Of a DNA stretch of 64,000 bases, positions 1 to 64,000 are shown one piece after another. Under the pieces are notes generated by a model. It saw nothing but the letters and a program-made list of their open reading frames with translations, did not search any database and was not told where the DNA came from. The translations under genes were made by a program, and so were the position numbers. Location of the stretch: NCBI RefSeq assembly GCF_003046175.1, contig NZ_PZZM01000001.1, positions 4,729,001-4,793,000 of the forward strand. The letters run 5' to 3'. The number at the start of each line of letters is the position of its first letter. The stretch's first letter is position 1. The stretch comes from Bosea sp. 124 (GTDB taxonomy: Bacteria; Pseudomonadota; Alphaproteobacteria; Rhizobiales; Beijerinckiaceae).

Positions 1-386
1 GGAGGCGCCGGTGTCGGCGGCTGGGGCGCACCGCTCGGCGCCTGCATCTGCCGGAGCTGGTCGAGCACGCCGCCCGCATTGGGGGCGCTCGGTCCGGTCG
101 GCGTGGCGGGTGCGCTCTGAGTCGGCGCGCCATCGATGATCGAGCGCTGAACCCGACCGCGATTGGCCATCACGGCCAGCACGATCGAGGTCAGAAAGAA
201 GGCGCCGGCAAGGATTGCCGTGGTCCGGGTCAGCGCATTGGCCTGGCCGCGGCCGGTCATGAAGCCGCCGGCTCCGCCACCGCCTGAGCCCATCCCGAGC
301 CCGCCGCCCTCGGAGCGCTGCAGCAGGACCACGCCGACGAGCGCGACCACGATAATCAGGTGGATGACGATGATGACGTTCTGCAT
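1..386 (-). CDS. secG: Preprotein translocase subunit SecG (3' end cut by window edge)
   Basis: SecG is a small inner-membrane subunit of the SecYEG translocon. The visible 128 residues start MQNVIIVIHLIIVVALVGVVLLQ, the typical first membrane helix. A Gly-rich linker (GGGLGMGSGGGGAGG) and a second helix near residues 56-72 follow. After that comes a Pro/Ala/Gln-rich tail, a common alphaproteobacterial SecG extension. The ATG at 384-386 is the only reasonable start. The gene runs off the left edge, so the C-terminus is missing. It lies 195 bp downstream of tpiA on the same strand, a classic alphaproteobacterial pairing. Confidence 0.93.
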   Translation of the reverse strand, partial: MQNVIIVIHLIIVVALVGVVLLQRSEGGGLGMGSGGGGAGGFMTGRGQANALTRTTAILAGAFFLTSIVLAVMANRGRVQRSIIDGAPTQSAPATPTGPSAPNAGGVLDQLRQMQAPSGAPQPPTPAP

Positions 387-581
387 GTTCTCGACAGACT
401 GAGACTGAGCTCACGAAATGGGTATGGCGCGGGCTGCCGCCAAGGGCCGCCCGCTCCTCATGCCCGCCCTTTGCCGGAAACGGGCGGGCGAACTCGGCGC
501 GGCACATAGCACGCGTTCGCAAGCCGCACCACCCCGGTAACGGCTCCTCGAAGGGCTCCGTGCACCGGCTGCGTCTCGGCT

Positions 582-1343
582 TCAGGCGCAGGCGCGGGCA
601 ATCGCCAGGAAATCCTCGGCCTTGAGGCTGGCCCCGCCGACGAGCGCGCCGTCGACATCGGCGACATTCATCAGTTCGGCAGCATTCGACGGCTTGACCG
701 AACCGCCATAGAGCAGCCGGACACCCGCTGCCGCGGTCTTGCCCAGCAACCGGCCCAGTTCGGCGCGGATCGCCGCATGCATCTCGGCGACGTCGGCTGC
801 CGTCGGGGTCAGCCCGGTGCCGATGGCCCAGACAGGCTCATAGGCGACGACGAGCGTCGCGGCGGTCGCGCCGTCCGGTACGGAGCCGCGAAGCTGCTTC
901 TTGACGACGGCCAGGGCCTTGCCGGCCTCGCGCTCGTCCTTCGTCTCGCCGACGCAGACGATCGGCACGAGCAGTGCCTTTTGAGCGGCCAGCGCCTTCT
1001 CCTTCACGGTCGCGCTGGTTTCGCCATGCAGGGTGCGGCGCTCGGAATGGCCGACGATGGCGAAGCTCGCCCCGGCATCGGCCAGCATCGCCGCCGAGAC
1101 CTCGCCGGTGAAGGCACCGCTGGCTTGCGTGCTGCAATCCTGTCCGCCGGTGGCGATGCGCGAACCGACCAGTGCGACGGTCGCGGGATAGAGCAGGCTC
1201 GCGGGCGGGCAGATCGCAAGATCGACGGCGGCCTTCAAAGCGGCGTCATAGCCCTTGGCGACCTCGGCCGCGATGGCGAGATCGGCCTTCAGCCCGTTCA
1301 TCTTCCAGTTGCCTGCCACCAGGGGCCTGATGCTGCGTGTCAC
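582..1343 (-). CDS. tpiA: Triosephosphate isomerase
   Basis: Interconverts dihydroxyacetone phosphate and glyceraldehyde 3-phosphate in glycolysis and gluconeogenesis. The 253-residue protein has the N-terminal GNWKMNG motif (Asn and Lys of the active site), the GHSERR segment with the catalytic His, and [11 protein letters not shown] with the catalytic Glu. The phosphate-binding [12 protein letters not shown] and GALVGGASL loops are also present. I chose the GTG at 1341-1343 because a GGAGG sits six bases upstream of it. An in-frame TTG 15 bp further out would put that ribosome site inside the gene. Length is normal for the family. It is divergent from the PpiD-like gene, so 1344-1564 must hold both promoters. 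Confidence 0.97.
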
Positions 1344-1564
1344 GTCGATCCTCCGCAAATTGCTGTCCCGGCTCTAGCAATGCCCGCAGCCCGTCGCAAT
1401 CGGGCGAAGGGCGATTTGCCCGCGCAGATTTGCTCGCGCGAAAGCGCAACACGAATCTGCGCTGACGATTGCGGCTTGGCGCGCCGGTTCCTATAAGCAG
1501 CGCCGAAGAAAACCGGCGACGGCGACGTCATTGCCACGCCAGGCCCAGGGAAAGACACACCACA

Positions 1565-3478
1565 ATGATGATGCAGGGCATCCGCAAGGCGGGCCAGAGC
1601 GTGATTGGCAAGCTCATCATCTTCGTCATGTTCGGCTTCCTGATCCTGTCCTTCGCGATCTGGGGCATCGGCGATATCTTCCAGGGCTATGGTCGCAACT
1701 CCGTGGCGCGCGTCGGCAAGGTCGAGATCGGGCTGGAGCAGATGCGCACGGCCTTCCAGAACGACGTCCAGGCGCTGACGCGGCAGCAGCGCCGCCAGAT
1801 CACGCCCGATATGGCCCGCGCGCTCGGGCTCGACCGGCAGGCGCTGTCGCGCCTCGTGACGGAATCGGTGCTCGACCAGACGGCACAGGGCATGCGGCTT
1901 GCGGTTTCCGACGAGACGATCCGCAACCTGATCTTCGACGATCCGGTCTTCCGCGATGCCTCGGGCCAGTTCTCGGCAGCGCGCTTCAACGAATTGCTGC
2001 GCTCGAACGGCTTTTCCGAGGCTGTCTATGTTCGTGAGCAGCGCGCCACGATCCTGCGCCAGCAGCTCGCCGAGATGGTCGTCGGCGCGGTGCTCGCGCC
2101 CGGTGCCCTGCAGGAGCTCGGTCATCGCCTGCGCAACGAGCGTCGCAGCGTGACCTTCGCGCGGCTGGCCCCCGGCGTCGCCGGTGATATTCCCGCTCCG
2201 ACCGAGGCTCAGCTCAAGACCTTCTTCGACGAGCGCAAGGGCAGCTTCCGCGCGCCCGAGCGGCGCAGCGCCGACATCCTCGCGATCTCGGCCGAGACGC
2301 TGGCCGATGCCGCCGCCGTCAGCACTGCGGATGCGATGGCGCGCTACGAGGAGATCAAGGCACAGCGCTTCACCACCGCCGAGACGCGCACGATCCAGCA
2401 GATCAGCTTCCCGACGGCCGAAGAGGCCCAGGCCGCCCGGGCCCGCATCGACGCCGGCGAGACCTTCGATGCCATTGCCGCCGCGCGCAGCGTCGCGGCC
2501 GCCGACCTGACGCTCGGCACCTTCACACGGACCCAGGTCTTCGATCCGGTGGTGCGCGAGGCCGCTTTCGCGCTGGCCGAGGGCACGGTCAGCGCCCCGG
2601 CCACCAGCGCTTTCGGGCCAGTCCTGCTGCGCGTCACGGTGATCCGGCCGGAGGCCGTGCGGGCGTTCGAGGAGGTCGCGGCCGAGGTCCGTGCCGAGGT
2701 CGCCACCAGCCGCGCCGCAAGCCGCGTCACCGAAATCCACGACAAGATCGAGGACCAGCGCGCCGCCGCCAAGCCGCTGGCCGACATCGCCAGGGAATTC
2801 AACCTGCCCGTGCGCAGCGTCGGACCGATCGACAGCGGCCTGCGCCGCTCCGACGGGACGGTGGAGCAGCCGCTGCCCGGCGGCGATGCGACGGTGCAGG
2901 CGATCTTCCGCTCCGATGTCGGCGTCGACAACGAGGCGATCCGCCTGGCCCGCGACAGCGGCTATGTCTGGTACGACGTCAAGAAGATCGATCCCGCCCG
3001 CGAGCAGGGCTTCGACGAGGTCAAGGCGCAGGTCGAGACGCAGTGGCGGGCGGACGAGGTCGCGACGCGGCTCTCCGTCAAGGCGCGCGAACTGGTCGAG
3101 CGGCTCGACAAGGGCGAGGCCTTCGATGCGGTCGCCGCGTCGGCCGGCCTCACCGTCGAGCAGGCGAGCGAGATCGGCCGCCAGGACCAGCGCCCCGAAT
3201 TGCCGGCGAACGTGATCAGCCTGATCTTCGGCACGGCCGCCGGCAAGAGCAACTCGGCCTCGCTGGTCGATGGCGGGCGCATCCTGTTCAGGGTCGATGC
3301 CGCAACGGTGCCGAGCTATGCCCGCACGACGCAGGAGGCCGAGAACTTCGCCCGGCAGCTCGGCGCGAGCGTCAGCGAGGACATCCTGGCGCAATATGTC
3401 GGCCAACGGCAGGCGGAACTCGGCGTCGCGGTCAACGAGACCGCCTTCCGGAACGCCACCGGCGGCGCGCAGAACTGA
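1565..3478 (+). CDS. ppiD: Membrane-anchored peptidyl-prolyl isomerase, PpiD/SurA type
   Basis: A 637-residue periplasmic folding factor. It has a short cytoplasmic N-terminus, one membrane helix (about residues 14-36, IIFVMFGFLILSFAIWGIGD) and a SurA-like N-terminal chaperone region. A divergent parvulin-like PPIase domain occupies roughly residues 230-400, and a long C-terminal chaperone arm follows. Family knowledge places such proteins at the periplasmic exit of the Sec translocon. Three ATGs in a row open the gene at 1565; the in-frame codons upstream of them look unrelated to the family. The classical PPIase catalytic signature is weak, so the role may be mainly chaperone. It ends 16 bp before trpE, and the two probably share a transcript. 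Confidence 0.88.
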   Translation: MMMQGIRKAGQSVIGKLIIFVMFGFLILSFAIWGIGDIFQGYGRNSVARVGKVEIGLEQMRTAFQNDVQALTRQQRRQITPDMARALGLDRQALSRLVTESVLDQTAQGMRLAVSDETIRNLIFDDPVFRDASGQFSAARFNELLRSNGFSEAVYVREQRATILRQQLAEMVVGAVLAPGALQELGHRLRNERRSVTFARLAPGVAGDIPAPTEAQLKTFFDERKGSFRAPERRSADILAISAETLADAAAVSTADAMARYEEIKAQRFTTAETRTIQQISFPTAEEAQAARARIDAGETFDAIAAARSVAAADLTLGTFTRTQVFDPVVREAAFALAEGTVSAPATSAFGPVLLRVTVIRPEAVRAFEEVAAEVRAEVATSRAASRVTEIHDKIEDQRAAAKPLADIAREFNLPVRSVGPIDSGLRRSDGTVEQPLPGGDATVQAIFRSDVGVDNEAIRLARDSGYVWYDVKKIDPAREQGFDEVKAQVETQWRADEVATRLSVKARELVERLDKGEAFDAVAASAGLTVEQASEIGRQDQRPELPANVISLIFGTAAGKSNSASLVDGGRILFRVDAATVPSYARTTQEAENFARQLGASVSEDILAQYVGQRQAELGVAVNETAFRNATGGAQN

Positions 3479-3494
3479 CCATGCAGAATTGACG

Positions 3495-5027
3495 ATGACT
3501 TGCACGCAGGATCACGAACGCTTCACGGCGGCCTACGAGGCAGGCACGCCGCAATTGCTGCGGCAGGTGCTGGTCGGCGATTGTGAGACGCCGGTCGCCG
3601 CCTTCCTCAAGCTGCGCCACGCCACGACGGGGCCGGCCTTCCTGCTCGAATCGGTCGAAGGCGGCGCCGTGCGTGGGCGGTATTCGATGATCGGGCTCGA
3701 GCCGGATCTGATCTGGCGCTGCCATCACGGCGAGGCCTCGGTCTGCCGTCCGGCGCTGGGCGACGGCTTCCTGGCCGATCCGCGCCCGGCCTTCGAGAGC
3801 CTGCGCGCCTTGCTCGACGAGAGCGCCATTCCCGAGGGCGAGGCGCTGGTTGGCGGCGACGAACTGCCTCCCATGGCGGCCGGCGTCTTCGGCTATCTCG
3901 GCTATGACATGGTCCGGCTGATGGAGCGCCTGCCGGAGCCGAAGGAGACCGGAACCGGCGTGCCGGACGCGATCCTGACCCGGCCGACGCTGATGGTCGT
4001 GTTCGATTCGGTGCGCGACGAGATTCATGTGGTGACGCCGGTGCGCCATCAGCCGGGCGTGCCGGCGCGGGCCGCCCATGAGCGGGCGCTGGACAGGCTC
4101 GACGCCGTGGTGCGGGCCTTGGAAGGCCCCCTGCCCTCCGAGGCCGCCATCGACATCGCAGCGCTGCCGGAACCGGCGATCGTCTCCAACACGACGGAGG
4201 CCGAGTTCCACGCCATGGTCGCGACGGCGCAGGATTACATCCGCGCCGGCGACATCTTCCAGGTCGTGCTGTCGCAGCGTTTCGAGGCACCCTTCCAGCT
4301 ACCGCCTTTCGCGCTCTACCGGGCTTTGCGGCGCGTCAACCCGGCGCCGTTCCTGTGCTATCTCGACTTCGCCGATTTCCAGATCGTTTGCTCCAGCCCC
4401 GAGATTCTGGTCAGGCTGCGCGACGACACCGTCACGATCCGCCCGATCGCCGGAACGCGCCGTCGTGGCGCGACGGCCGCCGAGGACGAGGCGCTGGCGC
4501 AGGAGCTGCTGGCCGACCCGAAGGAGCGTGCCGAGCATCTGATGCTGCTGGATCTCGGCCGCAACGATGTCGGCCGCGTCGCGAAAATCGGCTCGGTGAA
4601 GGTCACCGATTCCTTCTTCATCGAGCGCTACAGCCAGGTCATGCACATCGTCTCGAATGTCGAGGGCGAGATCGACCCGCGCCATGACGCGCTGGCTGCG
4701 CTGGCTGCCGGCTTCCCGGCCGGCACGGTCTCGGGTGCGCCGAAGGTCCGGGCGATGGAGATCATCGACGAGCTGGAGCACGATGCGCGCGGCGCCTATG
4801 GCGGCTGCATCGGCTATTTCGGTGCGAGCGGAGAGATGGACACCTGCATCGTGCTGCGCACGGCGGTGGTCAAGGACGGCCGCATGCATGTCCAGGCCGG
4901 CGCCGGCATCGTCTACGATTCGAACCCGTCATCCGAGCAGGCGGAATGCGTCAACAAGGCCCGGGCGCTGTTCCGGGCCGCCGAGGAGGCGATCCGCTTC
5001 GCGGCGCGCACCGGGCGCGGGCAGTAA
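3495..5027 (+). CDS. trpE: Anthranilate synthase component I
   Basis: Catalyses the first committed step of tryptophan synthesis, chorismate plus ammonia to anthranilate, with TrpG as glutaminase partner. The 510-residue protein has the N-terminal regulatory domain (LLESVEGG and RYSMIG segments) and a chorismate-binding C-terminal domain. That domain contains GDIFQVVLSQRF, PIAGTRRRG, DLGRNDVGRV, FPAGTVSGAPKVRAMEII and GAYGGCIGYF. The ATG at 3495 follows ppiD by 16 bp. Many alphaproteobacteria continue with trpG, trpD and trpC, but here a convergent UPF0114 gene follows, so trpE stands alone. No leader-peptide attenuator is visible in front of it. Confidence 0.97.
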   Translation: MTCTQDHERFTAAYEAGTPQLLRQVLVGDCETPVAAFLKLRHATTGPAFLLESVEGGAVRGRYSMIGLEPDLIWRCHHGEASVCRPALGDGFLADPRPAFESLRALLDESAIPEGEALVGGDELPPMAAGVFGYLGYDMVRLMERLPEPKETGTGVPDAILTRPTLMVVFDSVRDEIHVVTPVRHQPGVPARAAHERALDRLDAVVRALEGPLPSEAAIDIAALPEPAIVSNTTEAEFHAMVATAQDYIRAGDIFQVVLSQRFEAPFQLPPFALYRALRRVNPAPFLCYLDFADFQIVCSSPEILVRLRDDTVTIRPIAGTRRRGATAAEDEALAQELLADPKERAEHLMLLDLGRNDVGRVAKIGSVKVTDSFFIERYSQVMHIVSNVEGEIDPRHDALAALAAGFPAGTVSGAPKVRAMEIIDELEHDARGAYGGCIGYFGASGEMDTCIVLRTAVVKDGRMHVQAGAGIVYDSNPSSEQAECVNKARALFRAAEEAIRFAARTGRGQ

Positions 5028-5049
5028 GCCCCGCCCGCCGGGCGGGGCT
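5027..5049. terminator. Hairpin between convergent trpE and UPF0114 genes
   Basis: A perfect 10-bp stem (AGCCCCGCCC at 5027-5036, GGGCGGGGCT at 5040-5049) with a 3-base loop begins at the last base of the trpE stop codon. It lies in the 37-bp gap between convergent genes, so it can serve both strands. Only a weak pyrimidine stretch follows, so termination efficiency is uncertain. Confidence 0.6.
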
Positions 5050-5064
5050 CTGCTGCGGCCGGCC

Positions 5065-5655
5065 TCAGTGGCCCTTGCCGTTCGGCACCGTCATCTTGTC
5101 GACCCAGGCGATGCCGATCGCCGAGATGATGAAGACGACATGGATCGTCGTCTGCAGGATGACGCCCGTCACCGTGTAATCTGTGGTGCGGCCGGCATTG
5201 CCGATGTTGCCGGCCTCGATGAAGGTCCGCAGCAGATGGATCGACGAGATGCCGATGATCGCCATGGCGAGCTTGATCTTGAGCACGCTGGCATTGACGT
5301 GGCTCAGCCATTCCGGCTGATCGGGGTGGTCCTGCAGCCCGAGCCGCGAGACGAAGGTCTCGTAGCCGCCGACGATGACCATGATCAGCAGGTTCGAGAT
5401 CATCACCACGTCGATAAGACCGAGCACGACCAGCATGATCTGCTGCTCGCCGAACGAGGCGGCATGGGTGACGAGATGCCAGAGCTCCTTGAGGAAGAGG
5501 AAGACGTAGACGCACTGCGCCACGATCAGCCCGAGATAGAGCGGCAACTGCAGCCAGCGCGAGCCGAAGATGATCAGGGGCAGCGGCCGCAGCGCCTTGG
5601 CGACCGCGGGCGCGGAAGCTCTCTCGGCATGAGGCGTCTCGCCGGGATGCGACAT
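5065..5655 (-). CDS. UPF0114 family (YqhA-type) inner-membrane protein
   Basis: A 196-residue protein of the UPF0114/YqhA family (TIGR00645); function unknown. About four hydrophobic helices are visible: residues ~35-55 ([21 protein letters not shown]), ~70-95 ([26 protein letters not shown]), ~125-143 ([16 protein letters not shown]) and ~165-185. The segments GGYETFVSR and [26 protein letters not shown] are characteristic of the family. The ATG at 5655 gives the family length plus a short N-terminal tail. It faces trpE tail to tail and is probably monocistronic. Confidence 0.88.
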
Positions 5656-5898
5656 GGGGCTCTAAGTCCTTCGAACGAATGATGCAGTGCAAAATATGCC
5701 GAGGCTAGATGGGACGCCAAGCGCTATCGTGCAACCGTCACCTGGAAAAGTATCCGGCATGGCAGTGGTGAGGCGTTTGACGACGAAATTTTGACGCTAT
5801 CGTGCGTCAGGCTTTCACCATCGTGGCGTAGAGGCTACGCTCGGAGATCATCAGAGGAACGCGCAAGCTTCCTCTCGCCGGAGAGGAAAGGAATTTCC

Positions 5899-6363
5899 AT
5901 GATCAAGACATTTCCCCTGATCAAGACCTTGACCCTTGCCGCGGCTCTCGCCGGCGGTGCGCTGATGGCAGCGCCCGCGGGCGCCGCTCCCATCGGTGCG
6001 ACCTCGGGGCCTGCGCTTGCGCTCGCGACCGGCAGCAACGACCTCGTCGAGACCGTGCAATATCGCCGCTATGGCTACGGCCCGCGCTACGGCTATCGCG
6101 GCGGGTATTATCGTGGCGGTCGCGGCGCAGCCGTCGGTGCCGGCATCGCTGCCGGCGTGCTTGGCGGGGCGCTTGCCGCGGGTGCGCTGGCAGGTCCGCG
6201 CTATGTCGAGCCGGCGCCGATCTATGGCGCGCCGGTTCCCGCTTACGGTTATGGCGTCGAGGACGTCGATGCGGTCGCCTATTGCTCGCGCCGCTTCCGC
6301 AGCTACGATCCCGAGACGGGCACCTATATCGCCTCGGGCGGCGTGGTGCGTTCCTGCCCCTGA
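5899..6363 (+). CDS. BA14K-family secreted protein
   Basis: A 154-residue protein with a clear signal peptide (MIKTFPLIKTLTLAAALAGG, likely cut after AGA near residue 30). A Tyr/Gly/Arg-rich stretch (RYGYGPRYGYRGGYYRGGRG) and a Gly/Ala hydrophobic segment follow. The C-terminal BA14K signature is CSRRFRSYDPETGTYIASGG ending in a Cys. BA14K proteins (PF07886) were first described as Brucella immunoreactive proteins; many are small exported proteins of Hyphomicrobiales with no proven function. The start at 5899 has a purine-rich ribosome site (GAGAGGAAAGGAA) just upstream. A strong terminator follows, so this is a single-gene unit. Confidence 0.85.
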   Translation: MIKTFPLIKTLTLAAALAGGALMAAPAGAAPIGATSGPALALATGSNDLVETVQYRRYGYGPRYGYRGGYYRGGRGAAVGAGIAAGVLGGALAAGALAGPRYVEPAPIYGAPVPAYGYGVEDVDAVAYCSRRFRSYDPETGTYIASGGVVRSCP

Positions 6364-6390
6364 CATGCCCTGACCGCAAGGACGGGCAAT

Positions 6391-6421
6391 CCTCCCGGCA
6401 TCCGTGCCGGGAGGCTTTTTC
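6391..6421 (+). terminator. Rho-independent terminator of the BA14K gene
   Basis: Perfect 10-bp stem CCTCCCGGCA (6391-6400) and TGCCGGGAGG (6405-6414) with a TCCG loop. A run of five T residues plus TTC follows almost immediately (6416-6422). It lies 28 bp after the stop codon. Confidence 0.9.
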
Positions 6422-6488
6422 TTGAGGCGTTTTCTCGGGACGTGAACCCGCCTATCCTCGCGGCGCAATTTCGACTCGGAGCAGGCCT

Positions 6489-7274
6489 TTGCGTATCGCC
6501 ACCTGGAACGTCAACTCGGTCCGTCAGCGGCTCGGCCATCTGCTCGATTTCCTGAAGGAAGCGGAGCCCGACGCGCTCTGCCTGCAGGAGATCAAATGCG
6601 TCGACGCCGATTTTCCACGGCGCGAGATCGAGGAGGCGGGCTGGCAGGTCGAGACCCATGGCCAGAAAACCTTCAACGGCGTCGCAATCATCACGCGGGC
6701 CGGGCTCGAGGATGTCCGGCGCGGCCTGCCCGGAGACGAGAGCGACGAACAGGCACGCTATCTCGAAGGCGTCCTGCCGCTGGGCAGCGGCGTGGTCCGG
6801 ATCGCGTCGATCTACCTGCCCAATGGCAACCCGCCGAACACCGAAAAATACCCTTACAAGCTCGGCTGGATGAGGCGTCTGACGGCGCATGCGGAGATGC
6901 TGCTTGCCCATGAGGAGCCGCTGGTGCTGGCGGGCGACTACAATGTCATCCCCGAACCGCGCGATGCGCGCGATCCCGCCGCCTGGGTCTCGGACGCGCT
7001 GTTCCTGCCGCAGACGCGAGCCGCTTTCCGCGGGCTGATCAATCTCGGCCTGACCGAAGCCCTGCGCGCGACCAGCGACGAGGGCGGTCTCTACACCTTC
7101 TGGGACTATCAGGCCGGTGCCTGGCAGCGCAACAACGGCATCCGTATCGACCATCTCCTGCTCTCGCCGCAGGCCGCCGACAGGCTGGCGGGCGTGTCGA
7201 TCGCCAAGCATGTGCGCGGCTGGGAAAAGCCCTCCGACCATGTGCCGGTGATGGTGGAGTTGCGGGCGGCGTAA
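6489..7274 (+). CDS. xthA: Exodeoxyribonuclease III
   Basis: An AP endonuclease and 3'-to-5' exonuclease of base-excision repair, 261 residues, Mg-dependent. Visible motifs are ATWNVNSVRQR (catalytic Asn), CLQEIKC (metal-binding Glu), ASIYLPNGNPP, LAGDYNVIPEPRD (catalytic Asp/Asn), GIRIDHLLLSP and the terminal SDHVPVMVEL with the catalytic His. Translation begins at a TTG (6489-6491) preceded by GGAGCAGG; no better in-frame ATG exists before the conserved N-terminus. Length is normal. It stands alone between the BA14K terminator and a convergent gene. Confidence 0.96.
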   Translation: MRIATWNVNSVRQRLGHLLDFLKEAEPDALCLQEIKCVDADFPRREIEEAGWQVETHGQKTFNGVAIITRAGLEDVRRGLPGDESDEQARYLEGVLPLGSGVVRIASIYLPNGNPPNTEKYPYKLGWMRRLTAHAEMLLAHEEPLVLAGDYNVIPEPRDARDPAAWVSDALFLPQTRAAFRGLINLGLTEALRATSDEGGLYTFWDYQAGAWQRNNGIRIDHLLLSPQAADRLAGVSIAKHVRGWEKPSDHVPVMVELRAA

Positions 7275-7307
7275 AACGCCCGGACGTCGTCGCGAGCTTG
7301 AGTCGGG

Positions 7308-7694
7308 TCAGTCTCCGGAGCCGCGCTTCACGCCGCCCTTGATGAAGACGCGGAACGGTGTCGTGCCGGTCGCGCTGCCGTCGGCCGAACGCCATCGGCC
7401 GTTGGTGCAGAGAATGCCTCCTCCGGTCTCGACCGCGTCGAAGACGATGCTGTTGCGGTAGGTGGTGCCGTTGGGCTCGACGGCGCGGAAATTGGTGGTG
7501 CACCGCCCGTTGGCGACGACCGGGTCGTAGTCGTGGATCATGATGCCGCCGCCGCCCGTGCTCGGGAAGGGATCGGCGAGCACCGGCCAGGCTTCGTAGT
7601 TGTCCTGGCCCGTGGCGATGTTCTGCGCGGTCGCCAGGCTTCCCGCGAGAAGCGCCAGCGCGGCACCGACACTGAACGAGATGATCGTGCGCAT
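7308..7694 (-). CDS. Hypothetical small secreted protein
   Basis: I do not recognise this 128-residue protein. It has a signal peptide (MRTIISFSVGAALALLAGSLATAQN, cut after about residue 24). The mature domain of about 100 residues has only two Cys (in GRCTTN and ILCTNGRW), so one disulfide is possible. No membrane helix follows the signal peptide. The mature part is rich in Gly, Thr and Asn, as in small beta-rich periplasmic proteins. It is convergent with xthA and downstream of the Sel1 gene on the same strand. Confidence 0.7.
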   Translation of the reverse strand: MRTIISFSVGAALALLAGSLATAQNIATGQDNYEAWPVLADPFPSTGGGGIMIHDYDPVVANGRCTTNFRAVEPNGTTYRNSIVFDAVETGGGILCTNGRWRSADGSATGTTPFRVFIKGGVKRGSGD

Positions 7695-7763
7695 CGAACG
7701 AGGTCCCCGTTGCTCTGCTCCGGTCTACGCCTCGGGCGCGATTTCGGATGCAGCGTGGGGCCG

Positions 7764-8711
7764 TCAGCGCTGGGTGCGGGCTCCCGCGACCTGCTGGCGC
7801 TCGATCATGGCGAGCGCGGCCGTGCGGTCAGAGGCAGAGGCGGAGGCGAAGGCACTGTCGTGCCGTTCGATGATCCAGGTCTCGCGGGCCGGATCGGCGG
7901 CCTCGCGGGCGAGCGATAGCCACATCAGGCCGAGCACGGTCTGGCGCGGCACGCCCTCACCGCCGCGCAGCAGCAGGTCGCCAAAGACTGCGCGGGCCGG
8001 GGCATAGCCTTTCTCGGCCGCGAGCTTCATCCAGCGTGCCGCCTGCCGCGCGTCGCGGCGGGTGCCCTGTCCGCTCATATAGAGCCGGCCGAGATTGTAC
8101 TGGCCTTCCGGGTCGCCGAAATAGGAGGCGGCGTAATGGAACATGTCGAAGGCACGGTCGATGTTGGGCTTCACATAGCTGCCCTTGATGCCGTCCATGA
8201 AATAGCCGCCGAGTGCGACGAAGGCGCCGCCGACGATGCGGCCATCGGCCGTGCCGGGAATGGCGTCGGCATTCTCGTCCGCGATTTTCGAGAAATACTC
8301 GAAAGCCTTGAGATCGTTGGTCGGAACGCCCTCTCCGCCGGCATACATCCGGCCCAGCTTGAACTGCGCCGTCAGATGTCCCTGCGCGGCGGCATATTCG
8401 AGCGCGCGTACGGCGCCGGCCTGGTTTCCGGCTGTCGAGTCGCGCATCCAGGCGCGGATGGCGTCGCGGGCGCTGCTGAAGGGAGCCAGCGGCAGCGCGG
8501 TGTGGGCGGCGGGGGCGTTGGGGGCAGGAGCAATCGTGGCTGCTCCCGGGTCGATGCCCTGCGGCGCGCTCTCGGGCTCCGGCAAGGCGATGCCCGGAAT
8601 CGGGCGCGGCGGAATCGGACCCCGGCCGGTCACGGCATCCTGCGCCCAGGCGGCCTGCTGGCCGCCCAGGACGAGGAAGAATGCTGCGATCGTGAGGTCA
8701 GATGTCCGCAT
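7764..8711 (-). CDS. Exported Sel1-repeat protein
   Basis: A 315-residue protein with a signal peptide ([20 protein letters not shown]) and a Pro/Ala-rich linker to about residue 85. It then has at least four Sel1-like repeats (SLR, TPR-related), with segments such as [22 protein letters not shown] and [18 protein letters not shown]. Such solenoids act as protein-protein scaffolds, often in envelope or stress functions. Its start codon overlaps the 3' end of ilvD by 14 bp on the same strand, so it is probably translated from the ilvD transcript. That linkage looks positional rather than functional. Confidence 0.85.
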
Positions 8712-10428
8712 AACAATGTGTCTCGGCCGCGCCGCCGGGGTGGGTCACGGCCCCACCCTTGGCGGAGCCGACCGTCTGCGCGTATTTCCAGAGCGCGCCC
8801 GAGTTGTAGTCGGTCTTGCGCGGCTTCCAGTCCTTACGACGCTCCTCAAGTTCGGCATCAGAAAGGCGGACTGCGAGCTTTCCTGTGATGGCGTCGAGAT
8901 CGATGATGTCACCGTCGCGGATCAGACCGATCGGCCCGCCCACGGCCGCCTCCGGCCCGACATGGCCAACGCAGAAGCCGCGCGTCGCGCCCGAGAACCG
9001 GCCGTCGGTGATCAGCGCGACTTTGTCGCCCATGCCCTGGCCGTAGAGGGCTGCCGTGGTCGAGAGCATCTCGCGCATGCCCGGCCCGCCCTTGGGGCCC
9101 TCATAGCGGATGACCAGCACGTCGCCGACCTCGTAGCCGCGCTGGCTGACGCAGGCGAAGGCATCCTCCTCGCAATCGAAGCAGCGCGCCGGGCCGGAGA
9201 AGACCAGGCTCTCGGCCGGCATGCCGGCGATCTTCACGATCGCGCCCTCGGGCGCAAGGTTGCCTTCCAGCCCGACGACGCCGCCATTGTCGGAGAGCGG
9301 CTTGTTAGCCGGGCGGATGACGTCCTGCTCGTCGTTCCATTTCACCGAGGCGAGGTTCTCGGCGATGGTGCGGCCGGTCACGGTCATGCAGTCGCCATGC
9401 AGGAAGCCGTGGTCGAGCAGCGTCTTCATCAGCAGCGGGATGCCGCCAACCTCGAACATGTCCTTGGCGACGTATTTTCCGCCGGGCTTCAAATCGGCGA
9501 TATAGGGGGTCTTCTTGAAGATCTCGGCGACGGCGAAAAGATCGAAATCGATGCCGCATTCATGCGCGATCGCCGGCAGGTGGAGCGCGCCATTGGTCGA
9601 GCCGCCCGAGGCCGCGACGACCATTGCCGCATTCTCGAGCGCCTTGCGGGTGACGATGTCGCGCGGGCGGATATTTCTGGCGATCAGCTCCATCACCATC
9701 TCGCCGGCGGTGTAGCAGAAGGTGTCGCGGACATCGTAGGGAGCCGGCGCGCCGCAGCTATAGGGCAGCGCCAGGCCGATCGCCTCGGCGACGGTCGCCA
9801 TGGTGTTGGCGGTGAACTGCGCGCCGCAGGACCCCGAGGACGGGCAGGCCGCCTCCTCGAGTTCCTTCAGGTCCTCGTCGGACATCGCGCCGACCGAATG
9901 CTTGCCGACGGCCTCAAAGACGTCCTGCACGGTCACGGGCTTGCCCTTGAAAGTACCGGGCAGGATCGAGCCGCCATAGATGAAGATCGAGGGCACGTTG
10001 AGGCGCACCATCGCCATCATCATGCCGGGCAGCGACTTGTCGCAGCCGGCGAGGCCGACAAGCGCGTCATAGCAATGGCCGCGCATGGTCAATTCGACCG
10101 AATCGGCGATGCATTCGCGCGAGGCCAGCGAGGACTTCATACCCTGATGGCCCATGGCGATGCCGTCGGTCACGGTGATCGTGCAGAATTCGCGCGGTGT
10201 GCCCTGGGCCGAAGCGACGCCCTTCTTGACCGCCTGAGCCTGGCGCATCAGCGAGATGTTGCAAGGGGCGGCCTCGTTCCAGCAGGAGGCGACACCGACG
10301 AAGGGCTGCGAAATCTGGCGGGCGGTCATGCCCATCGCGTAATAATAGGAGCGGTGCGGGGCGCGGGCGGGGCCGACGCTCACATGCCGGCTGGGAAGCC
10401 TGGACTTGTCGAAAACACGCGCATCCAT
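8698..10428 (-). CDS. ilvD: Dihydroxy-acid dehydratase
   Basis: Iron-sulfur dehydratase of valine, leucine and isoleucine synthesis (2,3-dihydroxy-isovalerate to 2-ketoisovalerate, and the methylvalerate equivalent). The 576-residue protein carries the IlvD/Edd landmarks: [25 protein letters not shown] (cluster Cys), [51 protein letters not shown] and [18 protein letters not shown] start at the ATG at 10426-10428; the open frame extends upstream but that part is unlike the family. The 293 bp upstream (10429-10721) has no gene and presumably holds the promoter. Confidence 0.96.
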
Positions 10429-10721
10429 CGTTTTTTTCCTCGTTCCACCCTGCGCTTTGACGCGCGCGGCAGATGTGCCACGCAGGTCGAGCCGGGCGCA
10501 ACGCCACACCCTCCTGCCCCGCCAGCCCGGATCCGGCTCCGCTGCGCGCAAGGCAGACTTTAATTCTTCTATATCTCAGTGACTTATCGCGGTTCCTAGC
10601 TGGGCGCGCTTTGTGGCGGCATCGCGGCAATTCCGGCCATGCAGGACGGGCCCGGTGCAATCCGCGAAACTGTTGCGCCGATGTCACAAAGCAGCAGCGG
10701 CGCGACTGGCGTCAGGCGCCG

Positions 10722-11303
10722 TCAGAGCACCATGGGCAGGACGAAGAAACCGCCGACCACCACAACCGCCAGCGCCAGCGCCGTCATCGGCAGATGCTTC
10801 TCGATGAAGATGCGGATGTCGTCGCCATAGAAGCGCAGCGCCACCGCGATCATCATGAAGAAGGTCACCCGGGAGACGACCATGCCGATGGTGAACTTCC
10901 AGATGTCGAAATGCAGGAAGCCGGACATGATCGTGACGATCTTGAACGGGATCGGCGTCAGGCCCTTGGTGACCAGCACCCAGAACCAGTAGTCCTGCGA
11001 GGTGGCGATCAGGCTCGCCGCCTTGTCCTGCAGCCCGTAGAGCGAAATCAGCCAGGAACCGACCGAATCGTAGAGCAGTGCGCCGATGGCGTAGCCGAGA
11101 TAGCCGCCGAGAACGGCGCCAAGCGAGCAGACGCCGGCATAGAACCAGGCCCGGTCAGGCCTTGCGATGCACATCGGCAGGAGAAGCGGCAACGGCGGCA
11201 GCGGGCTGAACGAGCTTTCGACGAAGGTCAGCGCGAAGAGCAGCCACGGGGCGCCCGGGTGGGACGCGTAGGAAACGCACCAATCATAGGCTCGCTTGAG
11301 CAT
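10722..11303 (-). CDS. YqaA/DedA-like (VTT-domain) inner-membrane protein
   Basis: A 193-residue multi-pass protein of the YqaA branch of the DedA/VTT superfamily. It has the acidic motif FVESSFSPLPPLPLLLPM near residue 25, a Gly-rich helix pair (GAVLGGYLGYAIG) and the second conserved loop KGLTPIPFKIVTIMSG. About five membrane segments are visible. Homologues are thought to handle lipids or proton-coupled transport; the E. coli YqaA role is unproven. The gene stands alone between ilvD and the valS region. Confidence 0.82.
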   Translation of the reverse strand: MLKRAYDWCVSYASHPGAPWLLFALTFVESSFSPLPPLPLLLPMCIARPDRAWFYAGVCSLGAVLGGYLGYAIGALLYDSVGSWLISLYGLQDKAASLIATSQDYWFWVLVTKGLTPIPFKIVTIMSGFLHFDIWKFTIGMVVSRVTFFMMIAVALRFYGDDIRIFIEKHLPMTALALAVVVVGGFFVLPMVL

Positions 11304-11482
11304 AGCGTGGGAACAACCGGTCCTGGGTTATCGGCATCGAGGCGCATGGCGGGCTTGCACCCGACGCGCATCTAAACCGTCTCGACGTGAGAATGCCAGA
11401 GTTGTCTTACGCCAACGTCAATTTGAAGACGGAGCCGTGGCGCGAAGCGGGCACGGCCCGGTCGCTCGAGTCCGAAATTCGG

Positions 11483-11518
11483 GTCATCCCGGGCGCCCAA
11501 AGGGCGATCCGGGACGAC
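11483..11518. repeat. Short palindromic intergenic repeat
   Basis: Outer arms GTCATCCCGG (11483-11492) and CCGGGACGAC (11509-11518) pair with one mismatch. An inner GCCC-AAAG-GGC stem sits between them. The arm sequence matches the outer arm of the repeat at 50277-50390, so the two may belong to one family, this copy being a short form. It lies in the 269-bp gap between the YqaA gene and valS, which shows nothing else I can name. Confidence 0.6.
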
Positions 11519-11572
11519 GCGTGCTGCTGTCCGCTCATGCGGAGAGCGGCGGCCAGAGAGCGGCGGCGACGA

Positions 11573-14392
11573 CTAGGACAGCCGCGCCAGCGCCTCGGCG
11601 ATCTTGAGCTTGCGGGCCTCGGCCGCAGCCTTGCGGTCGCGATTCTCCTCGACGATCTCGTCGGGCGCGCGGGCCATGAAATCGGGATTGCCGAGCTTCT
11701 TGTCGACGACCGTGATGTCCTGATCGAGCTTCGCCATCTCCTTGGTCAGGCGCACCCGTTCTACGTCCAGATCGATGATGCCGGCAAGCGGCAGCGCCGC
11801 GACCTCGCCGCGCACGATGATCTGGGCCGATTGTGCCGGCGAGGTTGCCGCGAAGGCGATTTCCGAGATGCGAGCGAGGCGCTCGATCATCGGCGCCCAC
11901 GCCTCGACCGTCGCGCGCGTCGCAGCGGAAGCGTTGACGAGCACGAGCGGTGCCTGCGTCCCGGCCGGCACATTGACCTCGGAGCGGACGGAGCGGATGT
12001 CGGAAATCAGGTCGACGACGAAGCCGATCTCGGCCTCGGCCGCCTCGTCCTTGAGCGCCGAGAGATCGGGCCAGCGCGTCAGGCAGACGAGCGCATCGTC
12101 ACCCTCTTTCAGCTTGCGGGGAGCGCCCTCGCCTGCCTTCTGCGCCCAGAGCTCCTCGGTGAGGAAGGGCATGAAGGGGTGCAGGAGCTGGCAGATCAGG
12201 TCGAGACAAAAGGCGACCGTCGCCTGCGTCTCCGCCTTCCCGGCCGGGTCGACGCCCTCGCCCTGAAGCACCGGCTTGGCGAGTTCGAGATACCAGTCGC
12301 AGAACTGGTTCCAGACGAAGCGATAGGCCGATCCAGCCGCCTCATTGAAGCGGAAGGTCGGGATGCCGGCCGCGATGCCTTCGGCTGCGGTCGCGGCCTC
12401 GCTCAGGATCCAGCGATTGAGCGGCAGCTTCACGGTCGTCGGATCGAAGCCCTCGGTGCGGGCGCAGCCGTTCAGCTCGGCGAAGCGGGCCGCGTTCCAG
12501 ATCTTGGTCGCGAAGTTGCGGTAGCCCTCGACGCGCGACGTCGCCAGCTTGATGTCGCGCCCTTGCGCCGCCATCGCCGCCAGCGTGAAGCGCAGCGCGT
12601 CGGCGCCGTACTGGTCGACCAGCGTCAGCGGATCGATGACGTTGCCCTTCGACTTCGACATCTTCGCGCCCTTCTCGTCGCGAACGATGGCGTGGATGTA
12701 GACCTCCCTGAACGGCACCTCGTCCATGAAGTTGAGGCCCATCATCATCATCCGGGCGACCCAGAAGAAGATGATGTCGAACGCCGTCACCAGCGTCGCG
12801 GTCGGGTAGTAGCGCTTGAGCTCGTCCGTCTCGCCCGGCCAGCCCAGCGTCGAGAACGGCCACAGCGCCGAGGAGAACCAGGTGTCGAGTACGTCCTCGT
12901 CGCGGGTGAGCTGAACCGCGCCGCCGTAATGGCCGAGCGCGAGCGCCTGGGCGCCGGCTTCCGATTCGGCGACGAAGCACTCGCCATCGGGACCGTACCA
13001 GGCCGGGATCTGATGCCCCCACCAGAGCTGGCGCGAGACGCACCAGGGCTCGATGTTCTCCAGCCAATCGTAATAGACCTTGGTCCAGCTTTCGGGCGTG
13101 AACTTGGTGCGGCCGTCCTGCACCGCCTTCAGGGCGCGGTTGGCCAGCGGCTTGACGTCGACATACCACTGGTCGGTCAGCCAGGGCTCGATCACCACGT
13201 CGGAGCGGTCACCATGGGGGACGGTGTGGCCGTTCGGCTCGACCTTGGCCAGAAGGCCGCGCTCGGCCATCATCGCAACGACGGCCTTGCGAGCAGCGAA
13301 GCGATCGAGCCCGTGAAGCGCCAGCGTCGGCGCCTCCGGTGCGCTGCCGACGAGGAAGTCCTCGTTGTCCGCAAGCAGGATCCTGGCCTCGCCGTCGAGG
13401 ATGTTGATGACGGCGAGCCTGTGGCGCTTACCGACCTCGAAGTCGTTGAAGTCGTGCGCCGGGGTGATCTTGACCGCGCCGGTGCCCTTCTCGGGATCGG
13501 CATAGTCGTCGCCGAAGACCGGGATGACACGGCCGACCAGCGGCAGGATCGCGTTCCGGCCGATCAGGTGCCCGAGGGTCTCGTTCTCCGGGTGCACGGC
13601 GACGCCGGTGTCGCCCAGCATCGTCTCCGGCCGCGTCGTCGCCACCGTGATGAAGGTCGCGGCATCGTCGGCGTCATAGGTCGCGCCTTCGAGCGGGTAG
13701 TTGAAATAGTAGAGATGGCCGTTCGGGTCCTTGTTCAGGACCTTCTCGAGCTTGGCTGAGTTGAATGCCTCCTCGCCGCCGCGCTGCCATTTGAACGAGC
13801 CGGTCTTCTCGACCTGCAGGACTTCGAGGTCCGAGATCGCGGTCTGGAACTTCGGGTCCCAGTTCACCAGCCGCTTGGCGCGGTAGATCAGGCCCTGACG
13901 ATGCAGCCCGACGAAGACCTTGAGCACGGCGGCGCTCAGGCCTTCATCCATGGTGAAGCGCTCGCGCGACCAGTCGCAGGAGGCGCCCAGCCGCTTCAAC
14001 TGGTTGACGATCGTCCCGCCCGACTCTTCCTTCCATTTCCAGACCTCGGCCAGGAAGGCCTCGCGGCCCATGCTGCGACGGTCGGTCTTGTTCTCGGCGG
14101 CAAGCCTGCGCTCGACGACCATCTGAGTCGCGATACCGGCATGGTCGGTACCGGGCTGCCAGAGCACGTCCTTGCCGCGCATGCGCTCGAAGCGGCAGAG
14201 CACGTCCTGCAGCGTGTTGTTGAGGGCGTGGCCCATATGCAGCGAGCCCGTCACGTTCGGCGGCGGGATCACGATGCAATAGGGCTCGGCGCCGGGCTGC
14301 GCACCGCGACCGGCGGCGAAGGCGTTCGCCTCCTCCCAGGCCTTGCTGATCCGCGCCTCGACGGCGGCCGGCTCGAATGTCTTGTCCATCAT
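11573..14392 (-). CDS. valS: Valyl-tRNA synthetase
   Basis: Class I synthetase that charges tRNA-Val and edits mischarged threonine; 939 residues, the usual size. HMGH (the HIGH motif) is in PPPNVTGSLHMGHALN near residue 46, and KMSKSKGNVIDP is the KMSKS loop. The editing (CP1) domain includes TTRPETMLGDTGVAVHP. An anticodon-binding domain follows (NRWILSE, QFCDWYLELAKP). A C-terminal coiled coil ends the protein (LTKEMAKLDQDITVVDKKLGN). ATGATG at 14387-14392 offers two equivalent starts. The gene probably forms its own unit; I see no T-box-like leader, as expected outside Firmicutes. Confidence 0.97.
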   Translation of the reverse strand: MMDKTFEPAAVEARISKAWEEANAFAAGRGAQPGAEPYCIVIPPPNVTGSLHMGHALNNTLQDVLCRFERMRGKDVLWQPGTDHAGIATQMVVERRLAAENKTDRRSMGREAFLAEVWKWKEESGGTIVNQLKRLGASCDWSRERFTMDEGLSAAVLKVFVGLHRQGLIYRAKRLVNWDPKFQTAISDLEVLQVEKTGSFKWQRGGEEAFNSAKLEKVLNKDPNGHLYYFNYPLEGATYDADDAATFITVATTRPETMLGDTGVAVHPENETLGHLIGRNAILPLVGRVIPVFGDDYADPEKGTGAVKITPAHDFNDFEVGKRHRLAVINILDGEARILLADNEDFLVGSAPEAPTLALHGLDRFAARKAVVAMMAERGLLAKVEPNGHTVPHGDRSDVVIEPWLTDQWYVDVKPLANRALKAVQDGRTKFTPESWTKVYYDWLENIEPWCVSRQLWWGHQIPAWYGPDGECFVAESEAGAQALALGHYGGAVQLTRDEDVLDTWFSSALWPFSTLGWPGETDELKRYYPTATLVTAFDIIFFWVARMMMMGLNFMDEVPFREVYIHAIVRDEKGAKMSKSKGNVIDPLTLVDQYGADALRFTLAAMAAQGRDIKLATSRVEGYRNFATKIWNAARFAELNGCARTEGFDPTTVKLPLNRWILSEAATAAEGIAAGIPTFRFNEAAGSAYRFVWNQFCDWYLELAKPVLQGEGVDPAGKAETQATVAFCLDLICQLLHPFMPFLTEELWAQKAGEGAPRKLKEGDDALVCLTRWPDLSALKDEAAEAEIGFVVDLISDIRSVRSEVNVPAGTQAPLVLVNASAATRATVEAWAPMIERLARISEIAFAATSPAQSAQIIVRGEVAALPLAGIIDLDVERVRLTKEMAKLDQDITVVDKKLGNPDFMARAPDEIVEENRDRKAAAEARKLKIAEALARLS

Positions 14393-14551
14393 CGCTTCGC
14401 TCGAACGCAAAACGGCCGGGGTCATGCCCCGGCCGCGAGATTTAAGGCCTGAAAGGTCGGAGGACTTAAGAACCCAAGGACCCCCCTCGCGTCAACCTTG
14501 GCCGCCACGCCGGCCGGTTGCGGGCCGGAAGGTGCGCCCGGCGCGCGCCCG

Positions 14552-15127
14552 TCAGCCGGCGAGGCTCGACTGGAGGAACCAGAGCGCCTTGTCGAGCATC
14601 CGGGAATAGCCGGTCAGCAGATCGGCGGTGCCGGCGTCACCGGCCTCGTCGCTGGCGTCGATCGCTTCGCGGACGAGATTGGCGGTGTCGGCATAACGTT
14701 CGATCAGCGCATCGAGATGGTCTTTCACCGCGACGATGTCGGTCGGATAGGGCGTAAGGGCCGAGGAGGCCGCGGTCGTCTGCGTCGTGCCGAAGGCGAT
14801 GCCGCCGAGCTGGGCGATGCGCTCGGCGACGGTATCGACGTGGTCGTCGAGTTCCTTACGGAAACCGTCCAGCATCAGATGGATGCCGATGAAGCCCGGA
14901 CCCTTCAGGTTCCAATGCGCCTGCTTGGTCAGCAATGCGAGATCGATGCCGTCGGCGAGGCGCGCATTGAGCAGCCCGGCGATCTGGCTCTTGGTATTGG
15001 AGGCGAGATCGACCTTGCTGGTCTTGACGATCCTGGAGGTGACAGTCTTGGCGGAGGCCGTCTTGGCGGCGTTCCGGGGCACGGCGGCCGGCTTGCTGCC
15101 GGCGGTGCTCGATGCGGGCTTCTTCAT
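14552..15127 (-). CDS. dps: Dps-family ferritin-like DNA protection protein
   Basis: A 191-residue Dps/starvation protein. These form 12-mers that oxidise and store iron with peroxide and often bind DNA. The core starts near residue 45. The inter-subunit ferroxidase ligands are visible: KQAHWNLKGPGF (His71) and LDGFRKELDDHVDTVAERI (Asp/Glu). Residues 1-38 form a Lys/Ala/Thr-rich tail (SKPAAVPRNAAKTASAKT) longer than usual, plausibly a DNA-binding arm. The ATG at 15127 has GAGGA upstream. It is divergent from the pyridoxamine-oxidase-like gene; 15128-15298 holds both promoters. Confidence 0.92.
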   Translation of the reverse strand: MKKPASSTAGSKPAAVPRNAAKTASAKTVTSRIVKTSKVDLASNTKSQIAGLLNARLADGIDLALLTKQAHWNLKGPGFIGIHLMLDGFRKELDDHVDTVAERIAQLGGIAFGTTQTTAASSALTPYPTDIVAVKDHLDALIERYADTANLVREAIDASDEAGDAGTADLLTGYSRMLDKALWFLQSSLAG

Positions 15128-15298
15128 GGTGTGATCCTCGAAGGGTTCAGCGGGCCGGGGCAACATAGGCCCCGAGGCCAATACGTGCCAGCGCAGCGCC
15201 CGTTCCATTCCGGCCGCCCCGGCCGCATTCCGATGATGAAAGACGGAACCGTCGCGCCATCCACCGGTTGAAGCTGCAGGCAAGTGAGGAGCTTCATC

Positions 15299-15784
15299 AT
15301 GACCCATCATTCCGACCGGGACCGCGTCTGGGATCTCATCGACGACATCAAGTTCGCGATGCTGGTCACCCATGACGGCGAAGGCGACGAACTGCGCGCC
15401 CGTCCGATGCACGCCCATGGCAAGCGCGAGGAAGACGCGATCTATTTCCTGACCGACCGCCGTCACCACAAGGACGACGAGATCAGCCTGAACGAGAACG
15501 TCTGCGTCGCCTTCGCCGACAACAGCGGCATGCGCTATGTCTCCGTGACCGGGACTGCGACCGTGGTCGACGACCGCGCCCGTGTTCACGCGCTCTGGGA
15601 CCCAAGCAACAACGCCTTCTGGGACAGCAAGGACGATCCCAATATCCGCGTCCTGCGGGTGCGGCCCTCGATGGCCGAATTCTGGGCCAGCCCCGGGAAG
15701 ATCGTCACCACCGTCAAGATGGCGGCGGCAGCCCTGACCGGGGCCAAGCCCGATCTCGGCATCAACAGGAAGGTGGCGCTCTGA
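15299..15784 (+). CDS. Pyridoxamine 5'-phosphate oxidase-like (general stress protein 26 type) flavoprotein
   Basis: A 161-residue split-barrel protein of the PNPOx-like superfamily, close to the general stress protein 26 group (PF16242). Typical segments are FAMLVTHDGEGDELRARPMHAHGK, IYFLTDRRHHKDDEI, VCVAFADNSGMRYVSVTGTA and VRVRPSMAEFWASPGKI. Such proteins bind FMN, FAD or F420; substrates are mostly unknown. The start at 15299 has GTGAGGAG directly upstream. Its stop codon overlaps the next ATG, so the pair is translationally coupled. Its position divergent from dps fits a stress-related role. Confidence 0.87.
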   Translation: MTHHSDRDRVWDLIDDIKFAMLVTHDGEGDELRARPMHAHGKREEDAIYFLTDRRHHKDDEISLNENVCVAFADNSGMRYVSVTGTATVVDDRARVHALWDPSNNAFWDSKDDPNIRVLRVRPSMAEFWASPGKIVTTVKMAAAALTGAKPDLGINRKVAL

Positions 15785-16014
15785 TGAATCTGCTCGTTCA
15801 CGCCGTCGGCGCCTGGATCGCGGCGGAAGCTGCCTCCGGACGCTATCCGCGGCCGGTCGCCGTCGGGCTCTCGATGCTGATCGCACGCCTCGGCGCTCCG
15901 ACCGCGGCGATGACGATGCTAGCCTTCGCGGTCAAGCGCCTGAACGAGGCGGGCGCCTTCGAGCGGCTGAAGACCGCGCCGTCCCCGCGACGCCGGCCGA
16001 TCCGGGCGCGCTGA
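15784..16014 (+). CDS. Small hypothetical protein coupled to the stress flavoprotein
   Basis: A 76-residue protein with no family I recognise. It has a weakly hydrophobic Ala-rich N-terminal half (residues ~5-50, with AVGLSMLIARLGAPTAAMTML resembling a short membrane or amphipathic helix) and a basic, Pro-rich tail (PSPRRRPIRAR). Its ATG shares the A of the preceding TGA, strong evidence that it is translated. It probably acts with, or is regulated with, the upstream flavoprotein. Confidence 0.6.
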   Translation: MNLLVHAVGAWIAAEAASGRYPRPVAVGLSMLIARLGAPTAAMTMLAFAVKRLNEAGAFERLKTAPSPRRRPIRAR

Positions 16015-16050
16015 CGCGCCATGCCGTCGGTCAACGGTGTGCGCGGCGGC

Positions 16051-16647
16051 TCAGTTGCGGCCGCCGCGGGCTACTCGTTCGATCTCCGCGCGGACGAGCC
16101 GCTCGACCATGGTCGGCAGGTTGTCGTCGAGCCAGGATTTAAGCATCGGCTTCAGCATGTCCTTGACGAGGTCTTCGAGCGTACGGGCATTGTTCGTCAG
16201 GACGGTGTGAGCGAGCTGGCCGAAAGCGCTGGTGACGGTCGAACTCGTCTGGTCGGACAGCAACTGCGCCATGTCGAACGAAGGCGGGGCATGCCGCGGC
16301 GCTTCGGTCGCGGCGGCGAAGACCGGCGGCTCGACCGGCTCCGGCATGACCATGACCGGCTCGGGTTCCGGGGCGGGCTCGGGCGGAGGGGGATCGAGGA
16401 AATCGATGTCGCCGTCGTCCGGTGGCGGCGCGTCCGGCTCGGGAGCAGCTTCCGGTTCGGGAATGAGAGCGGCCTCGGCTCCGAGGTCGAGCACGTCCTC
16501 GTCGATATCGACCGGCTCGGGCTCGCTGGCCGGAGCGGCATCGGCCTCCGGCTCGGCGGGCTTGACCTCGTCATCCGCGATGATCCGCCGGATGGAGGCA
16601 AGAATCTCCTCCATCGACGGTTCGTTGGGCTTCGGTTGCGCGCTCAT
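16051..16647 (-). CDS. popZ: PopZ-type polar organising protein (DUF2497)
   Basis: A 198-residue homologue of Caulobacter PopZ, which self-assembles at the cell pole and tethers the ParB-origin complex. Layout matches the family. The short N-terminal helix is MEEILASIRRIIADDE (residues 12-27). A long acidic Pro/Glu/Asp-rich disordered region follows (about 28-125). The conserved C-terminal helices are LEDLVKDMLKPMLKSWLDDN and LPTMVERLVRAEIERVARG. The ATG at 16647 is preferred; an extension to 16662 adds five unconserved residues. tolC lies upstream on the same strand at 229 bp distance. Confidence 0.9.
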   Translation of the reverse strand: MSAQPKPNEPSMEEILASIRRIIADDEVKPAEPEADAAPASEPEPVDIDEDVLDLGAEAALIPEPEAAPEPDAPPPDDGDIDFLDPPPPEPAPEPEPVMVMPEPVEPPVFAAATEAPRHAPPSFDMAQLLSDQTSSTVTSAFGQLAHTVLTNNARTLEDLVKDMLKPMLKSWLDDNLPTMVERLVRAEIERVARGGRN

Positions 16648-16875
16648 CTGGATCCGGACCACTCGACTCCGGGCGCACCGGTAGAATCAACGCCGCCCGA
16701 TTATCGAGTATTTCACGCGAGCGATCTCAGGCAAGGCGGCATGCCCTTCCGCCCACAGGGAAATCCGGCCTGTTGCGCGAATGTCGATATCGCCCCGCTC
16801 CACAGGCCGCGTGCCGGTCGATTCAAAACAAGAAACGCGATGGCGCCGTCCGGGCTCGTGGCCGGGCCGGAGGCC

Positions 16876-18315
16876 TTACCGTCCGTCTGGTGTCTGCGTT
16901 CCCCAGAGGAGTCCCTTGACCTGGTCGTAGTGCCGTCTGGCGTCGTAGACCTCGGCCTTGAGCCTGAGGGTTTCGGCGGAGAGGCGGCCGATGGCGGAGA
17001 GCACGGCATAGGAGGCGACGACGCGGTCGCGCTGGGCGGTCACCAGGGTAGAGCGGGCGCTGACCAGCTCCTGCTGGGCGTTGAGCACGTCGAGCGTGGT
17101 GCGCTGGCCGACCTTGGCCTCCTCGCGCACGCCGGCGAGGGCGGTCTCCGCCGCCTGGACCTGGGCCTGGGCGGCGACGATCTGGGCCTTGGCGGCCTCG
17201 TGCGCGCCCCAGGCCGAGACCACCGCGGCGCGCACCGTGTCGCGCTGGCTGTCGACCTCGATCCGGCGCTGGCCGGCGGTCTCCTTGGCCTGCCGCGTCC
17301 GCGAATAGACCTGGCCGCCCTCGTAGATCGGGATCGTCAGCGTGCCGACGACGCTGGCCGAGGTGCGGTTGTCGCCGAAGCTGGTGACGTCGTAGCGCTG
17401 CTGCACGAGGCCGCGCACGCCGAGCACCGGATAGAGATCGGCCTCGGTGACCTTGACCTGCAGCTCCGCCGCATCGACGCCATGCAGCGAGGCGATGATG
17501 GCGGGGTGGCCGACGAGCGCGCCGTTGAGCGCGGCCGGCAGCGATTTCGGCAAAAGGTTCTCGACCGGGCGGCCGGGCGCGAGCTGCTTCGGCTCGGCGC
17601 CGACATTCTGGCGGTAGCGCGCGATCGAGGTCTTGAGGTTCGATTCGGCCAGGATCGCCTGCGACTGCGACTGCGACAGGCGCGCCTCGGCCTGGGCCAC
17701 GTCGGTGCGCGTCACCTCGCCGACCTGGAAGCGGTCGCGCGTCTGGCGCAGCTGCTCCTCCAGAACCTCGACGTTGTTGCGGTTGAGCGTCAGGATCGCG
17801 GTGTCGCGCAAGACGTTCATATAGGAGGTCGCGGCATCGAGCAGGACGTTCTGCTCGGTGTTGCGCAGGGCCGCGCGGGCGCCGAGCACCTGCGATTCGG
17901 CCTGGCCGACGGAGCTGCGCGTCTTGCCGCCGTCGAAGATGTTCTGGTCGATCTGCACGCCGGCGCCGCGCGGGCCGAGCCGCGAGGTCGCGCTCCCGAG
18001 GCCCGGGAGGTTCGAATCGGTGATGCTGGCGCCAATATCGGCCGAGGCCGTGATCCGCGGCCGATAGCCCGACAGCGCCTGCGGCACGTTCTCGTTGGTG
18101 GCGCGAACCGAGGCGCGCTGCGCATTCAGCGTCGGATTGCCCGAATACGCCCGCGACAAAGCCGCATCCATCGTCTGCGACAACGCAGACGTCGAAACGC
18201 CCGAAACAAGCGCAAGGCCGAAGGCGGCGGCAAAACCGAGCCCGGCGGTCTTTGTGTGGTTATTCCGTCGTGTCACCGGACGCCTCATGTGCGGACTCAA
18301 GTCGCGCCTAGGCAT
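16876..18315 (-). CDS. tolC: TolC-family outer membrane efflux channel
   Basis: A 479-residue outer-membrane factor, the trans-envelope channel for type I secretion and tripartite drug efflux. After a long positively charged start and a hydrophobic signal (TAGLGFAAAFGLALVSGVSTSALSQ) the two OEP repeats are visible. Each has coiled coils and beta segments: AYSGNPTLNAQRASVRATNENVPQA and ASVVGTLTIPIYEGGQVYSRTRQAKET. The end is WGTQTPDGR. An alternative ATG at 18288 would shorten the N-terminus by nine residues. No pump genes are adjacent, which is usual for a shared TolC. Confidence 0.93.
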   Translation of the reverse strand: MPRRDLSPHMRRPVTRRNNHTKTAGLGFAAAFGLALVSGVSTSALSQTMDAALSRAYSGNPTLNAQRASVRATNENVPQALSGYRPRITASADIGASITDSNLPGLGSATSRLGPRGAGVQIDQNIFDGGKTRSSVGQAESQVLGARAALRNTEQNVLLDAATSYMNVLRDTAILTLNRNNVEVLEEQLRQTRDRFQVGEVTRTDVAQAEARLSQSQSQAILAESNLKTSIARYRQNVGAEPKQLAPGRPVENLLPKSLPAALNGALVGHPAIIASLHGVDAAELQVKVTEADLYPVLGVRGLVQQRYDVTSFGDNRTSASVVGTLTIPIYEGGQVYSRTRQAKETAGQRRIEVDSQRDTVRAAVVSAWGAHEAAKAQIVAAQAQVQAAETALAGVREEAKVGQRTTLDVLNAQQELVSARSTLVTAQRDRVVASYAVLSAIGRLSAETLRLKAEVYDARRHYDQVKGLLWGTQTPDGR

Positions 18316-18399
18316 CGCCCCAGCCTCGGCATACTAGTAAAGTGCTACATAACCCGCCCTGCCCCGCCCGCCAACGCGCAGACCGGGCCCGGCGGGCTT

Positions 18400-18441
18400 T
18401 GAGTTTCACAGTGCCGCAAAAATGCGACACTGTGAAACTCA
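18400..18441. other. Long near-perfect hairpin at the end of the isoaspartate methyltransferase gene
   Basis: Arms TGAGTTTCACAGTG (18400-18413) and CACTGTGAAACTCA (18428-18441) are exact complements (14 bp). Inside, CGCA and TGCG extend the stem across one mismatch around an AAAA loop. The element begins inside the methyltransferase stop codon and lies upstream of tolC. It lacks a T tract on either strand, so it is not a standard intrinsic terminator. It could be a 3' transcript stabiliser or a protein-binding palindrome. Confidence 0.75.
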
Positions 18442-19077
18442 GAAGACAAAGGCCGGTATCCTGAGAAATTCCGCCAGAACGGGCGCCGCCGCATCGAAAA
18501 CCGGGCGGCCCGAGACGTTCCCACCGGATTCCTGGTAGAGTTTGACCCGCGCCGAGCGTCCCAGCCCCTCGATGGCGATCAACCGCCCGCCCCCGCGCAG
18601 CAGCGAGAAAAGTGTTTCCGGAACGGTCTCGCAAGCGCCGCTGACGAGAATCGCATCGAAAGCCCGGTCGGCGGGGCGCCCCTTGGCGATAGCGACATCG
18701 GCCGCTGCATGGCTCAGGGCGGCCTCCGCCATCGCGAACGCGGCGACATCCGGCTCCCACAACGTCGCCTGCGTGCCCATGCGGGCCATCAGGGCGGCGC
18801 CGTAGCCGGTTCCGCCGCCATATTCGAGAACATCTTCGCCCGGCTGCAGATCGAGGAGCTGGATCATCCTGGCGATCACCATCGGCGTCATCAGCGCGCG
18901 GCCGGTTCCGGGCAGCGGCACCGGCTGATCGAGATAAGCCAGATGCGACAGGGATTGCGGCATGAAGGCCTCGCGCGGGACCTCGTCGGCCGCAGCCAGG
19001 ACGGCGCGATCCGTCACGTCATAGGTCCGCATCTGGCAATCGACCATCATGCGGCGCAGTGCGGCGAAACTCTCCAT
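18439..19077 (-). CDS. Protein-L-isoaspartate O-methyltransferase family protein
   Basis: A 212-residue SAM-dependent methyltransferase of the Pcm type, which repairs isoaspartyl damage. The pre-core has MVDCQMRTYDVTD and FMPQSLSHLAYLDQPVPL; the latter replaces the classic substrate loop. SAM motif I is VLEYGGGTGYGAALMARMG, and DAILVSGACETVPE is the acidic region. This alphaproteobacterial form often sits next to tolC, as here, and its exact substrate is less certain than for E. coli Pcm. The ATG at 19075-19077 follows a GGAGATTTCGGGAC segment. It is transcribed towards tolC. Confidence 0.87.
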   Translation of the reverse strand: MESFAALRRMMVDCQMRTYDVTDRAVLAAADEVPREAFMPQSLSHLAYLDQPVPLPGTGRALMTPMVIARMIQLLDLQPGEDVLEYGGGTGYGAALMARMGTQATLWEPDVAAFAMAEAALSHAAADVAIAKGRPADRAFDAILVSGACETVPETLFSLLRGGGRLIAIEGLGRSARVKLYQESGGNVSGRPVFDAAAPVLAEFLRIPAFVF

Positions 19078-19307
19078 GTCCCGAAATCTCCGTCCGCGGC
19101 AGTCATGGGCCGGTCCCGAAGCCGGCCGGTGGACAGGCGCGCCGTGGCGCCCACCCTGTCCGGCAGCGTCGCTGCCCGTGTGCTTTCTGTTCGAGTGCGC
19201 TGCAAAAGGCAAGACGTCGAGACGGGCCGGCGCGAAAGGGCGCTGGCCTGCGCCCGCGGTACAGATGACGCGTGCGACTCGGTCGTGACTCTGATGTCCG
19301 GAAATTT

Positions 19308-19381
19308 TGGAGGCCTCGCCCGGAATCGAACCGGGGTGCAAGGATTTGCAGTCCTCTGCGTAACCACTCCGCCACGAGGCC
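19308..19381 (-). tRNA. tRNA-Cys (GCA)
   Basis: On the minus strand the acceptor stem GGCCTCG pairs with CGAGGCC. The D arm is GGCGGAGTGGTTACGC, the anticodon stem-loop GGACTGCAAATCC has anticodon GCA, and the T arm is CCCCGGTTCGATTCCGGG. The discriminator is U followed by an encoded CCA. U73 is the known identity base for tRNA-Cys. Confidence 0.97.
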
Positions 19382-19548
19382 TTCCGCGGGGCAGCGCCGC
19401 AGCGCGTTCCCGAAGGCCGCCTATAACCACATGCGGAGGTTCGCTGCAACCGCCAACCGCACGGGATGATGCCTGCGGACGCAATCCCAGCCTTCGTTCC
19501 GAAAAAGGGTTGCGCAGCCCGAGAGGCGTCGCTATACGCGGCCACCGA

Positions 19549-19623
19549 TCCCGGATAGCTCAGCGGTAGAGCAATCGACTGTTAATCGATTGGTCGCAGG
19601 TTCGAATCCTGCTCCGGGAGCCA
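19549..19623 (+). tRNA. tRNA-Asn (GTT)
   Basis: Acceptor stem TCCCGGA/TCCGGGA, D arm TAGCTCAGCGGTAGAGCA, anticodon loop CTGTTAA with anticodon GTT, T arm GCAGGTTCGAATCCTGC, discriminator G and encoded CCA. All four arms pair correctly. Confidence 0.97.
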
Positions 19624-19943
19624 GTTATTTCAAGAGCTTGGGCGGGAAACCGCCTGGGCCCTTTCCCATTGCAGGTACGGGATAGGCGCTGCACTTCGCG
19701 ATGCCGCTCAGATGCGCGGTTCGGATCCCTTGATCCGCGTTTTTTCACCGCCCTCGCCTGTCCTCGGCTTCGTCCCGCCTGTGCGATCGTTGAGCTGCAG
19801 AAATATGCGGTTTACCCGCAAGGGCGTGTTCGTCTTTGCGGGCTATGCAACAATTGGCTCCAGCGTATCGTGGCTGGCTTCGAACAAAGCCGAGACTCTC
19901 TGCATGTGACGACCCCGGCGGGACCGTATCCCGTTCAGTTTCG
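19624..19943. other. Gene-free stretch after tRNA-Asn
   Basis: I see no coding gene here. A small stem-loop GGCGG-GAAA-CCGCC (19641-19654), followed by GGGCCCTTTCCC, is a weak candidate terminator for the tRNA. I looked for a repeat of the tRNA 3' end, as integrated elements leave, and found none within the window. Confidence 0.45.
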
Positions 19944-21092
19944 TCAGGCGCCATGATCGCGCCGGCCTCCAGCGCGGAGCGCACCCTCGCCGACTGGGGA
20001 ACGAGCGCTCGCGAAGGCCGTGCCTTGTGGTCCATCTTGCAAACGGGACCGGATCGCGTTGCTGAGAATTCTGCGTGCGAGCGGATCATAGTACCTGCTC
20101 AAAGCAAGCGCCGCGAAGAATATAAGGACCAAAAGAGCAACGCCCGCCCCGGGCGAGAATGCGGCTGGCGAATGGCCGTACATGCGGACGGCCCTGCGGG
20201 CCATCTCGAAGATCGGGGCATGGATAGCGTACACAGCGAACGACGCTTCACCGATATACTCGAAAATCGGTTGCGAGATTCGCGTAGGTTCGATCGAAGC
20301 AGCCAGCATGACGATTGCAGGAAACAGGAACAGAACGCAAAACAGATCGAAAAAAATCCTCGCAGCTCCATCGATATGCACCGTAAAGAGCGCCGCTATA
20401 ATGAACAGCGGAGTCCAGCTCAGGATTCGTGGCCCCAGTCTAGGCAATCCAAATCTGTATATAATTACACCCAAGAAAAATGAAAAATACACACGGATCG
20501 AACCGCCGATAAAGGTCTGCCAATAGGCGCCTATATCTAGATTTCCAAAATGAAACGCCGATGCGATTAACATCACCGCGGCGATCGAAACGGTCAATAT
20601 CAGAACCGTATTGGTAAGTTTCTTCCAGAAGGCGACATAAAACACGTTGATAGCGATTTCATAAAACAGCGACCAACCAGGTACGTTGGTGGGATAAAGT
20701 ACCAATGCGTAGTTGAAATCGGGAGACGGCAGCATAACGAGACCGAGGACGATCGCTCTGACGAGCCCAAACAAATTCAGCTCTCCTGCTCCCATTCGCC
20801 AAGCGAGAGCAGCGCTCACTGAGCCAATAATTGCCCCGATTACATATAGTGGATAGAAGCGGATAGCTCTCATCCAGAAAAATTGCGATGTTCTCAGTCC
20901 ATTTTTGAAGCGCTCCTCATAAGAGTTTGCGATAACGAACCCGCTCATGACAAAGAAAAAATCTACCGCCAGATAGGCACTTTCAGGCGTCCATCGACCA
21001 AAGAAACCTTGCCCATGCAGGATCAAAACTGCGATGGCGGCGACGCCTCGCAGACCGTTGAGTGTCGAATACACTCTCTTTGGATGATCCAA
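19944..21092 (-). CDS. Acyltransferase-3 family membrane protein
   Basis: A 382-residue multi-pass membrane acyltransferase (PF01757, OafA/NodX type) that O-acylates sugars of surface polysaccharides or other exported compounds. Conserved parts are LNGLRGVAAIAVLILHG, AYLAVDFFFVMSGFVIANSYEERF (catalytic-type motif), RAIRFYPLYVIG, PGWSLFYEIAINVFY and IGEASFAVYAIHAPIFE. About ten helices are visible. Translation appears to start at a TTG (21090-21092), as no ATG precedes the conserved NGLRG motif. The gene is visibly more AT-rich than its neighbours and uses codons such as ATA and AAA freely, suggesting transfer. It sits next to tRNA-Asn. Confidence 0.88.
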   Translation of the reverse strand: MDHPKRVYSTLNGLRGVAAIAVLILHGQGFFGRWTPESAYLAVDFFFVMSGFVIANSYEERFKNGLRTSQFFWMRAIRFYPLYVIGAIIGSVSAALAWRMGAGELNLFGLVRAIVLGLVMLPSPDFNYALVLYPTNVPGWSLFYEIAINVFYVAFWKKLTNTVLILTVSIAAVMLIASAFHFGNLDIGAYWQTFIGGSIRVYFSFFLGVIIYRFGLPRLGPRILSWTPLFIIAALFTVHIDGAARIFFDLFCVLFLFPAIVMLAASIEPTRISQPIFEYIGEASFAVYAIHAPIFEMARRAVRMYGHSPAAFSPGAGVALLVLIFFAALALSRYYDPLARRILSNAIRSRLQDGPQGTAFASARSPVGEGALRAGGRRDHGA

Positions 21093-21288
21093 TTCGCTCA
21101 GGCCCCACGAATTGCCCGTTTGAATTGAAATAACGATACGTAAGGCACACGTGTCAACGTGGAGAATTTTTGATAATTAATGCGGCATCAGCCGCGAACG
21201 GCAACGCGCCGGCGTTGCGAGTCGTCCTGCTCGTCCAACACAGTTGAAGCGTGCGTCACGCGGCGGAGCCCGCGGCCCTCGGCGGGAA

Positions 21289-21999
21289 TCAGGCCGGCGC
21301 CGGGAGCCGACCCTGAGACAGCATCTCGGGCGCGAGTATCCGGGCGCCGATGAAGAAGCCGCGCACGGCATCCGAGACGATCTGGTCCATGTCCTGCGGA
21401 GTCGGCGTCCGGTACACATAGCGCCGGATCGCGACGTAGAAGATGCGGCCGTGCAGGCCCCAGAACATTTCGGTCTCGCGCTCGCCGAGCGGTTGGTCCG
21501 AAGTGGCGGGGAGCCCGAGTTCCTCACGCAACTCGAGGCAGGACGGCTCGATCACCCTGCGCCTGACGATGTCGAGGTAGCGCCCGGTGATGTCGAAGGC
21601 GCGCAGCCCCGAGAAGACGAAGATGCGCACCCAGTCATGGTCGAAGACCTGCTCGACATATTCCCGGTAGAACTGCGTCAGCCGTGCCTCCAGAGGCCGT
21701 GACCTGTCGGTGATCAGCGGGGCCCAGGAGGGCCGCCAGCGACTCAGATAGACATGCTCGTAGACGCGCTCGATCAGCGCCTCCTTGCTCGGGAAATGCC
21801 GGTAGATTGCGGAATGCGTGATCCCCATCCGCTTGGCGAGCTCACGCGTCTGACCGTCGAAGCCGCGCTCGGCGAAGAAACGGATCGCCTCGTCGAGGAT
21901 GGCCTGTTCCCGGTCCGGCCCGCGCATGTTGCGGCGGCGCGGGCGAGCGCCTTCACCCGTCTCCTCCTTCGGCATCGGCATGGTCTTCGGCGTCGGCAT
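21289..21999 (-). CDS. TetR/AcrR-family regulator, divergent from molybdenum-hydroxylase cluster 1
   Basis: A 236-residue repressor-type protein. Residues ~28-75 form the TetR helix-turn-helix (REQAILDEAIRFFAERGFDGQTRELAKRMGITHSAIYRHFPSKEALIERVY). The rest is a helical ligand-binding domain I cannot assign to a ligand. The ATG at 21999 has GGAGAG upstream. It is transcribed away from the cox-like operon, and the 165-bp gap carries two inverted repeats. The simplest reading is that it controls itself and the divergent operon in response to the operon's substrate. Confidence 0.9.
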   Translation of the reverse strand: MPTPKTMPMPKEETGEGARPRRRNMRGPDREQAILDEAIRFFAERGFDGQTRELAKRMGITHSAIYRHFPSKEALIERVYEHVYLSRWRPSWAPLITDRSRPLEARLTQFYREYVEQVFDHDWVRIFVFSGLRAFDITGRYLDIVRRRVIEPSCLELREELGLPATSDQPLGERETEMFWGLHGRIFYVAIRRYVYRTPTPQDMDQIVSDAVRGFFIGARILAPEMLSQGRLPAPA

Positions 22000-22050
22000 G
22001 TTCGCTATATCTCTCCAGCTATAACGTATTGATGTCGCGATTCAATTTCG

Positions 22051-22127
22051 TGACCATCCGGTCATTTTAACTTGACGGGTCGCTGCTGTCGTGCGCTTCT
22101 TTTGAGACCAGATGGTTACAAATCTGG
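22051..22127. promoter_or_regulatory. Two inverted repeats between tetR and the hydroxylase operon (candidate operators)
   Basis: TGACC-ATCC-GGTCA lies at 22051-22064. CCAGAT-N8-ATCTGG lies at 22108-22127, about 40 bp before the GTG start of the FAD subunit. Both are perfect dyads inside the divergent promoter region, as expected for TetR operators. Which one the regulator binds cannot be told from sequence. Confidence 0.55.
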
Positions 22128-22164
22128 ATCTGGAAGTGAAACGCATCAATGGAGCTTGCCGGCT

Positions 22165-23037
22165 GTGAAAGCCCGGTCCTTCAGCTATGTCCGCCCCACA
22201 ACGATCACGGAGGCGATGGCAGCCTTCGCGGCGGCCGGTGGCGAGGCGAGCTACATCGCCGGCGGCCAGAGCCTCGTGCCGGCGCTGGCGCTGCGACTGC
22301 AGGCGCCCGACTGCCTGATCGACATCGCCCATATTGCGGAGATGGCCGGCATTGCACGGCAGGGCGAATGGCTGCGGCTCGGCGCCCTCACCCGCCATGT
22401 CGATGCTCACGACGACCCGCTGATCGCCGCCTGTGCGCCGCTATTGCGGCTGGCTGCACCGCATGTCGCCCACCCGGCGATCCGCAACCGGGGCACGCTC
22501 GGCGGCAGCGTCGCGCTCGCCGATCCGGCTTCCGAATTCCCGGCGATGATGCTCGCCATGGGCGCCGAGATGGAGATCGCCGGGCCGGACGGAAGCCGGC
22601 GCGTGCCGGCCGACGCCTTCTTCCAGGATCTGTACCAGACTGCGATCGAGCCCGGCGAATTGCTGGTCGCCTTCCATATCCCGGTCGCGAAGCCGCATCA
22701 TCGCTGCGCCTTCGACGAGCTTGCACGGCGGCGCGGCGACTATGCCATCGTCGGCTGCGGGATGATGCTCGCCATCCCGGAGGGCGCCGTCACGGAGGCG
22801 CGCATCGCCTTCCTCTCCGTCGGCCCGACGCCGCTTCGCGCCCGCACCACTGAGGCCGTCCTGACGGGCTCCCGTCTCGACCAGGCCGTGATCCGGCAGG
22901 CGCAGACCGCGCTGGCCGACGACCTCGACCCCGCCGATGACGGGCATGTTCCGGCGGCGATGCGTCTGCATCTGGCGCGCGTGCTGCTCGGCCGTCTGCT
23001 CGAACGTCTGGGCGGCTGCGTCGCGGAGGCCGCATGA
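22165..23037 (+). CDS. Molybdenum hydroxylase, FAD-binding medium subunit (cluster 1)
   Basis: A 290-residue CoxM/XdhB-type subunit that passes electrons from the FeS clusters to FAD. The FAD-binding PCMH domain has AGGQSLVPALALRL and HPAIRNRGTLGGSVALADPASEFPA, the two pyrophosphate-binding loops. The C-terminal CO dehydrogenase flavoprotein domain begins near residue 175 (RRRGDYAIVGCGMML). Start is the GTG at 22165, ten bases after GGAG. It overlaps the next gene by ATGA. Operon order FAD-FeS-Mo matches the coxMSL order of carboxidotrophs, but the Mo subunit argues against CO as substrate. Confidence 0.92.
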   Translation: MKARSFSYVRPTTITEAMAAFAAAGGEASYIAGGQSLVPALALRLQAPDCLIDIAHIAEMAGIARQGEWLRLGALTRHVDAHDDPLIAACAPLLRLAAPHVAHPAIRNRGTLGGSVALADPASEFPAMMLAMGAEMEIAGPDGSRRVPADAFFQDLYQTAIEPGELLVAFHIPVAKPHHRCAFDELARRRGDYAIVGCGMMLAIPEGAVTEARIAFLSVGPTPLRARTTEAVLTGSRLDQAVIRQAQTALADDLDPADDGHVPAAMRLHLARVLLGRLLERLGGCVAEAA

Positions 23038-23546
23038 GCACGACGCTTTCCATCAGCCTCTCGGTGAATGGCGAGGAGATCACCCGCCTCGTCGAGCCGC
23101 GCGAGACGCTGGCCGATTTCCTGCGCCGCGACCTGCAACTCACCGGCACCCATACGGGCTGCGAGATGGGCGTCTGCGGCGCCTGCCTCGTGCTGCTCGA
23201 CGGTCGGCCCGTCCATGCCTGCCTGACCTTCGCCGTGCAGGCCTCGGGCGCTGCAGTCGAGACCGTCGAGGGGCTGACGGAAAGCGCCGCGATCGCCGAT
23301 CTGCAGCGCGCCTTCCACGAGCGCAACGCGCTGCAATGCGGCTTCTGTACGCCCGGCATGCTGGTCACCGCCCATGGCCTGCTGGCGCGGGAGACGCTGC
23401 CGAGCCGCGCGGAGATTCGCGACGCGCTCTCGGGCAACTACTGCCGCTGTACCGGCTATGAGGCGATCGTCGACGCGATCGAGACCGTGGCGCGCCGCCG
23501 CGCCGCGGGCGAGGTCTCCGCCGCTTTCCTGGAGGAGCCGGCATGA
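23034..23546 (+). CDS. Molybdenum hydroxylase, [2Fe-2S] small subunit (cluster 1)
   Basis: A 170-residue CoxS-type subunit with two [2Fe-2S] domains. The plant-ferredoxin-like domain has Cys43, 48, 51 and 63 (GCEMGVCGACLVLLDG...HAC). The helical domain has CGFCTPGML and YCRCTGY. It relays electrons between the molybdenum site and FAD. It overlaps both neighbours by ATGA (23034-23037 and 23543-23546), indicating translational coupling and fixed stoichiometry. Confidence 0.95.
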   Translation: MSTTLSISLSVNGEEITRLVEPRETLADFLRRDLQLTGTHTGCEMGVCGACLVLLDGRPVHACLTFAVQASGAAVETVEGLTESAAIADLQRAFHERNALQCGFCTPGMLVTAHGLLARETLPSRAEIRDALSGNYCRCTGYEAIVDAIETVARRRAAGEVSAAFLEEPA

Positions 23547-25918
23547 ACGCGCCGCTGGGCTCCCTCGATCGCCCGAATTCCTATATCGGCCGCTCGGTCT
23601 CGCGGCCGAACGCCAAGCGCCTGCTCGCCGGGCGGGGCCGCTATGTCACCGATCTCGCACTGCCGCGCATGCTGCACGCCGCCTTCCTGCGCAGCCCCTA
23701 TGCGCATGCCCGCATCGTCTCGATCGATGCGACCGAGGCGCGTGCGATGCCGGGCGTGCGGCTGGTCGCGACCGGCGTCGATCTCGCCCGTATCTGCACG
23801 CCCTGGACCGGCACGCTCGATCATTTCAAGGGTATGAAATCGACCGAGCAGTTGCCCCTGCCGGTCGCGGAGGTGCTGTGGTCCGGGCAGGCGGTCGTCG
23901 CCATCGTTGCCGAGACACGGGCCCAGGCCGAGGACGCCGCCGAGGCGATCGTCGTCGAATTCGAGGAGCTGCCGGTCGTCGTCGATGTCGATGCCGCCCG
24001 CGAGCCCGGCAGCGACCGCGCCGCCAGCACGATCGCGGATAATCTCTGTTTCCATAGCCGGCTCGATACCGGCGGCATCGACGCGATCTTCGCCGGCGCC
24101 GCCCATGTCGTCGAGGAGGAATTCCGCTTCGGCCGGCATACCGCGGTGACGCTCGAGCCACGCGCGATCGTCGCCGATTACGACCGCAGCGAAGGCAAGC
24201 TCACGGTCCATCACGCAACGCAGACGCCCTATCAGTTCCAGGATCTCTACGCCCGCCACTATGGCATTCCCGAAGCCGGCGTCCGGGTGATCGCGCCCGA
24301 TATCGGCGGCTCCTTCGGGATGAAGCTGCATGTCTATCACGAGGACATGGCGGTGGTCGGCCTGAGCATGCTCACCGGCCGCCCGGTCAAATTCGTCGCG
24401 GACCGGGTCGAATCCTTCGTCTCCGATATTCATGCGCGCGATCATCGCGTCAGGGCGCGGCTCGCGCTCACCGCCGATGGCACCATCCTCGCCATGGATG
24501 TCGACGACGTCACCGCCATCGGCGCGTTCTCGACCTATCCGCGCACCAGCGCGGTCGAGGGCAACCAGGTCGTCCGGCTGATGGGCGCGCCCTACCGCTT
24601 CCGCAACTACCGGGCCGAGCTGTCCGTCGTCTTCCAGAACAAGGTCCAGACCAGCCAGTACCGCGCCGTCGGCCATCCGATCGCCTGTGCCGTCACCGAG
24701 CGGCTGGTCGACATGGCCGCGGCCAGGGCCGGGCTCGATCCGGTGGAGATGCGGGAGGCCAACCTCATCGCGGACGATGCCTATCCTTGCGACTCGCCGA
24801 CCGGCTACCGGTTCGAGGCGCTGTCGCATCAGGCGAGCCTGGCCAAGCTCAAGGCGATGATGGACTACGACGCCTTGCGCGCCGAGCAGGCGGCGCTGCG
24901 CGAGCGCGGCATCCATCGCGGCATCGGCATCGCCAGCTTCGTCGAGATCTCCAATCCGAGCCCGGCCTTCTACGGCATCGGCGGGGCGCGCATCTCGGCG
25001 CAGGATGGTGCGGTCGTCACGGTCACGCCATCAGGCGAGGTGCGCTGCCTGATCTCGGTGACGGAGCAGGGACAGGGCACCGAGACCATCATCGGCCAGA
25101 TCGTGGCCGACCAGCTCGGCGTCCCGCGCGAGCGGGTCAGGGTCGTGACCGGCGACACCGAGGTCACGCCTCATGGCGGCGCGACCTGGGCCTGTCGCGG
25201 CGCCGGCATCGGCGGCGAGACGGCGCTGCAAGCGGCGCGCAAGCTGCGCGACAATGTGCTCTCGCTGGCCGCCACCATCCTGCAGGCGAAGGCTTCCGAA
25301 CTCGACCTGCGCGACGGCGTCATCGTCGAGGCACTGACGGGGGTCGAGCGCATCACGCTCGGCGATGTCGCGCGCATCGCCTATTTCCGCTCCGACACGC
25401 TGCCGCCCGGCGTCAGCGCGCAGCTCTCAGTGGCGCATCACTATGCGCCGCAGGGTTACCCCTTCGCCTTCACCAACGGCATCCAGGGCTGCCATGTCGA
25501 GCTGGATGCGCAGACCGGCTTCGTCAGGATCCTGAAGCACTGGGTCGTCGAGGATTGCGGGCGCATCATCAACCCGCTGCTGGTCGACGAGCAGGTGCGC
25601 GGCGGCGTGGTGCAGGGGCTGGGCGCCGCCTTCTTCGAGGAATGCCTCTACGACGAGAACGGCCAGCTCACCAACGGCTCGCTCGCCGATTACCTCGTGC
25701 CGATGGCCTGCGAGATGCCCGACATCGCGGTTGCCCATATCGAGACGCCGACCGCCGACACCGTGCTCGGCGCGAAGGGCTGCGGCGAGGCCGGAACGGC
25801 CGCCGCCTCCGCCGCCGCGCTCAACGCCGTCAACGACGCGATGGCGCCCTTCGGCGCCAGCATCGCGCAGATCCCGATGACCCCCGCCCGCCTGCTGAAA
25901 GCGCTCGGGCGCTTCTGA
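23543..25918 (+). CDS. Molybdenum hydroxylase, molybdopterin-binding large subunit (cluster 1)
   Basis: A 791-residue xanthine-dehydrogenase-family catalytic subunit. It has the N-terminal a/b hammerhead (RYVTDLALPRMLHAAFLRSPYAHARI) and Moco-binding segments IGGSFGMKLHVYHED, GQGTETIIGQI and GCGEAGTAAASAAALNA. The last carries the catalytic-type Glu near the C-terminus. At the site where form I CO dehydrogenases have AYxCSFR this protein has QYRAVGHP, so it is not a CO dehydrogenase. Substrate unknown; the linked importer suggests an organic acid or aromatic compound. Maturation would need MCD cofactor genes, which are not in the window. Confidence 0.92.
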   Translation: MNAPLGSLDRPNSYIGRSVSRPNAKRLLAGRGRYVTDLALPRMLHAAFLRSPYAHARIVSIDATEARAMPGVRLVATGVDLARICTPWTGTLDHFKGMKSTEQLPLPVAEVLWSGQAVVAIVAETRAQAEDAAEAIVVEFEELPVVVDVDAAREPGSDRAASTIADNLCFHSRLDTGGIDAIFAGAAHVVEEEFRFGRHTAVTLEPRAIVADYDRSEGKLTVHHATQTPYQFQDLYARHYGIPEAGVRVIAPDIGGSFGMKLHVYHEDMAVVGLSMLTGRPVKFVADRVESFVSDIHARDHRVRARLALTADGTILAMDVDDVTAIGAFSTYPRTSAVEGNQVVRLMGAPYRFRNYRAELSVVFQNKVQTSQYRAVGHPIACAVTERLVDMAAARAGLDPVEMREANLIADDAYPCDSPTGYRFEALSHQASLAKLKAMMDYDALRAEQAALRERGIHRGIGIASFVEISNPSPAFYGIGGARISAQDGAVVTVTPSGEVRCLISVTEQGQGTETIIGQIVADQLGVPRERVRVVTGDTEVTPHGGATWACRGAGIGGETALQAARKLRDNVLSLAATILQAKASELDLRDGVIVEALTGVERITLGDVARIAYFRSDTLPPGVSAQLSVAHHYAPQGYPFAFTNGIQGCHVELDAQTGFVRILKHWVVEDCGRIINPLLVDEQVRGGVVQGLGAAFFEECLYDENGQLTNGSLADYLVPMACEMPDIAVAHIETPTADTVLGAKGCGEAGTAAASAAALNAVNDAMAPFGASIAQIPMTPARLLKALGRF

Positions 25919-25954
25919 CGACAACGACAAGAACCGGAACCCGTGGAGGACGAC

Positions 25955-27196
25955 ATGACCAGGACCAGCACAGGCCTTCCGCTCAGCCGCCGCGACGCGC
26001 TCGCCGGCCTCGCCTCGGCCTCGGCCGCGCTCGCGATGCCGGGCCTCGCGCGGGCACAGGCCGAGACGATCCGCATCGGCTTCCCGACGCCGCTGACCGG
26101 GCCCTTCGCCGCCGAGGCCAAGGACCAGGTCAAGAGCGCCGAGCTGGCGGTGAAGCTGTTCAACGACAAGGGCGGCATCGCCGGCCGCAAGGTCGAGCTC
26201 CTGGTGCGCGACGACAAGCTCAACGCCGGCGAGGCCGCCACCCGCACGCTCGAGCTGATCGAAAAGGACAAGGTCCATGCCATCGTCGGCGCGCTGTCGA
26301 GCGCGGTGCAGCTCGCGGTCAACGAGGTCACGCGTGCGCGGGGCGTGATCTATGTCTCGATCAGCCAGTCCGACACCATCAACGAGATCAAGGATTTCAG
26401 CCGCTTCACCTTCCACGAGGCACTGAACCCGCACATGACGACGGCCGCCGTCGCCAAGCATACCTTCAAGAAGGATGCGAAGATCGCCTATCTCGCCGCC
26501 GACTACGCCTATGGCCACGAGATGCTGCGCGGCTTCAAGCGGGCGCAGGCCGCGCTCGGCGCAACCGGTGTCGGCGAGATCCTGCATCCCTTCGGCGCCG
26601 CGGACTACTCGACCTTCATGCCGCGCCTGCGCTCGATGCGGCCCGACATCCTGTGCATCTGCAATTTCGGCCGCGACCAGGCCAATTCGATCAAGCAGGC
26701 CGTCGATTTCGGCATGAACCGGCAGTCGAAGATCGTCGTGCCGGTGCTGCTGCACAACCAGCGCCTCGCCATCGGTCCCGAGGCCTTCGAGGGTGTGATC
26801 GGTGGCGCGAACTACTATTGGGGTCTGGAGGAGACGATCCCCTCGGCCAAGGCCTTCAACGACGCCTTCAAGGCGGCTCATGGCGGCGCCTATCCGACGG
26901 ATTACGGCGCCTATGGCTTCACCGGCGTCTATTCGCTGCTGCTCGCCATGGAAAAGGCCGGCGGTACCGAGACCGACAAGGTGATCGCGGCGCTGGAGGC
27001 GCTGACATACGACATCGCCAAGGGCCCGCAGAGCTACCGCAAATGCGACCACCAGTCGGTTCAGTCGGTGCTCGTGCTGGAGGCGAAGAAAAAAGCCGAG
27101 ATGAAGAACGAGGCCGATCTCTTCAAAGTGCTGGCGACCGAGCCGGCCTCCGAGACGATTCTGCGGAGCTGCACCGAACTCGGCTTCCCGGCGTGA
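25955..27196 (+). CDS. ABC transporter periplasmic substrate-binding protein (cluster 1)
   Basis: A 413-residue type I solute-binding protein of the branched-chain amino acid (LivJ, PF13458) family. A Tat-like signal opens it (LSRRDALAGLASASAALAMPGLARA). The mature start is ETIRIGFPTPLTGPFAAEAKDQV, with NDKGGIAGRKVELLVRDDKLNAGEA following. Members bind amino acids, amides, urea or aromatic acids, so family alone does not give the ligand. GTGGAGG precedes the ATG at 25955. It lies 36 bp after the Mo subunit and 46 bp before livH, within one operon. Confidence 0.92.
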   Translation: MTRTSTGLPLSRRDALAGLASASAALAMPGLARAQAETIRIGFPTPLTGPFAAEAKDQVKSAELAVKLFNDKGGIAGRKVELLVRDDKLNAGEAATRTLELIEKDKVHAIVGALSSAVQLAVNEVTRARGVIYVSISQSDTINEIKDFSRFTFHEALNPHMTTAAVAKHTFKKDAKIAYLAADYAYGHEMLRGFKRAQAALGATGVGEILHPFGAADYSTFMPRLRSMRPDILCICNFGRDQANSIKQAVDFGMNRQSKIVVPVLLHNQRLAIGPEAFEGVIGGANYYWGLEETIPSAKAFNDAFKAAHGGAYPTDYGAYGFTGVYSLLLAMEKAGGTETDKVIAALEALTYDIAKGPQSYRKCDHQSVQSVLVLEAKKKAEMKNEADLFKVLATEPASETILRSCTELGFPA

Positions 27197-27242
27197 CCCT
27201 GCTCTCGAAAGCCAACGCCAGCCCCGCCATGGACGTGCTCTG

Positions 27243-28115
27243 ATGGACGCCGAACTCGTCGCCATGCAGCTCTTCTCGGGCGTCGCGCTGGGCGCGATCC
27301 TGATCATGGTCGCCCTCGGCCTGTCGATCATCTTCGGCATGCTCGGCGTGGTGAACTTCGCCCATGGCGCCTTCTTCATGGTGGGCGCCTATGCGGGCCT
27401 GTGGGTCGCCTCGCTGACCGGCAGCTTCTGGTGGGGGCTCCTCATCGCCCCCATCGCGATCGGCCTGTTCGGCATGGCGATCGAGCGATTCCTGATCCGG
27501 CCTCTCTACAAGCGCTCGGTCGACGACCCGCTGCTGCTCACCTTCGGGCTCGGCTATGTGCTGGTCGAGGCGGTGCGGATCGTCTTCGGCAGCGACGGCA
27601 TTCCCTTCCAGACGCCTTCGCAGCTCGCCGGCGTGGCCGATCTCGGCATCGGCTTCTTCCCGATCTACCGGCTCTTCGTCGTCGGCGTCGTGGTGGTCGT
27701 TCTGCTGCTGCTCTGGCTCGGGCTGGAAAAGACGAAGTTCGGGCTGATCGTGCGGGCGGGCGCACGCGATCCGCAGATCATGCGCGTGCTCGGCATCGAC
27801 ATCGCCAAGGTCTGGCTGCTCGTCTTCGGGCTGGGCATCGGGCTGACCGCGCTGGGCGGCGTGCTCGCCGCGCCAATGCGCAACGTCAATCCCGAGATGG
27901 GCTCGCTCGTCCTGGCCGAGGCCTTCGTCGTCACCGTGATCGGCGGCATGGGCTCGCTCGTCGGGGCGGTGGTGGCGGGGCTGCTGGTCGGCGTCGCGAT
28001 CAGCATGACGGCGCTGTTTGCCCCCGAAATGGCGACGATCGTGATGTTCGCGCTGATGGCGCTCGTGCTGCTGGTGCGCCCGCAAGGGCTCTTCGGCAAG
28101 CCTGGCCGCGCCTGA
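27243..28115 (+). CDS. livH: ABC transporter permease, LivH type (cluster 1)
   Basis: A 290-residue inner-membrane permease (BPD_transp_2 family). It has about eight helices and the signatures GLSIIFGMLGVVNFAHGAFFMVGAY and LAEAFVVTVIGGMGSLVGAVVAGLLVG, the latter in the cytoplasmic coupling region. It forms a heterodimer with the LivM protein encoded 12 bp downstream. The ATG at 27243 gives the usual family length. Confidence 0.93.
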   Translation: MDAELVAMQLFSGVALGAILIMVALGLSIIFGMLGVVNFAHGAFFMVGAYAGLWVASLTGSFWWGLLIAPIAIGLFGMAIERFLIRPLYKRSVDDPLLLTFGLGYVLVEAVRIVFGSDGIPFQTPSQLAGVADLGIGFFPIYRLFVVGVVVVVLLLLWLGLEKTKFGLIVRAGARDPQIMRVLGIDIAKVWLLVFGLGIGLTALGGVLAAPMRNVNPEMGSLVLAEAFVVTVIGGMGSLVGAVVAGLLVGVAISMTALFAPEMATIVMFALMALVLLVRPQGLFGKPGRA

Positions 28116-28127
28116 GGAGAACCGCAG

Positions 28128-29126
28128 ATGACCGTTTCTTCCTCCTCGATCGCCTCCATCTCGACGGGCCTCGCCGGCAAGGGGGGCCTGCGAGCCTGGC
28201 TGATCGCCTGGCGCGTGCCGCTCTCGATCCTGGCGCTGTGCCTCTTGCCCTGGCTGCTGCCCTCGAAGGCGCTGGCGGTGAATGTGCTGGTCTACGGCCT
28301 GCTTGCCGTCGGCTACAACCTGCTCTTCGGCTATACCGGGCTGCTCTCCTTCGGCCATGCGGCATTCTTCGGCGCCGGGGCCTATGTCACCGGCATCGCG
28401 ATCGGACAGTTCGGCCTGAACTGGTTCGTGGCCCTGCTGCTCGGCGTCGCCGCCGGAGCGGCGCTCGCCTTCGTCATCGGCCTGCTCTCGATCCGGACGC
28501 GCGGCATCTATTTCTCGATGGTGACGCTCGCGCTGTCGCAACTGGTCTACTACACGGCGCTGCAGGCCTCCTCCTGGACCGGCGGCGAGAACGGCTTGCG
28601 CGGCTTCACCGTCGGCCAGCTCAACATCTTCGGCTGGACGATCGATTTCCTCGATCCGGTAAAGAAATATTACGTGCTGATGGTCTTCGCGGCAGCGGCG
28701 CTCTGGCTCGTCTCGCGTGTCCTGAACTCGCCTTTCGGGGCCGTGATCGAGGCCATCCGCGAGAATGAGACCCGGGCGCGGGCCTGCGGCTACGATGTCG
28801 AGCGGACCAAGCTGATCGCCTTCACGCTGTCGGGGCTGATCTGCGCGCTCGCCGGCACGCTGTCGGCGCTGCATCTCGCGATCGTGCCGCTCGACAGCCT
28901 GCACTACCACACCTCGGGCATGATCGTGATGATGACGCTGCTCGGTGGGGCGGGCAGCTTCTTCGGCCCCTTCATCGGCGCCCTCGCCTTCCTTTTGATG
29001 GAAGACGTGATCTCGCTGTGGACCACGCACTGGCAGATCGTCGTCGGCACGGTCTTCATCCTGTTCGTGCTGTTCCTGCCCAAGGGCATCTGGGGCTCCG
29101 CTCTCGCCTGGAGGGCGTCACGATGA
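28128..29126 (+). CDS. livM: ABC transporter permease, LivM type (cluster 1)
   Basis: A 332-residue partner permease. It has the LivM marks YNLLFGYTGLLSFGHAAFFGAGAYVTG, SIRTRGIYFSMVTLALSQLVYY and LLGGAGSFFGPFIGALAFLLMED. A GAGGAG ribosome site lies before the ATG at 28128. The stop overlaps livG by ATGA. Confidence 0.93.
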   Translation: MTVSSSSIASISTGLAGKGGLRAWLIAWRVPLSILALCLLPWLLPSKALAVNVLVYGLLAVGYNLLFGYTGLLSFGHAAFFGAGAYVTGIAIGQFGLNWFVALLLGVAAGAALAFVIGLLSIRTRGIYFSMVTLALSQLVYYTALQASSWTGGENGLRGFTVGQLNIFGWTIDFLDPVKKYYVLMVFAAAALWLVSRVLNSPFGAVIEAIRENETRARACGYDVERTKLIAFTLSGLICALAGTLSALHLAIVPLDSLHYHTSGMIVMMTLLGGAGSFFGPFIGALAFLLMEDVISLWTTHWQIVVGTVFILFVLFLPKGIWGSALAWRASR

Positions 29127-29878
29127 GCGCGCCCCTGCTCGCGGTCGAGAATATCGGACGGCGTTTCGGCGGCTTCGTCGCGCTGGAAGGCGTCACCGCG
29201 GCCTTCGAGCCCAACAAAGTCACCGCGATCATCGGCCCCAACGGCGCCGGCAAGAGCACCTTCTTCAACGTGCTCTCGGGCGTCCTGCCGCCCTCCTCCG
29301 GCTCGATCCGCTTCAAGGGCCGGGACCTGACGGGTACGCCGCAGCACCGCTTCGCGCATCTCGGCATCTCGCGCTCCTACCAGATCACCAACATCTTCCC
29401 GGAACTGTCCGTCCACGAGAACGTCCGCGTCGCAGCGCAGGCCTTTCGCTCGCGCTACGACATCTGGACGAACCGCGCGGCGCTGACGGGGGTGGCCGAG
29501 AAGGCGGATGCCGCGCTCGCCGCCGTCGGCCTGACAGCGCGCCGCGACGAGACGGCGAAGTTCCTCGCCCATGGCCAGCAGCGCGCGCTGGAGATCGCGA
29601 TCGCGCTCGTCGCCGAGCCGGAATTGCTGCTGCTCGACGAGCCCACAGCCGGCATGGGGCCGGAGGAGACCAAGGAGATGGTTGGCCTCATCGAGAAACT
29701 CGCGGCGGACCGCACCATCCTGCTGGTCGAGCACAAGATGAAGATGATCCTCGGCCTCAGCGACCGCATCCTGGTGCTGCATCACGGCAAGCTGATCGCC
29801 GATGGCAGCCCGCAGCATATCCAGACGGACCCCGAGGTCCGCCGCGTCTATCTGGGGCAGAACGATGGCTATGCTTGA
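29123..29878 (+). CDS. livG: ABC transporter ATPase, LivG type (cluster 1)
   Basis: A 251-residue ATPase with Walker A GPNGAGKSTFFNVLSG and Walker B LLLDEPTAGMGPEE. In place of the LSGGQ signature it reads LAHGQQRALEIAIAL, a known LivG variant. The H-loop is LLVEHKMKMI. It energises uptake through LivHM together with LivF. The ATG at 29123 overlaps the livM stop codon. Confidence 0.94.
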   Translation: MSAPLLAVENIGRRFGGFVALEGVTAAFEPNKVTAIIGPNGAGKSTFFNVLSGVLPPSSGSIRFKGRDLTGTPQHRFAHLGISRSYQITNIFPELSVHENVRVAAQAFRSRYDIWTNRAALTGVAEKADAALAAVGLTARRDETAKFLAHGQQRALEIAIALVAEPELLLLDEPTAGMGPEETKEMVGLIEKLAADRTILLVEHKMKMILGLSDRILVLHHGKLIADGSPQHIQTDPEVRRVYLGQNDGYA

Positions 29879-30575
29879 GATCGATGACCTCAACGCCTGG
29901 TACGGCGCGAGCCATGTGCTCCACGGCATCTCGCTTGCGGTCGAGCCGGGTGAGATCGTCGCGCTGGTCGGCCGCAACGGCGCCGGCAAGACCTCGACCA
30001 TTCGTGCCGCGATGGGGCTGATGCCGAGGACGACCGGCCATGTCCGCTTCGCCGGCAGGGAGCTTCTGCCGTTGCCGGCGCATGCCCGCTTCAAGCTCGG
30101 CCTCGCCTATGTGCCCGAGGAGCGGCGCATCGTGCCGGGGCTCACCGTGCGCGAGAACCTGCAGCTCGGCCTGCTTGCGACGGACGGTGCGATTGACGAA
30201 CGCCGCGCCATCGACGAGATCGCCGAGAGCTTCCCGCGCCTGAAGGAGAGGCTCGACCAGCAGGGCGTCACCATGTCAGGCGGCGAGCAACAGATGCTCG
30301 CCATCGCGCGCGCCATGATCGGCAAGCCGAGGATGATCCTGCTCGACGAGCCCTCCGAGGGCATCATGCCGGTGCTGGTCGAGGAGATGGGCGTGCTGTT
30401 CCGGCGCCTGCGCGACCAGGGCGTGACGCTGCTGCTGGTCGAGCAGAACGTCGAATGGGCACTCAAGCTCGCCGACCGCGCCGTCATCATCGATCAGGGC
30501 GAGGTCGTGCATCGCAGCACGGCGGCCGCCCTCCTCGCCGACAAGGCGATCCAGGAACGCTACTGCGCCGTCTGA
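29865..30575 (+). CDS. livF: ABC transporter ATPase, LivF type (cluster 1)
   Basis: A 236-residue second ATPase of the importer. It has Walker A GRNGAGKTSTIRAAMG, signature MSGGEQQMLAIARAM, Walker B ILLDEPSEGIMP and H-loop LLVEQNVEW. The start at 29865 overlaps livG by 14 bp; an ATG two codons later is equally possible. The compact overlap pattern shows the transporter genes are one transcript with the hydroxylase genes upstream. Confidence 0.93.
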   Translation: MAMLEIDDLNAWYGASHVLHGISLAVEPGEIVALVGRNGAGKTSTIRAAMGLMPRTTGHVRFAGRELLPLPAHARFKLGLAYVPEERRIVPGLTVRENLQLGLLATDGAIDERRAIDEIAESFPRLKERLDQQGVTMSGGEQQMLAIARAMIGKPRMILLDEPSEGIMPVLVEEMGVLFRRLRDQGVTLLLVEQNVEWALKLADRAVIIDQGEVVHRSTAAALLADKAIQERYCAV

Positions 30576-30596
30576 GGCGCGCCCCGCAGACAGGCC

Positions 30597-31037
30597 ATGG
30601 ATATCACCGGCGAACACCGTATCGCGGCTCGGCGCGAGGCCGTCTGGGCCGCGCTATTCGACGTCGAGACGTTGAAGGCCTGCATTCCCGGCTGCAAGGA
30701 GCTGGAGCAGACCTCGGCGACGGGCTTTTCCGCCAAGGTCCAGCTCAAGGTCGGCCCCGTCTCGGCGACGTTCGGGGGCACGGTCGAGCTTCAGGACATC
30801 GACGCGCCCAATGGTTGCCGCATCGTCGGGCAAGGCAATGGCGGCATCGCCGGCTTCGCCAAGGGAGGCTCGGATGTGCGTCTCGTCGCTGATGGGGACG
30901 AGACCGTGCTGAGCTATGATGCCAAGGCCGAGATCGGCGGCAAGCTCGCGGCGCTGGGCAGCCGCCTCGTTCAGGCGACCTCGCGCAAGCTCGCCGACCA
31001 GTTCTTCACGGCCTTCAGCGAGCGAATGAAGACCTAG
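30597..31037 (+). CDS. coxG: CoxG-family SRPBCC protein, last gene of cluster 1
   Basis: A 146-residue member of the CO dehydrogenase subunit G family (PF06240), a START-like fold. Typical parts are VWAALFDVETLKACIPGCKELEQ and VQLKVGPVSATFGGTVEL. In Oligotropha CoxG helps anchor CO dehydrogenase to the membrane; homologues accompany many other molybdenum hydroxylases. No C-terminal membrane helix is visible here, so membrane recruitment would need another route. It lies 21 bp after livF and closes the operon. Confidence 0.9.
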   Translation: MDITGEHRIAARREAVWAALFDVETLKACIPGCKELEQTSATGFSAKVQLKVGPVSATFGGTVELQDIDAPNGCRIVGQGNGGIAGFAKGGSDVRLVADGDETVLSYDAKAEIGGKLAALGSRLVQATSRKLADQFFTAFSERMKT

Positions 31038-31132
31038 CCGGATCGCCCGGACGAAAGGCTGATGCCGCATCTGGGCCGGCGCCGTTCGTTCTCTGGCTGA
31101 ATTTTTTACCGTCATGGTTTATCGATCGGTGG

Positions 31133-31714
31133 ATGAGCGACAGAGCCCGTTTCACCGCTGCGATCCTGCTGGCCATGGCCGGGCTCCTCGGCGCCTGTGC
31201 ATCGCGCCCGACCGGGGACGCAGGCGGCGGCGGTCCGCTGATCCGTCGTGCGAGCGTCGACCCGGCCAGGCTGGAGCTCGCGCCGCTCGACTACACCCGA
31301 TTCTGCATGAGCCATCGCACGGAATGCGAACTCGGCGTTCCCGATGCCGTCATCGGCATGACGCCCGAGGTCGAGGCCGAGATCCATCGCGTCAACCGGG
31401 ACGTCAATCAGCGCATCAGGCCGGTCAAACAGACGTTCGACTGGCGGATCGACCCCGAATCGGGAAACTGCAACGACTATGTCGTCAGCAAGCGGCATGC
31501 GTTGATGGCGTCGGGGTTGCCGGCCTCGGCGTTGCTGATCGCCGTCGTCACCACGCCGGCGGGCGAAGGGCATCTGGTGCTGATCGCCCGGACCGATCGC
31601 GGCGATCTCGTGCTCGACAACCTGACGCCGGAAATCCGGCGCCGCGGCGAGACGGCCTATCTCTGGATCAAACGGCAGTCGCCGAGCCATGCCGTGCTCT
31701 GGGAACGCATGTAG
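31133..31714 (+). CDS. BTLCP transglutaminase-like cysteine peptidase, lipoprotein
   Basis: A 193-residue bacterial transglutaminase-like cysteine proteinase (PF06035, LapG-related). A lipoprotein signal ends LLGACAS. The catalytic triad is visible as Cys in GNCNDYVVSKRHAL, His in GEGHLVLIARTDRG and Asp in LVLDNLTPEIR. LapG cleaves surface adhesins in pseudomonads, but the BTLCP family is broad and no adhesin or LapD-like partner is nearby. The ATG at 31133 overlaps the end of cluster 1 in no way, so it is probably an independent unit. Confidence 0.85.
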   Translation: MSDRARFTAAILLAMAGLLGACASRPTGDAGGGGPLIRRASVDPARLELAPLDYTRFCMSHRTECELGVPDAVIGMTPEVEAEIHRVNRDVNQRIRPVKQTFDWRIDPESGNCNDYVVSKRHALMASGLPASALLIAVVTTPAGEGHLVLIARTDRGDLVLDNLTPEIRRRGETAYLWIKRQSPSHAVLWERM

Positions 31715-31839
31715 TTCGACGCCGGCCCGCCGATCCTCCATCGCGCCGCTGGATGAACGGAAGCGAACTTTTCGCTTCATGCGCCGTTGTCGTGCGACGG
31801 CGCAGGTTCAGCGATACCGTCAATCCCAAGGAGTTCGAT

Positions 31840-32133
31840 ATGCGCAGACTGATTCTCGCGGCGACACTGGCACTCGGCCTCGGAGCGATTCCGGGCGCCG
31901 CTTCGGCAGCGCCGGCCTTTGCCGCCCAGCCGGAGGTCGCAGCGTCCGCCGATGTCCTGGTCCAGGAGGTTCGTAACCACCGCGGCTACTATCATAGCCG
32001 GCGCGTCTATTCGCATGGGCCGCGCTATGGTCGGCCCGGCCGCGGCTATGGCCGCTACTATGGCGGCCCGCCGTCGCATGCGCGCGCCTATGGCCGGCGC
32101 TATAACGACCGCCAGTGGGATCGCCGCTGGTGA
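31840..32133 (+). CDS. Small secreted Arg/Gly/Tyr-rich protein
   Basis: A 97-residue exported protein. The signal peptide is MRRLILAATLALGLGAIPGAASA. The mature part is rich in Arg, Gly, Tyr and His (RRVYSHGPRYGRPGRGYGRY) and ends QWDRRW. Similar small basic proteins are common in Hyphomicrobiales and have no known function; composition recalls the BA14K gene at 5899 but the Cys signature is missing. AAGGAG precedes the ATG at 31840. A hairpin terminator follows. Confidence 0.72.
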   Translation: MRRLILAATLALGLGAIPGAASAAPAFAAQPEVAASADVLVQEVRNHRGYYHSRRVYSHGPRYGRPGRGYGRYYGGPPSHARAYGRRYNDRQWDRRW

Positions 32134-32144
32134 TGTGACCGACC

Positions 32145-32169
32145 GCCGCCGGGCGCCCCGCCCGGCGGC
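32145..32169 (+). terminator. Terminator after the small secreted protein gene
   Basis: A perfect 10-bp GC stem (GCCGCCGGGC, GCCCGGCGGC) with a GCCCC loop, followed by AAGCCATTTTG. It lies 12 bp after the stop codon at 32133. The T tract is short and offset, so strength is moderate. Confidence 0.65.
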
Positions 32170-32278
32170 AAGCCATTTTGTTCGCCTCCGCCGAAGAGCG
32201 CTGCGCCGATTGCGACCGAACGCGACGGTGCCAAGAGCGTGACTGGCGGAGCAGGCGATGGAGCCTTACCGCTAGCGC

Positions 32279-33733
32279 ATGCCGGCCTCATCTCTTCACT
32301 GGTTTCGCGACGATCTTCGCCTCGCCGACAATCCGGCGCTGATGGCCGCCGTCGGCCACGGACCGACGCTCTGCCTCTACATTCTGGACGAGGGCGGCTC
32401 GCGCCGTCCCCTCGGCGGGGCCAGCCGCTGGTGGCTGTCGCACTCGCTCGCGGCGCTTGCTGCGGCGATCGGGGCCAGGGGCGGCGAACTCATATTCATG
32501 CGCGGCGACCCGGCCGCCATCCTGCCGCGTGTCGTCGAAGCAACCGGGGCCGACCTGATCACCTGGAGCCGCCGCTACGATGGCGAAGCGGTAGCGCTCG
32601 ACAGCCGGATCAAGGCCGAACTGACCGGCGCCGGCGCGAAGGTTGCGAGCTTCAATGCGGCGCTGCTGAACGAACCCTGGCAGGTCACGACCAAGACCGG
32701 CGACCCGATGAAGGTGTTCACACCGTATTGGCGTGCGGCGCGGGCGCGCGGGGAGCCTGCGCCGCCGGTCCCTGCGCCGACCCGGATCGAGCCCCTGAAG
32801 TGTCCGGCTGCCGTCGCGGCCATGGCGGTCTCCCATGCCGAACTCGCACTCGAACCCACCCGGCCGGACTGGGCCGGAGGGTTGCGCGAGGCCTGGGCGC
32901 CGGGCGAGGAGGCTGCCGCCGAGCGGCTCGGCGAATTCCTGTCCGGGTCGCTCGACGGCTATGGCGAGGGCCGAGACCGGCCCGACAGGGTCTCGACATC
33001 GCGGCTGTCGCCGCATCTGCGCTTCGGCGAAATCGGCTCGCGCCAGATCTGGCATGCAACCCGCAGTGCGACCGAGAGTGGCGAGGCCGCGGCTAGCGCC
33101 TCCGATTCAGAAAAATTTCTGTCGGAGATCGGCTGGCGCGAGTTCTCCTACCATCTGCTCTTCCACAACCCCGATCTGGCGACGCGGAACTTCAATCCGC
33201 GTTTCGACGCCTTTCCCTGGCATCCGGACAAGGCGGCGCTGAAGGCCTGGCAGCGCGGGCTGACGGGCTACCCGATCGTCGATGCCGGCTTGCGCCAGCT
33301 TTGGACCACAGGCTGGATGCACAACCGCGTGCGGATGATCGCCGCCTCCTTCCTGATCAAGCATCTGCTGATCGACTGGCGCCAGGGCGAGGACTGGTTC
33401 TGGGACACGCTCGTCGATGCCGACCCGGCCAGCAATGCAGCGAGCTGGCAGTGGGTTGCGGGCTCGGGGGCCGACGCCTCGCCTTATTACCGCATCTTCA
33501 ATCCGGTGACGCAGGGCCTGAAGTTCGATCCGAAAGGCGGCTATGTGCGGCGTTGGGTGCCCGAGATCGCCGGGCTTGACGATGGGCTGATCCACGAGCC
33601 GTGGAAGGCGGATGCGGAGGCGCTGCGGCGGGCGGGCATCACGCTCGGCGAGAGCTATCCGCGCCCGCTGGTCGATCTCGATGTCGGCCGCCGGCGCGCG
33701 CTCGACGCATTGGCGGCGACGCGTTCCGCCTGA
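32279..33733 (+). CDS. phrB: Deoxyribodipyrimidine photolyase (cryptochrome/photolyase family)
   Basis: A 484-residue FAD enzyme that repairs cyclobutane pyrimidine dimers with blue light. The N-terminal antenna-binding domain starts SLHWFRDDLRLADNPAL. The FAD-binding helical domain has TSRLSPHLRFGEIGSRQIW, SEIGWREFSYHLLFHNPDL, AWQRGLTGYPIVDAGLRQLW, GWMHNRVRMIAASFLIKHLL and DWFWDTLVDADPASNAASWQWVAGSGADASPYYRIFNP. These cover FAD contacts and the Trp electron chain. Length fits class I CPD photolyase. It converges on the SDR gene with a 12-bp gap. Confidence 0.94.
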   Translation: MPASSLHWFRDDLRLADNPALMAAVGHGPTLCLYILDEGGSRRPLGGASRWWLSHSLAALAAAIGARGGELIFMRGDPAAILPRVVEATGADLITWSRRYDGEAVALDSRIKAELTGAGAKVASFNAALLNEPWQVTTKTGDPMKVFTPYWRAARARGEPAPPVPAPTRIEPLKCPAAVAAMAVSHAELALEPTRPDWAGGLREAWAPGEEAAAERLGEFLSGSLDGYGEGRDRPDRVSTSRLSPHLRFGEIGSRQIWHATRSATESGEAAASASDSEKFLSEIGWREFSYHLLFHNPDLATRNFNPRFDAFPWHPDKAALKAWQRGLTGYPIVDAGLRQLWTTGWMHNRVRMIAASFLIKHLLIDWRQGEDWFWDTLVDADPASNAASWQWVAGSGADASPYYRIFNPVTQGLKFDPKGGYVRRWVPEIAGLDDGLIHEPWKADAEALRRAGITLGESYPRPLVDLDVGRRRALDALAATRSA

Positions 33734-33745
33734 GCCCGCGCTGAG

Positions 33746-34540
33746 TCAGATGGCTTTCGTGCCGCTCCGGCGTGCCGCCTTGCCGATCAGCCAGAAATAG
33801 GCCGGATAGGGCAACAGATTGATCGCCTTCATCAGCCAGGACAGGCGGCGCGGAAAGCTCACCTCGAAGCCAGCCTGCTCGAAACCGTCGGCGATGCGGC
33901 GGGCGGCCTCCTGCGGGCTCATGATGAAGGGCATCGGGACGTCCTTGCGGCGCGTCAGCGGCGTGTCGACCCAGCCCGGATTGACGAGCTGCAGCCGGAT
34001 GCCGCGTCTGTCGCAGTCGAATTTCAACGTCTCGCAGAGATGGATCGCGGCGGCCTTGGAGACGCCGTAGGCCGAGGCCCCGGGCAAGCCGCCATAGCCC
34101 GCGATCGAGGCGTTGAGCGCGATATGGCCACGCCTGCGCGGTGCCATGCAGTCCAGCACGGCCGCGAGCCCGCGCGCGGCTCCGACCAGATTGACCGCGA
34201 TGGTGCGTTCGAAGGCCTCGATATCGAGCAGGCCGTTCGAGTCCGGCGCGATGCCCGCGTTCAGGAAGGCGAGCGCGATCGGCCCATGGACGCTCTCGAT
34301 CGTCTCGATGACCGCCTTCATCGCGCCGGGATCGGTGACGTCCCCGGCATGGGCGACGATGCGGCCGGGCAGTCCGTCGGCGCGCCTGGCGATCTCCTCG
34401 AGCTGGTCGAGGCGGCGGGCGGTGATCGCCACGGTCCAGCCGCGCAGCGCCAGTTCCAGTGCCACGGCCTCGCCGATGCCGGAACTCGCCCCGGTGATCC
34501 AGGCGACGCCGTCACCCGGCTGCATGCGCGGCAATGTCAT
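33746..34540 (-). CDS. Short-chain dehydrogenase/reductase
   Basis: A 264-residue classical SDR with NAD(P)-binding TGASSGIG (residues 16-23), LNAGIA, the catalytic Ser in ALNASIAGYGG and YGVSKAA (Tyr and Lys). ITARRLDQLEE after beta-2 has Arg residues that suggest NADP preference. The substrate is unknown. The C-terminal region (LSWLMKAINLLPYPAYFWLIGKA) is hydrophobic, hinting at membrane association. It is divergent from alaX. Confidence 0.9.
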   Translation of the reverse strand: MTLPRMQPGDGVAWITGASSGIGEAVALELALRGWTVAITARRLDQLEEIARRADGLPGRIVAHAGDVTDPGAMKAVIETIESVHGPIALAFLNAGIAPDSNGLLDIEAFERTIAVNLVGAARGLAAVLDCMAPRRRGHIALNASIAGYGGLPGASAYGVSKAAAIHLCETLKFDCDRRGIRLQLVNPGWVDTPLTRRKDVPMPFIMSPQEAARRIADGFEQAGFEVSFPRRLSWLMKAINLLPYPAYFWLIGKAARRSGTKAI

Positions 34541-34741
34541 GGAACCTCACGGGCTGGGCCGGATCGCCGGCGGCATATCTAGGGCCTGCTCGCGCCGGAC
34601 GGAAGGCCCGGCGCCGATGCTGCGCGCAATCAAGACCGGATGAAAGCGTTGTGGCGCGTGCTGGCCGATCCGTGCAATCTCCGCTCCCTTTCCAGGAGAC
34701 CGGCGCCGCCGCGCCGGACCGAGACAGCGAGCCTGCACACG

Positions 34742-35458
34742 ATGGCGACCGAACTGCTCTTTCGCGATGACGCCTATCTCACCGAGACGCAAGCCACCGT
34801 CGAGGCGGTGAACGAGCGTGGCGGCATCGTGCTCGACCGCACCGTGTTCTACGCGACCGGCGGCGGGCAGCCCGGCGATGCCGGCAGCTTGCGGCGCGAG
34901 GACGGCAGCACGATCGCGATCGGAACCGCGATCTACGACCCCGAGGACAAGAGCCGCGTGATCCATGTGCCGCTGGAGGGGCAGTCCCTGTCCCGGCCCG
35001 GAGAGAGCGTGACCGTCGTGCTCGACTGGGAGCGACGGCTGAAGCGCATGCGGATCCACACCGCCTTGCATCTGCTCAGCGTCGTGCTGTCCTATCCGGT
35101 GACGGGCGGGGCGATCGGCGACGGCGACGGCCGGCTCGATTTCGACATTCCCGAAGGCGGGCTCGACAAGGCCGAGATCGCCGACAAGCTCAATGCGCTG
35201 GTCGCGCGCAACGCCGATGTCAGCGAAAGCTGGATCACCGATGCCGAGCTCGACGCCAATCCCGGCCTCGTAAAGACCATGTCGGTGAAGCCGCCGCGCG
35301 GCTCGGGCCGGGTCCGGCTGGTCGCGATCGGCGATATCGATCTCCAGCCCTGCGGCGGCACTCATGTCCGCAACACAGCCGAGATCGGCCTTGTCGCGGT
35401 CACCGATATCGAGAAGAAGGGCAAGCAGAACCGGCGCGTCCGGATCGCGCTGGCCTGA
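34742..35458 (+). CDS. alaX: Alanyl-tRNA editing protein AlaX
   Basis: A 238-residue free-standing editing domain that hydrolyses Ser- or Gly-charged tRNA-Ala in trans. The zinc site is visible as HxxxH (His106, His110 in RIHTALHLL) and CxxxH (Cys204, His208 in LQPCGGTHVRN). TVFYATGGGQPGDAG is the family's N-terminal signature. The ATG at 34742 starts directly before the conserved domain. The following sulfurtransferase gene is 53 bp downstream on the same strand, so the two may be cotranscribed. Confidence 0.92.
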   Translation: MATELLFRDDAYLTETQATVEAVNERGGIVLDRTVFYATGGGQPGDAGSLRREDGSTIAIGTAIYDPEDKSRVIHVPLEGQSLSRPGESVTVVLDWERRLKRMRIHTALHLLSVVLSYPVTGGAIGDGDGRLDFDIPEGGLDKAEIADKLNALVARNADVSESWITDAELDANPGLVKTMSVKPPRGSGRVRLVAIGDIDLQPCGGTHVRNTAEIGLVAVTDIEKKGKQNRRVRIALA

Positions 35459-35511
35459 GCCGGAAACCGGCTCGGCACATCCACAAAGAAGCCCACGAGG
35501 AACCGTCCGAC

Positions 35512-36384
35512 ATGGCAAGCCAGAACCCGGCCCGCGAAGATGTTTTCGTCTCGACCGAGTGGCTCAGCGAGCACCTGAACGCCCCTGACATCGTCGTGGT
35601 CGACGGCTCCTGGTACCTGCCTGCCCATGGCCGCGATCCGCATGCGGAGTATGCCGAGCGTCGGATTCCAGGCGCACTGCGCTTCGACATCGACAGCGTG
35701 AAGGACACGACCTCCGACCTGCCGCATATGCTGCCGCGACCCGAGGCCTTTGCCGCCAGTGTCGGCGCCATGGGCATCGGCGACGGGATGCGGATCGTCG
35801 TCTATGACGGGCTCGGGCTGTTTTCGGCCCCGCGTGTGCGCTGGACCTTCAAGACTTTCGGGGCGAAGGACGTCGTCATTCTCGAAGGCGGCTTCCCGAA
35901 ATGGCAGGCGGAAAACCGCCCGATCGAGCACGGTCCGCCGTGCAGCCGCGCCGCCCGCAGCTTCACCGTGCGTCTCGACCATTCGGCCGTCGCCGATGCC
36001 GATGCGGTTGCAAACGCGCTCACGGGCGATGCCATCCAGGTCGTCGATGCGCGTCCGGCCGATCGCTTCCGTGGTGAGGCACCGGAGCCGCGCGCCGGCG
36101 TCCGCTCGGGCCATATGCCGGGCGCGCTCAATGTCCCCGTCCCCGCCATCACGCAGGACGGCAGGCTGAAATCACCGGAGGACATCGCCGCCGCCTTCGC
36201 AGAGGCCGGCGTTGATCTCGACAAGCCCGTGATCACGAGCTGCGGCTCAGGCGTGACCGCCGCGATCCTCGCGACCGCGCTGGAAACGATCGGTAAGCCG
36301 GTGCGCGCGCTCTATGACGGCTCATGGTCGGAATGGGGCGCGAGCGACCGGCCGCTCGCGACGGGGCCAGCGAAGAAGGGCTGA
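35512..36384 (+). CDS. sseA: 3-mercaptopyruvate sulfurtransferase
   Basis: A 290-residue two-domain rhodanese family enzyme that moves sulfur from mercaptopyruvate or thiosulfate to acceptors. The inactive N-terminal domain has AEYAERRIPGALRFDID and VVYDGLGLFSAPRVRW. The catalytic C-terminal domain has RSGHMPGALNVPV and the active loop CGSGVTA with Cys244, the form typical of mercaptopyruvate rather than thiosulfate sulfurtransferases. Length is normal. Confidence 0.93.
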   Translation: MASQNPAREDVFVSTEWLSEHLNAPDIVVVDGSWYLPAHGRDPHAEYAERRIPGALRFDIDSVKDTTSDLPHMLPRPEAFAASVGAMGIGDGMRIVVYDGLGLFSAPRVRWTFKTFGAKDVVILEGGFPKWQAENRPIEHGPPCSRAARSFTVRLDHSAVADADAVANALTGDAIQVVDARPADRFRGEAPEPRAGVRSGHMPGALNVPVPAITQDGRLKSPEDIAAAFAEAGVDLDKPVITSCGSGVTAAILATALETIGKPVRALYDGSWSEWGASDRPLATGPAKKG

Positions 36385-36419
36385 TCGCGCCACGCGGCGA
36401 GAAGGCTGCCGGGGCGGCG

Positions 36420-36466
36420 TTGACCGTAGCGACGCCGCCGATCTATATTAAACTTATGAGTTAAGT
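36420..36466 (+). promoter_or_regulatory. Consensus-like promoter with overlapping dyad before the MFS gene
   Basis: TTGACC (36420-36425) and TATATT (36444-36449) are 18 bp apart and resemble sigma-70 -35 and -10 boxes. An inverted repeat ACTTA-N5-TAAGT (36452-36466) begins 3 bp after the -10, where a repressor would block initiation. AT content is far above the surrounding DNA. This would give the transporter mRNA a leader of about 130 bases. Confidence 0.6.
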
Positions 36467-36589
36467 ATTATGCCGCTGGCCTCACGGAGCCGCCAGCGGT
36501 CGCTGCTGTCGGTCCCTGACACGGGAGCGCCCCAGAGCGAGCGTGCCCGCAACGGCACAAGCCAGCCGACGGCCGGCGCGACCCAAACC

Positions 36590-38173
36590 ATGGTTGGAAT
36601 GATGATGCCTGCCGAAGAGACGCTCAGGGCCACGCGGCGCGAATGGCTCGGCCTCGCCGTGATCGCCCTGCCCTGCCTGCTCTATTCGATGGACCTTACG
36701 GTCCTGAACCTCGCGGTGCCGCAGCTCAGCGCCGATCTGAAGCCGAGCGCCGCACAACTGCTCTGGATCGTCGATATCTACGGCTTCATGGTTGCCGGCT
36801 CGCTTATCACCATGGGCACGCTCGGCGACAGGATCGGCCGCCGCAAGCTCCTGCTGATCGGTGCGGCCGCCTTCGGCCTCGCCTCGATACTGGCCGCCTT
36901 CTCGACCAGCGCCGAGATGCTGATCGCGACGCGGGCCCTGCTCGGCATCGCGGGCGCCACGCTCGCCCCCTCGACGCTCTCGCTGATCCGCAACATGTTC
37001 CTCGACCCGCAGGAGCGGACCTTCGCCATCGGCGTCTGGATCTCGAGCTTCTCGGCCGGCGGCGCCATCGGCCCGCTCGTCGGCGGCGTGCTGCTCGAGC
37101 ATTACTGGTGGGGCTCGGTCTTCCTCGTCGGCGTGCCGGTGATGCTGCTGCTACTCGTGCTGGGCCCCTTGCTCCTGCCGGAGTTCAAGGACCCCGACGC
37201 CGGGCGCATCGATCTCGTCAGCGCGGCGCTCTCGCTCACGGCCGTGCTCGCGACGATCTACGGCATCAAGCACATGGCCGAGCATGGCGCGGGCTGGCGC
37301 GCAGCCGTCGCGATCCTGGCCGGGATCGGGCTCGGCACGGTGTTCATGCGCCGGCAGCGCCATCTCGCCGACCCGATGCTCGATCTGCGCCTGTTCCGCA
37401 ACGCCGTGTTCAGCGCCTCGCTTGCGATCAATGTGCTGGGTTTCCTGTTCCTGTTCGGCAGCTTCCTGTTCATCGCGCAGTATCTGCAGCTCGTGCTCGG
37501 GCTCTCTCCGCTGCAGGCTGGCATCTGGGGCGTGCCCTCGGCGCTGGCTTTCATCCTGGGGTCGGTCATCGTGCCCGTCGTCGCGCATCGCTTTCCGCCG
37601 GCACTGGTGATGGCCGGCGGCCTCGCTTTCGCGGCAGCAGGCTTTGCCGTGCTGACGCGGGTGGAGGTCGGCGGCAGCCTCGCCGTCGTGGTCGCGGCCT
37701 CGGTCATCTTTTCGCTCGGCTTCACGCCGGTCGTCGCGCTCACGACGGAACTGATCGTCGGCAGCGCCCCGCCGGAGCGCGCCGGTTCGGCTGCGGCAAT
37801 CTCCGAGACCAGCATCGAATTCGGCGGGGCGCTCGGCATCGCCATTCTCGGCAGTATCGTCACGGCGGTCTATCGCAGCGAGATGGCGCATGCGGTGCCG
37901 GCCGGCACCCCGGTGGAGGCCGCGCGTGTCGCTGCGGCGACGCTGGGCGGCGCGGTCGCGGAAGCCGCGCATCTGCCGACCGAGGTTTCCGGCCCCCTGC
38001 TGGCGCTGGCGCGCGACGCTTTCGTGCAGGGCATGCAGCTTTCCGCCCTGGTCGCCATGCTGGGCCTGATCGTGACGGCGCTGGCGGCGCTGATCCTGCT
38101 GCGGGGAGCGCCACCGACAGCGTCGGGGGCTACGCCGACGAAGGCAGTTTCGGAGGGTGCCGTCCTGCACTAA
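36590..38173 (+). CDS. MFS transporter, DHA2 (14-helix) drug-efflux type
   Basis: An inner-membrane proton antiporter of about 527 residues, SmvA/EmrB-like. It has DLTVLNLAVPQLSADL in helix 1, LWIVDIYGFMVAGSLITMGTLGDRIGRRKLLLIG (motif A) and ALLGIAGATLAPSTLSLIRNMF (motif C-like). Fourteen hydrophobic segments fit the DHA2 family. Substrates are probably toxic cations or drugs. The start is uncertain: ATGs at 36590, 36599, 36602, 36605 and 36470 are all in frame, and none has a strong ribosome site. The promoter just upstream suggests regulated expression. The cupin gene follows by 22 bp. Confidence 0.88.
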   Translation: MVGMMMPAEETLRATRREWLGLAVIALPCLLYSMDLTVLNLAVPQLSADLKPSAAQLLWIVDIYGFMVAGSLITMGTLGDRIGRRKLLLIGAAAFGLASILAAFSTSAEMLIATRALLGIAGATLAPSTLSLIRNMFLDPQERTFAIGVWISSFSAGGAIGPLVGGVLLEHYWWGSVFLVGVPVMLLLLVLGPLLLPEFKDPDAGRIDLVSAALSLTAVLATIYGIKHMAEHGAGWRAAVAILAGIGLGTVFMRRQRHLADPMLDLRLFRNAVFSASLAINVLGFLFLFGSFLFIAQYLQLVLGLSPLQAGIWGVPSALAFILGSVIVPVVAHRFPPALVMAGGLAFAAAGFAVLTRVEVGGSLAVVVAASVIFSLGFTPVVALTTELIVGSAPPERAGSAAAISETSIEFGGALGIAILGSIVTAVYRSEMAHAVPAGTPVEAARVAAATLGGAVAEAAHLPTEVSGPLLALARDAFVQGMQLSALVAMLGLIVTALAALILLRGAPPTASGATPTKAVSEGAVLH

Positions 38174-38195
38174 CCTGTCCGAACAGGAGCACATG

Positions 38196-38720
38196 ATGGC
38201 CGACCACAATCACGACCACCCGCACGACCACCCGCACGACCACGCTCATGGCGACGCGCCGCGCTGGAAACATGACGGCGTGCGCGTCATCACTGGCGAC
38301 AAGCTCGATTCCAACACGGCGCAGACGCCGGGCATGTTCCGGCAGGCCGCGATCAACCATGCCCGCGTCGGCGCGCAGAAGATCTGGGCGGGCACGGTCT
38401 CGATCCAGCCCAACGCCAAGACCGGCGTGCACCATCACGGCGAGTTGGAGAGCGTGATCTATGTCGTACGCGGCAAGGCGCGGATGCGCTGGGGCGAGCG
38501 GCTCGAATTCGTCGCCGAGGCCGGCCCCGGCGATTTCATCTATGTGCCGCCCTTCGTGCCGCATCAGGAGATCAACGCCGACCCCGACAACCCGCTCGAA
38601 TGCGTGCTGGTGCGCTCGGACAACGAGGCGGTGGTCGTCAACATCACCGATGTCGACCCGGTCGAGGCGCCGGAATCGGTCTATTGGGTCGACCCGATCC
38701 ACAAGCAGCCGCCGGGCTGA
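38196..38720 (+). CDS. Cupin-domain protein with His-rich N-terminus
   Basis: A 174-residue protein. Residues 1-20 are almost entirely His, Asp and Pro (DHNHDHPHDHPHDHAHG), a probable metal-binding tail. A single cupin domain follows with metal ligands in TGVHHHGELESVIYVVRGKARMRWG and PGDFIYVPPFVPHQEIN. The catalytic role is unknown. AGGAG lies six bases before the ATG at 38196; an ATG at 38193 is too close to it. It sits between the MFS gene and a CueR-like regulator, which makes metal handling or metal-dependent chemistry plausible. Confidence 0.82.
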   Translation: MADHNHDHPHDHPHDHAHGDAPRWKHDGVRVITGDKLDSNTAQTPGMFRQAAINHARVGAQKIWAGTVSIQPNAKTGVHHHGELESVIYVVRGKARMRWGERLEFVAEAGPGDFIYVPPFVPHQEINADPDNPLECVLVRSDNEAVVVNITDVDPVEAPESVYWVDPIHKQPPG

Positions 38721-38767
38721 GCCAGCGCCGGTCGAACGCGCTCACGACAGCGATGAAGGGTGACGCC

Positions 38768-39181
38768 ATGAACATCGGCGAGGCGGCGAAACGCTCCGGT
38801 GTCAGTGCCAAGATGATCCGGTACTATGAGAGCATCGGCCTGATCGACGCGGCCCGGCGGACGCAGGCGCAGTACCGCCTTTACGAGGCCGACGACGTCC
38901 ATACGCTGCGTTTCGTCAGGCGCTCGCGCAATCTCGGCTTTTCGCTGGAGGAGACGCGGGCGCTGCTGGCGCTCTGGCGCGACAAGAGCCGCGCCAGCGC
39001 CGATGTGAAGCAGCTCGCCATGACCCATGTCCGCGACCTCGAGGCGAAGGCGGCCGAGCTGCAGGCGATGGCCGATACGCTGCGGCATCTGGCAGAGCAC
39101 TGCCAGGGCAATGCGCGACCCGATTGCCCGATCCTGGCCGACCTCGCAGCGGCGCCGATTCAGGCCCAGCCCAGCTGCTGA
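38768..39181 (+). CDS. MerR-family regulator, CueR/HmrR-like
   Basis: A 137-residue MerR activator. The winged HTH is MNIGEAAKRSGVSAKMIRYYESIGLI, followed by the dimerisation helix and a metal loop EHCQGNARPDCPI. Two Cys separated by seven residues is the hallmark of Cu(I)/Ag(I)/Au(I) sensors CueR and HmrR. The usual target, a copA copper ATPase, is not in the window; the immediate neighbours are a His-rich cupin and an M20 hydrolase. A copper role for the cupin is possible but inferred only from position. Confidence 0.88.
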   Translation: MNIGEAAKRSGVSAKMIRYYESIGLIDAARRTQAQYRLYEADDVHTLRFVRRSRNLGFSLEETRALLALWRDKSRASADVKQLAMTHVRDLEAKAAELQAMADTLRHLAEHCQGNARPDCPILADLAAAPIQAQPSC

Positions 39182-39297
39182 ACGTGATGGCAATCGGCGC
39201 ATGGGAGCGCCTGCACATCGCCCCGGCCATGCGTATGACGGCTGGACGGGAGCGGCCCTCGTTGGTCATATGCCGGCCTGACCAAGGCAGGACCATC

Positions 39298-40719
39298 ATG
39301 GACAACCGAAACGATCTCTGGCGCCACGTCGATGCGAACAAGGAGCGGCTGATCGCGCTCAGCGACCGGGTCTGGGGCATGCCCGAGGTCTGCTATACCG
39401 AAGCCCGCTCCTGCGCCGAGCACGTCGCCGAGCTGGAGCATCAGGGCTTCCGCATCAGCAAGAATATCGCCGATATCCCGACCGCCGTGATCGGCGAGGC
39501 TGGTGAAGGTGGCCCGGTGATCGCGTTCATGGGCGAATACGACGCCCTGCCCGGCCTGTCGCAGGAGGCCGGCGTCGCCAGCCACAAGCCGGTCGAGGAT
39601 GGCGGTCATGGCCATGGCTGCGGCCACAACCTGCTCGGCTCGGCCGCGCTGCTGGCCGCGGTCGCGATGAAGGACTGGCTCGCGGAGAACAAGCTGCCCG
39701 GCCGCGTCCGCTATTATGGCTGCCCGGCCGAGGAAGGCGGCGCGGCGAAGGCCTTCATGGTCCGCGCCGGCGCCTTCGACGATGTCGATGCCGCGATCTC
39801 CTGGCATCCGTCGAGCTTCTGGGAGGTGGCCCCGCCGCTGGCCCTCGCCAACACCCGCGCCGATTTCGTCTTCACCGGCCGCACGGCGCATGCCGCGGCC
39901 GCGCCGCATCTCGGCCGCAGCGCGCTCGATGCCGTCGAGCTGATGAATGTCGGCGTCAACTACATGCGCGAGCACATGCCCAGCGATGCGCGCGTGCATT
40001 ACGCAGTGCTCGACACCGGCGGCATCGCGCCGAACGTCGTGCAGGCCCATGCCCGCGTGCGCTACTCGATCCGGGCGCGCGACCTGCGCGGCATGCTCGA
40101 GCTCGTCCAGCGCGTGAAGAAGATCGCCGAAGGCGCAGCCTTGATGACTGAAACCAAGATGGAGATGCGCATCGTCAGCGCGGTCTCGGACCTGCTCGGC
40201 AACACGCCGCTGGAGCAAGCCATGCACACCGTCATGGAAGAGCTCGGGCCGCCGCATTTCGACGATGCCGACCGCGCCTTTGCGCAGGAGATTCGCAAGA
40301 CGCTGCAGCCACAGGAGATCGCCTCGATCTGGCGCACGATCGGGATGGAGGACACCGGCGCGCCGCTGGCCGATTTCCTCGTGCCGCTCGATGCCAAGCG
40401 CAACCCGGCGATCGGCTCGACCGATATCGGCGATGTGAGCTGGGCCGTCCCGACCGTGCAGGCGCACGCGCCGACGGTCGCCATCGGCACGCCCTTCCAC
40501 ACCTGGCAGGTGGTGTCCCAAGGCAAGCAGCCGGCGGCGCACAAGGCGATGATCCATGTCGCCAAGGCGATGGTGGCGACGGGGGCGGCCGTCCTGCTCG
40601 ATCCCGCCCTGATGGCGGCGGCCAAGGCCGACCACAAGAAAAAACTCGGCGCGGAGGGCTACACCTCGCCGCTGCCACCCGAGGTCAAGCCGCCGCTGAC
40701 GATGTCGCTTGGGGGGTGA
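39298..40719 (+). CDS. M20-family amidohydrolase, AbgB-like
   Basis: A 473-residue zinc amidohydrolase/peptidase close to p-aminobenzoyl-glutamate hydrolase subunit B (AbgB). Metal-site segments are MGEYDALPGLSQ, GGHGHGCGHNLLG and CPAEEGGAAKAFM. The dimerisation (lid) domain follows from about residue 185 (ADFVFTGRTAHAAAAPHLGRSALDA). Family members hydrolyse amide bonds of acylated amino acids. A ribosome site AAGGCAGGA precedes the ATG at 39298. It borders the enamidase operon convergently and could act on an amide intermediate or on an N-acyl substrate of the same pathway. That link is inference. Confidence 0.88.
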   Translation: MDNRNDLWRHVDANKERLIALSDRVWGMPEVCYTEARSCAEHVAELEHQGFRISKNIADIPTAVIGEAGEGGPVIAFMGEYDALPGLSQEAGVASHKPVEDGGHGHGCGHNLLGSAALLAAVAMKDWLAENKLPGRVRYYGCPAEEGGAAKAFMVRAGAFDDVDAAISWHPSSFWEVAPPLALANTRADFVFTGRTAHAAAAPHLGRSALDAVELMNVGVNYMREHMPSDARVHYAVLDTGGIAPNVVQAHARVRYSIRARDLRGMLELVQRVKKIAEGAALMTETKMEMRIVSAVSDLLGNTPLEQAMHTVMEELGPPHFDDADRAFAQEIRKTLQPQEIASIWRTIGMEDTGAPLADFLVPLDAKRNPAIGSTDIGDVSWAVPTVQAHAPTVAIGTPFHTWQVVSQGKQPAAHKAMIHVAKAMVATGAAVLLDPALMAAAKADHKKKLGAEGYTSPLPPEVKPPLTMSLGG

Positions 40720-40735
40720 TCCACAGCCCGGGGCT

Positions 40736-40828
40736 CGTCATGGTCGGGCTTGTCCCGACCATCCACGCCTGCGCTGGTCGAGGTCGGTGTTCAAGTCGTG
40801 GATGCTCGCCACAAGGGCGAGCATGACG
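40736..40828. repeat. Double-hairpin palindromic repeat between convergent genes
   Basis: Two mirror-related arms. The left arm (40736-40767) contains TGGTCGGG-CTTG-TCCCGACCA and ends CATCCACG. The right arm (about 40796-40828) starts CGTGGATG and contains TGCTCGCC-ACAA-GGGCGAGCA. CGTCATG and CATGACG are the outer ends. The layout, with two stems inside one large dyad, is that of mobile palindromic elements in Hyphomicrobiales genomes. It fills the gap between the M20 and PF06684 genes and may double as a terminator. Confidence 0.75.
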
Positions 40829-40835
40829 GTGGAGC

Positions 40836-41420
40836 CTACCGCAGCCCGTCCTCGCCCTTGATCTGGTCCTTCGTCAGCCCGCCGATGCGCGGCAGGGGGC
40901 GGCCTGAATCGGTGACGGCGATCGCGACCAGGATTTCGCCGGCGCGCGGCGCGTCGGTGACCCGGACCTCGACGGCATCGAAATGCGAGCGCACGAAGGC
41001 TGCGTCCTTGTGGCCGAGCGGCACGTCGATCGGGGTGCCGAGCCCGCCGCGCTTCTTGGCCGAGGGGATCAGCGCCGGGCCCTTGCCGAGCGCGGCGCGA
41101 ACCGGCGTCCCCAGCTTCGGGTGCAGGATCGCGGCGGCATGTTCGAGTTCGCCGCCCTCTCCGACGATCGCCGCCTTGCCGAAGCTCTCGGCCTGATGGG
41201 GCTCGATGCCGAGCGCCGCTAGGCAGCGCCTGGTCAGGAGGTCGCCGAGTTCGACGCCGATCTCGGTCAGCTCCGACAGGTCTTCCTGATAGCGCCCGGC
41301 AAAGGGGTTGGCGATCACGGCCACCGCCACGGCGCGGCGCGTCGGCGGCGCCACCGCCCTGCCGGCCTCGACCAGGGTTTCATCGACTTGCGTCAGGATC
41401 TTGCGGATATTCGCGGGCAT
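40836..41420 (-). CDS. Amino acid synthesis family protein (PF06684), copy A
   Basis: A 194-residue protein of the PF06684 (former DUF1185) family, whose biochemical function is not established. Family-like parts are VAVIANPFAGRYQEDLSELTEIG, FGKAAIVGEGGELEHAAAILHPK and LGTPIDVPLGHKDAAFVRSHFDAVEV. It is clearly paralogous to the next gene upstream (copy B); many of these motifs recur there. It lies 32 bp downstream of copy B and is the third gene of the ena operon. A heteromer of the two copies is possible. Confidence 0.85.
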   Translation of the reverse strand: MPANIRKILTQVDETLVEAGRAVAPPTRRAVAVAVIANPFAGRYQEDLSELTEIGVELGDLLTRRCLAALGIEPHQAESFGKAAIVGEGGELEHAAAILHPKLGTPVRAALGKGPALIPSAKKRGGLGTPIDVPLGHKDAAFVRSHFDAVEVRVTDAPRAGEILVAIAVTDSGRPLPRIGGLTKDQIKGEDGLR

Positions 41421-41452
41421 CGGTCGTCCTCGTTTCGCAGTCTGCAGGCGTA

Positions 41453-42040
41453 TCAGCGCTGGCCGTCCCAGACGCTGATCTGGTCGGCGCGCAGGCCGCC
41501 GACGCGCTCATGGATGCGCGCGCCCGTGGTCATCACCAGGATGAGGACCATCTCGTCGGCCTGGGGCGAGCCCGGCACGCCGATCTCGACGGCTCCGAAA
41601 TGGCTGCGCACATAGCAGGCGTTGATATGGGTGACGGGGATGTCGATGCGGGCGCCGGGGCTCGCCACCTTCTTGGTCGAGGGCACGATCGCCTTGGCGT
41701 TGCCGAGGATCTCGCGCATCGCATAGCCGCCCGGCACATGCCAGAGCGCACCATGCTCCAGCTCGCCGGCCGAGCCGATGACAGCGCCCTTGCCATAGCC
41801 CTCGACCGTCGCGGGATCGCCGCCCAGTGCGTTCAGGCAGCGCGTCGCCATCTCCAGCCCCGCCGGCTTGAGCGCCTCCATCATCGGCATGATGTCGGGC
41901 TCGTAGCGGCCGGCATAGGGGTTGGTCAGCACGGCGCAGACCGATGCGATGCGCTCGGTGCGGCCGGGCAAGGGGCCGAACTCGTGGAAGATTTCCTCCA
42001 CAGACGTCTGGACGCGGCGGATTTCGATCAGCTCGGTCAT
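41453..42040 (-). CDS. Amino acid synthesis family protein (PF06684), copy B
   Basis: A 195-residue paralogue of the gene at 40836. Shared motifs are AVLTNPYAGRYEPDI, GYGKGAVIGSAGELEHGALWH, STKKVASPGARIDIPVTHINACYVRSHFGAVEI and the C-terminal GGLRADQISVWDGQR. No catalytic residue is known for the family. It lies 13 bp after the enamidase gene, so it is translated from the same message and should act in the same pathway. A role in handling the ring-opened acid or aldehyde is a reasonable but untested idea. Confidence 0.86.
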   Translation of the reverse strand: MTELIEIRRVQTSVEEIFHEFGPLPGRTERIASVCAVLTNPYAGRYEPDIMPMMEALKPAGLEMATRCLNALGGDPATVEGYGKGAVIGSAGELEHGALWHVPGGYAMREILGNAKAIVPSTKKVASPGARIDIPVTHINACYVRSHFGAVEIGVPGSPQADEMVLILVMTTGARIHERVGGLRADQISVWDGQR

Positions 42041-42053
42041 GGCTTGCCTCCTG

Positions 42054-43244
42054 TCACAGCAGAACGGGCGCGGTATGGGACGGCGGCGTCGAGCGCGAGC
42101 GCCCCGTCCTGACCAGCCCGTCGATCACGACCATCCCGATGCCAGGGATGTCGCCGAGCGAGACCGCCTCCAGCAGGTCCTTGCCGGAGGAATGCTGCGG
42201 CTTGTCGAGAAAGACGAAGTCGGCCGGATAGCCCTCCGCGATCAGGCCGGCATCGAGCGAGCGCCGGCGCGCGACATTGCCGGTGGCGAGGCAGAAGGCC
42301 TGCTCGGCCGGCAGGCCGCCGAGGCTTGCCAGCAGCGTGATCATCCGCAGCACGCCATTGGGCTGGACGCCGGAGCCGGCGGGCGCATCGGTGCCGATCA
42401 CCACGTCAGCGAGGCGGCCCGCCTCCAGCGCAGCCTCCAGCGCCACCAGCGCCGAGCGTTCATTGCCGTTGTGCACGACTTCGAGCGCGCCCTTGGCCTG
42501 CTGGCAGAGGATGCGGATATCGGCATGGGCGATCGAGGTCGGTCCGCCGTTGATGTGGCTGACGACGTCGGGCTGGGCTTCCAGCACATCATCCTTGTTG
42601 ACGAAATGCGAGCCCGCGATCGAGGGACCGCCCGTGTGCATGATCGTCTCCAGGCCGATCTCGCGGCACCAGCCGGTGACGCGCTTCGCATCGGCGCCCT
42701 TGGCGACGGTACCGAGCCCGATCTCGCCGATATGGCGGATGCCGAGCGCCTTCAGCTCCTCGAAGACCTCGCGGCCGAAATCAAGTTCGGCCACCGGCGC
42801 GCCGGCCAGGACCTTGGCGCCGGCCGGGCGGAAATTCTGGAAGCAGCGCTGCGCCGTCACGGCCAGGGCCTTGACGCCGATCGCGTCCTTGGGCCGGCCC
42901 GGCAGATGCACCTCGCCGGCGGAGACCAGCGTGGTGACGCCGCCATTCACGCCCATCTCGATCCAGCCGAGCTGGTTTTGGCGCGGCGTCCAGTCGCCGA
43001 AGACCGGGTGGCAATGGGAGTCAATCAGGCCGGGCGACAGGGGCGAGCCCTTTGCGTCGATCGTCGTGTCGGCGCCGGAGAGATCGAGATCGGCGGCCCG
43101 GCCGATGGCGGTGATGCGGCCATCGATGGCGACGATCGCATCGGCGTCGAGGATCGGCCTCGCCAGATCGCCCGAGAGCAGCAGCCCGATATTGCGGACC
43201 ACCAGCTTGCCCTTGGCAGCTCCCACAGCGACGTCGTGAGCCAT
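42054..43244 (-). CDS. ena: Enamidase-like amidohydrolase (1,4,5,6-tetrahydro-6-oxonicotinate ring opening)
   Basis: A 396-residue amidohydrolase. From memory of the Eubacterium barkeri enamidase, these stretches correspond closely: IGLLLSGDLARPILDADAIV, DSHCHPVFGDWTPRQ (metal His77, His79), GGVTTLVSAGEVHLPGRPKD, GEIGLGTVAKG, METIMHTGGPSIAGS-type MHTGG, PDVVSHINGGPTSIAHAD, GTDAPAGSGVQPNG and GDIPGIGMVVIDG. The known enzyme opens tetrahydro-6-oxonicotinate to 2-formylglutarate and ammonium. The ATG at 43244 has GGAGAACC upstream. First gene of a three-gene minus-strand operon, divergent from marR. I did not run an alignment, so the exact substrate stays provisional. Confidence 0.82.
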   Translation of the reverse strand: MAHDVAVGAAKGKLVVRNIGLLLSGDLARPILDADAIVAIDGRITAIGRAADLDLSGADTTIDAKGSPLSPGLIDSHCHPVFGDWTPRQNQLGWIEMGVNGGVTTLVSAGEVHLPGRPKDAIGVKALAVTAQRCFQNFRPAGAKVLAGAPVAELDFGREVFEELKALGIRHIGEIGLGTVAKGADAKRVTGWCREIGLETIMHTGGPSIAGSHFVNKDDVLEAQPDVVSHINGGPTSIAHADIRILCQQAKGALEVVHNGNERSALVALEAALEAGRLADVVIGTDAPAGSGVQPNGVLRMITLLASLGGLPAEQAFCLATGNVARRRSLDAGLIAEGYPADFVFLDKPQHSSGKDLLEAVSLGDIPGIGMVVIDGLVRTGRSRSTPPSHTAPVLL

Positions 43245-43298
43245 CTGGTTCTCCGTATCGAAGCAGCTGCCGGTCCCGCGCGATGGGACAAGCGGCGA

Positions 43299-43319
43299 TT
43301 GCATGTGTAATAACAATCA
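43299..43319. promoter_or_regulatory. Candidate MarR operator O1 between ena and marR
   Basis: The site TTGCATGTGTAATAACAA (43299-43316) plus TCA matches operator O2 at 43958 in 16 of its 21 bases, including TAACAAT. It lies 55 bp upstream of the ena ATG and 89 bp upstream of the marR ATG, in the divergent promoter region. Surrounding DNA is much more GC-rich. Confidence 0.65.
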
Positions 43320-43407
43320 TGGACAGCGCCGTGGCGGCTGGCAAGAGGCAGAGTCCGGCCTCTGCCCCGTCCTGCGTACCGGTGGCCGAGGAGGCGGTGG
43401 CAAGACG

Positions 43408-43923
43408 ATGACGAGCAGCGAGACCAGCTCGACCGACGCCGCGAGCGAGCCGGCGAGCGATGCCGTGCCGCGCCAGCGCAAGGCGGCCCTTGCGCCCGCC
43501 GCCGCCGCGCCGGGCTATGTCCTCGACGAGCAGGTCGGCTTCCTGATGCGCCGGGCCCAGCAGCGCCATATCGCCATCTTCCAGCGCATCATGGGCGATG
43601 ACGGCCCGACCCCGACGCAGTTCGCGGCGATGTCGAAATTGAGCGAAGGCGCAGAAATTTCGCAAAACCAGCTCGGCCGCATGACCGCGATGGACCCGGC
43701 CACGATCAAGGGCGTCATCGCCCGGCTGGAGGAGCGCGGGCTGGTCGAGCGCCGGCCCGACCCCGACGACCAGCGCCGCGTGCGCGTCCGCCTGACGCCC
43801 CGGGGGCTGGAGGCGATCCCGGGTCTGATCGAGAAGGCGCGCGCGATCACGGCGGCGACCCTCTCGCCCCTGTCGCGGGAAGAGGCGGAGCGGCTGCTCG
43901 GCCTGCTCGCGCGTCTGGATTGA
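43408..43923 (+). CDS. MarR-family regulator of catabolic cluster 2
   Basis: A 171-residue MarR repressor. Residues 1-40 form a low-complexity Ser/Ala/Pro tail. The dimer and winged-helix part has GFLMRRAQQRHIAIFQRIMG, ISQNQLGRMTAMDPATIKGVIARLEERGLVERRPDPDDQRRVRVRLT (recognition helix and wing). MarR proteins often sense aromatic acids, which fits the adjacent N-heterocycle genes. It stands between the ena operon and the hydroxylase operon, with a near-identical palindromic site on each side. The ATG at 43408 has only a distant GGAGG-like site. Confidence 0.9.
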   Translation: MTSSETSSTDAASEPASDAVPRQRKAALAPAAAAPGYVLDEQVGFLMRRAQQRHIAIFQRIMGDDGPTPTQFAAMSKLSEGAEISQNQLGRMTAMDPATIKGVIARLEERGLVERRPDPDDQRRVRVRLTPRGLEAIPGLIEKARAITAATLSPLSREEAERLLGLLARLD

Positions 43924-43957
43924 GCACGGGCTGCCTGCAAAATCCGCTTGCGCCACC

Positions 43958-43975
43958 TTGTTTGTATACTAACAA
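43958..43975. promoter_or_regulatory. Candidate MarR operator O2 before the hydroxylase operon
   Basis: TTGTTTGTATACTAACAA is an 18-bp dyad (TTGTT-x-GTATAC-x-AACAA, one mismatched pair) 46 bp upstream of the FAD-subunit ATG. Its size and AT-rich symmetry are typical of MarR boxes. It closely resembles the site at 43299-43319. Confidence 0.75.
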
Positions 43976-44020
43976 TAATCAGCGAGGTTTTCGAGCCGTC
44001 ACACCGGATGGGAGCTGGCC

Positions 44021-44905
44021 ATGACGCGCTACCTTCGACCCCAGACGCTGGACGAGGCGCTCGCGCTGCGGGCGGGGACGGTCGGCGCCGCGCCGCTGAC
44101 GATGCTGGCCGGTGGCACCGATCTCTATCCGGTGCGCACGCATCGCACCGCCTGGTTCGAACCTTATAGCCGCGACATTCTCGATCTCAGCGCCATCGCG
44201 GAGCTCGGCGGCATCGAGCATGACGCCGGGGGCACGCGCATCGGCGCGACTGCGACGTGGAGCGCCGTCGCCAGCGCCGCATTGCCGCCCGTCTTCGACG
44301 TGCTCAAACAGGCAAGCCGGCAGGTCGGCGGCGTCCAGATCCAGAATCGCGGCACGGTCGGTGGCAATCTCTGCAACGCCTCCCCTGCCGCCGACGGTGT
44401 GCCGCCCTTGCTGGCGCTCGATGCCGAGGTGGAACTGGCGAGCCTGCGCGGCCGCCGGCGCCTCCCCCTCGCCGCCTTCGTGCTCGGCAATCGCAGCACC
44501 GCGCTGGCGGCCGACGAGATCCTGGTCGCGCTGCATCTGCCACCGCAACCGGCGCAGGCGCGCTCAAGCTTCCTCAAGCTCGGCGCGCGCGCCTATCTGG
44601 TCATTTCGATCGCGTCGGTCGCGGCCGTAATCGCGACCGACGCGACGGGGCGCATCGCCTCGGCCAGGGTCGTGGTCGGAGCCTGTTCGGCTGCGCCGCA
44701 ACGTCTTGCCACCCTGGCGGCTCGGCTGATCGGGCAGAACGCCGCGCCGGCTCTGGCGGAGACGGTCGGCGCCGCCGATCTCGCTGCGCTCTCGCCCATC
44801 GACGATGTTCGCGCCAGCGCCGCCTATCGCCGCGATGCCGCGCTCGTTCTGGTGCGCCGGACGCTGGCGGGGCTGCTCTCGTCGCCGCTGGAGGTCGCCG
44901 CGTGA
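44021..44905 (+). CDS. Molybdenum hydroxylase, FAD-binding subunit (cluster 2)
   Basis: A 294-residue PCMH-type FAD subunit, NdhF/XdhB-like. It has LTMLAGGTDLYPVRTHR and GVQIQNRGTVGGNLCNASPAADGVPPLLAL (FAD pyrophosphate loops), then a CO-dehydrogenase flavoprotein C-terminal domain (FLKLGARAYLVISIASVAAVI). By context it accepts electrons during hydroxylation of an N-heteroaromatic acid, such as nicotinate to 6-hydroxynicotinate. Its stop codon overlaps the GTG of the next gene. First gene of a four-gene operon behind operator O2. Confidence 0.92.
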   Translation: MTRYLRPQTLDEALALRAGTVGAAPLTMLAGGTDLYPVRTHRTAWFEPYSRDILDLSAIAELGGIEHDAGGTRIGATATWSAVASAALPPVFDVLKQASRQVGGVQIQNRGTVGGNLCNASPAADGVPPLLALDAEVELASLRGRRRLPLAAFVLGNRSTALAADEILVALHLPPQPAQARSSFLKLGARAYLVISIASVAAVIATDATGRIASARVVVGACSAAPQRLATLAARLIGQNAAPALAETVGAADLAALSPIDDVRASAAYRRDAALVLVRRTLAGLLSSPLEVAA

Positions 44906-47733
44906 ACGTTCATGACCGCTCCGCCCTGCCCGCCGTCGCGCCGCAAGAGAACGCCGTCGCCTTCCGGCTCAACGGCCGCGAGGTCGTGCTGCAGGAGGCT
45001 TCCGATGCCCGGCTGAGCGAGGCGCTACGAACAGGCCTTGGCGCCACCGGAACCAAGGTCGGCTGCGATGCCGGCGATTGCGGCGCCTGCACCGTGCTGA
45101 TCGATGAGGCGCAGGCCTGCGCCTGCCTCGTGCCGGTCGGGCAGGTCGCGGGTTGTGCGGTGGTGACCGTCGAGGGTTTGGCGGAGAATGCGCTGGGCGC
45201 GGCGCTTCAGCGCGCCTTCCATGCCCATGGCGCGGCGCAGTGCGGCATCTGCACGCCGGGCATGCTGATGGCCGGCTACGACCTGTTGAAGCGCAATCCG
45301 CGGCCGGACGAAGGCGAGACGCTGGATGCGCTTGGCGGCGTTCTCTGCCGCTGCACCGGCTATCTCAAGATCGTCGAGGCGGTGCGCGACGCGCATCGGT
45401 TCGTCGATGGCGAGGCATCGGAGCCACGACACAACCTCTCCCCCATCTCGGGCTCGCCGCCACCGGCGGGAAGGGCATGCGCTTCCATCGGCACCCGCAT
45501 CGCCCGCCTCGATGGCGAGCCTAAGGTTGCAGGGACCGAGATCTACGGCAGCGATGCCGCTCCCGAGGATGCGCTCTGGCTGCGGGCACTGCGGAGCCCG
45601 CATCCGCGCGCGCGCTTCACGCTGGGCGATCTCGATGCCTTCGTCGCGGCCCGGCCGGGGCTGGTCCGCATCTTCACGGCGAAGGACGTGCCTGGCGAAA
45701 ACTCCTTCGGCATCTACCCGCATCTCAAGGACCAGCCGGTCTTCTCGACCGGAGAGACGCGCTATCGCGGCGAATGCGTGCTCGCCATCGTCGGCGAAAA
45801 GGCAGCGGTCGAGGCCGTGCGCATGGACGAGTTCCCGATTTCCTGGGAGCCCCTGCCTCCGATGATCGGCAGCAAGGCGGCGCTGGCCGAGACTGCCTTC
45901 ACGCTGCACGACTTCGTACCCGACAACGTGCTGACGCGCGGGCGCGTCGAGCGCGGCGATGTCGAGGCGGGCTTCGCCGCAGCGGCGCATGTCGCCAGCG
46001 GCGCCTTCGAGACAGGCTTCGTCGAGCATGCCTATATCGAGCCGGAGGCCGGCTATGCGAAGCGCGTGGGCGAGACGATCGAGGTCTTCGCCTGCACGCA
46101 GGCGCCCTATATGGACCGCGACGAGGTCGCCCGCGTGATCGGCCTGCCGCTGGAGAGCGTCCGCATCCTGCCTTCCGCTTGCGGCGGCGGGTTCGGCGGC
46201 AAGCTCGACGTTTCGCTGCAGCCGATGCTGGCGGTCGCGGCCTGGGTGCTCGACCGGCCGGTGCGCTGCGTCTTCGGGCGGATCGAGTCGATGATCTCCT
46301 CGACCAAACGCCACCCCTCCTCGATCGAGGCGAAGGCGGCGTGCGACGCTGCCGGGCGCCTCGTCGCCTATGCGATGGATGGCGATTTCGATACCGGCGC
46401 CTATTCTTCCTGGGGGCCGACCGTCGCCGGCCGCGTGCCGGTGCATGCGACCGGGCCCTACAAGGTGCCCCATGTCCGCAACCGCTCGCGCGCGGTCTAC
46501 ACCAACGGCCCGCCCTCGGGCGCCTTCCGCGGCTTTGGCGTGCCGCAGGCCGCGATCGCGCAGGAGACCCTGTTCGACGATCTCGCCGCCGCGGCCGGGA
46601 TCGATCGCCTGGAGTTCCGCCTGATAAACGCCATCCGTGCCGGCGATACGACGCCCTGCGGGCAGGTTCTCGAAGCCAGCGCCGGGCTCGCCGAATGCCT
46701 GGAGGAGCTCAGGCCGCATTGGGAGAGGTTGCTGGCGGATGCCGCTGCCTTCAATGCAAGCGAGGGCCGGACACGGCGCGGCGTCGGTGTCGGCTGCATG
46801 TGGTACGGCATCGGCAATACCGGCATGTCCAACCCCTCGACCATGCGGGTGACGCTGTCGCAGGATGGCCGGCTGACGTTCTGGAACGGCGCCGTCGACA
46901 TCGGCCAGGGTTCGACCACCGTGCTGACCCAGATCGCGGCGGATGCGCTCGGGCTGCCGGTCGAGCGCTTCGATCTGGTCGTCGGCGACACCTTCCGCAC
47001 GTTTGATGCCGGCAAGACCTCGGCCTCGCGCCAGACCTTCGTCTCCGGCAAGGCCTCGGAGAAGGCGGCGGCTGCGTTGCGCGCCGAGATCCTGCGCCTC
47101 ACCAATGCCGGACCCGCCGCCCGCCTCTCACTCGACGGCACGACCGTGCGGGTCGAGGAGAATGGCGTCGTCGCGCTGATCGATCTCGCCGCCCTCCCCG
47201 CCAAGGCGAACGGGACGGTGCTCGAAGGCATCGGCAGCTTCGACCCGCCGACCGTGCCGCTCGACGAGAACGGCCAGGGCGTGCCCTATGCGACCTACGG
47301 CTTCGCGGCGCAGATTGCCTCGCTCGACGTCGATCTCGACCTCGGCACGATCAAGCTCAACCGCATCGTCGCGGCCCATGATGTCGGCCGCGCCATCAAT
47401 CCGATGCTGGTCGAGGGCCAGATCCATGGCGGTATCGCCCAGGGCATCGGGCTGGCCTTGCTTGAGGAATACCTGCCGGGCCGGACCGAGAATTTGCACG
47501 ATTACCTGATCCCGACGGCGGGCGACGTGCCGCCGATCGACATCATCCTGGTCGAGGATCCCGAACCGCTGGGCCCCTCCGGCGCCAAGGGTATCGGCGA
47601 ACCGGCACTGGTGCCGACCGCACCCGCCATCCTCGGCGCGATCCGGCATGCGACCGGGGTCACGCCGCGCCAGGTCCCGGTGCTGCCGCACCGGCTCTGG
47701 GAGTTGCTGCGCCAGAAGGAGGGCCGTCCGTGA
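44902..47733 (+). CDS. Fused [2Fe-2S]/molybdopterin subunit of molybdenum hydroxylase (cluster 2)
   Basis: A 943-residue fusion. Residues ~18-165 form a complete two-cluster FeS domain: Cys55, 60, 63 and 73 in GCDAGDCGACTVLIDEAQAC, then CGICTPGML and LCRCTGYLKIVEA. After a linker (HNLSPISGSPPPAGRA) the catalytic part begins near residue 195. It shows GGGFGGKLDVS, SGAFRGFGVPQ, DIGQGSTTVLTQIA and GAKGIGEPALVPTAPAI with the catalytic-type Glu. Domain order equals E. coli XdhD rather than the usual separate subunits. GTGA overlaps couple it to both neighbours. Substrate probably nicotinate or an analogue, inferred from the reductase and enamidase genes. Confidence 0.9.
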   Translation: MNVHDRSALPAVAPQENAVAFRLNGREVVLQEASDARLSEALRTGLGATGTKVGCDAGDCGACTVLIDEAQACACLVPVGQVAGCAVVTVEGLAENALGAALQRAFHAHGAAQCGICTPGMLMAGYDLLKRNPRPDEGETLDALGGVLCRCTGYLKIVEAVRDAHRFVDGEASEPRHNLSPISGSPPPAGRACASIGTRIARLDGEPKVAGTEIYGSDAAPEDALWLRALRSPHPRARFTLGDLDAFVAARPGLVRIFTAKDVPGENSFGIYPHLKDQPVFSTGETRYRGECVLAIVGEKAAVEAVRMDEFPISWEPLPPMIGSKAALAETAFTLHDFVPDNVLTRGRVERGDVEAGFAAAAHVASGAFETGFVEHAYIEPEAGYAKRVGETIEVFACTQAPYMDRDEVARVIGLPLESVRILPSACGGGFGGKLDVSLQPMLAVAAWVLDRPVRCVFGRIESMISSTKRHPSSIEAKAACDAAGRLVAYAMDGDFDTGAYSSWGPTVAGRVPVHATGPYKVPHVRNRSRAVYTNGPPSGAFRGFGVPQAAIAQETLFDDLAAAAGIDRLEFRLINAIRAGDTTPCGQVLEASAGLAECLEELRPHWERLLADAAAFNASEGRTRRGVGVGCMWYGIGNTGMSNPSTMRVTLSQDGRLTFWNGAVDIGQGSTTVLTQIAADALGLPVERFDLVVGDTFRTFDAGKTSASRQTFVSGKASEKAAAALRAEILRLTNAGPAARLSLDGTTVRVEENGVVALIDLAALPAKANGTVLEGIGSFDPPTVPLDENGQGVPYATYGFAAQIASLDVDLDLGTIKLNRIVAAHDVGRAINPMLVEGQIHGGIAQGIGLALLEEYLPGRTENLHDYLIPTAGDVPPIDIILVEDPEPLGPSGAKGIGEPALVPTAPAILGAIRHATGVTPRQVPVLPHRLWELLRQKEGRP

Positions 47734-49262
47734 ACGAGCTCAATCCCATCCCGACGCAGGATTCAGTTCTGGCCGAGCGCTCGCGCAAATTCGGCGTGGC
47801 CGAGGGCGAGGACGGCATCCTGCGTTGCGACGCCTGCCCGGTGCTCTGCCGGATCAGGCCCGGACGCTCCGGCGCGTGCTCGCGCTATGCCAACGAGAAC
47901 GGCCTTCTGGTGCGCACCGACCCGGTGGTGCTGCTGGCGGAGGCCGTCGCCGAAGGGCAGCATGTCGTGCCGTTCGCCGAGCCCGCCGAGGACTGGGACG
48001 GGTCGATCCTGCCCACGAGCCGCGTCTTCGTCACCGGCATCGGCTCGGGCACGACCTATCCGGACTACAAGCCGGCGCCCTTCATCGTGTCCTCGCAGCA
48101 TGAGGGCGTCGATACGGTCACCGTCGTGACGGAGGGGATCTTCTCCTATTGCGGCGTCAAGGTGAAGATCGACACCGATCGGCATCTCGGCCCGGAGACT
48201 GCGGCCGTGCGGGCGAATGGCGAGCAGGTCGGCCATGTCACCACGGCCGAGTACGGCTCGCAGATGCTTTCCATCGGCGGCGTGCACCATCTCACCGGCG
48301 GGTCGAAGAAGGAGGGCAACGCCACCTGCGAGACGATGCTGAAGCTCGGCAATGGCGAGGCGGTGGAACTGACCATCGACGGCGGCCACGGCGTCGTCGT
48401 TCAGGCCGGGCAGGCGCCGGTCGTCGATGGCCGGCCCGAGACGCGGATGCGGGTCGGCTGCGGCTCGGCCACGATCGGCATCTTCGCGAAGCAGTGGCAG
48501 GGCCATGTCGACGAGGTCATCGTCGTCGACGACCATATCACCGGCGTCCTGACCGAGCATCAGGCCGGTCGGGTGCTCGACATGCGCCCCGCCGGCATCC
48601 GGGTGCGCGGCCGTAAATCGACACCCGGGCGCTATTTCCAGGTCGCGGCCCCGGGCCTCGGCTGGGGCGGCACCGACATCACCGAGCCGCTCTCGATCAT
48701 CCAGAAGATCGATCCGGCCCTGGCCTGGCCGGGCATGCGGCTCCTGATGACATCGACGACCGGCGAGGACTCGCTCTATTGCGTGCTCGACGAGAACCTC
48801 GTTCCGGTCGAGGCCGAGATGCCCGCCCCGGTGCGGCAGGTGGTCGAGCGCATCGGCGAGAACTGTGAGCCCTCGCTGTGCAGCGTGATGTTCGTGGCGG
48901 GTGCGGGCGGGTCCCTGCGCGCCGGTGTCACCGAGAACCCGATCCTGCTGACGCGCTCGGTGCAATCCGGCTCGACGCGGGTGACGATGGGCGGCGCGCC
49001 GGTCTTCGTCTGGCCTGGCGGCGGCATCACGGTGATGGTCGACGTGCTGCGCATGCCGAAGAACGCCTTCGGCTATGTCCCGACGCCGGCGATCGTCGCG
49101 CCGATCGAGTTCACCCTGTCGCGCCAGCTCTATCTGGCTTCCGGCGGCCATGCCGAGGAGATCGTACCCGTCGAGGAGATCCTTCGCGCCCATGGCGGAC
49201 AGGCCCGGATCGAGGGCGGAGCGGCCGAGAACCCCTGGCCTCTGCGGCAGAATGTGGATTAG
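47730..49262 (+). CDS. 6-hydroxynicotinate reductase-like iron-sulfur protein
   Basis: A 510-residue protein that I assign to the 6-hydroxynicotinate reductase family described from Eubacterium barkeri. That enzyme reduces 6-hydroxynicotinate to 1,4,5,6-tetrahydro-6-oxonicotinate with reduced ferredoxin. The N-terminus has a cluster-binding CDACPVLCRIRPGRSGAC (Cys33, 36, 40, 50). Further Gly-rich and Cys-containing segments are TGIGSGTTYPDYKPAPF, EGIFSYCGVKVKID and MRVGCGSATIGIF. It starts with GTG at 47730 overlapping the upstream stop. It makes the exact substrate for the enamidase encoded divergently. The family call rests on recollection and context; no ferredoxin gene is in the window. 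Confidence 0.75.
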   Translation: MNELNPIPTQDSVLAERSRKFGVAEGEDGILRCDACPVLCRIRPGRSGACSRYANENGLLVRTDPVVLLAEAVAEGQHVVPFAEPAEDWDGSILPTSRVFVTGIGSGTTYPDYKPAPFIVSSQHEGVDTVTVVTEGIFSYCGVKVKIDTDRHLGPETAAVRANGEQVGHVTTAEYGSQMLSIGGVHHLTGGSKKEGNATCETMLKLGNGEAVELTIDGGHGVVVQAGQAPVVDGRPETRMRVGCGSATIGIFAKQWQGHVDEVIVVDDHITGVLTEHQAGRVLDMRPAGIRVRGRKSTPGRYFQVAAPGLGWGGTDITEPLSIIQKIDPALAWPGMRLLMTSTTGEDSLYCVLDENLVPVEAEMPAPVRQVVERIGENCEPSLCSVMFVAGAGGSLRAGVTENPILLTRSVQSGSTRVTMGGAPVFVWPGGGITVMVDVLRMPKNAFGYVPTPAIVAPIEFTLSRQLYLASGGHAEEIVPVEEILRAHGGQARIEGGAAENPWPLRQNVD

Positions 49263-49274
49263 TGACTGGCTCCG

Positions 49275-49386
49275 GCCCTCATCCTGAGGAGCCGCAACGC
49301 GGCGTCTCGAAGGATGCTTCAGGAGGCTCCGGTATCCGCTGGAGCATCCTTCGAGACGCGTCCGTGGCGCTCCTCAGGATGAGGGC
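49275..49386. repeat. Palindromic repeat between the reductase and UPF0280 genes
   Basis: A 112-bp dyad with two nested perfect stems. The outer arms are GCCCTCATCCTGAGGAGC (49275-49292) and GCTCCTCAGGATGAGGGC (49369-49386), 18 bp. The inner arms are GCGTCTCGAAGGATGC (49302-49317) and GCATCCTTCGAGACGC (49344-49359), 16 bp. It fills nearly all of the 142-bp gap inside an otherwise overlapping operon. Confidence 0.9.
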
Positions 49387-49404
49387 TGTGGGGAGCCAAA
49401 ACCT

Positions 49405-50325
49405 GTGAAGTCCCACCGCGTCGCCCGTTTGTCCGGCAACCGCCTGCATCTGCAGGAGGGGCCGAGCGATCTCGTCATCGCGGCGTTCGGCGAGCTTGCG
49501 GTCATCGAGCGCGCCTATGCCGCCGCCGAGGACGCTTTCGACGGGCTACTCACCGAACTCGCGGGCGAAATGCGGACACTGCGCCAGCCGCTGACGGCTC
49601 AGCCTCCAGCCCTGAAAGGCGCGACGGCGCAGCGCATGGCGCGTGCCTGCTGGGCCTTCCGCACGCAGTACATCACGCCGATGGCGGCCGTCGCGGGGGC
49701 TGTCGCAGACACCATCCTGAGCGCGATGACGGCAGCGGCACCGCAGCTCGAGCGCGCCTATGTCAACAATGGCGGGGACATCGCGGTGCTGGTCACGCCG
49801 GGGCATCCGCTTGATATCGGCGTTGTCCCGTCGCTTGCGCGGGCGCGGCCGGAGGGCTTCATCAGGCTTCATGCTGCGCAATATGCTGCGCAGCATTTTC
49901 GCGGCATCGCGACCAGCGGCTGGCGTGGCCGCTCCTTTTCGCGCGGCGTCGCAGACGCGGTAACGGTGCTGGCGCGCAGTGCGGCCGAGGCCGATGCTGC
50001 CGCGACGATTATTGCAAATGCGACTGATGTGCAGGAATCGGCGATCCTTCGCAGGCCGGCGCGCGAACTCGACCCCGACAGCGATCTCGGCGATCTGCCG
50101 GTCACGGTGGATGTCGGGCCCCTGCCCCCGGACGCGATCGCCAAAGCGCTGGCCGCCGGGGAGCGAACAGCCGAGGCACTGCTGCGCGAGGGCCTGATCG
50201 AGGGAGCGCTGCTGGCTCTCGCGGATGAGTGGCGCAGCGTCGGCGGGGTTTCGTTGGGCTTAAGCCCCCCCACCGCCTCGCCGTCATCCCGGGCAAGCAA
50301 AGCGCAGAGCCGGGATCCATCGTAA
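49405..50325 (+). CDS. UPF0280 family, ApbE-like flavin-transferase fold protein
   Basis: A 306-residue member of UPF0280 (COG2122), distantly related to the FMN transferase ApbE. The recognisable core is YITPMAAVAGAVADTIL, AYVNNGGDIAVLV, GIATSGWRGRSFSRGVADAVTVLA and NATDVQESAI. Start is GTG at 49405 after GGGGAG. Its place directly after the reductase suggests covalent flavinylation or another cofactor service for that protein or the hydroxylase. This is inference, since UPF0280 activity is not established. The last ~15 residues (SPSSRASKAQSRDPS) are encoded by an inserted palindromic repeat, so the native C-terminus has probably been replaced. Confidence 0.83.
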   Translation: MKSHRVARLSGNRLHLQEGPSDLVIAAFGELAVIERAYAAAEDAFDGLLTELAGEMRTLRQPLTAQPPALKGATAQRMARACWAFRTQYITPMAAVAGAVADTILSAMTAAAPQLERAYVNNGGDIAVLVTPGHPLDIGVVPSLARARPEGFIRLHAAQYAAQHFRGIATSGWRGRSFSRGVADAVTVLARSAAEADAAATIIANATDVQESAILRRPARELDPDSDLGDLPVTVDVGPLPPDAIAKALAAGERTAEALLREGLIEGALLALADEWRSVGGVSLGLSPPTASPSSRASKAQSRDPS

Positions 50326-50390
50326 AGCGCGCTTCCTCCGATGGACCCCGGATCGGCGCCGCAGCGCGGCTTGTCCGGGATGACGGCGAG
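50277..50390. repeat. Palindromic repeat overlapping the UPF0280 3' end
   Basis: Outer arms CTCGCCGTCATCCCGG (50277-50292) and CCGGGATGACGGCGAG (50375-50390) are perfect 16-bp complements. Inner CCGGGATCCATCG and CGATGGACCCCGG-type arms pair imperfectly. The left arm lies inside the UPF0280 reading frame. The element separates convergent UPF0280 and livF. Confidence 0.85.
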
Positions 50391-50410
50391 GGCTAGCCGG
50401 GATCGTCTCG

Positions 50411-51121
50411 TCAAACCGACAGGTACTGCGTCCTGACCGCCTCGTTGGCCTTGAGCTCGTCCATCGTGCCGGTGAAGCGGATGATGCCCTTCTCGATGAT
50501 CGCCGCGCGATCGGCGACATTGCCGGCAAAATGCAGGTTCTGCTCCGAGATCAACACGGTCAGCCCCTCGCTCTTCAGCGCCAGGATGGTCTTCGCCATC
50601 TCCTCGACGATGACCGGCGCCAGCCCCTCCGAAGGCTCGTCGAGCAGCACGAGCTTTGGATTGCCCATCAGCGTGCGCGCGATGGTCAGCATCTGCTGCT
50701 CGCCGCCCGACATGGCGCCGCCCGGCCTGTCGCGCATCCGGCCGAGATTGGAAAAGAGTGCAAACAGCCGCTCCGGCGTCCAGTGCGGCGCGTCACTGCG
50801 GGCCGGGCGCTGCGCCACCGAGAGGTTCTCCATGACGCTGAGCTCGGAGAAGACGCGCCGGTCCTCGGGCACATAGCCGATGCCCATCCGCGCGATCTCG
50901 AAGGGCTCGCGGCCATCGACCCGGCGCCCCTCGAAGCTGACGGAGCCTCCGGCGGGTGGCACGAGGCCCATGACGGCCTTCATCGTCGTCGATTTGCCGG
51001 CGCCGTTGCGGCCCATCAGCGCCAGCACCTCGCCGCGATTCATCGCGAAGGTGACGCCCTGCAGGATATGGGCGCGGCCGTAATAAGCGTCGAGCGCGGA
51101 AATCTCGAGCATGGTGGTCAT
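50411..51121 (-). CDS. livF: ABC transporter ATPase, LivF type (cluster 2)
   Basis: A 236-residue ATPase of the second branched-chain-amino-acid-type importer. It has Walker A GRNGAGKSTTMKAVMG, signature MSGGEQQMLTIARTL, Walker B VLLDEPSEGLAPV and H-loop VLISEQNLHF. It lies 207 bp downstream of livG, with a palindromic repeat in the gap. It is the last gene of the transporter set. Confidence 0.93.
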   Translation of the reverse strand: MTTMLEISALDAYYGRAHILQGVTFAMNRGEVLALMGRNGAGKSTTMKAVMGLVPPAGGSVSFEGRRVDGREPFEIARMGIGYVPEDRRVFSELSVMENLSVAQRPARSDAPHWTPERLFALFSNLGRMRDRPGGAMSGGEQQMLTIARTLMGNPKLVLLDEPSEGLAPVIVEEMAKTILALKSEGLTVLISEQNLHFAGNVADRAAIIEKGIIRFTGTMDELKANEAVRTQYLSV

Positions 51122-51159
51122 GCCGTGTACTCACGGAAGAGCGCGACGCGTCCCCGTCC

Positions 51160-51278
51160 CCCCGCTTGCGGTGGGGAAGGGTTAGGGATGGGGGGCCGGA
51201 AAGCGGGGCGAACGTGCCGGCCGCGGACGTGCCCAGCGGCGCTGCCCCCCACCCTGGCCCTCCCCACCGCAAGCGGGG
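51160..51278. repeat. Palindromic repeat between livG and livF of cluster 2
   Basis: Perfect 18-bp arms CCCCGCTTGCGGTGGGGA (51160-51177) and TCCCCACCGCAAGCGGGG (51261-51278) flank about 83 bp. That spacer includes GGGATGGGGGG, with CCCCCCACCC opposite. It accounts for most of the 207-bp intergenic gap. The arm sequence differs from the other repeats here, so it is a separate family. Confidence 0.88.
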
Positions 51279-51328
51279 AGAGGGAAGCGCCTGCGCAAGC
51301 CGCGTCGGAGTTCGATATCACGCGCACC

Positions 51329-52099
51329 TCAATGCCCTCCCGAGGTCGCGCCGGAGCCGAGATAGACGGCGCGGACATTGGGGTCCCGGCGCACCTCCTC
51401 GGCCGTGCCATGCGCGATCAGGCGGCCGCGGTCGAGCACGATGACGCTGTCGGAGTGGGTGAAGACGACATCCATGTCATGCTCGGTGAAGAGCACGGCG
51501 ATGCCTTTCGCGGCGGCGATCCCGGCGGTCAGCGCCATCAGGTCGATGCGCTCGCGCGGGGCCATGCCGGCGGTGGGCTCGTCCATGAGCAGGAGCCGCG
51601 GCTGGTTGGCGAGCGCGACCGCAAGTTCGACGCGCTTGAGGTCGCCATAAGCGAGCACGCCGCAGGCGCGCTCGGCCTGCCCGGCCATGCCGACCTGCGC
51701 GAGCAGTGCCTCGGCCGCGTCGCGGTGGCGGTCGCGGGCGCGTCCGAAGGGGCTCCAGATTTCGCCGGCATGCGAGATCAGCGCCATCTGGACGTTCTCG
51801 CGCACGGTCATCGAGGTGAAAGTCGCAGTGATCTGGAAGGTGCGGCCGACGCCCATGCGCCAGACGACACGCGGCTTCAGGCCGGTGATCGGGCGGCCTG
51901 CCAGCAGCACCTGCCCGCCATCGGGGCGGAGCTGGCCGTTGAGCATGTTGAAGCACGTCGTCTTGCCGGCGCCATTGGGCCCGATCAACGCCAACATCGT
52001 GCCGGGCAGGACCGAGAAGGACACGCCATCGACGGCGCGCACGCCGCCGAAGGATTTGGCGAGGTCGCGGACGAGGAGGACCGGCTCGACCGCGCTCAT
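51329..52099 (-). CDS. livG: ABC transporter ATPase, LivG type (cluster 2)
   Basis: A 256-residue ATPase with Walker A GPNGAGKTTCFNMLNG, degenerate signature LAYGDLKRVELAVAL, Walker B LLMDEPTAGMAPRE and H-loop LFTEHDMDVVF. The ATG at 52097-52099 overlaps the stop codon of the fused permease gene by ATGA. It pairs with LivF to drive the importer. Confidence 0.93.
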   Translation of the reverse strand: MSAVEPVLLVRDLAKSFGGVRAVDGVSFSVLPGTMLALIGPNGAGKTTCFNMLNGQLRPDGGQVLLAGRPITGLKPRVVWRMGVGRTFQITATFTSMTVRENVQMALISHAGEIWSPFGRARDRHRDAAEALLAQVGMAGQAERACGVLAYGDLKRVELAVALANQPRLLLMDEPTAGMAPRERIDLMALTAGIAAAKGIAVLFTEHDMDVVFTHSDSVIVLDRGRLIAHGTAEEVRRDPNVRAVYLGSGATSGGH

Positions 52100-53985
52100 C
52101 GGCCAGCCTCCGCCAGTGCCAGCGCAGAGGGCGGCGCCTCCTTGCGCCAGCGTTCGCGGAGCGCCAGAACCGCTCCCACCAATCCGCGCGGGAAGAGCAC
52201 GACGAGGAGCACGATCGAGAGGCCGAGCACGAAGCGCCAGTACATCGTCGCCTTCATCAACTGCTCGGAGAGGCCGGCATAGGCGAAGGCGCCGACGATC
52301 GGCCCCGTGACGGTCTGGACGCCGCCGAGCAGCACCATCAGCAGCGCATCGACCGAGCGCGGGATCGCCATGTAGGTCGGAAAGACGGAGCCCTTGAAGA
52401 AGGCGAAGAGCCCGCCCGCGATGCCGGCGCAGAAAGCCGCGACAGCGAAGGCGGCCCACTGGATGCGGACGACATCGAGCCCGATCGCCTCTGCCCGCAG
52501 CGCATTGTCGCGCGCGGCGCGCAGGCCGTAGCCGAAGGGTGAAAAGATCGTCAGCCGCAGCGCCAGGATCGCGGCCGCGCAGATGACGAGGGTGAGGTAG
52601 TAGTAGACCGTCTTGGAGGCCGCCCAGGCCGAGGGCCAGACGCCGAGCATGCCATTGTCGCCGCCGGTCAGGTCGACCGACTGGAAGGCGGTCGCCCAAG
52701 CGATCTGCGCGAAGGCCAGCGTCAGCATGGCGAGATAGACGCCCGACAGCCTCACGCAGAACCACCCGAAGACGACGCCGGCGATGCCCGCCAGGAAGGG
52801 CGCGAGCAGCAGCGCCGGCTCCATTGGCGCGCCCAGCCATTTCACCGCGAGCGCAGCGCCATAGGCCCCGAGCCCGAAATAGGCGGCGTGGCCGAAGGAG
52901 GCCATGCCGCCCGGCCCCATCATGAAATGCAGGGAGGCGGCGAAGAGCGCGAAGATGACGAGCTCGGTCAGGGTCAGCAGGATGTGGTCGGGCGTCACCA
53001 GCGGGGCCAGCGCGAGGATCACGAGCGCGATCAGCCCGGCAAGCTTCGTCGGCCCATCGGCGGGCAGCAGCAACGGCTCGGCCGGGCCATGGGCGCGCGC
53101 ATGGCCGACGGGCGCCTTGCCCATCAGGCCATAGGGCTTGACCACGAGCACCACCGCCATGACCAGGAAGACGAGGACGAGCGTGATCTTGGGAAAAATC
53201 AGGATGCCGAAGGCGTGCAGGATTCCGATCAGCACAGCCGCGAGATAGGCGCCCGTGACGCTGCCGAGCCCGCCGACGACCACGACCACGAACGCCTCGG
53301 AGATCATGGACAGGTCCATGTGCAGGGTCACGGCCTCGCGCGGTAGTTGCAGCGCGCCACCCAAGCCCGCCAGCATCGAGCCGAAGGCGAAGACGGAGGT
53401 GAAGAGCAGGCGCTGGTTGACCCCGAGCGCGCCGACCATTTCGCGATCCTGCGTCGCAGCCCGCACCAGCGTGCCCCAGCGCGTCTTCTGGAAAAGCAGC
53501 CAGAGAACCAGCAGGACGAGCGGCCCGACCCCGATCAGGAACAGCTCGTAGGTCGGAAAACGGTTGCCGAAGATGACGACGAAGCTCTTGAAGCCGGGCG
53601 CGCGCGGCCCGAGCTTGTCCTCCGCCCCCCAGACACCGAGCGCGACGTCCTGCAGCATCAGCACGACGCCGAAGGTGGCGAGCAACTGAAACAGCTCCGG
53701 AGCCTGATAGATCCGGCGCAGGATCAGCACTTCGATGACCACGCCGATGAGCCCGGTCAGGACAGCCGCGAGCAGCACGCCGCCCCAGAAGCCGAGCGCC
53801 TCCGCCGGCCCGAAGCGCCCGACCAGCGTCCAGGCCAGATAGGCGCCCAGCATGTAGAGCGAGCCATGCGCGAAGTTCACGATGCGCGTGACGCCGAAGA
53901 TGATCGACAGCCCCGACGCGACGAGGAACAGCGAGGAGGCCGAGGCCAGGCCGTTCAGCGTCTGGGTGAGGATGAGGTCGATCAT
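52096..53985 (-). CDS. Fused LivH-LivM ABC transporter permease (cluster 2)
   Basis: A 629-residue protein joining the two permeases that are separate in cluster 1. Residues ~1-295 are LivH-like (SGLSIIFGVTRIVNFAHGSLYMLGAY, ISEAFVVVVVGGLGSVTGAYLAAVLIG). After a hydrophilic linker (GKAPVGHARAHGPAEPLLLPADGP) the LivM-like half follows, with FMMGPGGMASFGHAAYFGLGAYG, GVYLAMLTLAFAQIAWA and LLGGVQTVTGPIVGAFAYA. About 18 helices are visible. One chain therefore supplies both membrane halves. The reading frame is continuous and I see no sign of an assembly artefact. Confidence 0.92.
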   Translation of the reverse strand: MIDLILTQTLNGLASASSLFLVASGLSIIFGVTRIVNFAHGSLYMLGAYLAWTLVGRFGPAEALGFWGGVLLAAVLTGLIGVVIEVLILRRIYQAPELFQLLATFGVVLMLQDVALGVWGAEDKLGPRAPGFKSFVVIFGNRFPTYELFLIGVGPLVLLVLWLLFQKTRWGTLVRAATQDREMVGALGVNQRLLFTSVFAFGSMLAGLGGALQLPREAVTLHMDLSMISEAFVVVVVGGLGSVTGAYLAAVLIGILHAFGILIFPKITLVLVFLVMAVVLVVKPYGLMGKAPVGHARAHGPAEPLLLPADGPTKLAGLIALVILALAPLVTPDHILLTLTELVIFALFAASLHFMMGPGGMASFGHAAYFGLGAYGAALAVKWLGAPMEPALLLAPFLAGIAGVVFGWFCVRLSGVYLAMLTLAFAQIAWATAFQSVDLTGGDNGMLGVWPSAWAASKTVYYYLTLVICAAAILALRLTIFSPFGYGLRAARDNALRAEAIGLDVVRIQWAAFAVAAFCAGIAGGLFAFFKGSVFPTYMAIPRSVDALLMVLLGGVQTVTGPIVGAFAYAGLSEQLMKATMYWRFVLGLSIVLLVVLFPRGLVGAVLALRERWRKEAPPSALALAEAGR

Positions 53986-54023
53986 GCGGTCATAAGCCTC
54001 GTCAGCGTCGGGCGCGCCATCTC

Positions 54024-54157
54024 GTCATTCCGGGGCGGCCGGCAGGCCGAACCCGGAACCCACGATCAGGCGAAACCGTCTCGAACAACGCTGGGACACT
54101 GCCGGAGCGGCAAGTCGTGGGTTCCGGGTTCATCGCTGTGCGCTGCCCCGGAATGAC
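54024..54157. repeat. Palindromic repeat between the binding-protein and permease genes
   Basis: Outer arms GTCATTCCGGGGC (54024-54036) and GCCCCGGAATGAC (54145-54157) are perfect. Inner arms GAACCCGGAACCCACGA (54049-54065) and TCGTGGGTTCCGGGTTC (54115-54131) are a perfect 17 bp. It fills most of the 178-bp gap between the substrate-binding gene and the permease. It may lower downstream expression, as repeats do in other high-binding-protein operons. Confidence 0.9.
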
Positions 54158-54163
54158 AGCGTC

Positions 54164-55381
54164 TCACCCCGCCGGGCGGAGCGTCTTCACCTCGGCGTCG
54201 CTCGGCAGGTACTTCGCGCCGTCGCGATAGCTCCAGTCGACCATGACGCCCTTGCCGTCCTTGAGCGCGGTCTTGCCGACGAAGGCGCCGAGCGTCGACT
54301 GGTGGTCGATTGCGCGATACTCGGCCGTGCCGAAGGCGGAGGGGAACTTCAGGCCCTTCAGTGCATCGACCAGCTTCTCCGTATCGGTCGATCCGGCCTT
54401 GGCGAGAGCGGCGGCGATCGAGTTCATCGTATCGTAGCCGACGATCGAGCCGAGGCGGGGATAGTCTCCGAACTTGGCCTTGTAGGCCTCGTAGAACTTG
54501 GTGTGCTCGGGGGTCTTCAGGTCGGCATGGGGATAGCCGGTGACGATCCAGCCGACCGGGGCCTCGGCGCCGAGCGGATCGAGATATTCCGGCTCGCCGG
54601 TGAGCATCGAGACCACGGTCCTGCCCTCGAAGAGCCCGCGCGTATTGCCCTGCCGGACGAAGTTCGTCAGGTCGCCGCCGAAGGTGACGTTGAAGATGGC
54701 GTCGGGCTTCGAGGCTTCCAGCGCCTGCACGGTCGCGCCGGCATCGATGCGGCCGAGCGCAGGGAACTGCTCGGCGACGAATTCGACATCGGGCTTGGCC
54801 TTCTTGAGCAGGTCCTTGAACCACTTCACGGCAGACTGGCCGTATTCGTAGTTCGGTGCCACGATCGCCCATTTCTTGGCGGGAAGCTTGGCGGCCTCCT
54901 CGACCAGCATCGCGGCCTGCATGTAGGTCGAGGGCCTCAGGCGGAAGGTGTAGCGGTTGCCCTTGGCCCATACGACCGCGTCCGAGAGCGGCTCGGAAGC
55001 GACATAGAGCTTCTTGTTCTGGTTGGCGAAGTCGGCGATGGCGAGGCCGACATTGGAGAGGAAGCCGCCCGAGAGCAGGTCGACCTTCTCCGCGTTGATC
55101 AGGTCGCCGGCATGACGCACGGCATCCTCGGGCTTGCCGGCATCGTCGCGGAAGATCGTCTCGATCTTGCGGCCGAGCACGCCGCCGCCCGCATTGATCT
55201 GTTCCAGCGCCAGTTCCCAGCCCTGGCGATAGGGCTTCAGGAAGGCCGGCTGCGCCGTGTAGCTGTTGATCTCGCCGACCTTGATGGGTCCGGCGCCTTG
55301 CGCATGCACCAGGGACGGGGCTGCGAGGATGGTGGCTCCGGCGGAGGCGCCGGCCAGAAAACTCCGACGGTCGATCGTCAT
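54164..55381 (-). CDS. ABC transporter substrate-binding protein (cluster 2)
   Basis: A 405-residue LivJ-family (PF13458) binding protein. A Tat-like signal opens it (MTIDRRSFLAGASAGATILAAPSLVHAQ). The mature domain starts IKVGEINSYTAQPAFLKPYRQG, with NAGGGVLGRKIETIFRDDAGKPEDA following. The ligand cannot be read from sequence; gene context points to an N-heteroaromatic acid. I start at 55381 (GGGGAAC upstream); the open frame reaches 55531 but the extra 50 residues precede the signal peptide. First gene of the transporter operon. Confidence 0.92.
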   Translation of the reverse strand: MTIDRRSFLAGASAGATILAAPSLVHAQGAGPIKVGEINSYTAQPAFLKPYRQGWELALEQINAGGGVLGRKIETIFRDDAGKPEDAVRHAGDLINAEKVDLLSGGFLSNVGLAIADFANQNKKLYVASEPLSDAVVWAKGNRYTFRLRPSTYMQAAMLVEEAAKLPAKKWAIVAPNYEYGQSAVKWFKDLLKKAKPDVEFVAEQFPALGRIDAGATVQALEASKPDAIFNVTFGGDLTNFVRQGNTRGLFEGRTVVSMLTGEPEYLDPLGAEAPVGWIVTGYPHADLKTPEHTKFYEAYKAKFGDYPRLGSIVGYDTMNSIAAALAKAGSTDTEKLVDALKGLKFPSAFGTAEYRAIDHQSTLGAFVGKTALKDGKGVMVDWSYRDGAKYLPSDAEVKTLRPAG

Positions 55382-55487
55382 CGCTGTTCCCCATGTCTGG
55401 CCCGGTGGCGTGATGCCCGGGTTCTTCGACAAATTGGCTCTTAGACAGATGTCGCATGCCGCCAACTTTGCGTCAGCTGGCAAATTC

Positions 55488-55515
55488 GTTTGTATGCCTA
55501 TGAATTTGAATAGGC
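55488..55515. promoter_or_regulatory. Dyad and MarR-half-site upstream of the cluster 2 transporter
   Basis: GCCTAT-N8-ATAGGC (55496-55515) is a perfect inverted repeat about 115 bp upstream of the binding-protein ATG. It abuts GTTTGTAT (55488-55495), an octamer that is also the left core of operator O2. The region is AT-rich compared with its surroundings. Shared MarR control with the enzyme genes is possible. Confidence 0.45.
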
Positions 55516-55679
55516 CCAAACTGCCTGTCAACGCCTAAAAAAAAGCAGGAACTGCGTGGGTTGGAGGCACCGGCACGGCCTCAATCCGCGTCTTCGGGCA
55601 GCGAGAAGGGCCGTGACGCGACCCAGCGCGGCAGCGTGTCGCGGGCCGTCCGCCGATGCTCAAAAAATAGGACAATGAT

Positions 55680-55809
55680 GCTGCCCTTTTGCGCTTGTGG
55701 GCAGGGCCTCCCGCACCTATGTATCACGCACCGCAGCAGCGATGTTGCGTCGCCCTCCTTGGGCGTTTCCTCCCTAGACTTGGGCTGCGCTCACGCGCGG
55801 CCCTTTTTT
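55680..55809 (+). ncRNA. Non-coding RNA candidate ending in a strong terminator (possibly 6S RNA)
   Basis: No protein gene on the plus strand explains the terminator at 55782-55809. The 100 bp before it can fold locally: CTGCCC with GGGCAG, GCAGC with GTTGC, and AGGGC with GCCCT. The segment CTTGGGCGTTTCCTCCCTAG reminds me of the 3' side of the central bubble in alphaproteobacterial 6S RNAs, but I recall this only loosely. The usual 6S neighbours (zapA, 5-formyl-THF cyclo-ligase) are absent. The 5' end is a guess. The flanking gene-free stretch from 55532 shows nothing else. Confidence 0.45.
55782..55809 (+). terminator. Intrinsic terminator of the RNA candidate
   Basis: GGGCTGCGC (55782-55790) pairs with GCGCGGCCC (55795-55803) through one T-G wobble, loop TCAC, followed at once by TTTTTT (55804-55809). 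This is the textbook arrangement, and it points along the plus strand. Confidence 0.88.
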
Positions 55810-55873
55810 CTTTCTGGGCCGGTTTTCGTCAGGGAGGCGGCGGGAGCGGCGTGGGACGGCACCCGCACGGTGC

Positions 55874-56116
55874 TCACCAGCGGCGGCCGTAGAACCAGGG
55901 CGTGCCGCCGAAGGCGGTGTCCATCCGGAAGCGGCGCTCGGCCGCACGGTCGAGGTCGATCTCGAGCAGGCAACGCGCCAGCGCGTCCGTGGCGGGGCGG
56001 AAGCCGTAGGAGCGGCAGCGCGTCTCGTCGGCCGCGCGGCGCTCGGCATCGCTGGTCGAAACGCATCCGCCGCAGATCAGCGCCAGAGCCAGAGTGGCCG
56101 GAATTATCCGTGTCAT
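55874..56116 (-). CDS. Small putative lipoprotein
   Basis: An 80-residue protein with a lipoprotein signal (MTRIIPATLALALICGGCVS, lipobox Cys18). The short mature part has CRSYGFRPATDALARCLLEIDLDRAAERRF, a pattern seen in small alphaproteobacterial outer-membrane lipoproteins of unknown function. Three Cys in total. I prefer the ATG at 56116 with GGGAGAG upstream over one 24 bp earlier. It lies downstream of tonB on the same strand, 90 bp away, with no proven link. Confidence 0.72.
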   Translation of the reverse strand: MTRIIPATLALALICGGCVSTSDAERRAADETRCRSYGFRPATDALARCLLEIDLDRAAERRFRMDTAFGGTPWFYGRRW

Positions 56117-56205
56117 GACCCGCTCTCCCGATCCGGGCATCTTTGCTCAGCATAGCGGCTCGCGACCTGCCGTGACAGCGGCCGCATGCCTCAGCGCGAG
56201 ATGTC

Positions 56206-57135
56206 TCAGCGCGAGAACTTGACCGGCACGGCCAGCGCGATGGTGCCGCCCCCCAGCCCTGCCGGCGGCGCCGGAACCGGGCTGGCGCGGCGGACCATGG
56301 CGACGGCCTCTTCGTCGAGCGCTGAATCGCCGGAGCCGCTGATAAGGCGGGCCGAGAGCACGCGGCCCGAGCGGTCGATGCTGAAGGAGACCTGCACCGT
56401 GCCGGGGTTCGCGCCTCCCGGGAAACGCTTGTAGCGGTTGAGATGGGCGAGCAGCGTGCCACGCCAGCTCGCGGGCGAGACCGACGGAGCCGATGACGCA
56501 CCCTGGGCCGGGGCGGCGGCGGTCGGTGCGGCCTGTGCCTGGGCGGTCGGCGCGGTCGTCCGCTCGGCCGGCGGCTTGTCCTGATTGATCGGCTTGCGCC
56601 GCTCGACGACGCGCGGCTTCGGCGGCGGCTTGCGCTCGACAACCTTGGGGCGCGGCTTGGGCGGAGGCGGTGGCGGAGCCAGCACTGCGGCCGCGTCAGG
56701 CAGGGTCGGCAGTTCCGGAATCCTGATCTCCGGCTCCGGCTGCGCGACGGGCTGCGGTTCGACGACCGGCGGCGGCTCGACCGGCGGTGGTTCCACGACG
56801 GGCTCCGGCTCGGGCAGCGGCGGCTCGGGCTCCGGCGGCTTCTCGATGATGGGGGCCGGCTGGGGTTCAGGCTGGGCCTCGACCATCTCGGGGCCGGGCG
56901 CGATCTCCTGCTGCGGTGCCTCGGGTGCGACGGCCAGCGGCGCGAGTTCGATCATCACCGCGGCCGGAGGCGTGCCCATTGCGGCCTCGGCGCGCTGCCA
57001 GGTCACGATCATCCAGCCGGCAGCACCATGTCCGCCCGCGACGACGAGAATCGCCACCGCCCAACGCAAGACCGCTGGCCAGAGCCTGGCGCCGAGGCCA
57101 TTGGTGCGCCCGGCCGTGTTCGCGAGCGTCCTCAT
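56206..57135 (-). CDS. tonB: Energy transducer TonB
   Basis: A 309-residue periplasm-spanning protein that transmits proton-motive force to outer-membrane receptors. It has an N-terminal anchor (LRWAVAILVVAGGHGAAGWMI), a long Pro/Glu then Pro/Lys-rich spacer (residues ~85-215), and a C-terminal TonB domain (NPGTVQVSFSIDRSGRVLSARLISGSGDSALDEEAVAMVRRASPVPAPP). The ATG overlaps the exbD stop by ATGA, giving an exbB-exbD-tonB operon. No TonB-dependent receptor is in the window. Confidence 0.94.
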   Translation of the reverse strand: MRTLANTAGRTNGLGARLWPAVLRWAVAILVVAGGHGAAGWMIVTWQRAEAAMGTPPAAVMIELAPLAVAPEAPQQEIAPGPEMVEAQPEPQPAPIIEKPPEPEPPLPEPEPVVEPPPVEPPPVVEPQPVAQPEPEIRIPELPTLPDAAAVLAPPPPPPKPRPKVVERKPPPKPRVVERRKPINQDKPPAERTTAPTAQAQAAPTAAAPAQGASSAPSVSPASWRGTLLAHLNRYKRFPGGANPGTVQVSFSIDRSGRVLSARLISGSGDSALDEEAVAMVRRASPVPAPPAGLGGGTIALAVPVKFSR

Positions 57136-57599
57136 GGCCGGGGCGCTCCGCCTGCGGGGGCAGCCTGCGCGGCGCCCTGCCCCGTATCCTCGAGGCCGAC
57201 GAGGGCGATCTTGAGATAGCCCGCCTGCCTCAGCAGGTTCATGACCTCCATCAGCTCGCGATAGGCCACGGCACCGTCGGCGCGCAGGAAGACGCGCTGC
57301 TCGCGGTCATTGCCGGTCCTGGCGTCGAGAGTGGGCCCGAGCGCCTCGCGGGGGACCGCATCATTGCCGAGCGCCAGCGAGAGATCGCCCTTCACGCTCA
57401 GGAAGACCGGCGTGTCCGGGCGCGGCTGAGGTTGCGCGTTCGAGACCGGCAGGTCGACGGCGACGTCGACGGTGGAGAGCGGGGCAGCGACCATGAAAAT
57501 GATCAGCAGCACCAGGATGACATCGATGAACGGCGTGACATTGATGTCGCTGACCTCGCCGAGGTCGCCGTCCTGCGAATCCTTGAGGGAGACGGCCAT
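57132..57599 (-). CDS. exbD: Biopolymer transporter ExbD
   Basis: A 155-residue partner of ExbB in the TonB motor. It has a single N-terminal helix with the essential Asp (DINVTPFIDVILVLLIIFMVAAPL) and a periplasmic domain (DTPVFLSVKGDLSLALGNDAVPREAL, QRVFLRADGAVAYRELMEVMNLLRQAGY). It lies 3 bp after exbB. Length is normal apart from a short Ala/Pro tail. Confidence 0.95.
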   Translation of the reverse strand: MAVSLKDSQDGDLGEVSDINVTPFIDVILVLLIIFMVAAPLSTVDVAVDLPVSNAQPQPRPDTPVFLSVKGDLSLALGNDAVPREALGPTLDARTGNDREQRVFLRADGAVAYRELMEVMNLLRQAGYLKIALVGLEDTGQGAAQAAPAGGAPRP

Positions 57600-57602
57600 G
57601 GC

Positions 57603-58757
<1,155 letters not shown>

Positions 58758-59032
58758 GGCTTCCTCCTTGGAATCATTACAAAAAACGCCTCGCAGCCGA
58801 TATGCTGCGCTTGCGTTACGCCTCTTCCAAGCGGTCCTGCATGTCAAGATGCCGGCGCTCCGAAAGACGGGCGCGGTGCGCCCAGGCGACCGGCGGGACG
58901 ATGCCTCGGACCGCACCGTCGATGGCGTTTTCCCAAGGGATCAGGACCCGGCTGCACCGCGCGCGTTTGTCACGGCCATGTCGGCCATGCATGAGATGCC
59001 TGTCGGAACACATATGCAGGGATACCGGAATC

Positions 59033-59611
59033 ATGGATTGCGTCACCGTCCTCGCACCGACCGGCGGGACGCCGTTTCTGGTGAGGTATCGGCGCTGGAA
59101 GAACCACCCCGCGCCAGGCGTGGATTTTCCGGACACGTCCCCGTTCGCGACCGATGGACCCACGATGGTGCGCGTCGTCGATGCGCTGGCGCAGGGGCTG
59201 CCGGACGAGACCGATGTGATCGGCGGCATCGATATCGGGGGCCTCGGCTTCGCCGGCGCCCTCGCCAGGCGAAACGCCATCGGCATCCTCGATATCCGCA
59301 AGGTCGGGTCGATGAGGGTCGAGGTGATCCGCAGCATCATGGCCAACTACGAACTCGGCGACGGCGTCGCCATCTCCAGGGCGAACCGGATTGCCGGGCG
59401 TGCCGTCACGATCCTCGACGATTGCCTGATGTCGGGAGGGACCGCGCTGGCGGCAGTCGAACTCGTCCGCCGCCTCGGAGGCCGCTGCAACGCGGCGCTT
59501 TTCGTCTTCGAGCTTGAGGGGATGGGCGGCCGCGCCCTGCTGGAAGGTGCGGGCGTTCACGTCCATGCCTTGCGGAGCTTGCCACAGGCGGAGCCGGACG
59601 AACCGGCGTAA
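59033..59611 (+). CDS. Phosphoribosyltransferase-fold protein, adenine-PRT-like
   Basis: A 192-residue type I PRTase-like protein. The PRPP loop is visible as VTILDDCLMSGGTALAAVELVRRLGG (about residues 124-149), close to adenine phosphoribosyltransferases. An upstream GGIDIGGLGFAGALARR resembles the APT diphosphate loop. True APTs are 170-180 residues and end differently, so the substrate may be another purine or the protein may be regulatory. The ATG at 59033 has a weak ribosome site. It converges on the fixL-like gene. Confidence 0.78.
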   Translation: MDCVTVLAPTGGTPFLVRYRRWKNHPAPGVDFPDTSPFATDGPTMVRVVDALAQGLPDETDVIGGIDIGGLGFAGALARRNAIGILDIRKVGSMRVEVIRSIMANYELGDGVAISRANRIAGRAVTILDDCLMSGGTALAAVELVRRLGGRCNAALFVFELEGMGGRALLEGAGVHVHALRSLPQAEPDEPA

Positions 59612-59630
59612 GGGCGCGCGCCTGGAGGCT

Positions 59631-61553
59631 TCAGTCGGCCGCGTCGAGAAGGTCTCGTATCCGCACCGCCAGCTCCATCGCGGTATAGGGCTTCTTCAGC
59701 CAGTTCGCAGCCGCCGCGAGTTCGCGAACGGCGACGGCCGGCTCGGCGAAGCCGGAGGTGAAGATCACCTTCAGCCCGGGTCGCGTGAGCCTTGCCTCGC
59801 GCGCCAGCTCATCGCCGGACATTCCACCCGGCATGACGATGTCGGTGAAGAGGAGAGCGATTTCCGCATGCGTGTCCAGGACCCGGAGGGCCTGCGCGCC
59901 CGTCTCCGCCTCCAGCACCCGGTAGCCGGTATCCTCGAGCCTGGCCACGGCAACCCGGCGCACGCGGGCGTCGTCCTCGACGACGAGAATCGTCTCGGAC
60001 CCGCCGGGCAGGCTGTCCTCAGTGGCGGGCGCAGCCGCAATCGCGTCCGCGGCCTGCGACGGTGCGAGGTTCGCGGCAGGCAGGAACAGGCGCACGCTCG
60101 TACCCTGCCCGACCTCGCTGTAGAGCTGAACATGGCCGCCAGACTGCTTGGTGAAGCCATAGACCATGCTGAGGCCGAGGCCGGTACCGGCGCCGACTCC
60201 CTTGGTGGTGAAGAAGGGCTCGAAGGCGCGCTGCCGGACTTCGGCGGACATGCCTTCTCCGGTATCGGTCACGGAGATCAGCACATAGCTGCCGGTCCGG
60301 ACCTCCGGGTACATGCTGGCATAATCGGCATCGAGCTTCGCCGGCGAAATCTCGACCGTCAGCCGGCCGCCGCGGGGCATGGCATCGCGGGCGTTGAGCG
60401 CCAGGTTCAGAAGGGCGTTCTGCAACTGCGAGGCATCGACCAGCGCAACCCCGGGCGAGCCAGAGACGATGGTGCGCAACTCGATCGCCTCGCCCAACGC
60501 CCGGCGCAGCAGGTCGGAGAAATGGGAGACGAGCTGCCCGACATCGGCGAGCTTGGGGTTCAGCGGCTGGCGCCGGCCGAAGGCGAGCAATTGCCCGGTC
60601 AGCTTGGCACCGTCATCGGCCGCGCCCTGGGCCTCGCGGAGCAGCACCTTCAGCTTCGGGTCGCTGAGGCGTCGCTCGATCATCTCGAGATTGCCGCTGA
60701 CGACAGTCAGGAGATTGTTGAAATCATGCGCGATTCCGCCGGTGAGCTGGCCCACGGCCTCCATCTTGTGAGCCTGCCGCAGCTCTTCCTCGATCTTGTG
60801 GCGGCTGGTGAGGTCGCGGATGAAGCCGGTGAAGATGCGATGGCCATCCGCCCGCGCCTCGCCGATCGCCAGCTCCATGGGAAACGGGCTGCCATCCTTC
60901 TTCTGGCCGGTGACGACGCGGCCATAGCCGATGATGCGGCGCTCTCCCGTCATCAGATAGCGCGAGATGTAGCCGTCATGGGCGTCGCGATCGGGCTGGG
61001 GCATCAGGATGCGGACATTCTGGCCGACCACCTCGGCGGCCCCATAGCCGAAGAGCCGCTCGGCCGCGGCGCTGAACGAGGAGATCGTCCCGACGTCGTC
61101 GATCACCACCATCGCTTCAGGCACGGTGTCCAGGATCGAACGCAGATGCGCCTCGCGGGCGACGAGATCGGCCTGTACGGCCCGCAGATCGGTGACGTCG
61201 ATATTGGTCTCGACGATCACGAAGCCGGAGGCATCCTCCGAGCGCGCGACGACCCAGCGGCTGGCGACGAAGATGGCATGGCCGTCCCGATGCCGGTGAA
61301 CGATCTGCCCCTTCCAGAGGTCATGCTCGCGCAGATGGGCGGTGATGTCGCGGAGCGGCTGCGGGAAAGCCGGCTCGAGCAGGTCGTGCACGACGCGCCC
61401 GACCGCCTCCTCGCGGGTCCAGCCGTAGAGCGCCTCGCAGCCGCTGGTCCAGCGCCTGATGACGCCGTCGAAGCCGTGGACGATGATGTTGGCGCTATCG
61501 AGAACCCGGGTGATCTCGTCGAGGCTGAAGTCACTTGTGACGGTCGACCGCAT
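59631..61553 (-). CDS. fixL: Hybrid oxygen-sensor histidine kinase, FixL-type heme PAS with C-terminal receiver
   Basis: About 640 residues: a first PAS domain (~15-120), a second PAS (~135-255), a HisKA/HATPase kinase with phospho-acceptor His276 ([11 protein letters not shown]), and a receiver (~520-640) with Asp571 (LLFTDIVMP). The second PAS follows Bradyrhizobium FixL closely ([31 protein letters not shown]). It keeps the heme ligand His192 ([10 protein letters not shown]) and the two Arg that gate signalling (Arg198, Arg212). The fused receiver matches the hFixL form of Rhizobium etli. A GTG at 61577 could add eight residues. It lies 32 bp after the fixK-like gene on the same strand. 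Confidence 0.88.
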
Positions 61554-61585
61554 GGCCGGCGCTACCTCGACGTTCACTGTACCGC

Positions 61586-62341
61586 TCAGTTGGGCCAGAC
61601 GGCCTGCTGAACCGGCACCATGCCGGTGGGGCGGTTATCGTCGCCATCGGCTTCGCCCGCAAGCATGGCGAGCTTGCCGAGCTTGCGGATGACGATGGCA
61701 TGGCGGCTGCTCGGTGCGATCACGCCGCAGGTGCTGAGCCTGGTCATGGTCCGCGACACGGTCTCGATGGTCAGGCCGAGATAGTCGGCCATGTCGAGGC
61801 GGGTCATCGGAATCTCGATCACGGGCTGCGTCTGTGCTGCGCCAAGCCGGCGCGCGATGACCAGCAGGAAGCTGGCGACGCGCTCCTCGGCGCTCTTGCG
61901 GGCGAGCAGGACCATCTGGTCCTGGGCGGCGGCCATCTCGTCGCAGAGGCAGGCGAAAAGCTGAGGCCGCAGTTCCGGCGAGCGGTTGATCTCGTTCTGA
62001 AAGCGGCCGTGCTCGTAGCGCCTGAGCTTCGTCCGGGTCACCGCCTCGGCGGTGTAGAGATAATGGTCCTTGAGGGAGACGCCGAGCAGATCGCCCGGAT
62101 AGATGAAGCCGGTGATGACGCGGCGGCCGTCGCTCATGATCCGGAAGACGCGCAGCACGCCCTCGACGACCTCGAAGACATGGCGCGCATCGTCGCCTTC
62201 CCAGAAGACGGCGGTTCCAGTGTCGAAGGTCTCGACCGGCTGACCGCCGAACAGGCTGCGCAGGCTCGGCACCTGGCACGGGGCCGCGGCGAATCGCCTG
62301 ACAGCTCCGGGCTGCTGTGACATTGTGGCTTGCGAAAGCAT
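61586..62341 (-). CDS. fixK: FixK-type Crp/Fnr transcription activator
   Basis: A 251-residue CRP/FNR activator. The cyclic-nucleotide-binding-like domain covers residues ~30-150 ([43 protein letters not shown]). The HTH ([30 protein letters not shown]) has the E-xx-SR recognition pattern of FixK/FnrN. FNR's N-terminal Cys cluster is absent, so it does not sense oxygen itself. In rhizobia FixK switches on high-affinity oxidases and microaerobic metabolism. AGGAG precedes the ATG at 62341. The promoter region carries a K-box-like repeat. Confidence 0.9.
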
Positions 62342-62411
62342 CGGCGCGTCTCTCCTGTGTGATCGACGCGCTGAATTGAACCCACTCTGGTAACGCCCGA
62401 ACGGCGCGACG

Positions 62412-62446
62412 GTCACAAACCGTGCGAAAATGTGACGTATTGTAAC
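62412..62446 (-). promoter_or_regulatory. K-box-like response-regulator site upstream of fixK
   Basis: Read in the fixK direction, 62446-62431 is GTTACA-ATAC-GTCACA, a direct repeat with 10-bp period. As I recall, the FxkR target in Rhizobium etli is GTTACA-N4-GTTACA; this differs by one base. A further inverted half-site (GTCACA on the plus strand, 62412-62417) lies 13 bp away. The site is 90-105 bp upstream of the fixK ATG and just before the divergent response-regulator gene. Confidence 0.72.
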
Positions 62447-62480
62447 AACGACCGCGACGATGGGGGGCGGCGCATCCGAT

Positions 62481-63212
62481 ATGACTGATCTGGCAGCCCG
62501 CAATGAGCACATTCTGGTCGTGGACGACGATATCCGCATCCGCCAGATGCTGATTCGCTATTTCGAGGACGAAGGCTACCGCGTGACGGCCGTTGGCGAC
62601 GGCGGGGCGATGCGCGATTGCCTGCAGAAGACGCCGGTCGACGTGATTCTGCTGGACCTCGTCCTGCCCGGGGGGGAGGACGGCCTCATGCTGGCGCGCG
62701 ACGTCCGATCGCGCTCGGACGTGCCGATCATCATGCTGACCGGGCGCGACGACGTCGTTGACAGGATCGTCGGGCTCGAGATCGGCGCGGACGACTACAT
62801 CCCGAAGCCGTTCCATCTGCGCGAGGTGCTGGCGAGGCTCAGGACCATCCTGCGCCGGCGCCAGCCGCCCGTGGCCGCGCCGAGCGCCGAGGCGCAGGAC
62901 GTCATCCATTTCGACGGCTGGCGCCTCGATCTCGGCCGGCGGCAGCTCGTCACGGCCGATGGCACAGAGATCGTTCTCACCACCGGCGAGTTCGACATGC
63001 TGGCCGCGCTGGCCCGGTATCCGGGGCGCGTATTCTCGCGCGATGTGCTGATGGATATCACGCATGGCCGCCGGCTCGAGGCCTTCGACCGGACGATCGA
63101 CGCGCAGATCGCGCGGCTGCGCAAGAAGGTCGAGCGGGACCCGAAGCAACCGGCCCTGATCAAGTCGGTGCGCGGGATCGGCTATGTCTTCACGGGCAGG
63201 TCCGCACCCTGA
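62481..63212 (+). CDS. OmpR-family response regulator, FxkR-like
   Basis: A 243-residue regulator. The receiver has the acidic pair in VVDDDIRIR and phospho-acceptor Asp59 (ILLDLVLPGG), with Thr/Lys in MLTGRDD and YIPKPF. The OmpR winged helix is VFSRDVLMDITHGRRLEAFDRTIDAQIARLRKKVERDP. No kinase gene is paired with it other than the hybrid FixL-like kinase. This three-gene arrangement plus the K-box suggests it plays the FxkR role, i.e. relaying hFixL phosphate to the fixK promoter. An ATG at 62460 would add seven residues. Confidence 0.85.
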   Translation: MTDLAARNEHILVVDDDIRIRQMLIRYFEDEGYRVTAVGDGGAMRDCLQKTPVDVILLDLVLPGGEDGLMLARDVRSRSDVPIIMLTGRDDVVDRIVGLEIGADDYIPKPFHLREVLARLRTILRRRQPPVAAPSAEAQDVIHFDGWRLDLGRRQLVTADGTEIVLTTGEFDMLAALARYPGRVFSRDVLMDITHGRRLEAFDRTIDAQIARLRKKVERDPKQPALIKSVRGIGYVFTGRSAP

Positions 63213-63694
63213 TAGCCGGCCCAGGGCACGTCGAGGGCGTACGCCGCGTTGAGAATCACGGGTATGCGAATCTGGCCATCGGTCAGGGTGTGATCCTCGA
63301 GCTGGCGCTGCCAGGGTTCCGCGCCGCCTGTCCGGATGCGGATCGCGGCGCAGTCGAGCCGACCGGCCACCGTGCAGAGGTGCTGCAGCAATGCGGCGGC
63401 GACGCCGATCCCGTCGGCGGCGCTGGCGACCGCGAAGATCGGCACATCGAGGATCGTCCCATGGACGACGTGCCGGGCCAGACCATGGATGCAGAGGCCC
63501 TGCACATAGCCGAGCGGGTTCACGGCGACCGCGATGTCATGCTGATCGGCGGTTACGCCCTTGCCCGACAACATCTGGCCGCAATAGCTGCGCCAGCGCT
63601 CGAGATCGAGCGCCGGGGCGAGCGGGCCGGCCAGCAGATAAGCCGCATCGACCTGTCCGGGGGTGATCCGCGCGATCGTATAGGCAGGATGCAT
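63182..63694 (-). CDS. Hypothetical protein, possible GNAT-like fold
   Basis: A 170-residue protein I cannot assign with confidence. The order of segments ARITPGQVDAAYLLAGP, GYVQGLCIHGLARHVVHGTILDVPIFAVAS, AADGIGVAAALLQHLCTVAGRLDCAAIRIRTG loosely resembles an N-acetyltransferase fold, without a clear acetyl-CoA loop. The ATG at 63694 has GAGGGG upstream. Its 3' end overlaps that of the response-regulator gene by 31 bp, tail to tail. It follows the adhP-like gene by 37 bp and is probably in one transcript with it, possibly under FixK control. Confidence 0.65.
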   Translation of the reverse strand: MHPAYTIARITPGQVDAAYLLAGPLAPALDLERWRSYCGQMLSGKGVTADQHDIAVAVNPLGYVQGLCIHGLARHVVHGTILDVPIFAVASAADGIGVAAALLQHLCTVAGRLDCAAIRIRTGGAEPWQRQLEDHTLTDGQIRIPVILNAAYALDVPWAGYQGADLPVKT

Positions 63695-63731
63695 CGTCAG
63701 GCCCCTCACCTGCGGGTGTCCGGCGCCGCCC

Positions 63732-64000
63732 TCACCGGGCGGCCTGGCCCGACGCCAACTCCGGCGCCCGCGCCGAAGCGACGATCGGGAGGGACAGGTC
63801 TAGCACGATCCGGCCCTCGACCCCGCCCTGCTTCAGCCGCTCGAAGATCGCGTTGATGTCGCCCAGGGACGCCGTGCCGATCCGGGCGCGGACCTTGCCC
63901 TCGGCCGCGAAGGCGATGGCCTCGTCGAGATCCCGGCGCGTGCCGACGATCGAGCCGCGCAGGGTGATGCGCTTCAGCACGACATCGAAGATCGGCGTCG
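63732..64000 (-). CDS. adhP: Zinc-dependent alcohol dehydrogenase, AdhP-like (5' part outside window)
   Basis: Only the last ~89 residues are present. TPIFDVVLKRITLRGSIVGTRRDLDEAIAFAAEGKVRARI and LGDINAIFERLKQGGVEGRIVLDLS are the typical C-terminal part of propanol-preferring/ethanol-active AdhP, from the end of the NAD-binding domain through the final helix. The catalytic zinc site lies in the missing portion. In rhizobial relatives such genes are often microaerobically induced, which would fit the adjacent fixLK locus; this is inference. Confidence 0.85.
   Translation of the reverse strand, partial: TPIFDVVLKRITLRGSIVGTRRDLDEAIAFAAEGKVRARIGTASLGDINAIFERLKQGGVEGRIVLDLSLPIVASARAPELASGQAAR

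Follow-up and report, generated by a model that had tools for sequence, protein, structure and literature searches.

A probable nicotinate import and upper reductive degradation cluster in Bosea sp. 124, with UPF0280 as a likely partner of 6-hydroxynicotinate reductase

The window analysed here is a stretch of 64,000 nucleotides from Bosea sp. 124, and the cluster of interest spans its positions 39298-55381, where each gene frame carries a single, terminal stop. An enamidase gene (ena) and two genes for PF06684 proteins form one tight minus-strand run with gaps of 13 and 32 bases, while a molybdenum hydroxylase, 6-hydroxynicotinate reductase (Hnr) and a UPF0280 protein are encoded on the opposite, plus strand; a MarR-family regulator (43303..43923, plus strand; PF01047, E 1.8e-13) is divergent from ena. 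The remaining minus-strand genes encode an importer (50411-55381) of the ABC type and branched-chain amino-acid class, made up of a LivF-type ATPase (50411..51121), a LivG-type ATPase (51329..52099, with its ATG at 52099), a fused LivH-LivM-type permease (52096..53985) and a periplasmic protein that presumably binds nicotinate (54164..55381; PF13458, E 4.6e-72). Enzyme families, operon layout and co-occurrences are read directly from sequence throughout. The genes named in a previous, sequence-only reading of this DNA were all recovered at or near the places it gave. Their grouping is not due to chance: in a neighbourhood survey, loci of many genera combine Hnr with UPF0280 and the molybdenum hydroxylase. 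The earlier reading had also counted an M20 hydrolase (39298-40719, plus strand) as a member, but this gene neighbours hnr in only 3 of the 85 hnr loci over which neighbourhoods were counted and is not a conserved part of the cluster.

The molybdenum hydroxylase comprises an FAD subunit (44021..44905, plus strand; PF00941, E 1.2e-39, and PF03450) and a fused 2Fe-2S and molybdopterin subunit (44902..47733, plus strand), the GTG start of which overlaps the stop of the FAD-subunit gene. In a comparison with the PDB, residues 195-605 of the fused subunit matched 3hrd_A best (E 1.7e-75; runner-up 3e-45) and residues 625-935 matched 3hrd_B (E 4.2e-64; runner-up 3.4e-36), so that both molybdenum halves are closest, among solved structures, to the nicotinate dehydrogenase of Eubacterium barkeri, as expected of an enzyme of the NDH type. 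When the whole fused protein is the query the top PDB matches are aldehyde oxidoreductases, a consequence of the E. barkeri enzyme having its subunits on separate polypeptides. At two plasmid Hnr loci a NicB-type protein, annotated as nicotinate dehydrogenase in one of them, replaces the hydroxylase; loci L096 and L113 both carry the hydroxylase.

The adjacent gene (47730..49262, plus strand) is assigned to the Hnr family. Seven cysteines (33, 36, 40, 50, 141, 244 and 379) are invariant in two alignments, and many relatives bear the name 6-hydroxynicotinate reductase at their source; profile searches matched no Pfam or NCBIfam family. The assignment draws on these names and on the 42% identity between the relative of the reductase in strain SG-6C and E. 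barkeri Hnr, as given in PMC3511419, our own genome scan (the 80 nearest of 588) not having reached E. barkeri Hnr. The sequence-only reading held that the electron donor of this enzyme might be new. However, 11 of the 85 loci have a ferredoxin-NADP-reductase-like gene close to hnr, and the Bosea genome encodes a relative elsewhere (52% identity; 146 bits, the curated cut-off being 390), which together make an ordinary donor likely. No such gene is present in the window or in the three nearest loci (L054-L056).

The enamidase (Ena; 42054..43244, minus strand) would catalyse ring opening and deamination of 1,4,5,6-tetrahydro-6-oxonicotinate (THON) to 2-formylglutarate. It matches the E. barkeri enamidase structure 2vun at E 2.2e-100 over residues 13-393 of 396, with a runner-up at 3e-6. 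Counted on the printed alignment, H77, H79, E174, H203, H230 and D286 fall on 2vun residues H67, H69, E164, H193, H220 and D276, which we take to be the metal ligands. The match is thus full-length and all six putative ligands are kept, just the points on which the earlier enamidase assignment had been open to refutation.

Among the 44 Hnr genomes in our survey of 289 alphaproteobacteria, 18 encode the enamidase and 25 a caprolactamase-like HyuA; none has both and one has neither. The two ring openers interchange repeatedly along the Hnr tree. Two of the 25 HyuA genomes (G064 and G104) also hold a distant enamidase relative, at 37 and 40%. With four candidates scored per genome at E 1e-120, HyuA was found at at least 55% in 27 genomes, 25 of them with Hnr; a 28th genome, G127, which lacks Hnr and has a partial HyuA at the end of a contig (66% over 467 residues), is not counted. 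HyuA lies less than 19 kb from hnr on the same contig in 17 of the 25 genomes and 54-77 kb away in three; in two it stands beside a UPF0280 fragment on another contig, and in three more it is on other contigs. The nearest NCBIfam models to HyuA and HyuB are caprolactamase alpha and beta, at 488 and 323 bits against an equivalog cut-off of 1000; membership was rejected at these scores, and caprolactamase is their nearest family only. We think it probable that HyuA/HyuB acts as an ATP-driven THON lactamase and fills the role of the enamidase in over half of the alphaproteobacterial genomes that have Hnr, and the exclusive use of one or the other suggests that an ATP-dependent lactamase took over from a metal hydrolase several times.

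What follows 2-formylglutarate is less apparent, in that no dedicated decarboxylase was recognised at the locus. The best candidates for this missing step, we infer, are the two PF06684 proteins: AAs1 (clade 1; 40836..41420, minus strand; 242 bits), which accompanies the enamidase, and AAs2 (clade 2; 41453..42040, minus strand), a candidate for the reaction after ring opening. Both are placed in PF06684 by a Pfam score above the cut-off and by fold; structures of this family have been solved, but to our knowledge it has no settled function. The clades are separated by a single branch with support of 100 in a FastTree phylogeny, and AAs1 is found in all 16 full-flank Ena loci, in 4 of 25 Hyu loci and in none of 6 others. 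It may be that these proteins are not catalysts at all and instead stabilise an unstable aldehyde or present it to its dehydrogenase, a possibility that we rate below even odds; in its favour, the PF06684 homologue TgnF is reported to stimulate oxidation of succinic semialdehyde by TgnE (PMC7913881). For HcdD no stimulation could be demonstrated (PMC7913881). Against it, the polar residues strictly conserved across 34 PF06684 sequences (K84, E93, E95, H96, R145 and H147) suggest an active site. In either case, the nicotinate locus gives the family a defined metabolic context.

The UPF0280 protein (49405..50325, plus strand), a probable Hnr partner or maturase, scores 340 bits against NF003322 (cut-off 290) and belongs to what is presumably the same family as COG2122. 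In 82 of 85 loci its gene directly follows hnr, and UPF0280 and Hnr occur in the identical 44 of 289 genomes, a count that leaves out three genomes with an N-terminal Hnr stretch only (G059, G181 and G182) and one with a weak UPF0280 match (G131). Its constancy on both counts makes UPF0280 look like a dedicated, previously unrecognised helper of Hnr. Tentatively, it could be a maturase that attaches flavin covalently to Hnr, or equips it with another cofactor, by way of an ApbE-like catalytic core acting on a target without the ApbE motif; it might do a similar job for DUF39 in homocysteine synthesis. An invariant loop, T108-T109, is the first candidate for where such a cofactor effect might lie. 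ApbE Pfam models gave no match to the UPF0280 protein of the window up to E 10, or to two relatives up to E 1. The ApbE target motif, D-x-x-[ST]-G-A-[ST] (PMC12052999), occurs in full in none of 86 Hnr rows, its core SGAT in two. With three Hnr proteins as queries, a sequence-to-profile search to E 10 listed no match to PF01837 (DUF39/HcyBio). It is rather unlikely that UPF0280 is instead a catalytic enzyme of the pathway, acting for example on an intermediate: it is always within the pathway neighbourhood and often cotranscribed, but it follows Hnr and not the ring opener, in 44 of 44 Hnr genomes with Ena or HyuA alike, and in Desulfovibrio, which has no intermediates of this kind, COG2122 is required alongside DUF39 to make homocysteine (PMC5764234). 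The shared distribution of Hnr and UPF0280 offers a concrete partner for a family of unsettled role tied to homocysteine synthesis. That the PF06684 pair supplies the absent decarboxylase for 2-formylglutarate, UPF0280 is a cofactor-installing factor for Hnr and DUF39, and HyuAB the lactamase, all at once, seems improbable.

We infer, with a probability of roughly 0.87, that the cluster serves nicotinate uptake and the upper part of the reductive nicotinate route. The importer would take up nicotinate, the hydroxylase (44021-47733) would convert it to 6-hydroxynicotinate, and Hnr (47730-49262), an Fe-S flavoprotein most likely requiring UPF0280 for its maturation, would reduce this to THON, its electrons probably passing from NADPH through a ferredoxin-NADP reductase to ferredoxin, both encoded away from the cluster. 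The enamidase (42054-43244) would then open the THON ring and free ammonia, and the resulting 2-formylglutarate would lose CO2 and be oxidised to glutarate, with no enzyme for either reaction identified at the locus; the PF06684 pair, cotranscribed with ena, is the best candidate for acting on the 2-formyl acid or on the semialdehyde formed from it. The sequence of conversions from nicotinate to 2-formylglutarate proposed in the sequence-only reading is supported by the E. barkeri matches of the enamidase and both molybdenum halves. That the cluster instead breaks down another pyridine carboxylate or N-heteroaromatic acid, by homologous steps of reduction and lactam opening, is very unlikely: the importer belongs to a general amino-acid class that carries no specificity information and PF06684 proteins occur in other pathways too (PMC7913881), but all three enzymes resemble the nicotinate-specific E. 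barkeri enzymes rather than other solved hydroxylases, and two related clusters have a NicB-type hydroxylase.

The first three enzymes of the E. barkeri fermentation, of the nicotinate dehydrogenase type, the 6-hydroxynicotinate reductase family and the enamidase, have counterparts at the Bosea locus, a probable one in the case of the reductase; this locus differs in having its 2Fe-2S, L and M hydroxylase parts in one chain, in UPF0280 following Hnr and the PF06684 pair accompanying ena, and in the absence from its genes of 2-formylglutarate reductase, 2-methyleneglutarate mutase and later fermentation enzymes. Among alphaproteobacteria, PMC3511419 places a nicotinate cluster in Azorhizobium caulinodans ORS571, Bradyrhizobium japonicum USDA110, Rhodopseudomonas palustris HaA2 and strain SG-6C, the last of which grows on nicotinate and 6-hydroxynicotinate, an ability its authors credit to such a cluster. 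The route is therefore no novelty in an aerobe, as had been supposed, the same cluster and route being already described from Azorhizobium and Bradyrhizobiaceae; that description also mentions two unknown proteins. The trigonelline protein TgnF and the coumarin protein HcdD are likewise of the PF06684 type and stand beside N- or O-heterocycle catabolic enzymes, though in pathways with substrates other than nicotinate (PMC7913881). Closer to hand, the HyuAB-variant Hnr loci, such as those of Phreatobacter (L057) and Sagittula (L134), share hnr, UPF0280, PF06684 and mostly the same hydroxylase family, but have HyuA/HyuB instead of the enamidase as ring opener. While the reductive nicotinate route in alphaproteobacteria is already known, the probable UPF0280 partner, the two ring openers and the ferredoxin-NADP-reductase-like gene go further, and with the Bosea locus a pathway of ordinary appearance becomes open to testing in an aerobe.

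The gene cluster at window positions 39298..55381 is a well-formed representative of a pathway that has already been described. In the portion of PMC3511419 that deals with it, the cluster is placed in A. caulinodans, B. japonicum, R. palustris and SG-6C, and growth on nicotinate and 6-hydroxynicotinate is documented alongside; the route to 1,4,5,6-tetrahydro-6-oxonicotinate (THON) and 2-formylglutarate is set out in a section of PMC9304392. The points of interest lie instead with UPF0280, with the PF06684 proteins, and with the replacement of enamidase by HyuAB, the caprolactamase-like alternative ring opener of related loci. In this 5.47 Mb single-contig genome the plus-strand order is MarR, FAD subunit, fused 2Fe-2S/molybdopterin subunit, 6-hydroxynicotinate reductase (Hnr, 47730-49262) and UPF0280 (49405-50325), with 4-base overlaps joining the FAD subunit, fused subunit and Hnr genes. 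Divergent from MarR, a minus-strand run comprises the enamidase gene (ena, 42054-43244) and two PF06684 genes (41453-42040 and 40836-41420), and the importer genes are also on the minus strand. Elsewhere, window 22072-30575 encodes another molybdenum hydroxylase, which has an amino-acid-type ABC importer of its own; the closest NCBIfam models, below cut-off, are glyceraldehyde dehydrogenase subunits.

Ring openers were compared across 85 hnr loci, made up of the 80 nearest of 588 genome-contig relatives (among which Bosea proteins are 88-90% identical to the window Hnr) and 5 of 26 plasmid hits, the latter drawn from 72,556 plasmid records. Enamidase was found in 23 loci, HyuA and/or HyuB in 36, and both in none; the 26 loci with neither include many with shortened flanks. 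When the count is restricted to the 47 loci whose flanks reach 9 kb or more on each side, 16 have enamidase, 25 Hyu, 6 neither and, again, none both. The same division holds at the genome level: 18 of 44 Hnr genomes carry enamidase (at least 54%), 25 carry HyuA (at least 55%), none carries both, and the single genome with neither is 70% complete, while both are rare among the 245 genomes without Hnr (enamidase in one, HyuA in two). On the Hnr tree, built by a quick method with SH-aLRT support only and containing one long branch (L134, from Sagittula), there are 11 changes of ring-opener state, at least six of them forced by well-supported branches, and the sister loci L096 and L113 have different ring openers. 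The closest family to HyuA and HyuB is that of caprolactamase subunits, below curated cut-offs. Both kinds of locus have the same hydroxylase family (54-64% among the 29 Hyu loci that were tallied and 50-91% among 18 enamidase loci), a sequence relationship which suggests that they likely act on the same substrate. Fisher values, which take no account of relatedness, form no part of this evidence.

In 82 of the 85 loci UPF0280 follows hnr at a distance of at most 1.6 kb, sometimes with an intervening MarR gene. For two of the remaining three the contig ends less than 310 bases away, and in L130 there is no UPF0280 in the 5.3 kb of sequence following hnr. Among 289 alphaproteobacterial genomes, Hnr and UPF0280 each occur in 44, and the two sets are identical; the distribution of Hnr is patchy, with 2 of 12 genomes examined from the window's own family containing it. 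Alphaproteobacteria-like hnr is also seen in L087, L130 and L131, recorded as Mesoflavibacter, Solirubrobacterales and Chloroflexi, reflecting either mis-binned contigs or transfer. In the window, a near-perfect palindrome (49263-49404) separates hnr from UPF0280; its RNA fold is -97.1 kcal/mol, against -55.7 for shuffles (z -11.3), and its core has no second copy within the window. It may be a damper of UPF0280 expression, or an intergenic repeat element.

The conserved blocks of UPF0280 include GGDIA, ATSG and AD-x-x-AT, which we take to resemble the catalytic half of ApbE, and we assume that UPF0280 corresponds to COG2122. From these blocks it is tempting to read UPF0280 as acting in flavin attachment, a role that we hold to be possible but rather doubtful: an ApbE Pfam match was absent from the UPF0280 profile search, and Hnr is without an ApbE motif. 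The relevant passages of PMC5764234 present COG2122 as a distant ApbE relative without the ApbE flavin-binding region, and as required, along with DUF39, for homocysteine synthesis. MA1715 is described in PMC12068725 as a sulfur-trafficking protein, a description that points towards other roles. The N-terminal Cys motif of Hnr (residues 27-63, window 47808-47918) also matches other proteins of ~370-430 residues, which are perhaps radical SAM proteins.

The PF06684 proteins split in our tree into two clades, AAs1 and AAs2. AAs1 is present in all 16 enamidase loci with full flanks and in 4 of 25 Hyu loci; AAs2 is found in 8 of those 16 enamidase loci and in 18 of the 25 Hyu loci. A PF06684 structure is a chorismate-mutase-like hexamer, for which a part in amino-acid metabolism was suggested (PMC2954203). 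PMC7913881 credits the homologue TgnF with stimulating the oxidation of succinic semialdehyde when trigonelline is degraded, and states that no comparable stimulation was demonstrable for HcdD. We infer that the trigonelline and nicotinate routes both pass through a 2-formyl dicarboxylic acid and, because this intermediate would be shared, our best guess is that PF06684 proteins would serve in decarboxylation or aldehyde handling.

As regards the electron donor, a ferredoxin-NADP-reductase-like gene is close to hnr in 11 of the 85 loci, including four of the five annotated plasmid regions. It is absent from the window and from the three nearest loci (L054-L056); a 52% relative, whose NCBIfam match is below cut-off, lies 1.39 Mb from the window in the same genome.

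Comparison with Eubacterium barkeri bears out the sequence-only reading of 42054-43244 as an enamidase: the protein aligns to the E. barkeri enamidase structure (2vun) over residues 13-393 of 396 (E 2.2e-100), and all six putative metal ligands align at a constant offset of 10. For the hydroxylase, the best solved relatives are the E. barkeri nicotinate dehydrogenase chains, 3hrd_A for the L-like residues 195-605 of the fused subunit (E 1.7e-75; next 3e-45) and 3hrd_B for its M-like part (E 4.2e-64; next 3.4e-36). Over the whole fused chain aldehyde oxidoreductases rank first, because the E. barkeri protein consists of separate chains, whereas the 2Fe-2S and molybdopterin parts are fused in the window protein. 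Close to the Sagittula hnr, positions 2769-4794 of L134 hold genes for a methylisocitrate lyase and a PrpF-domain protein, a combination that brings to mind the later part of the E. barkeri pathway.
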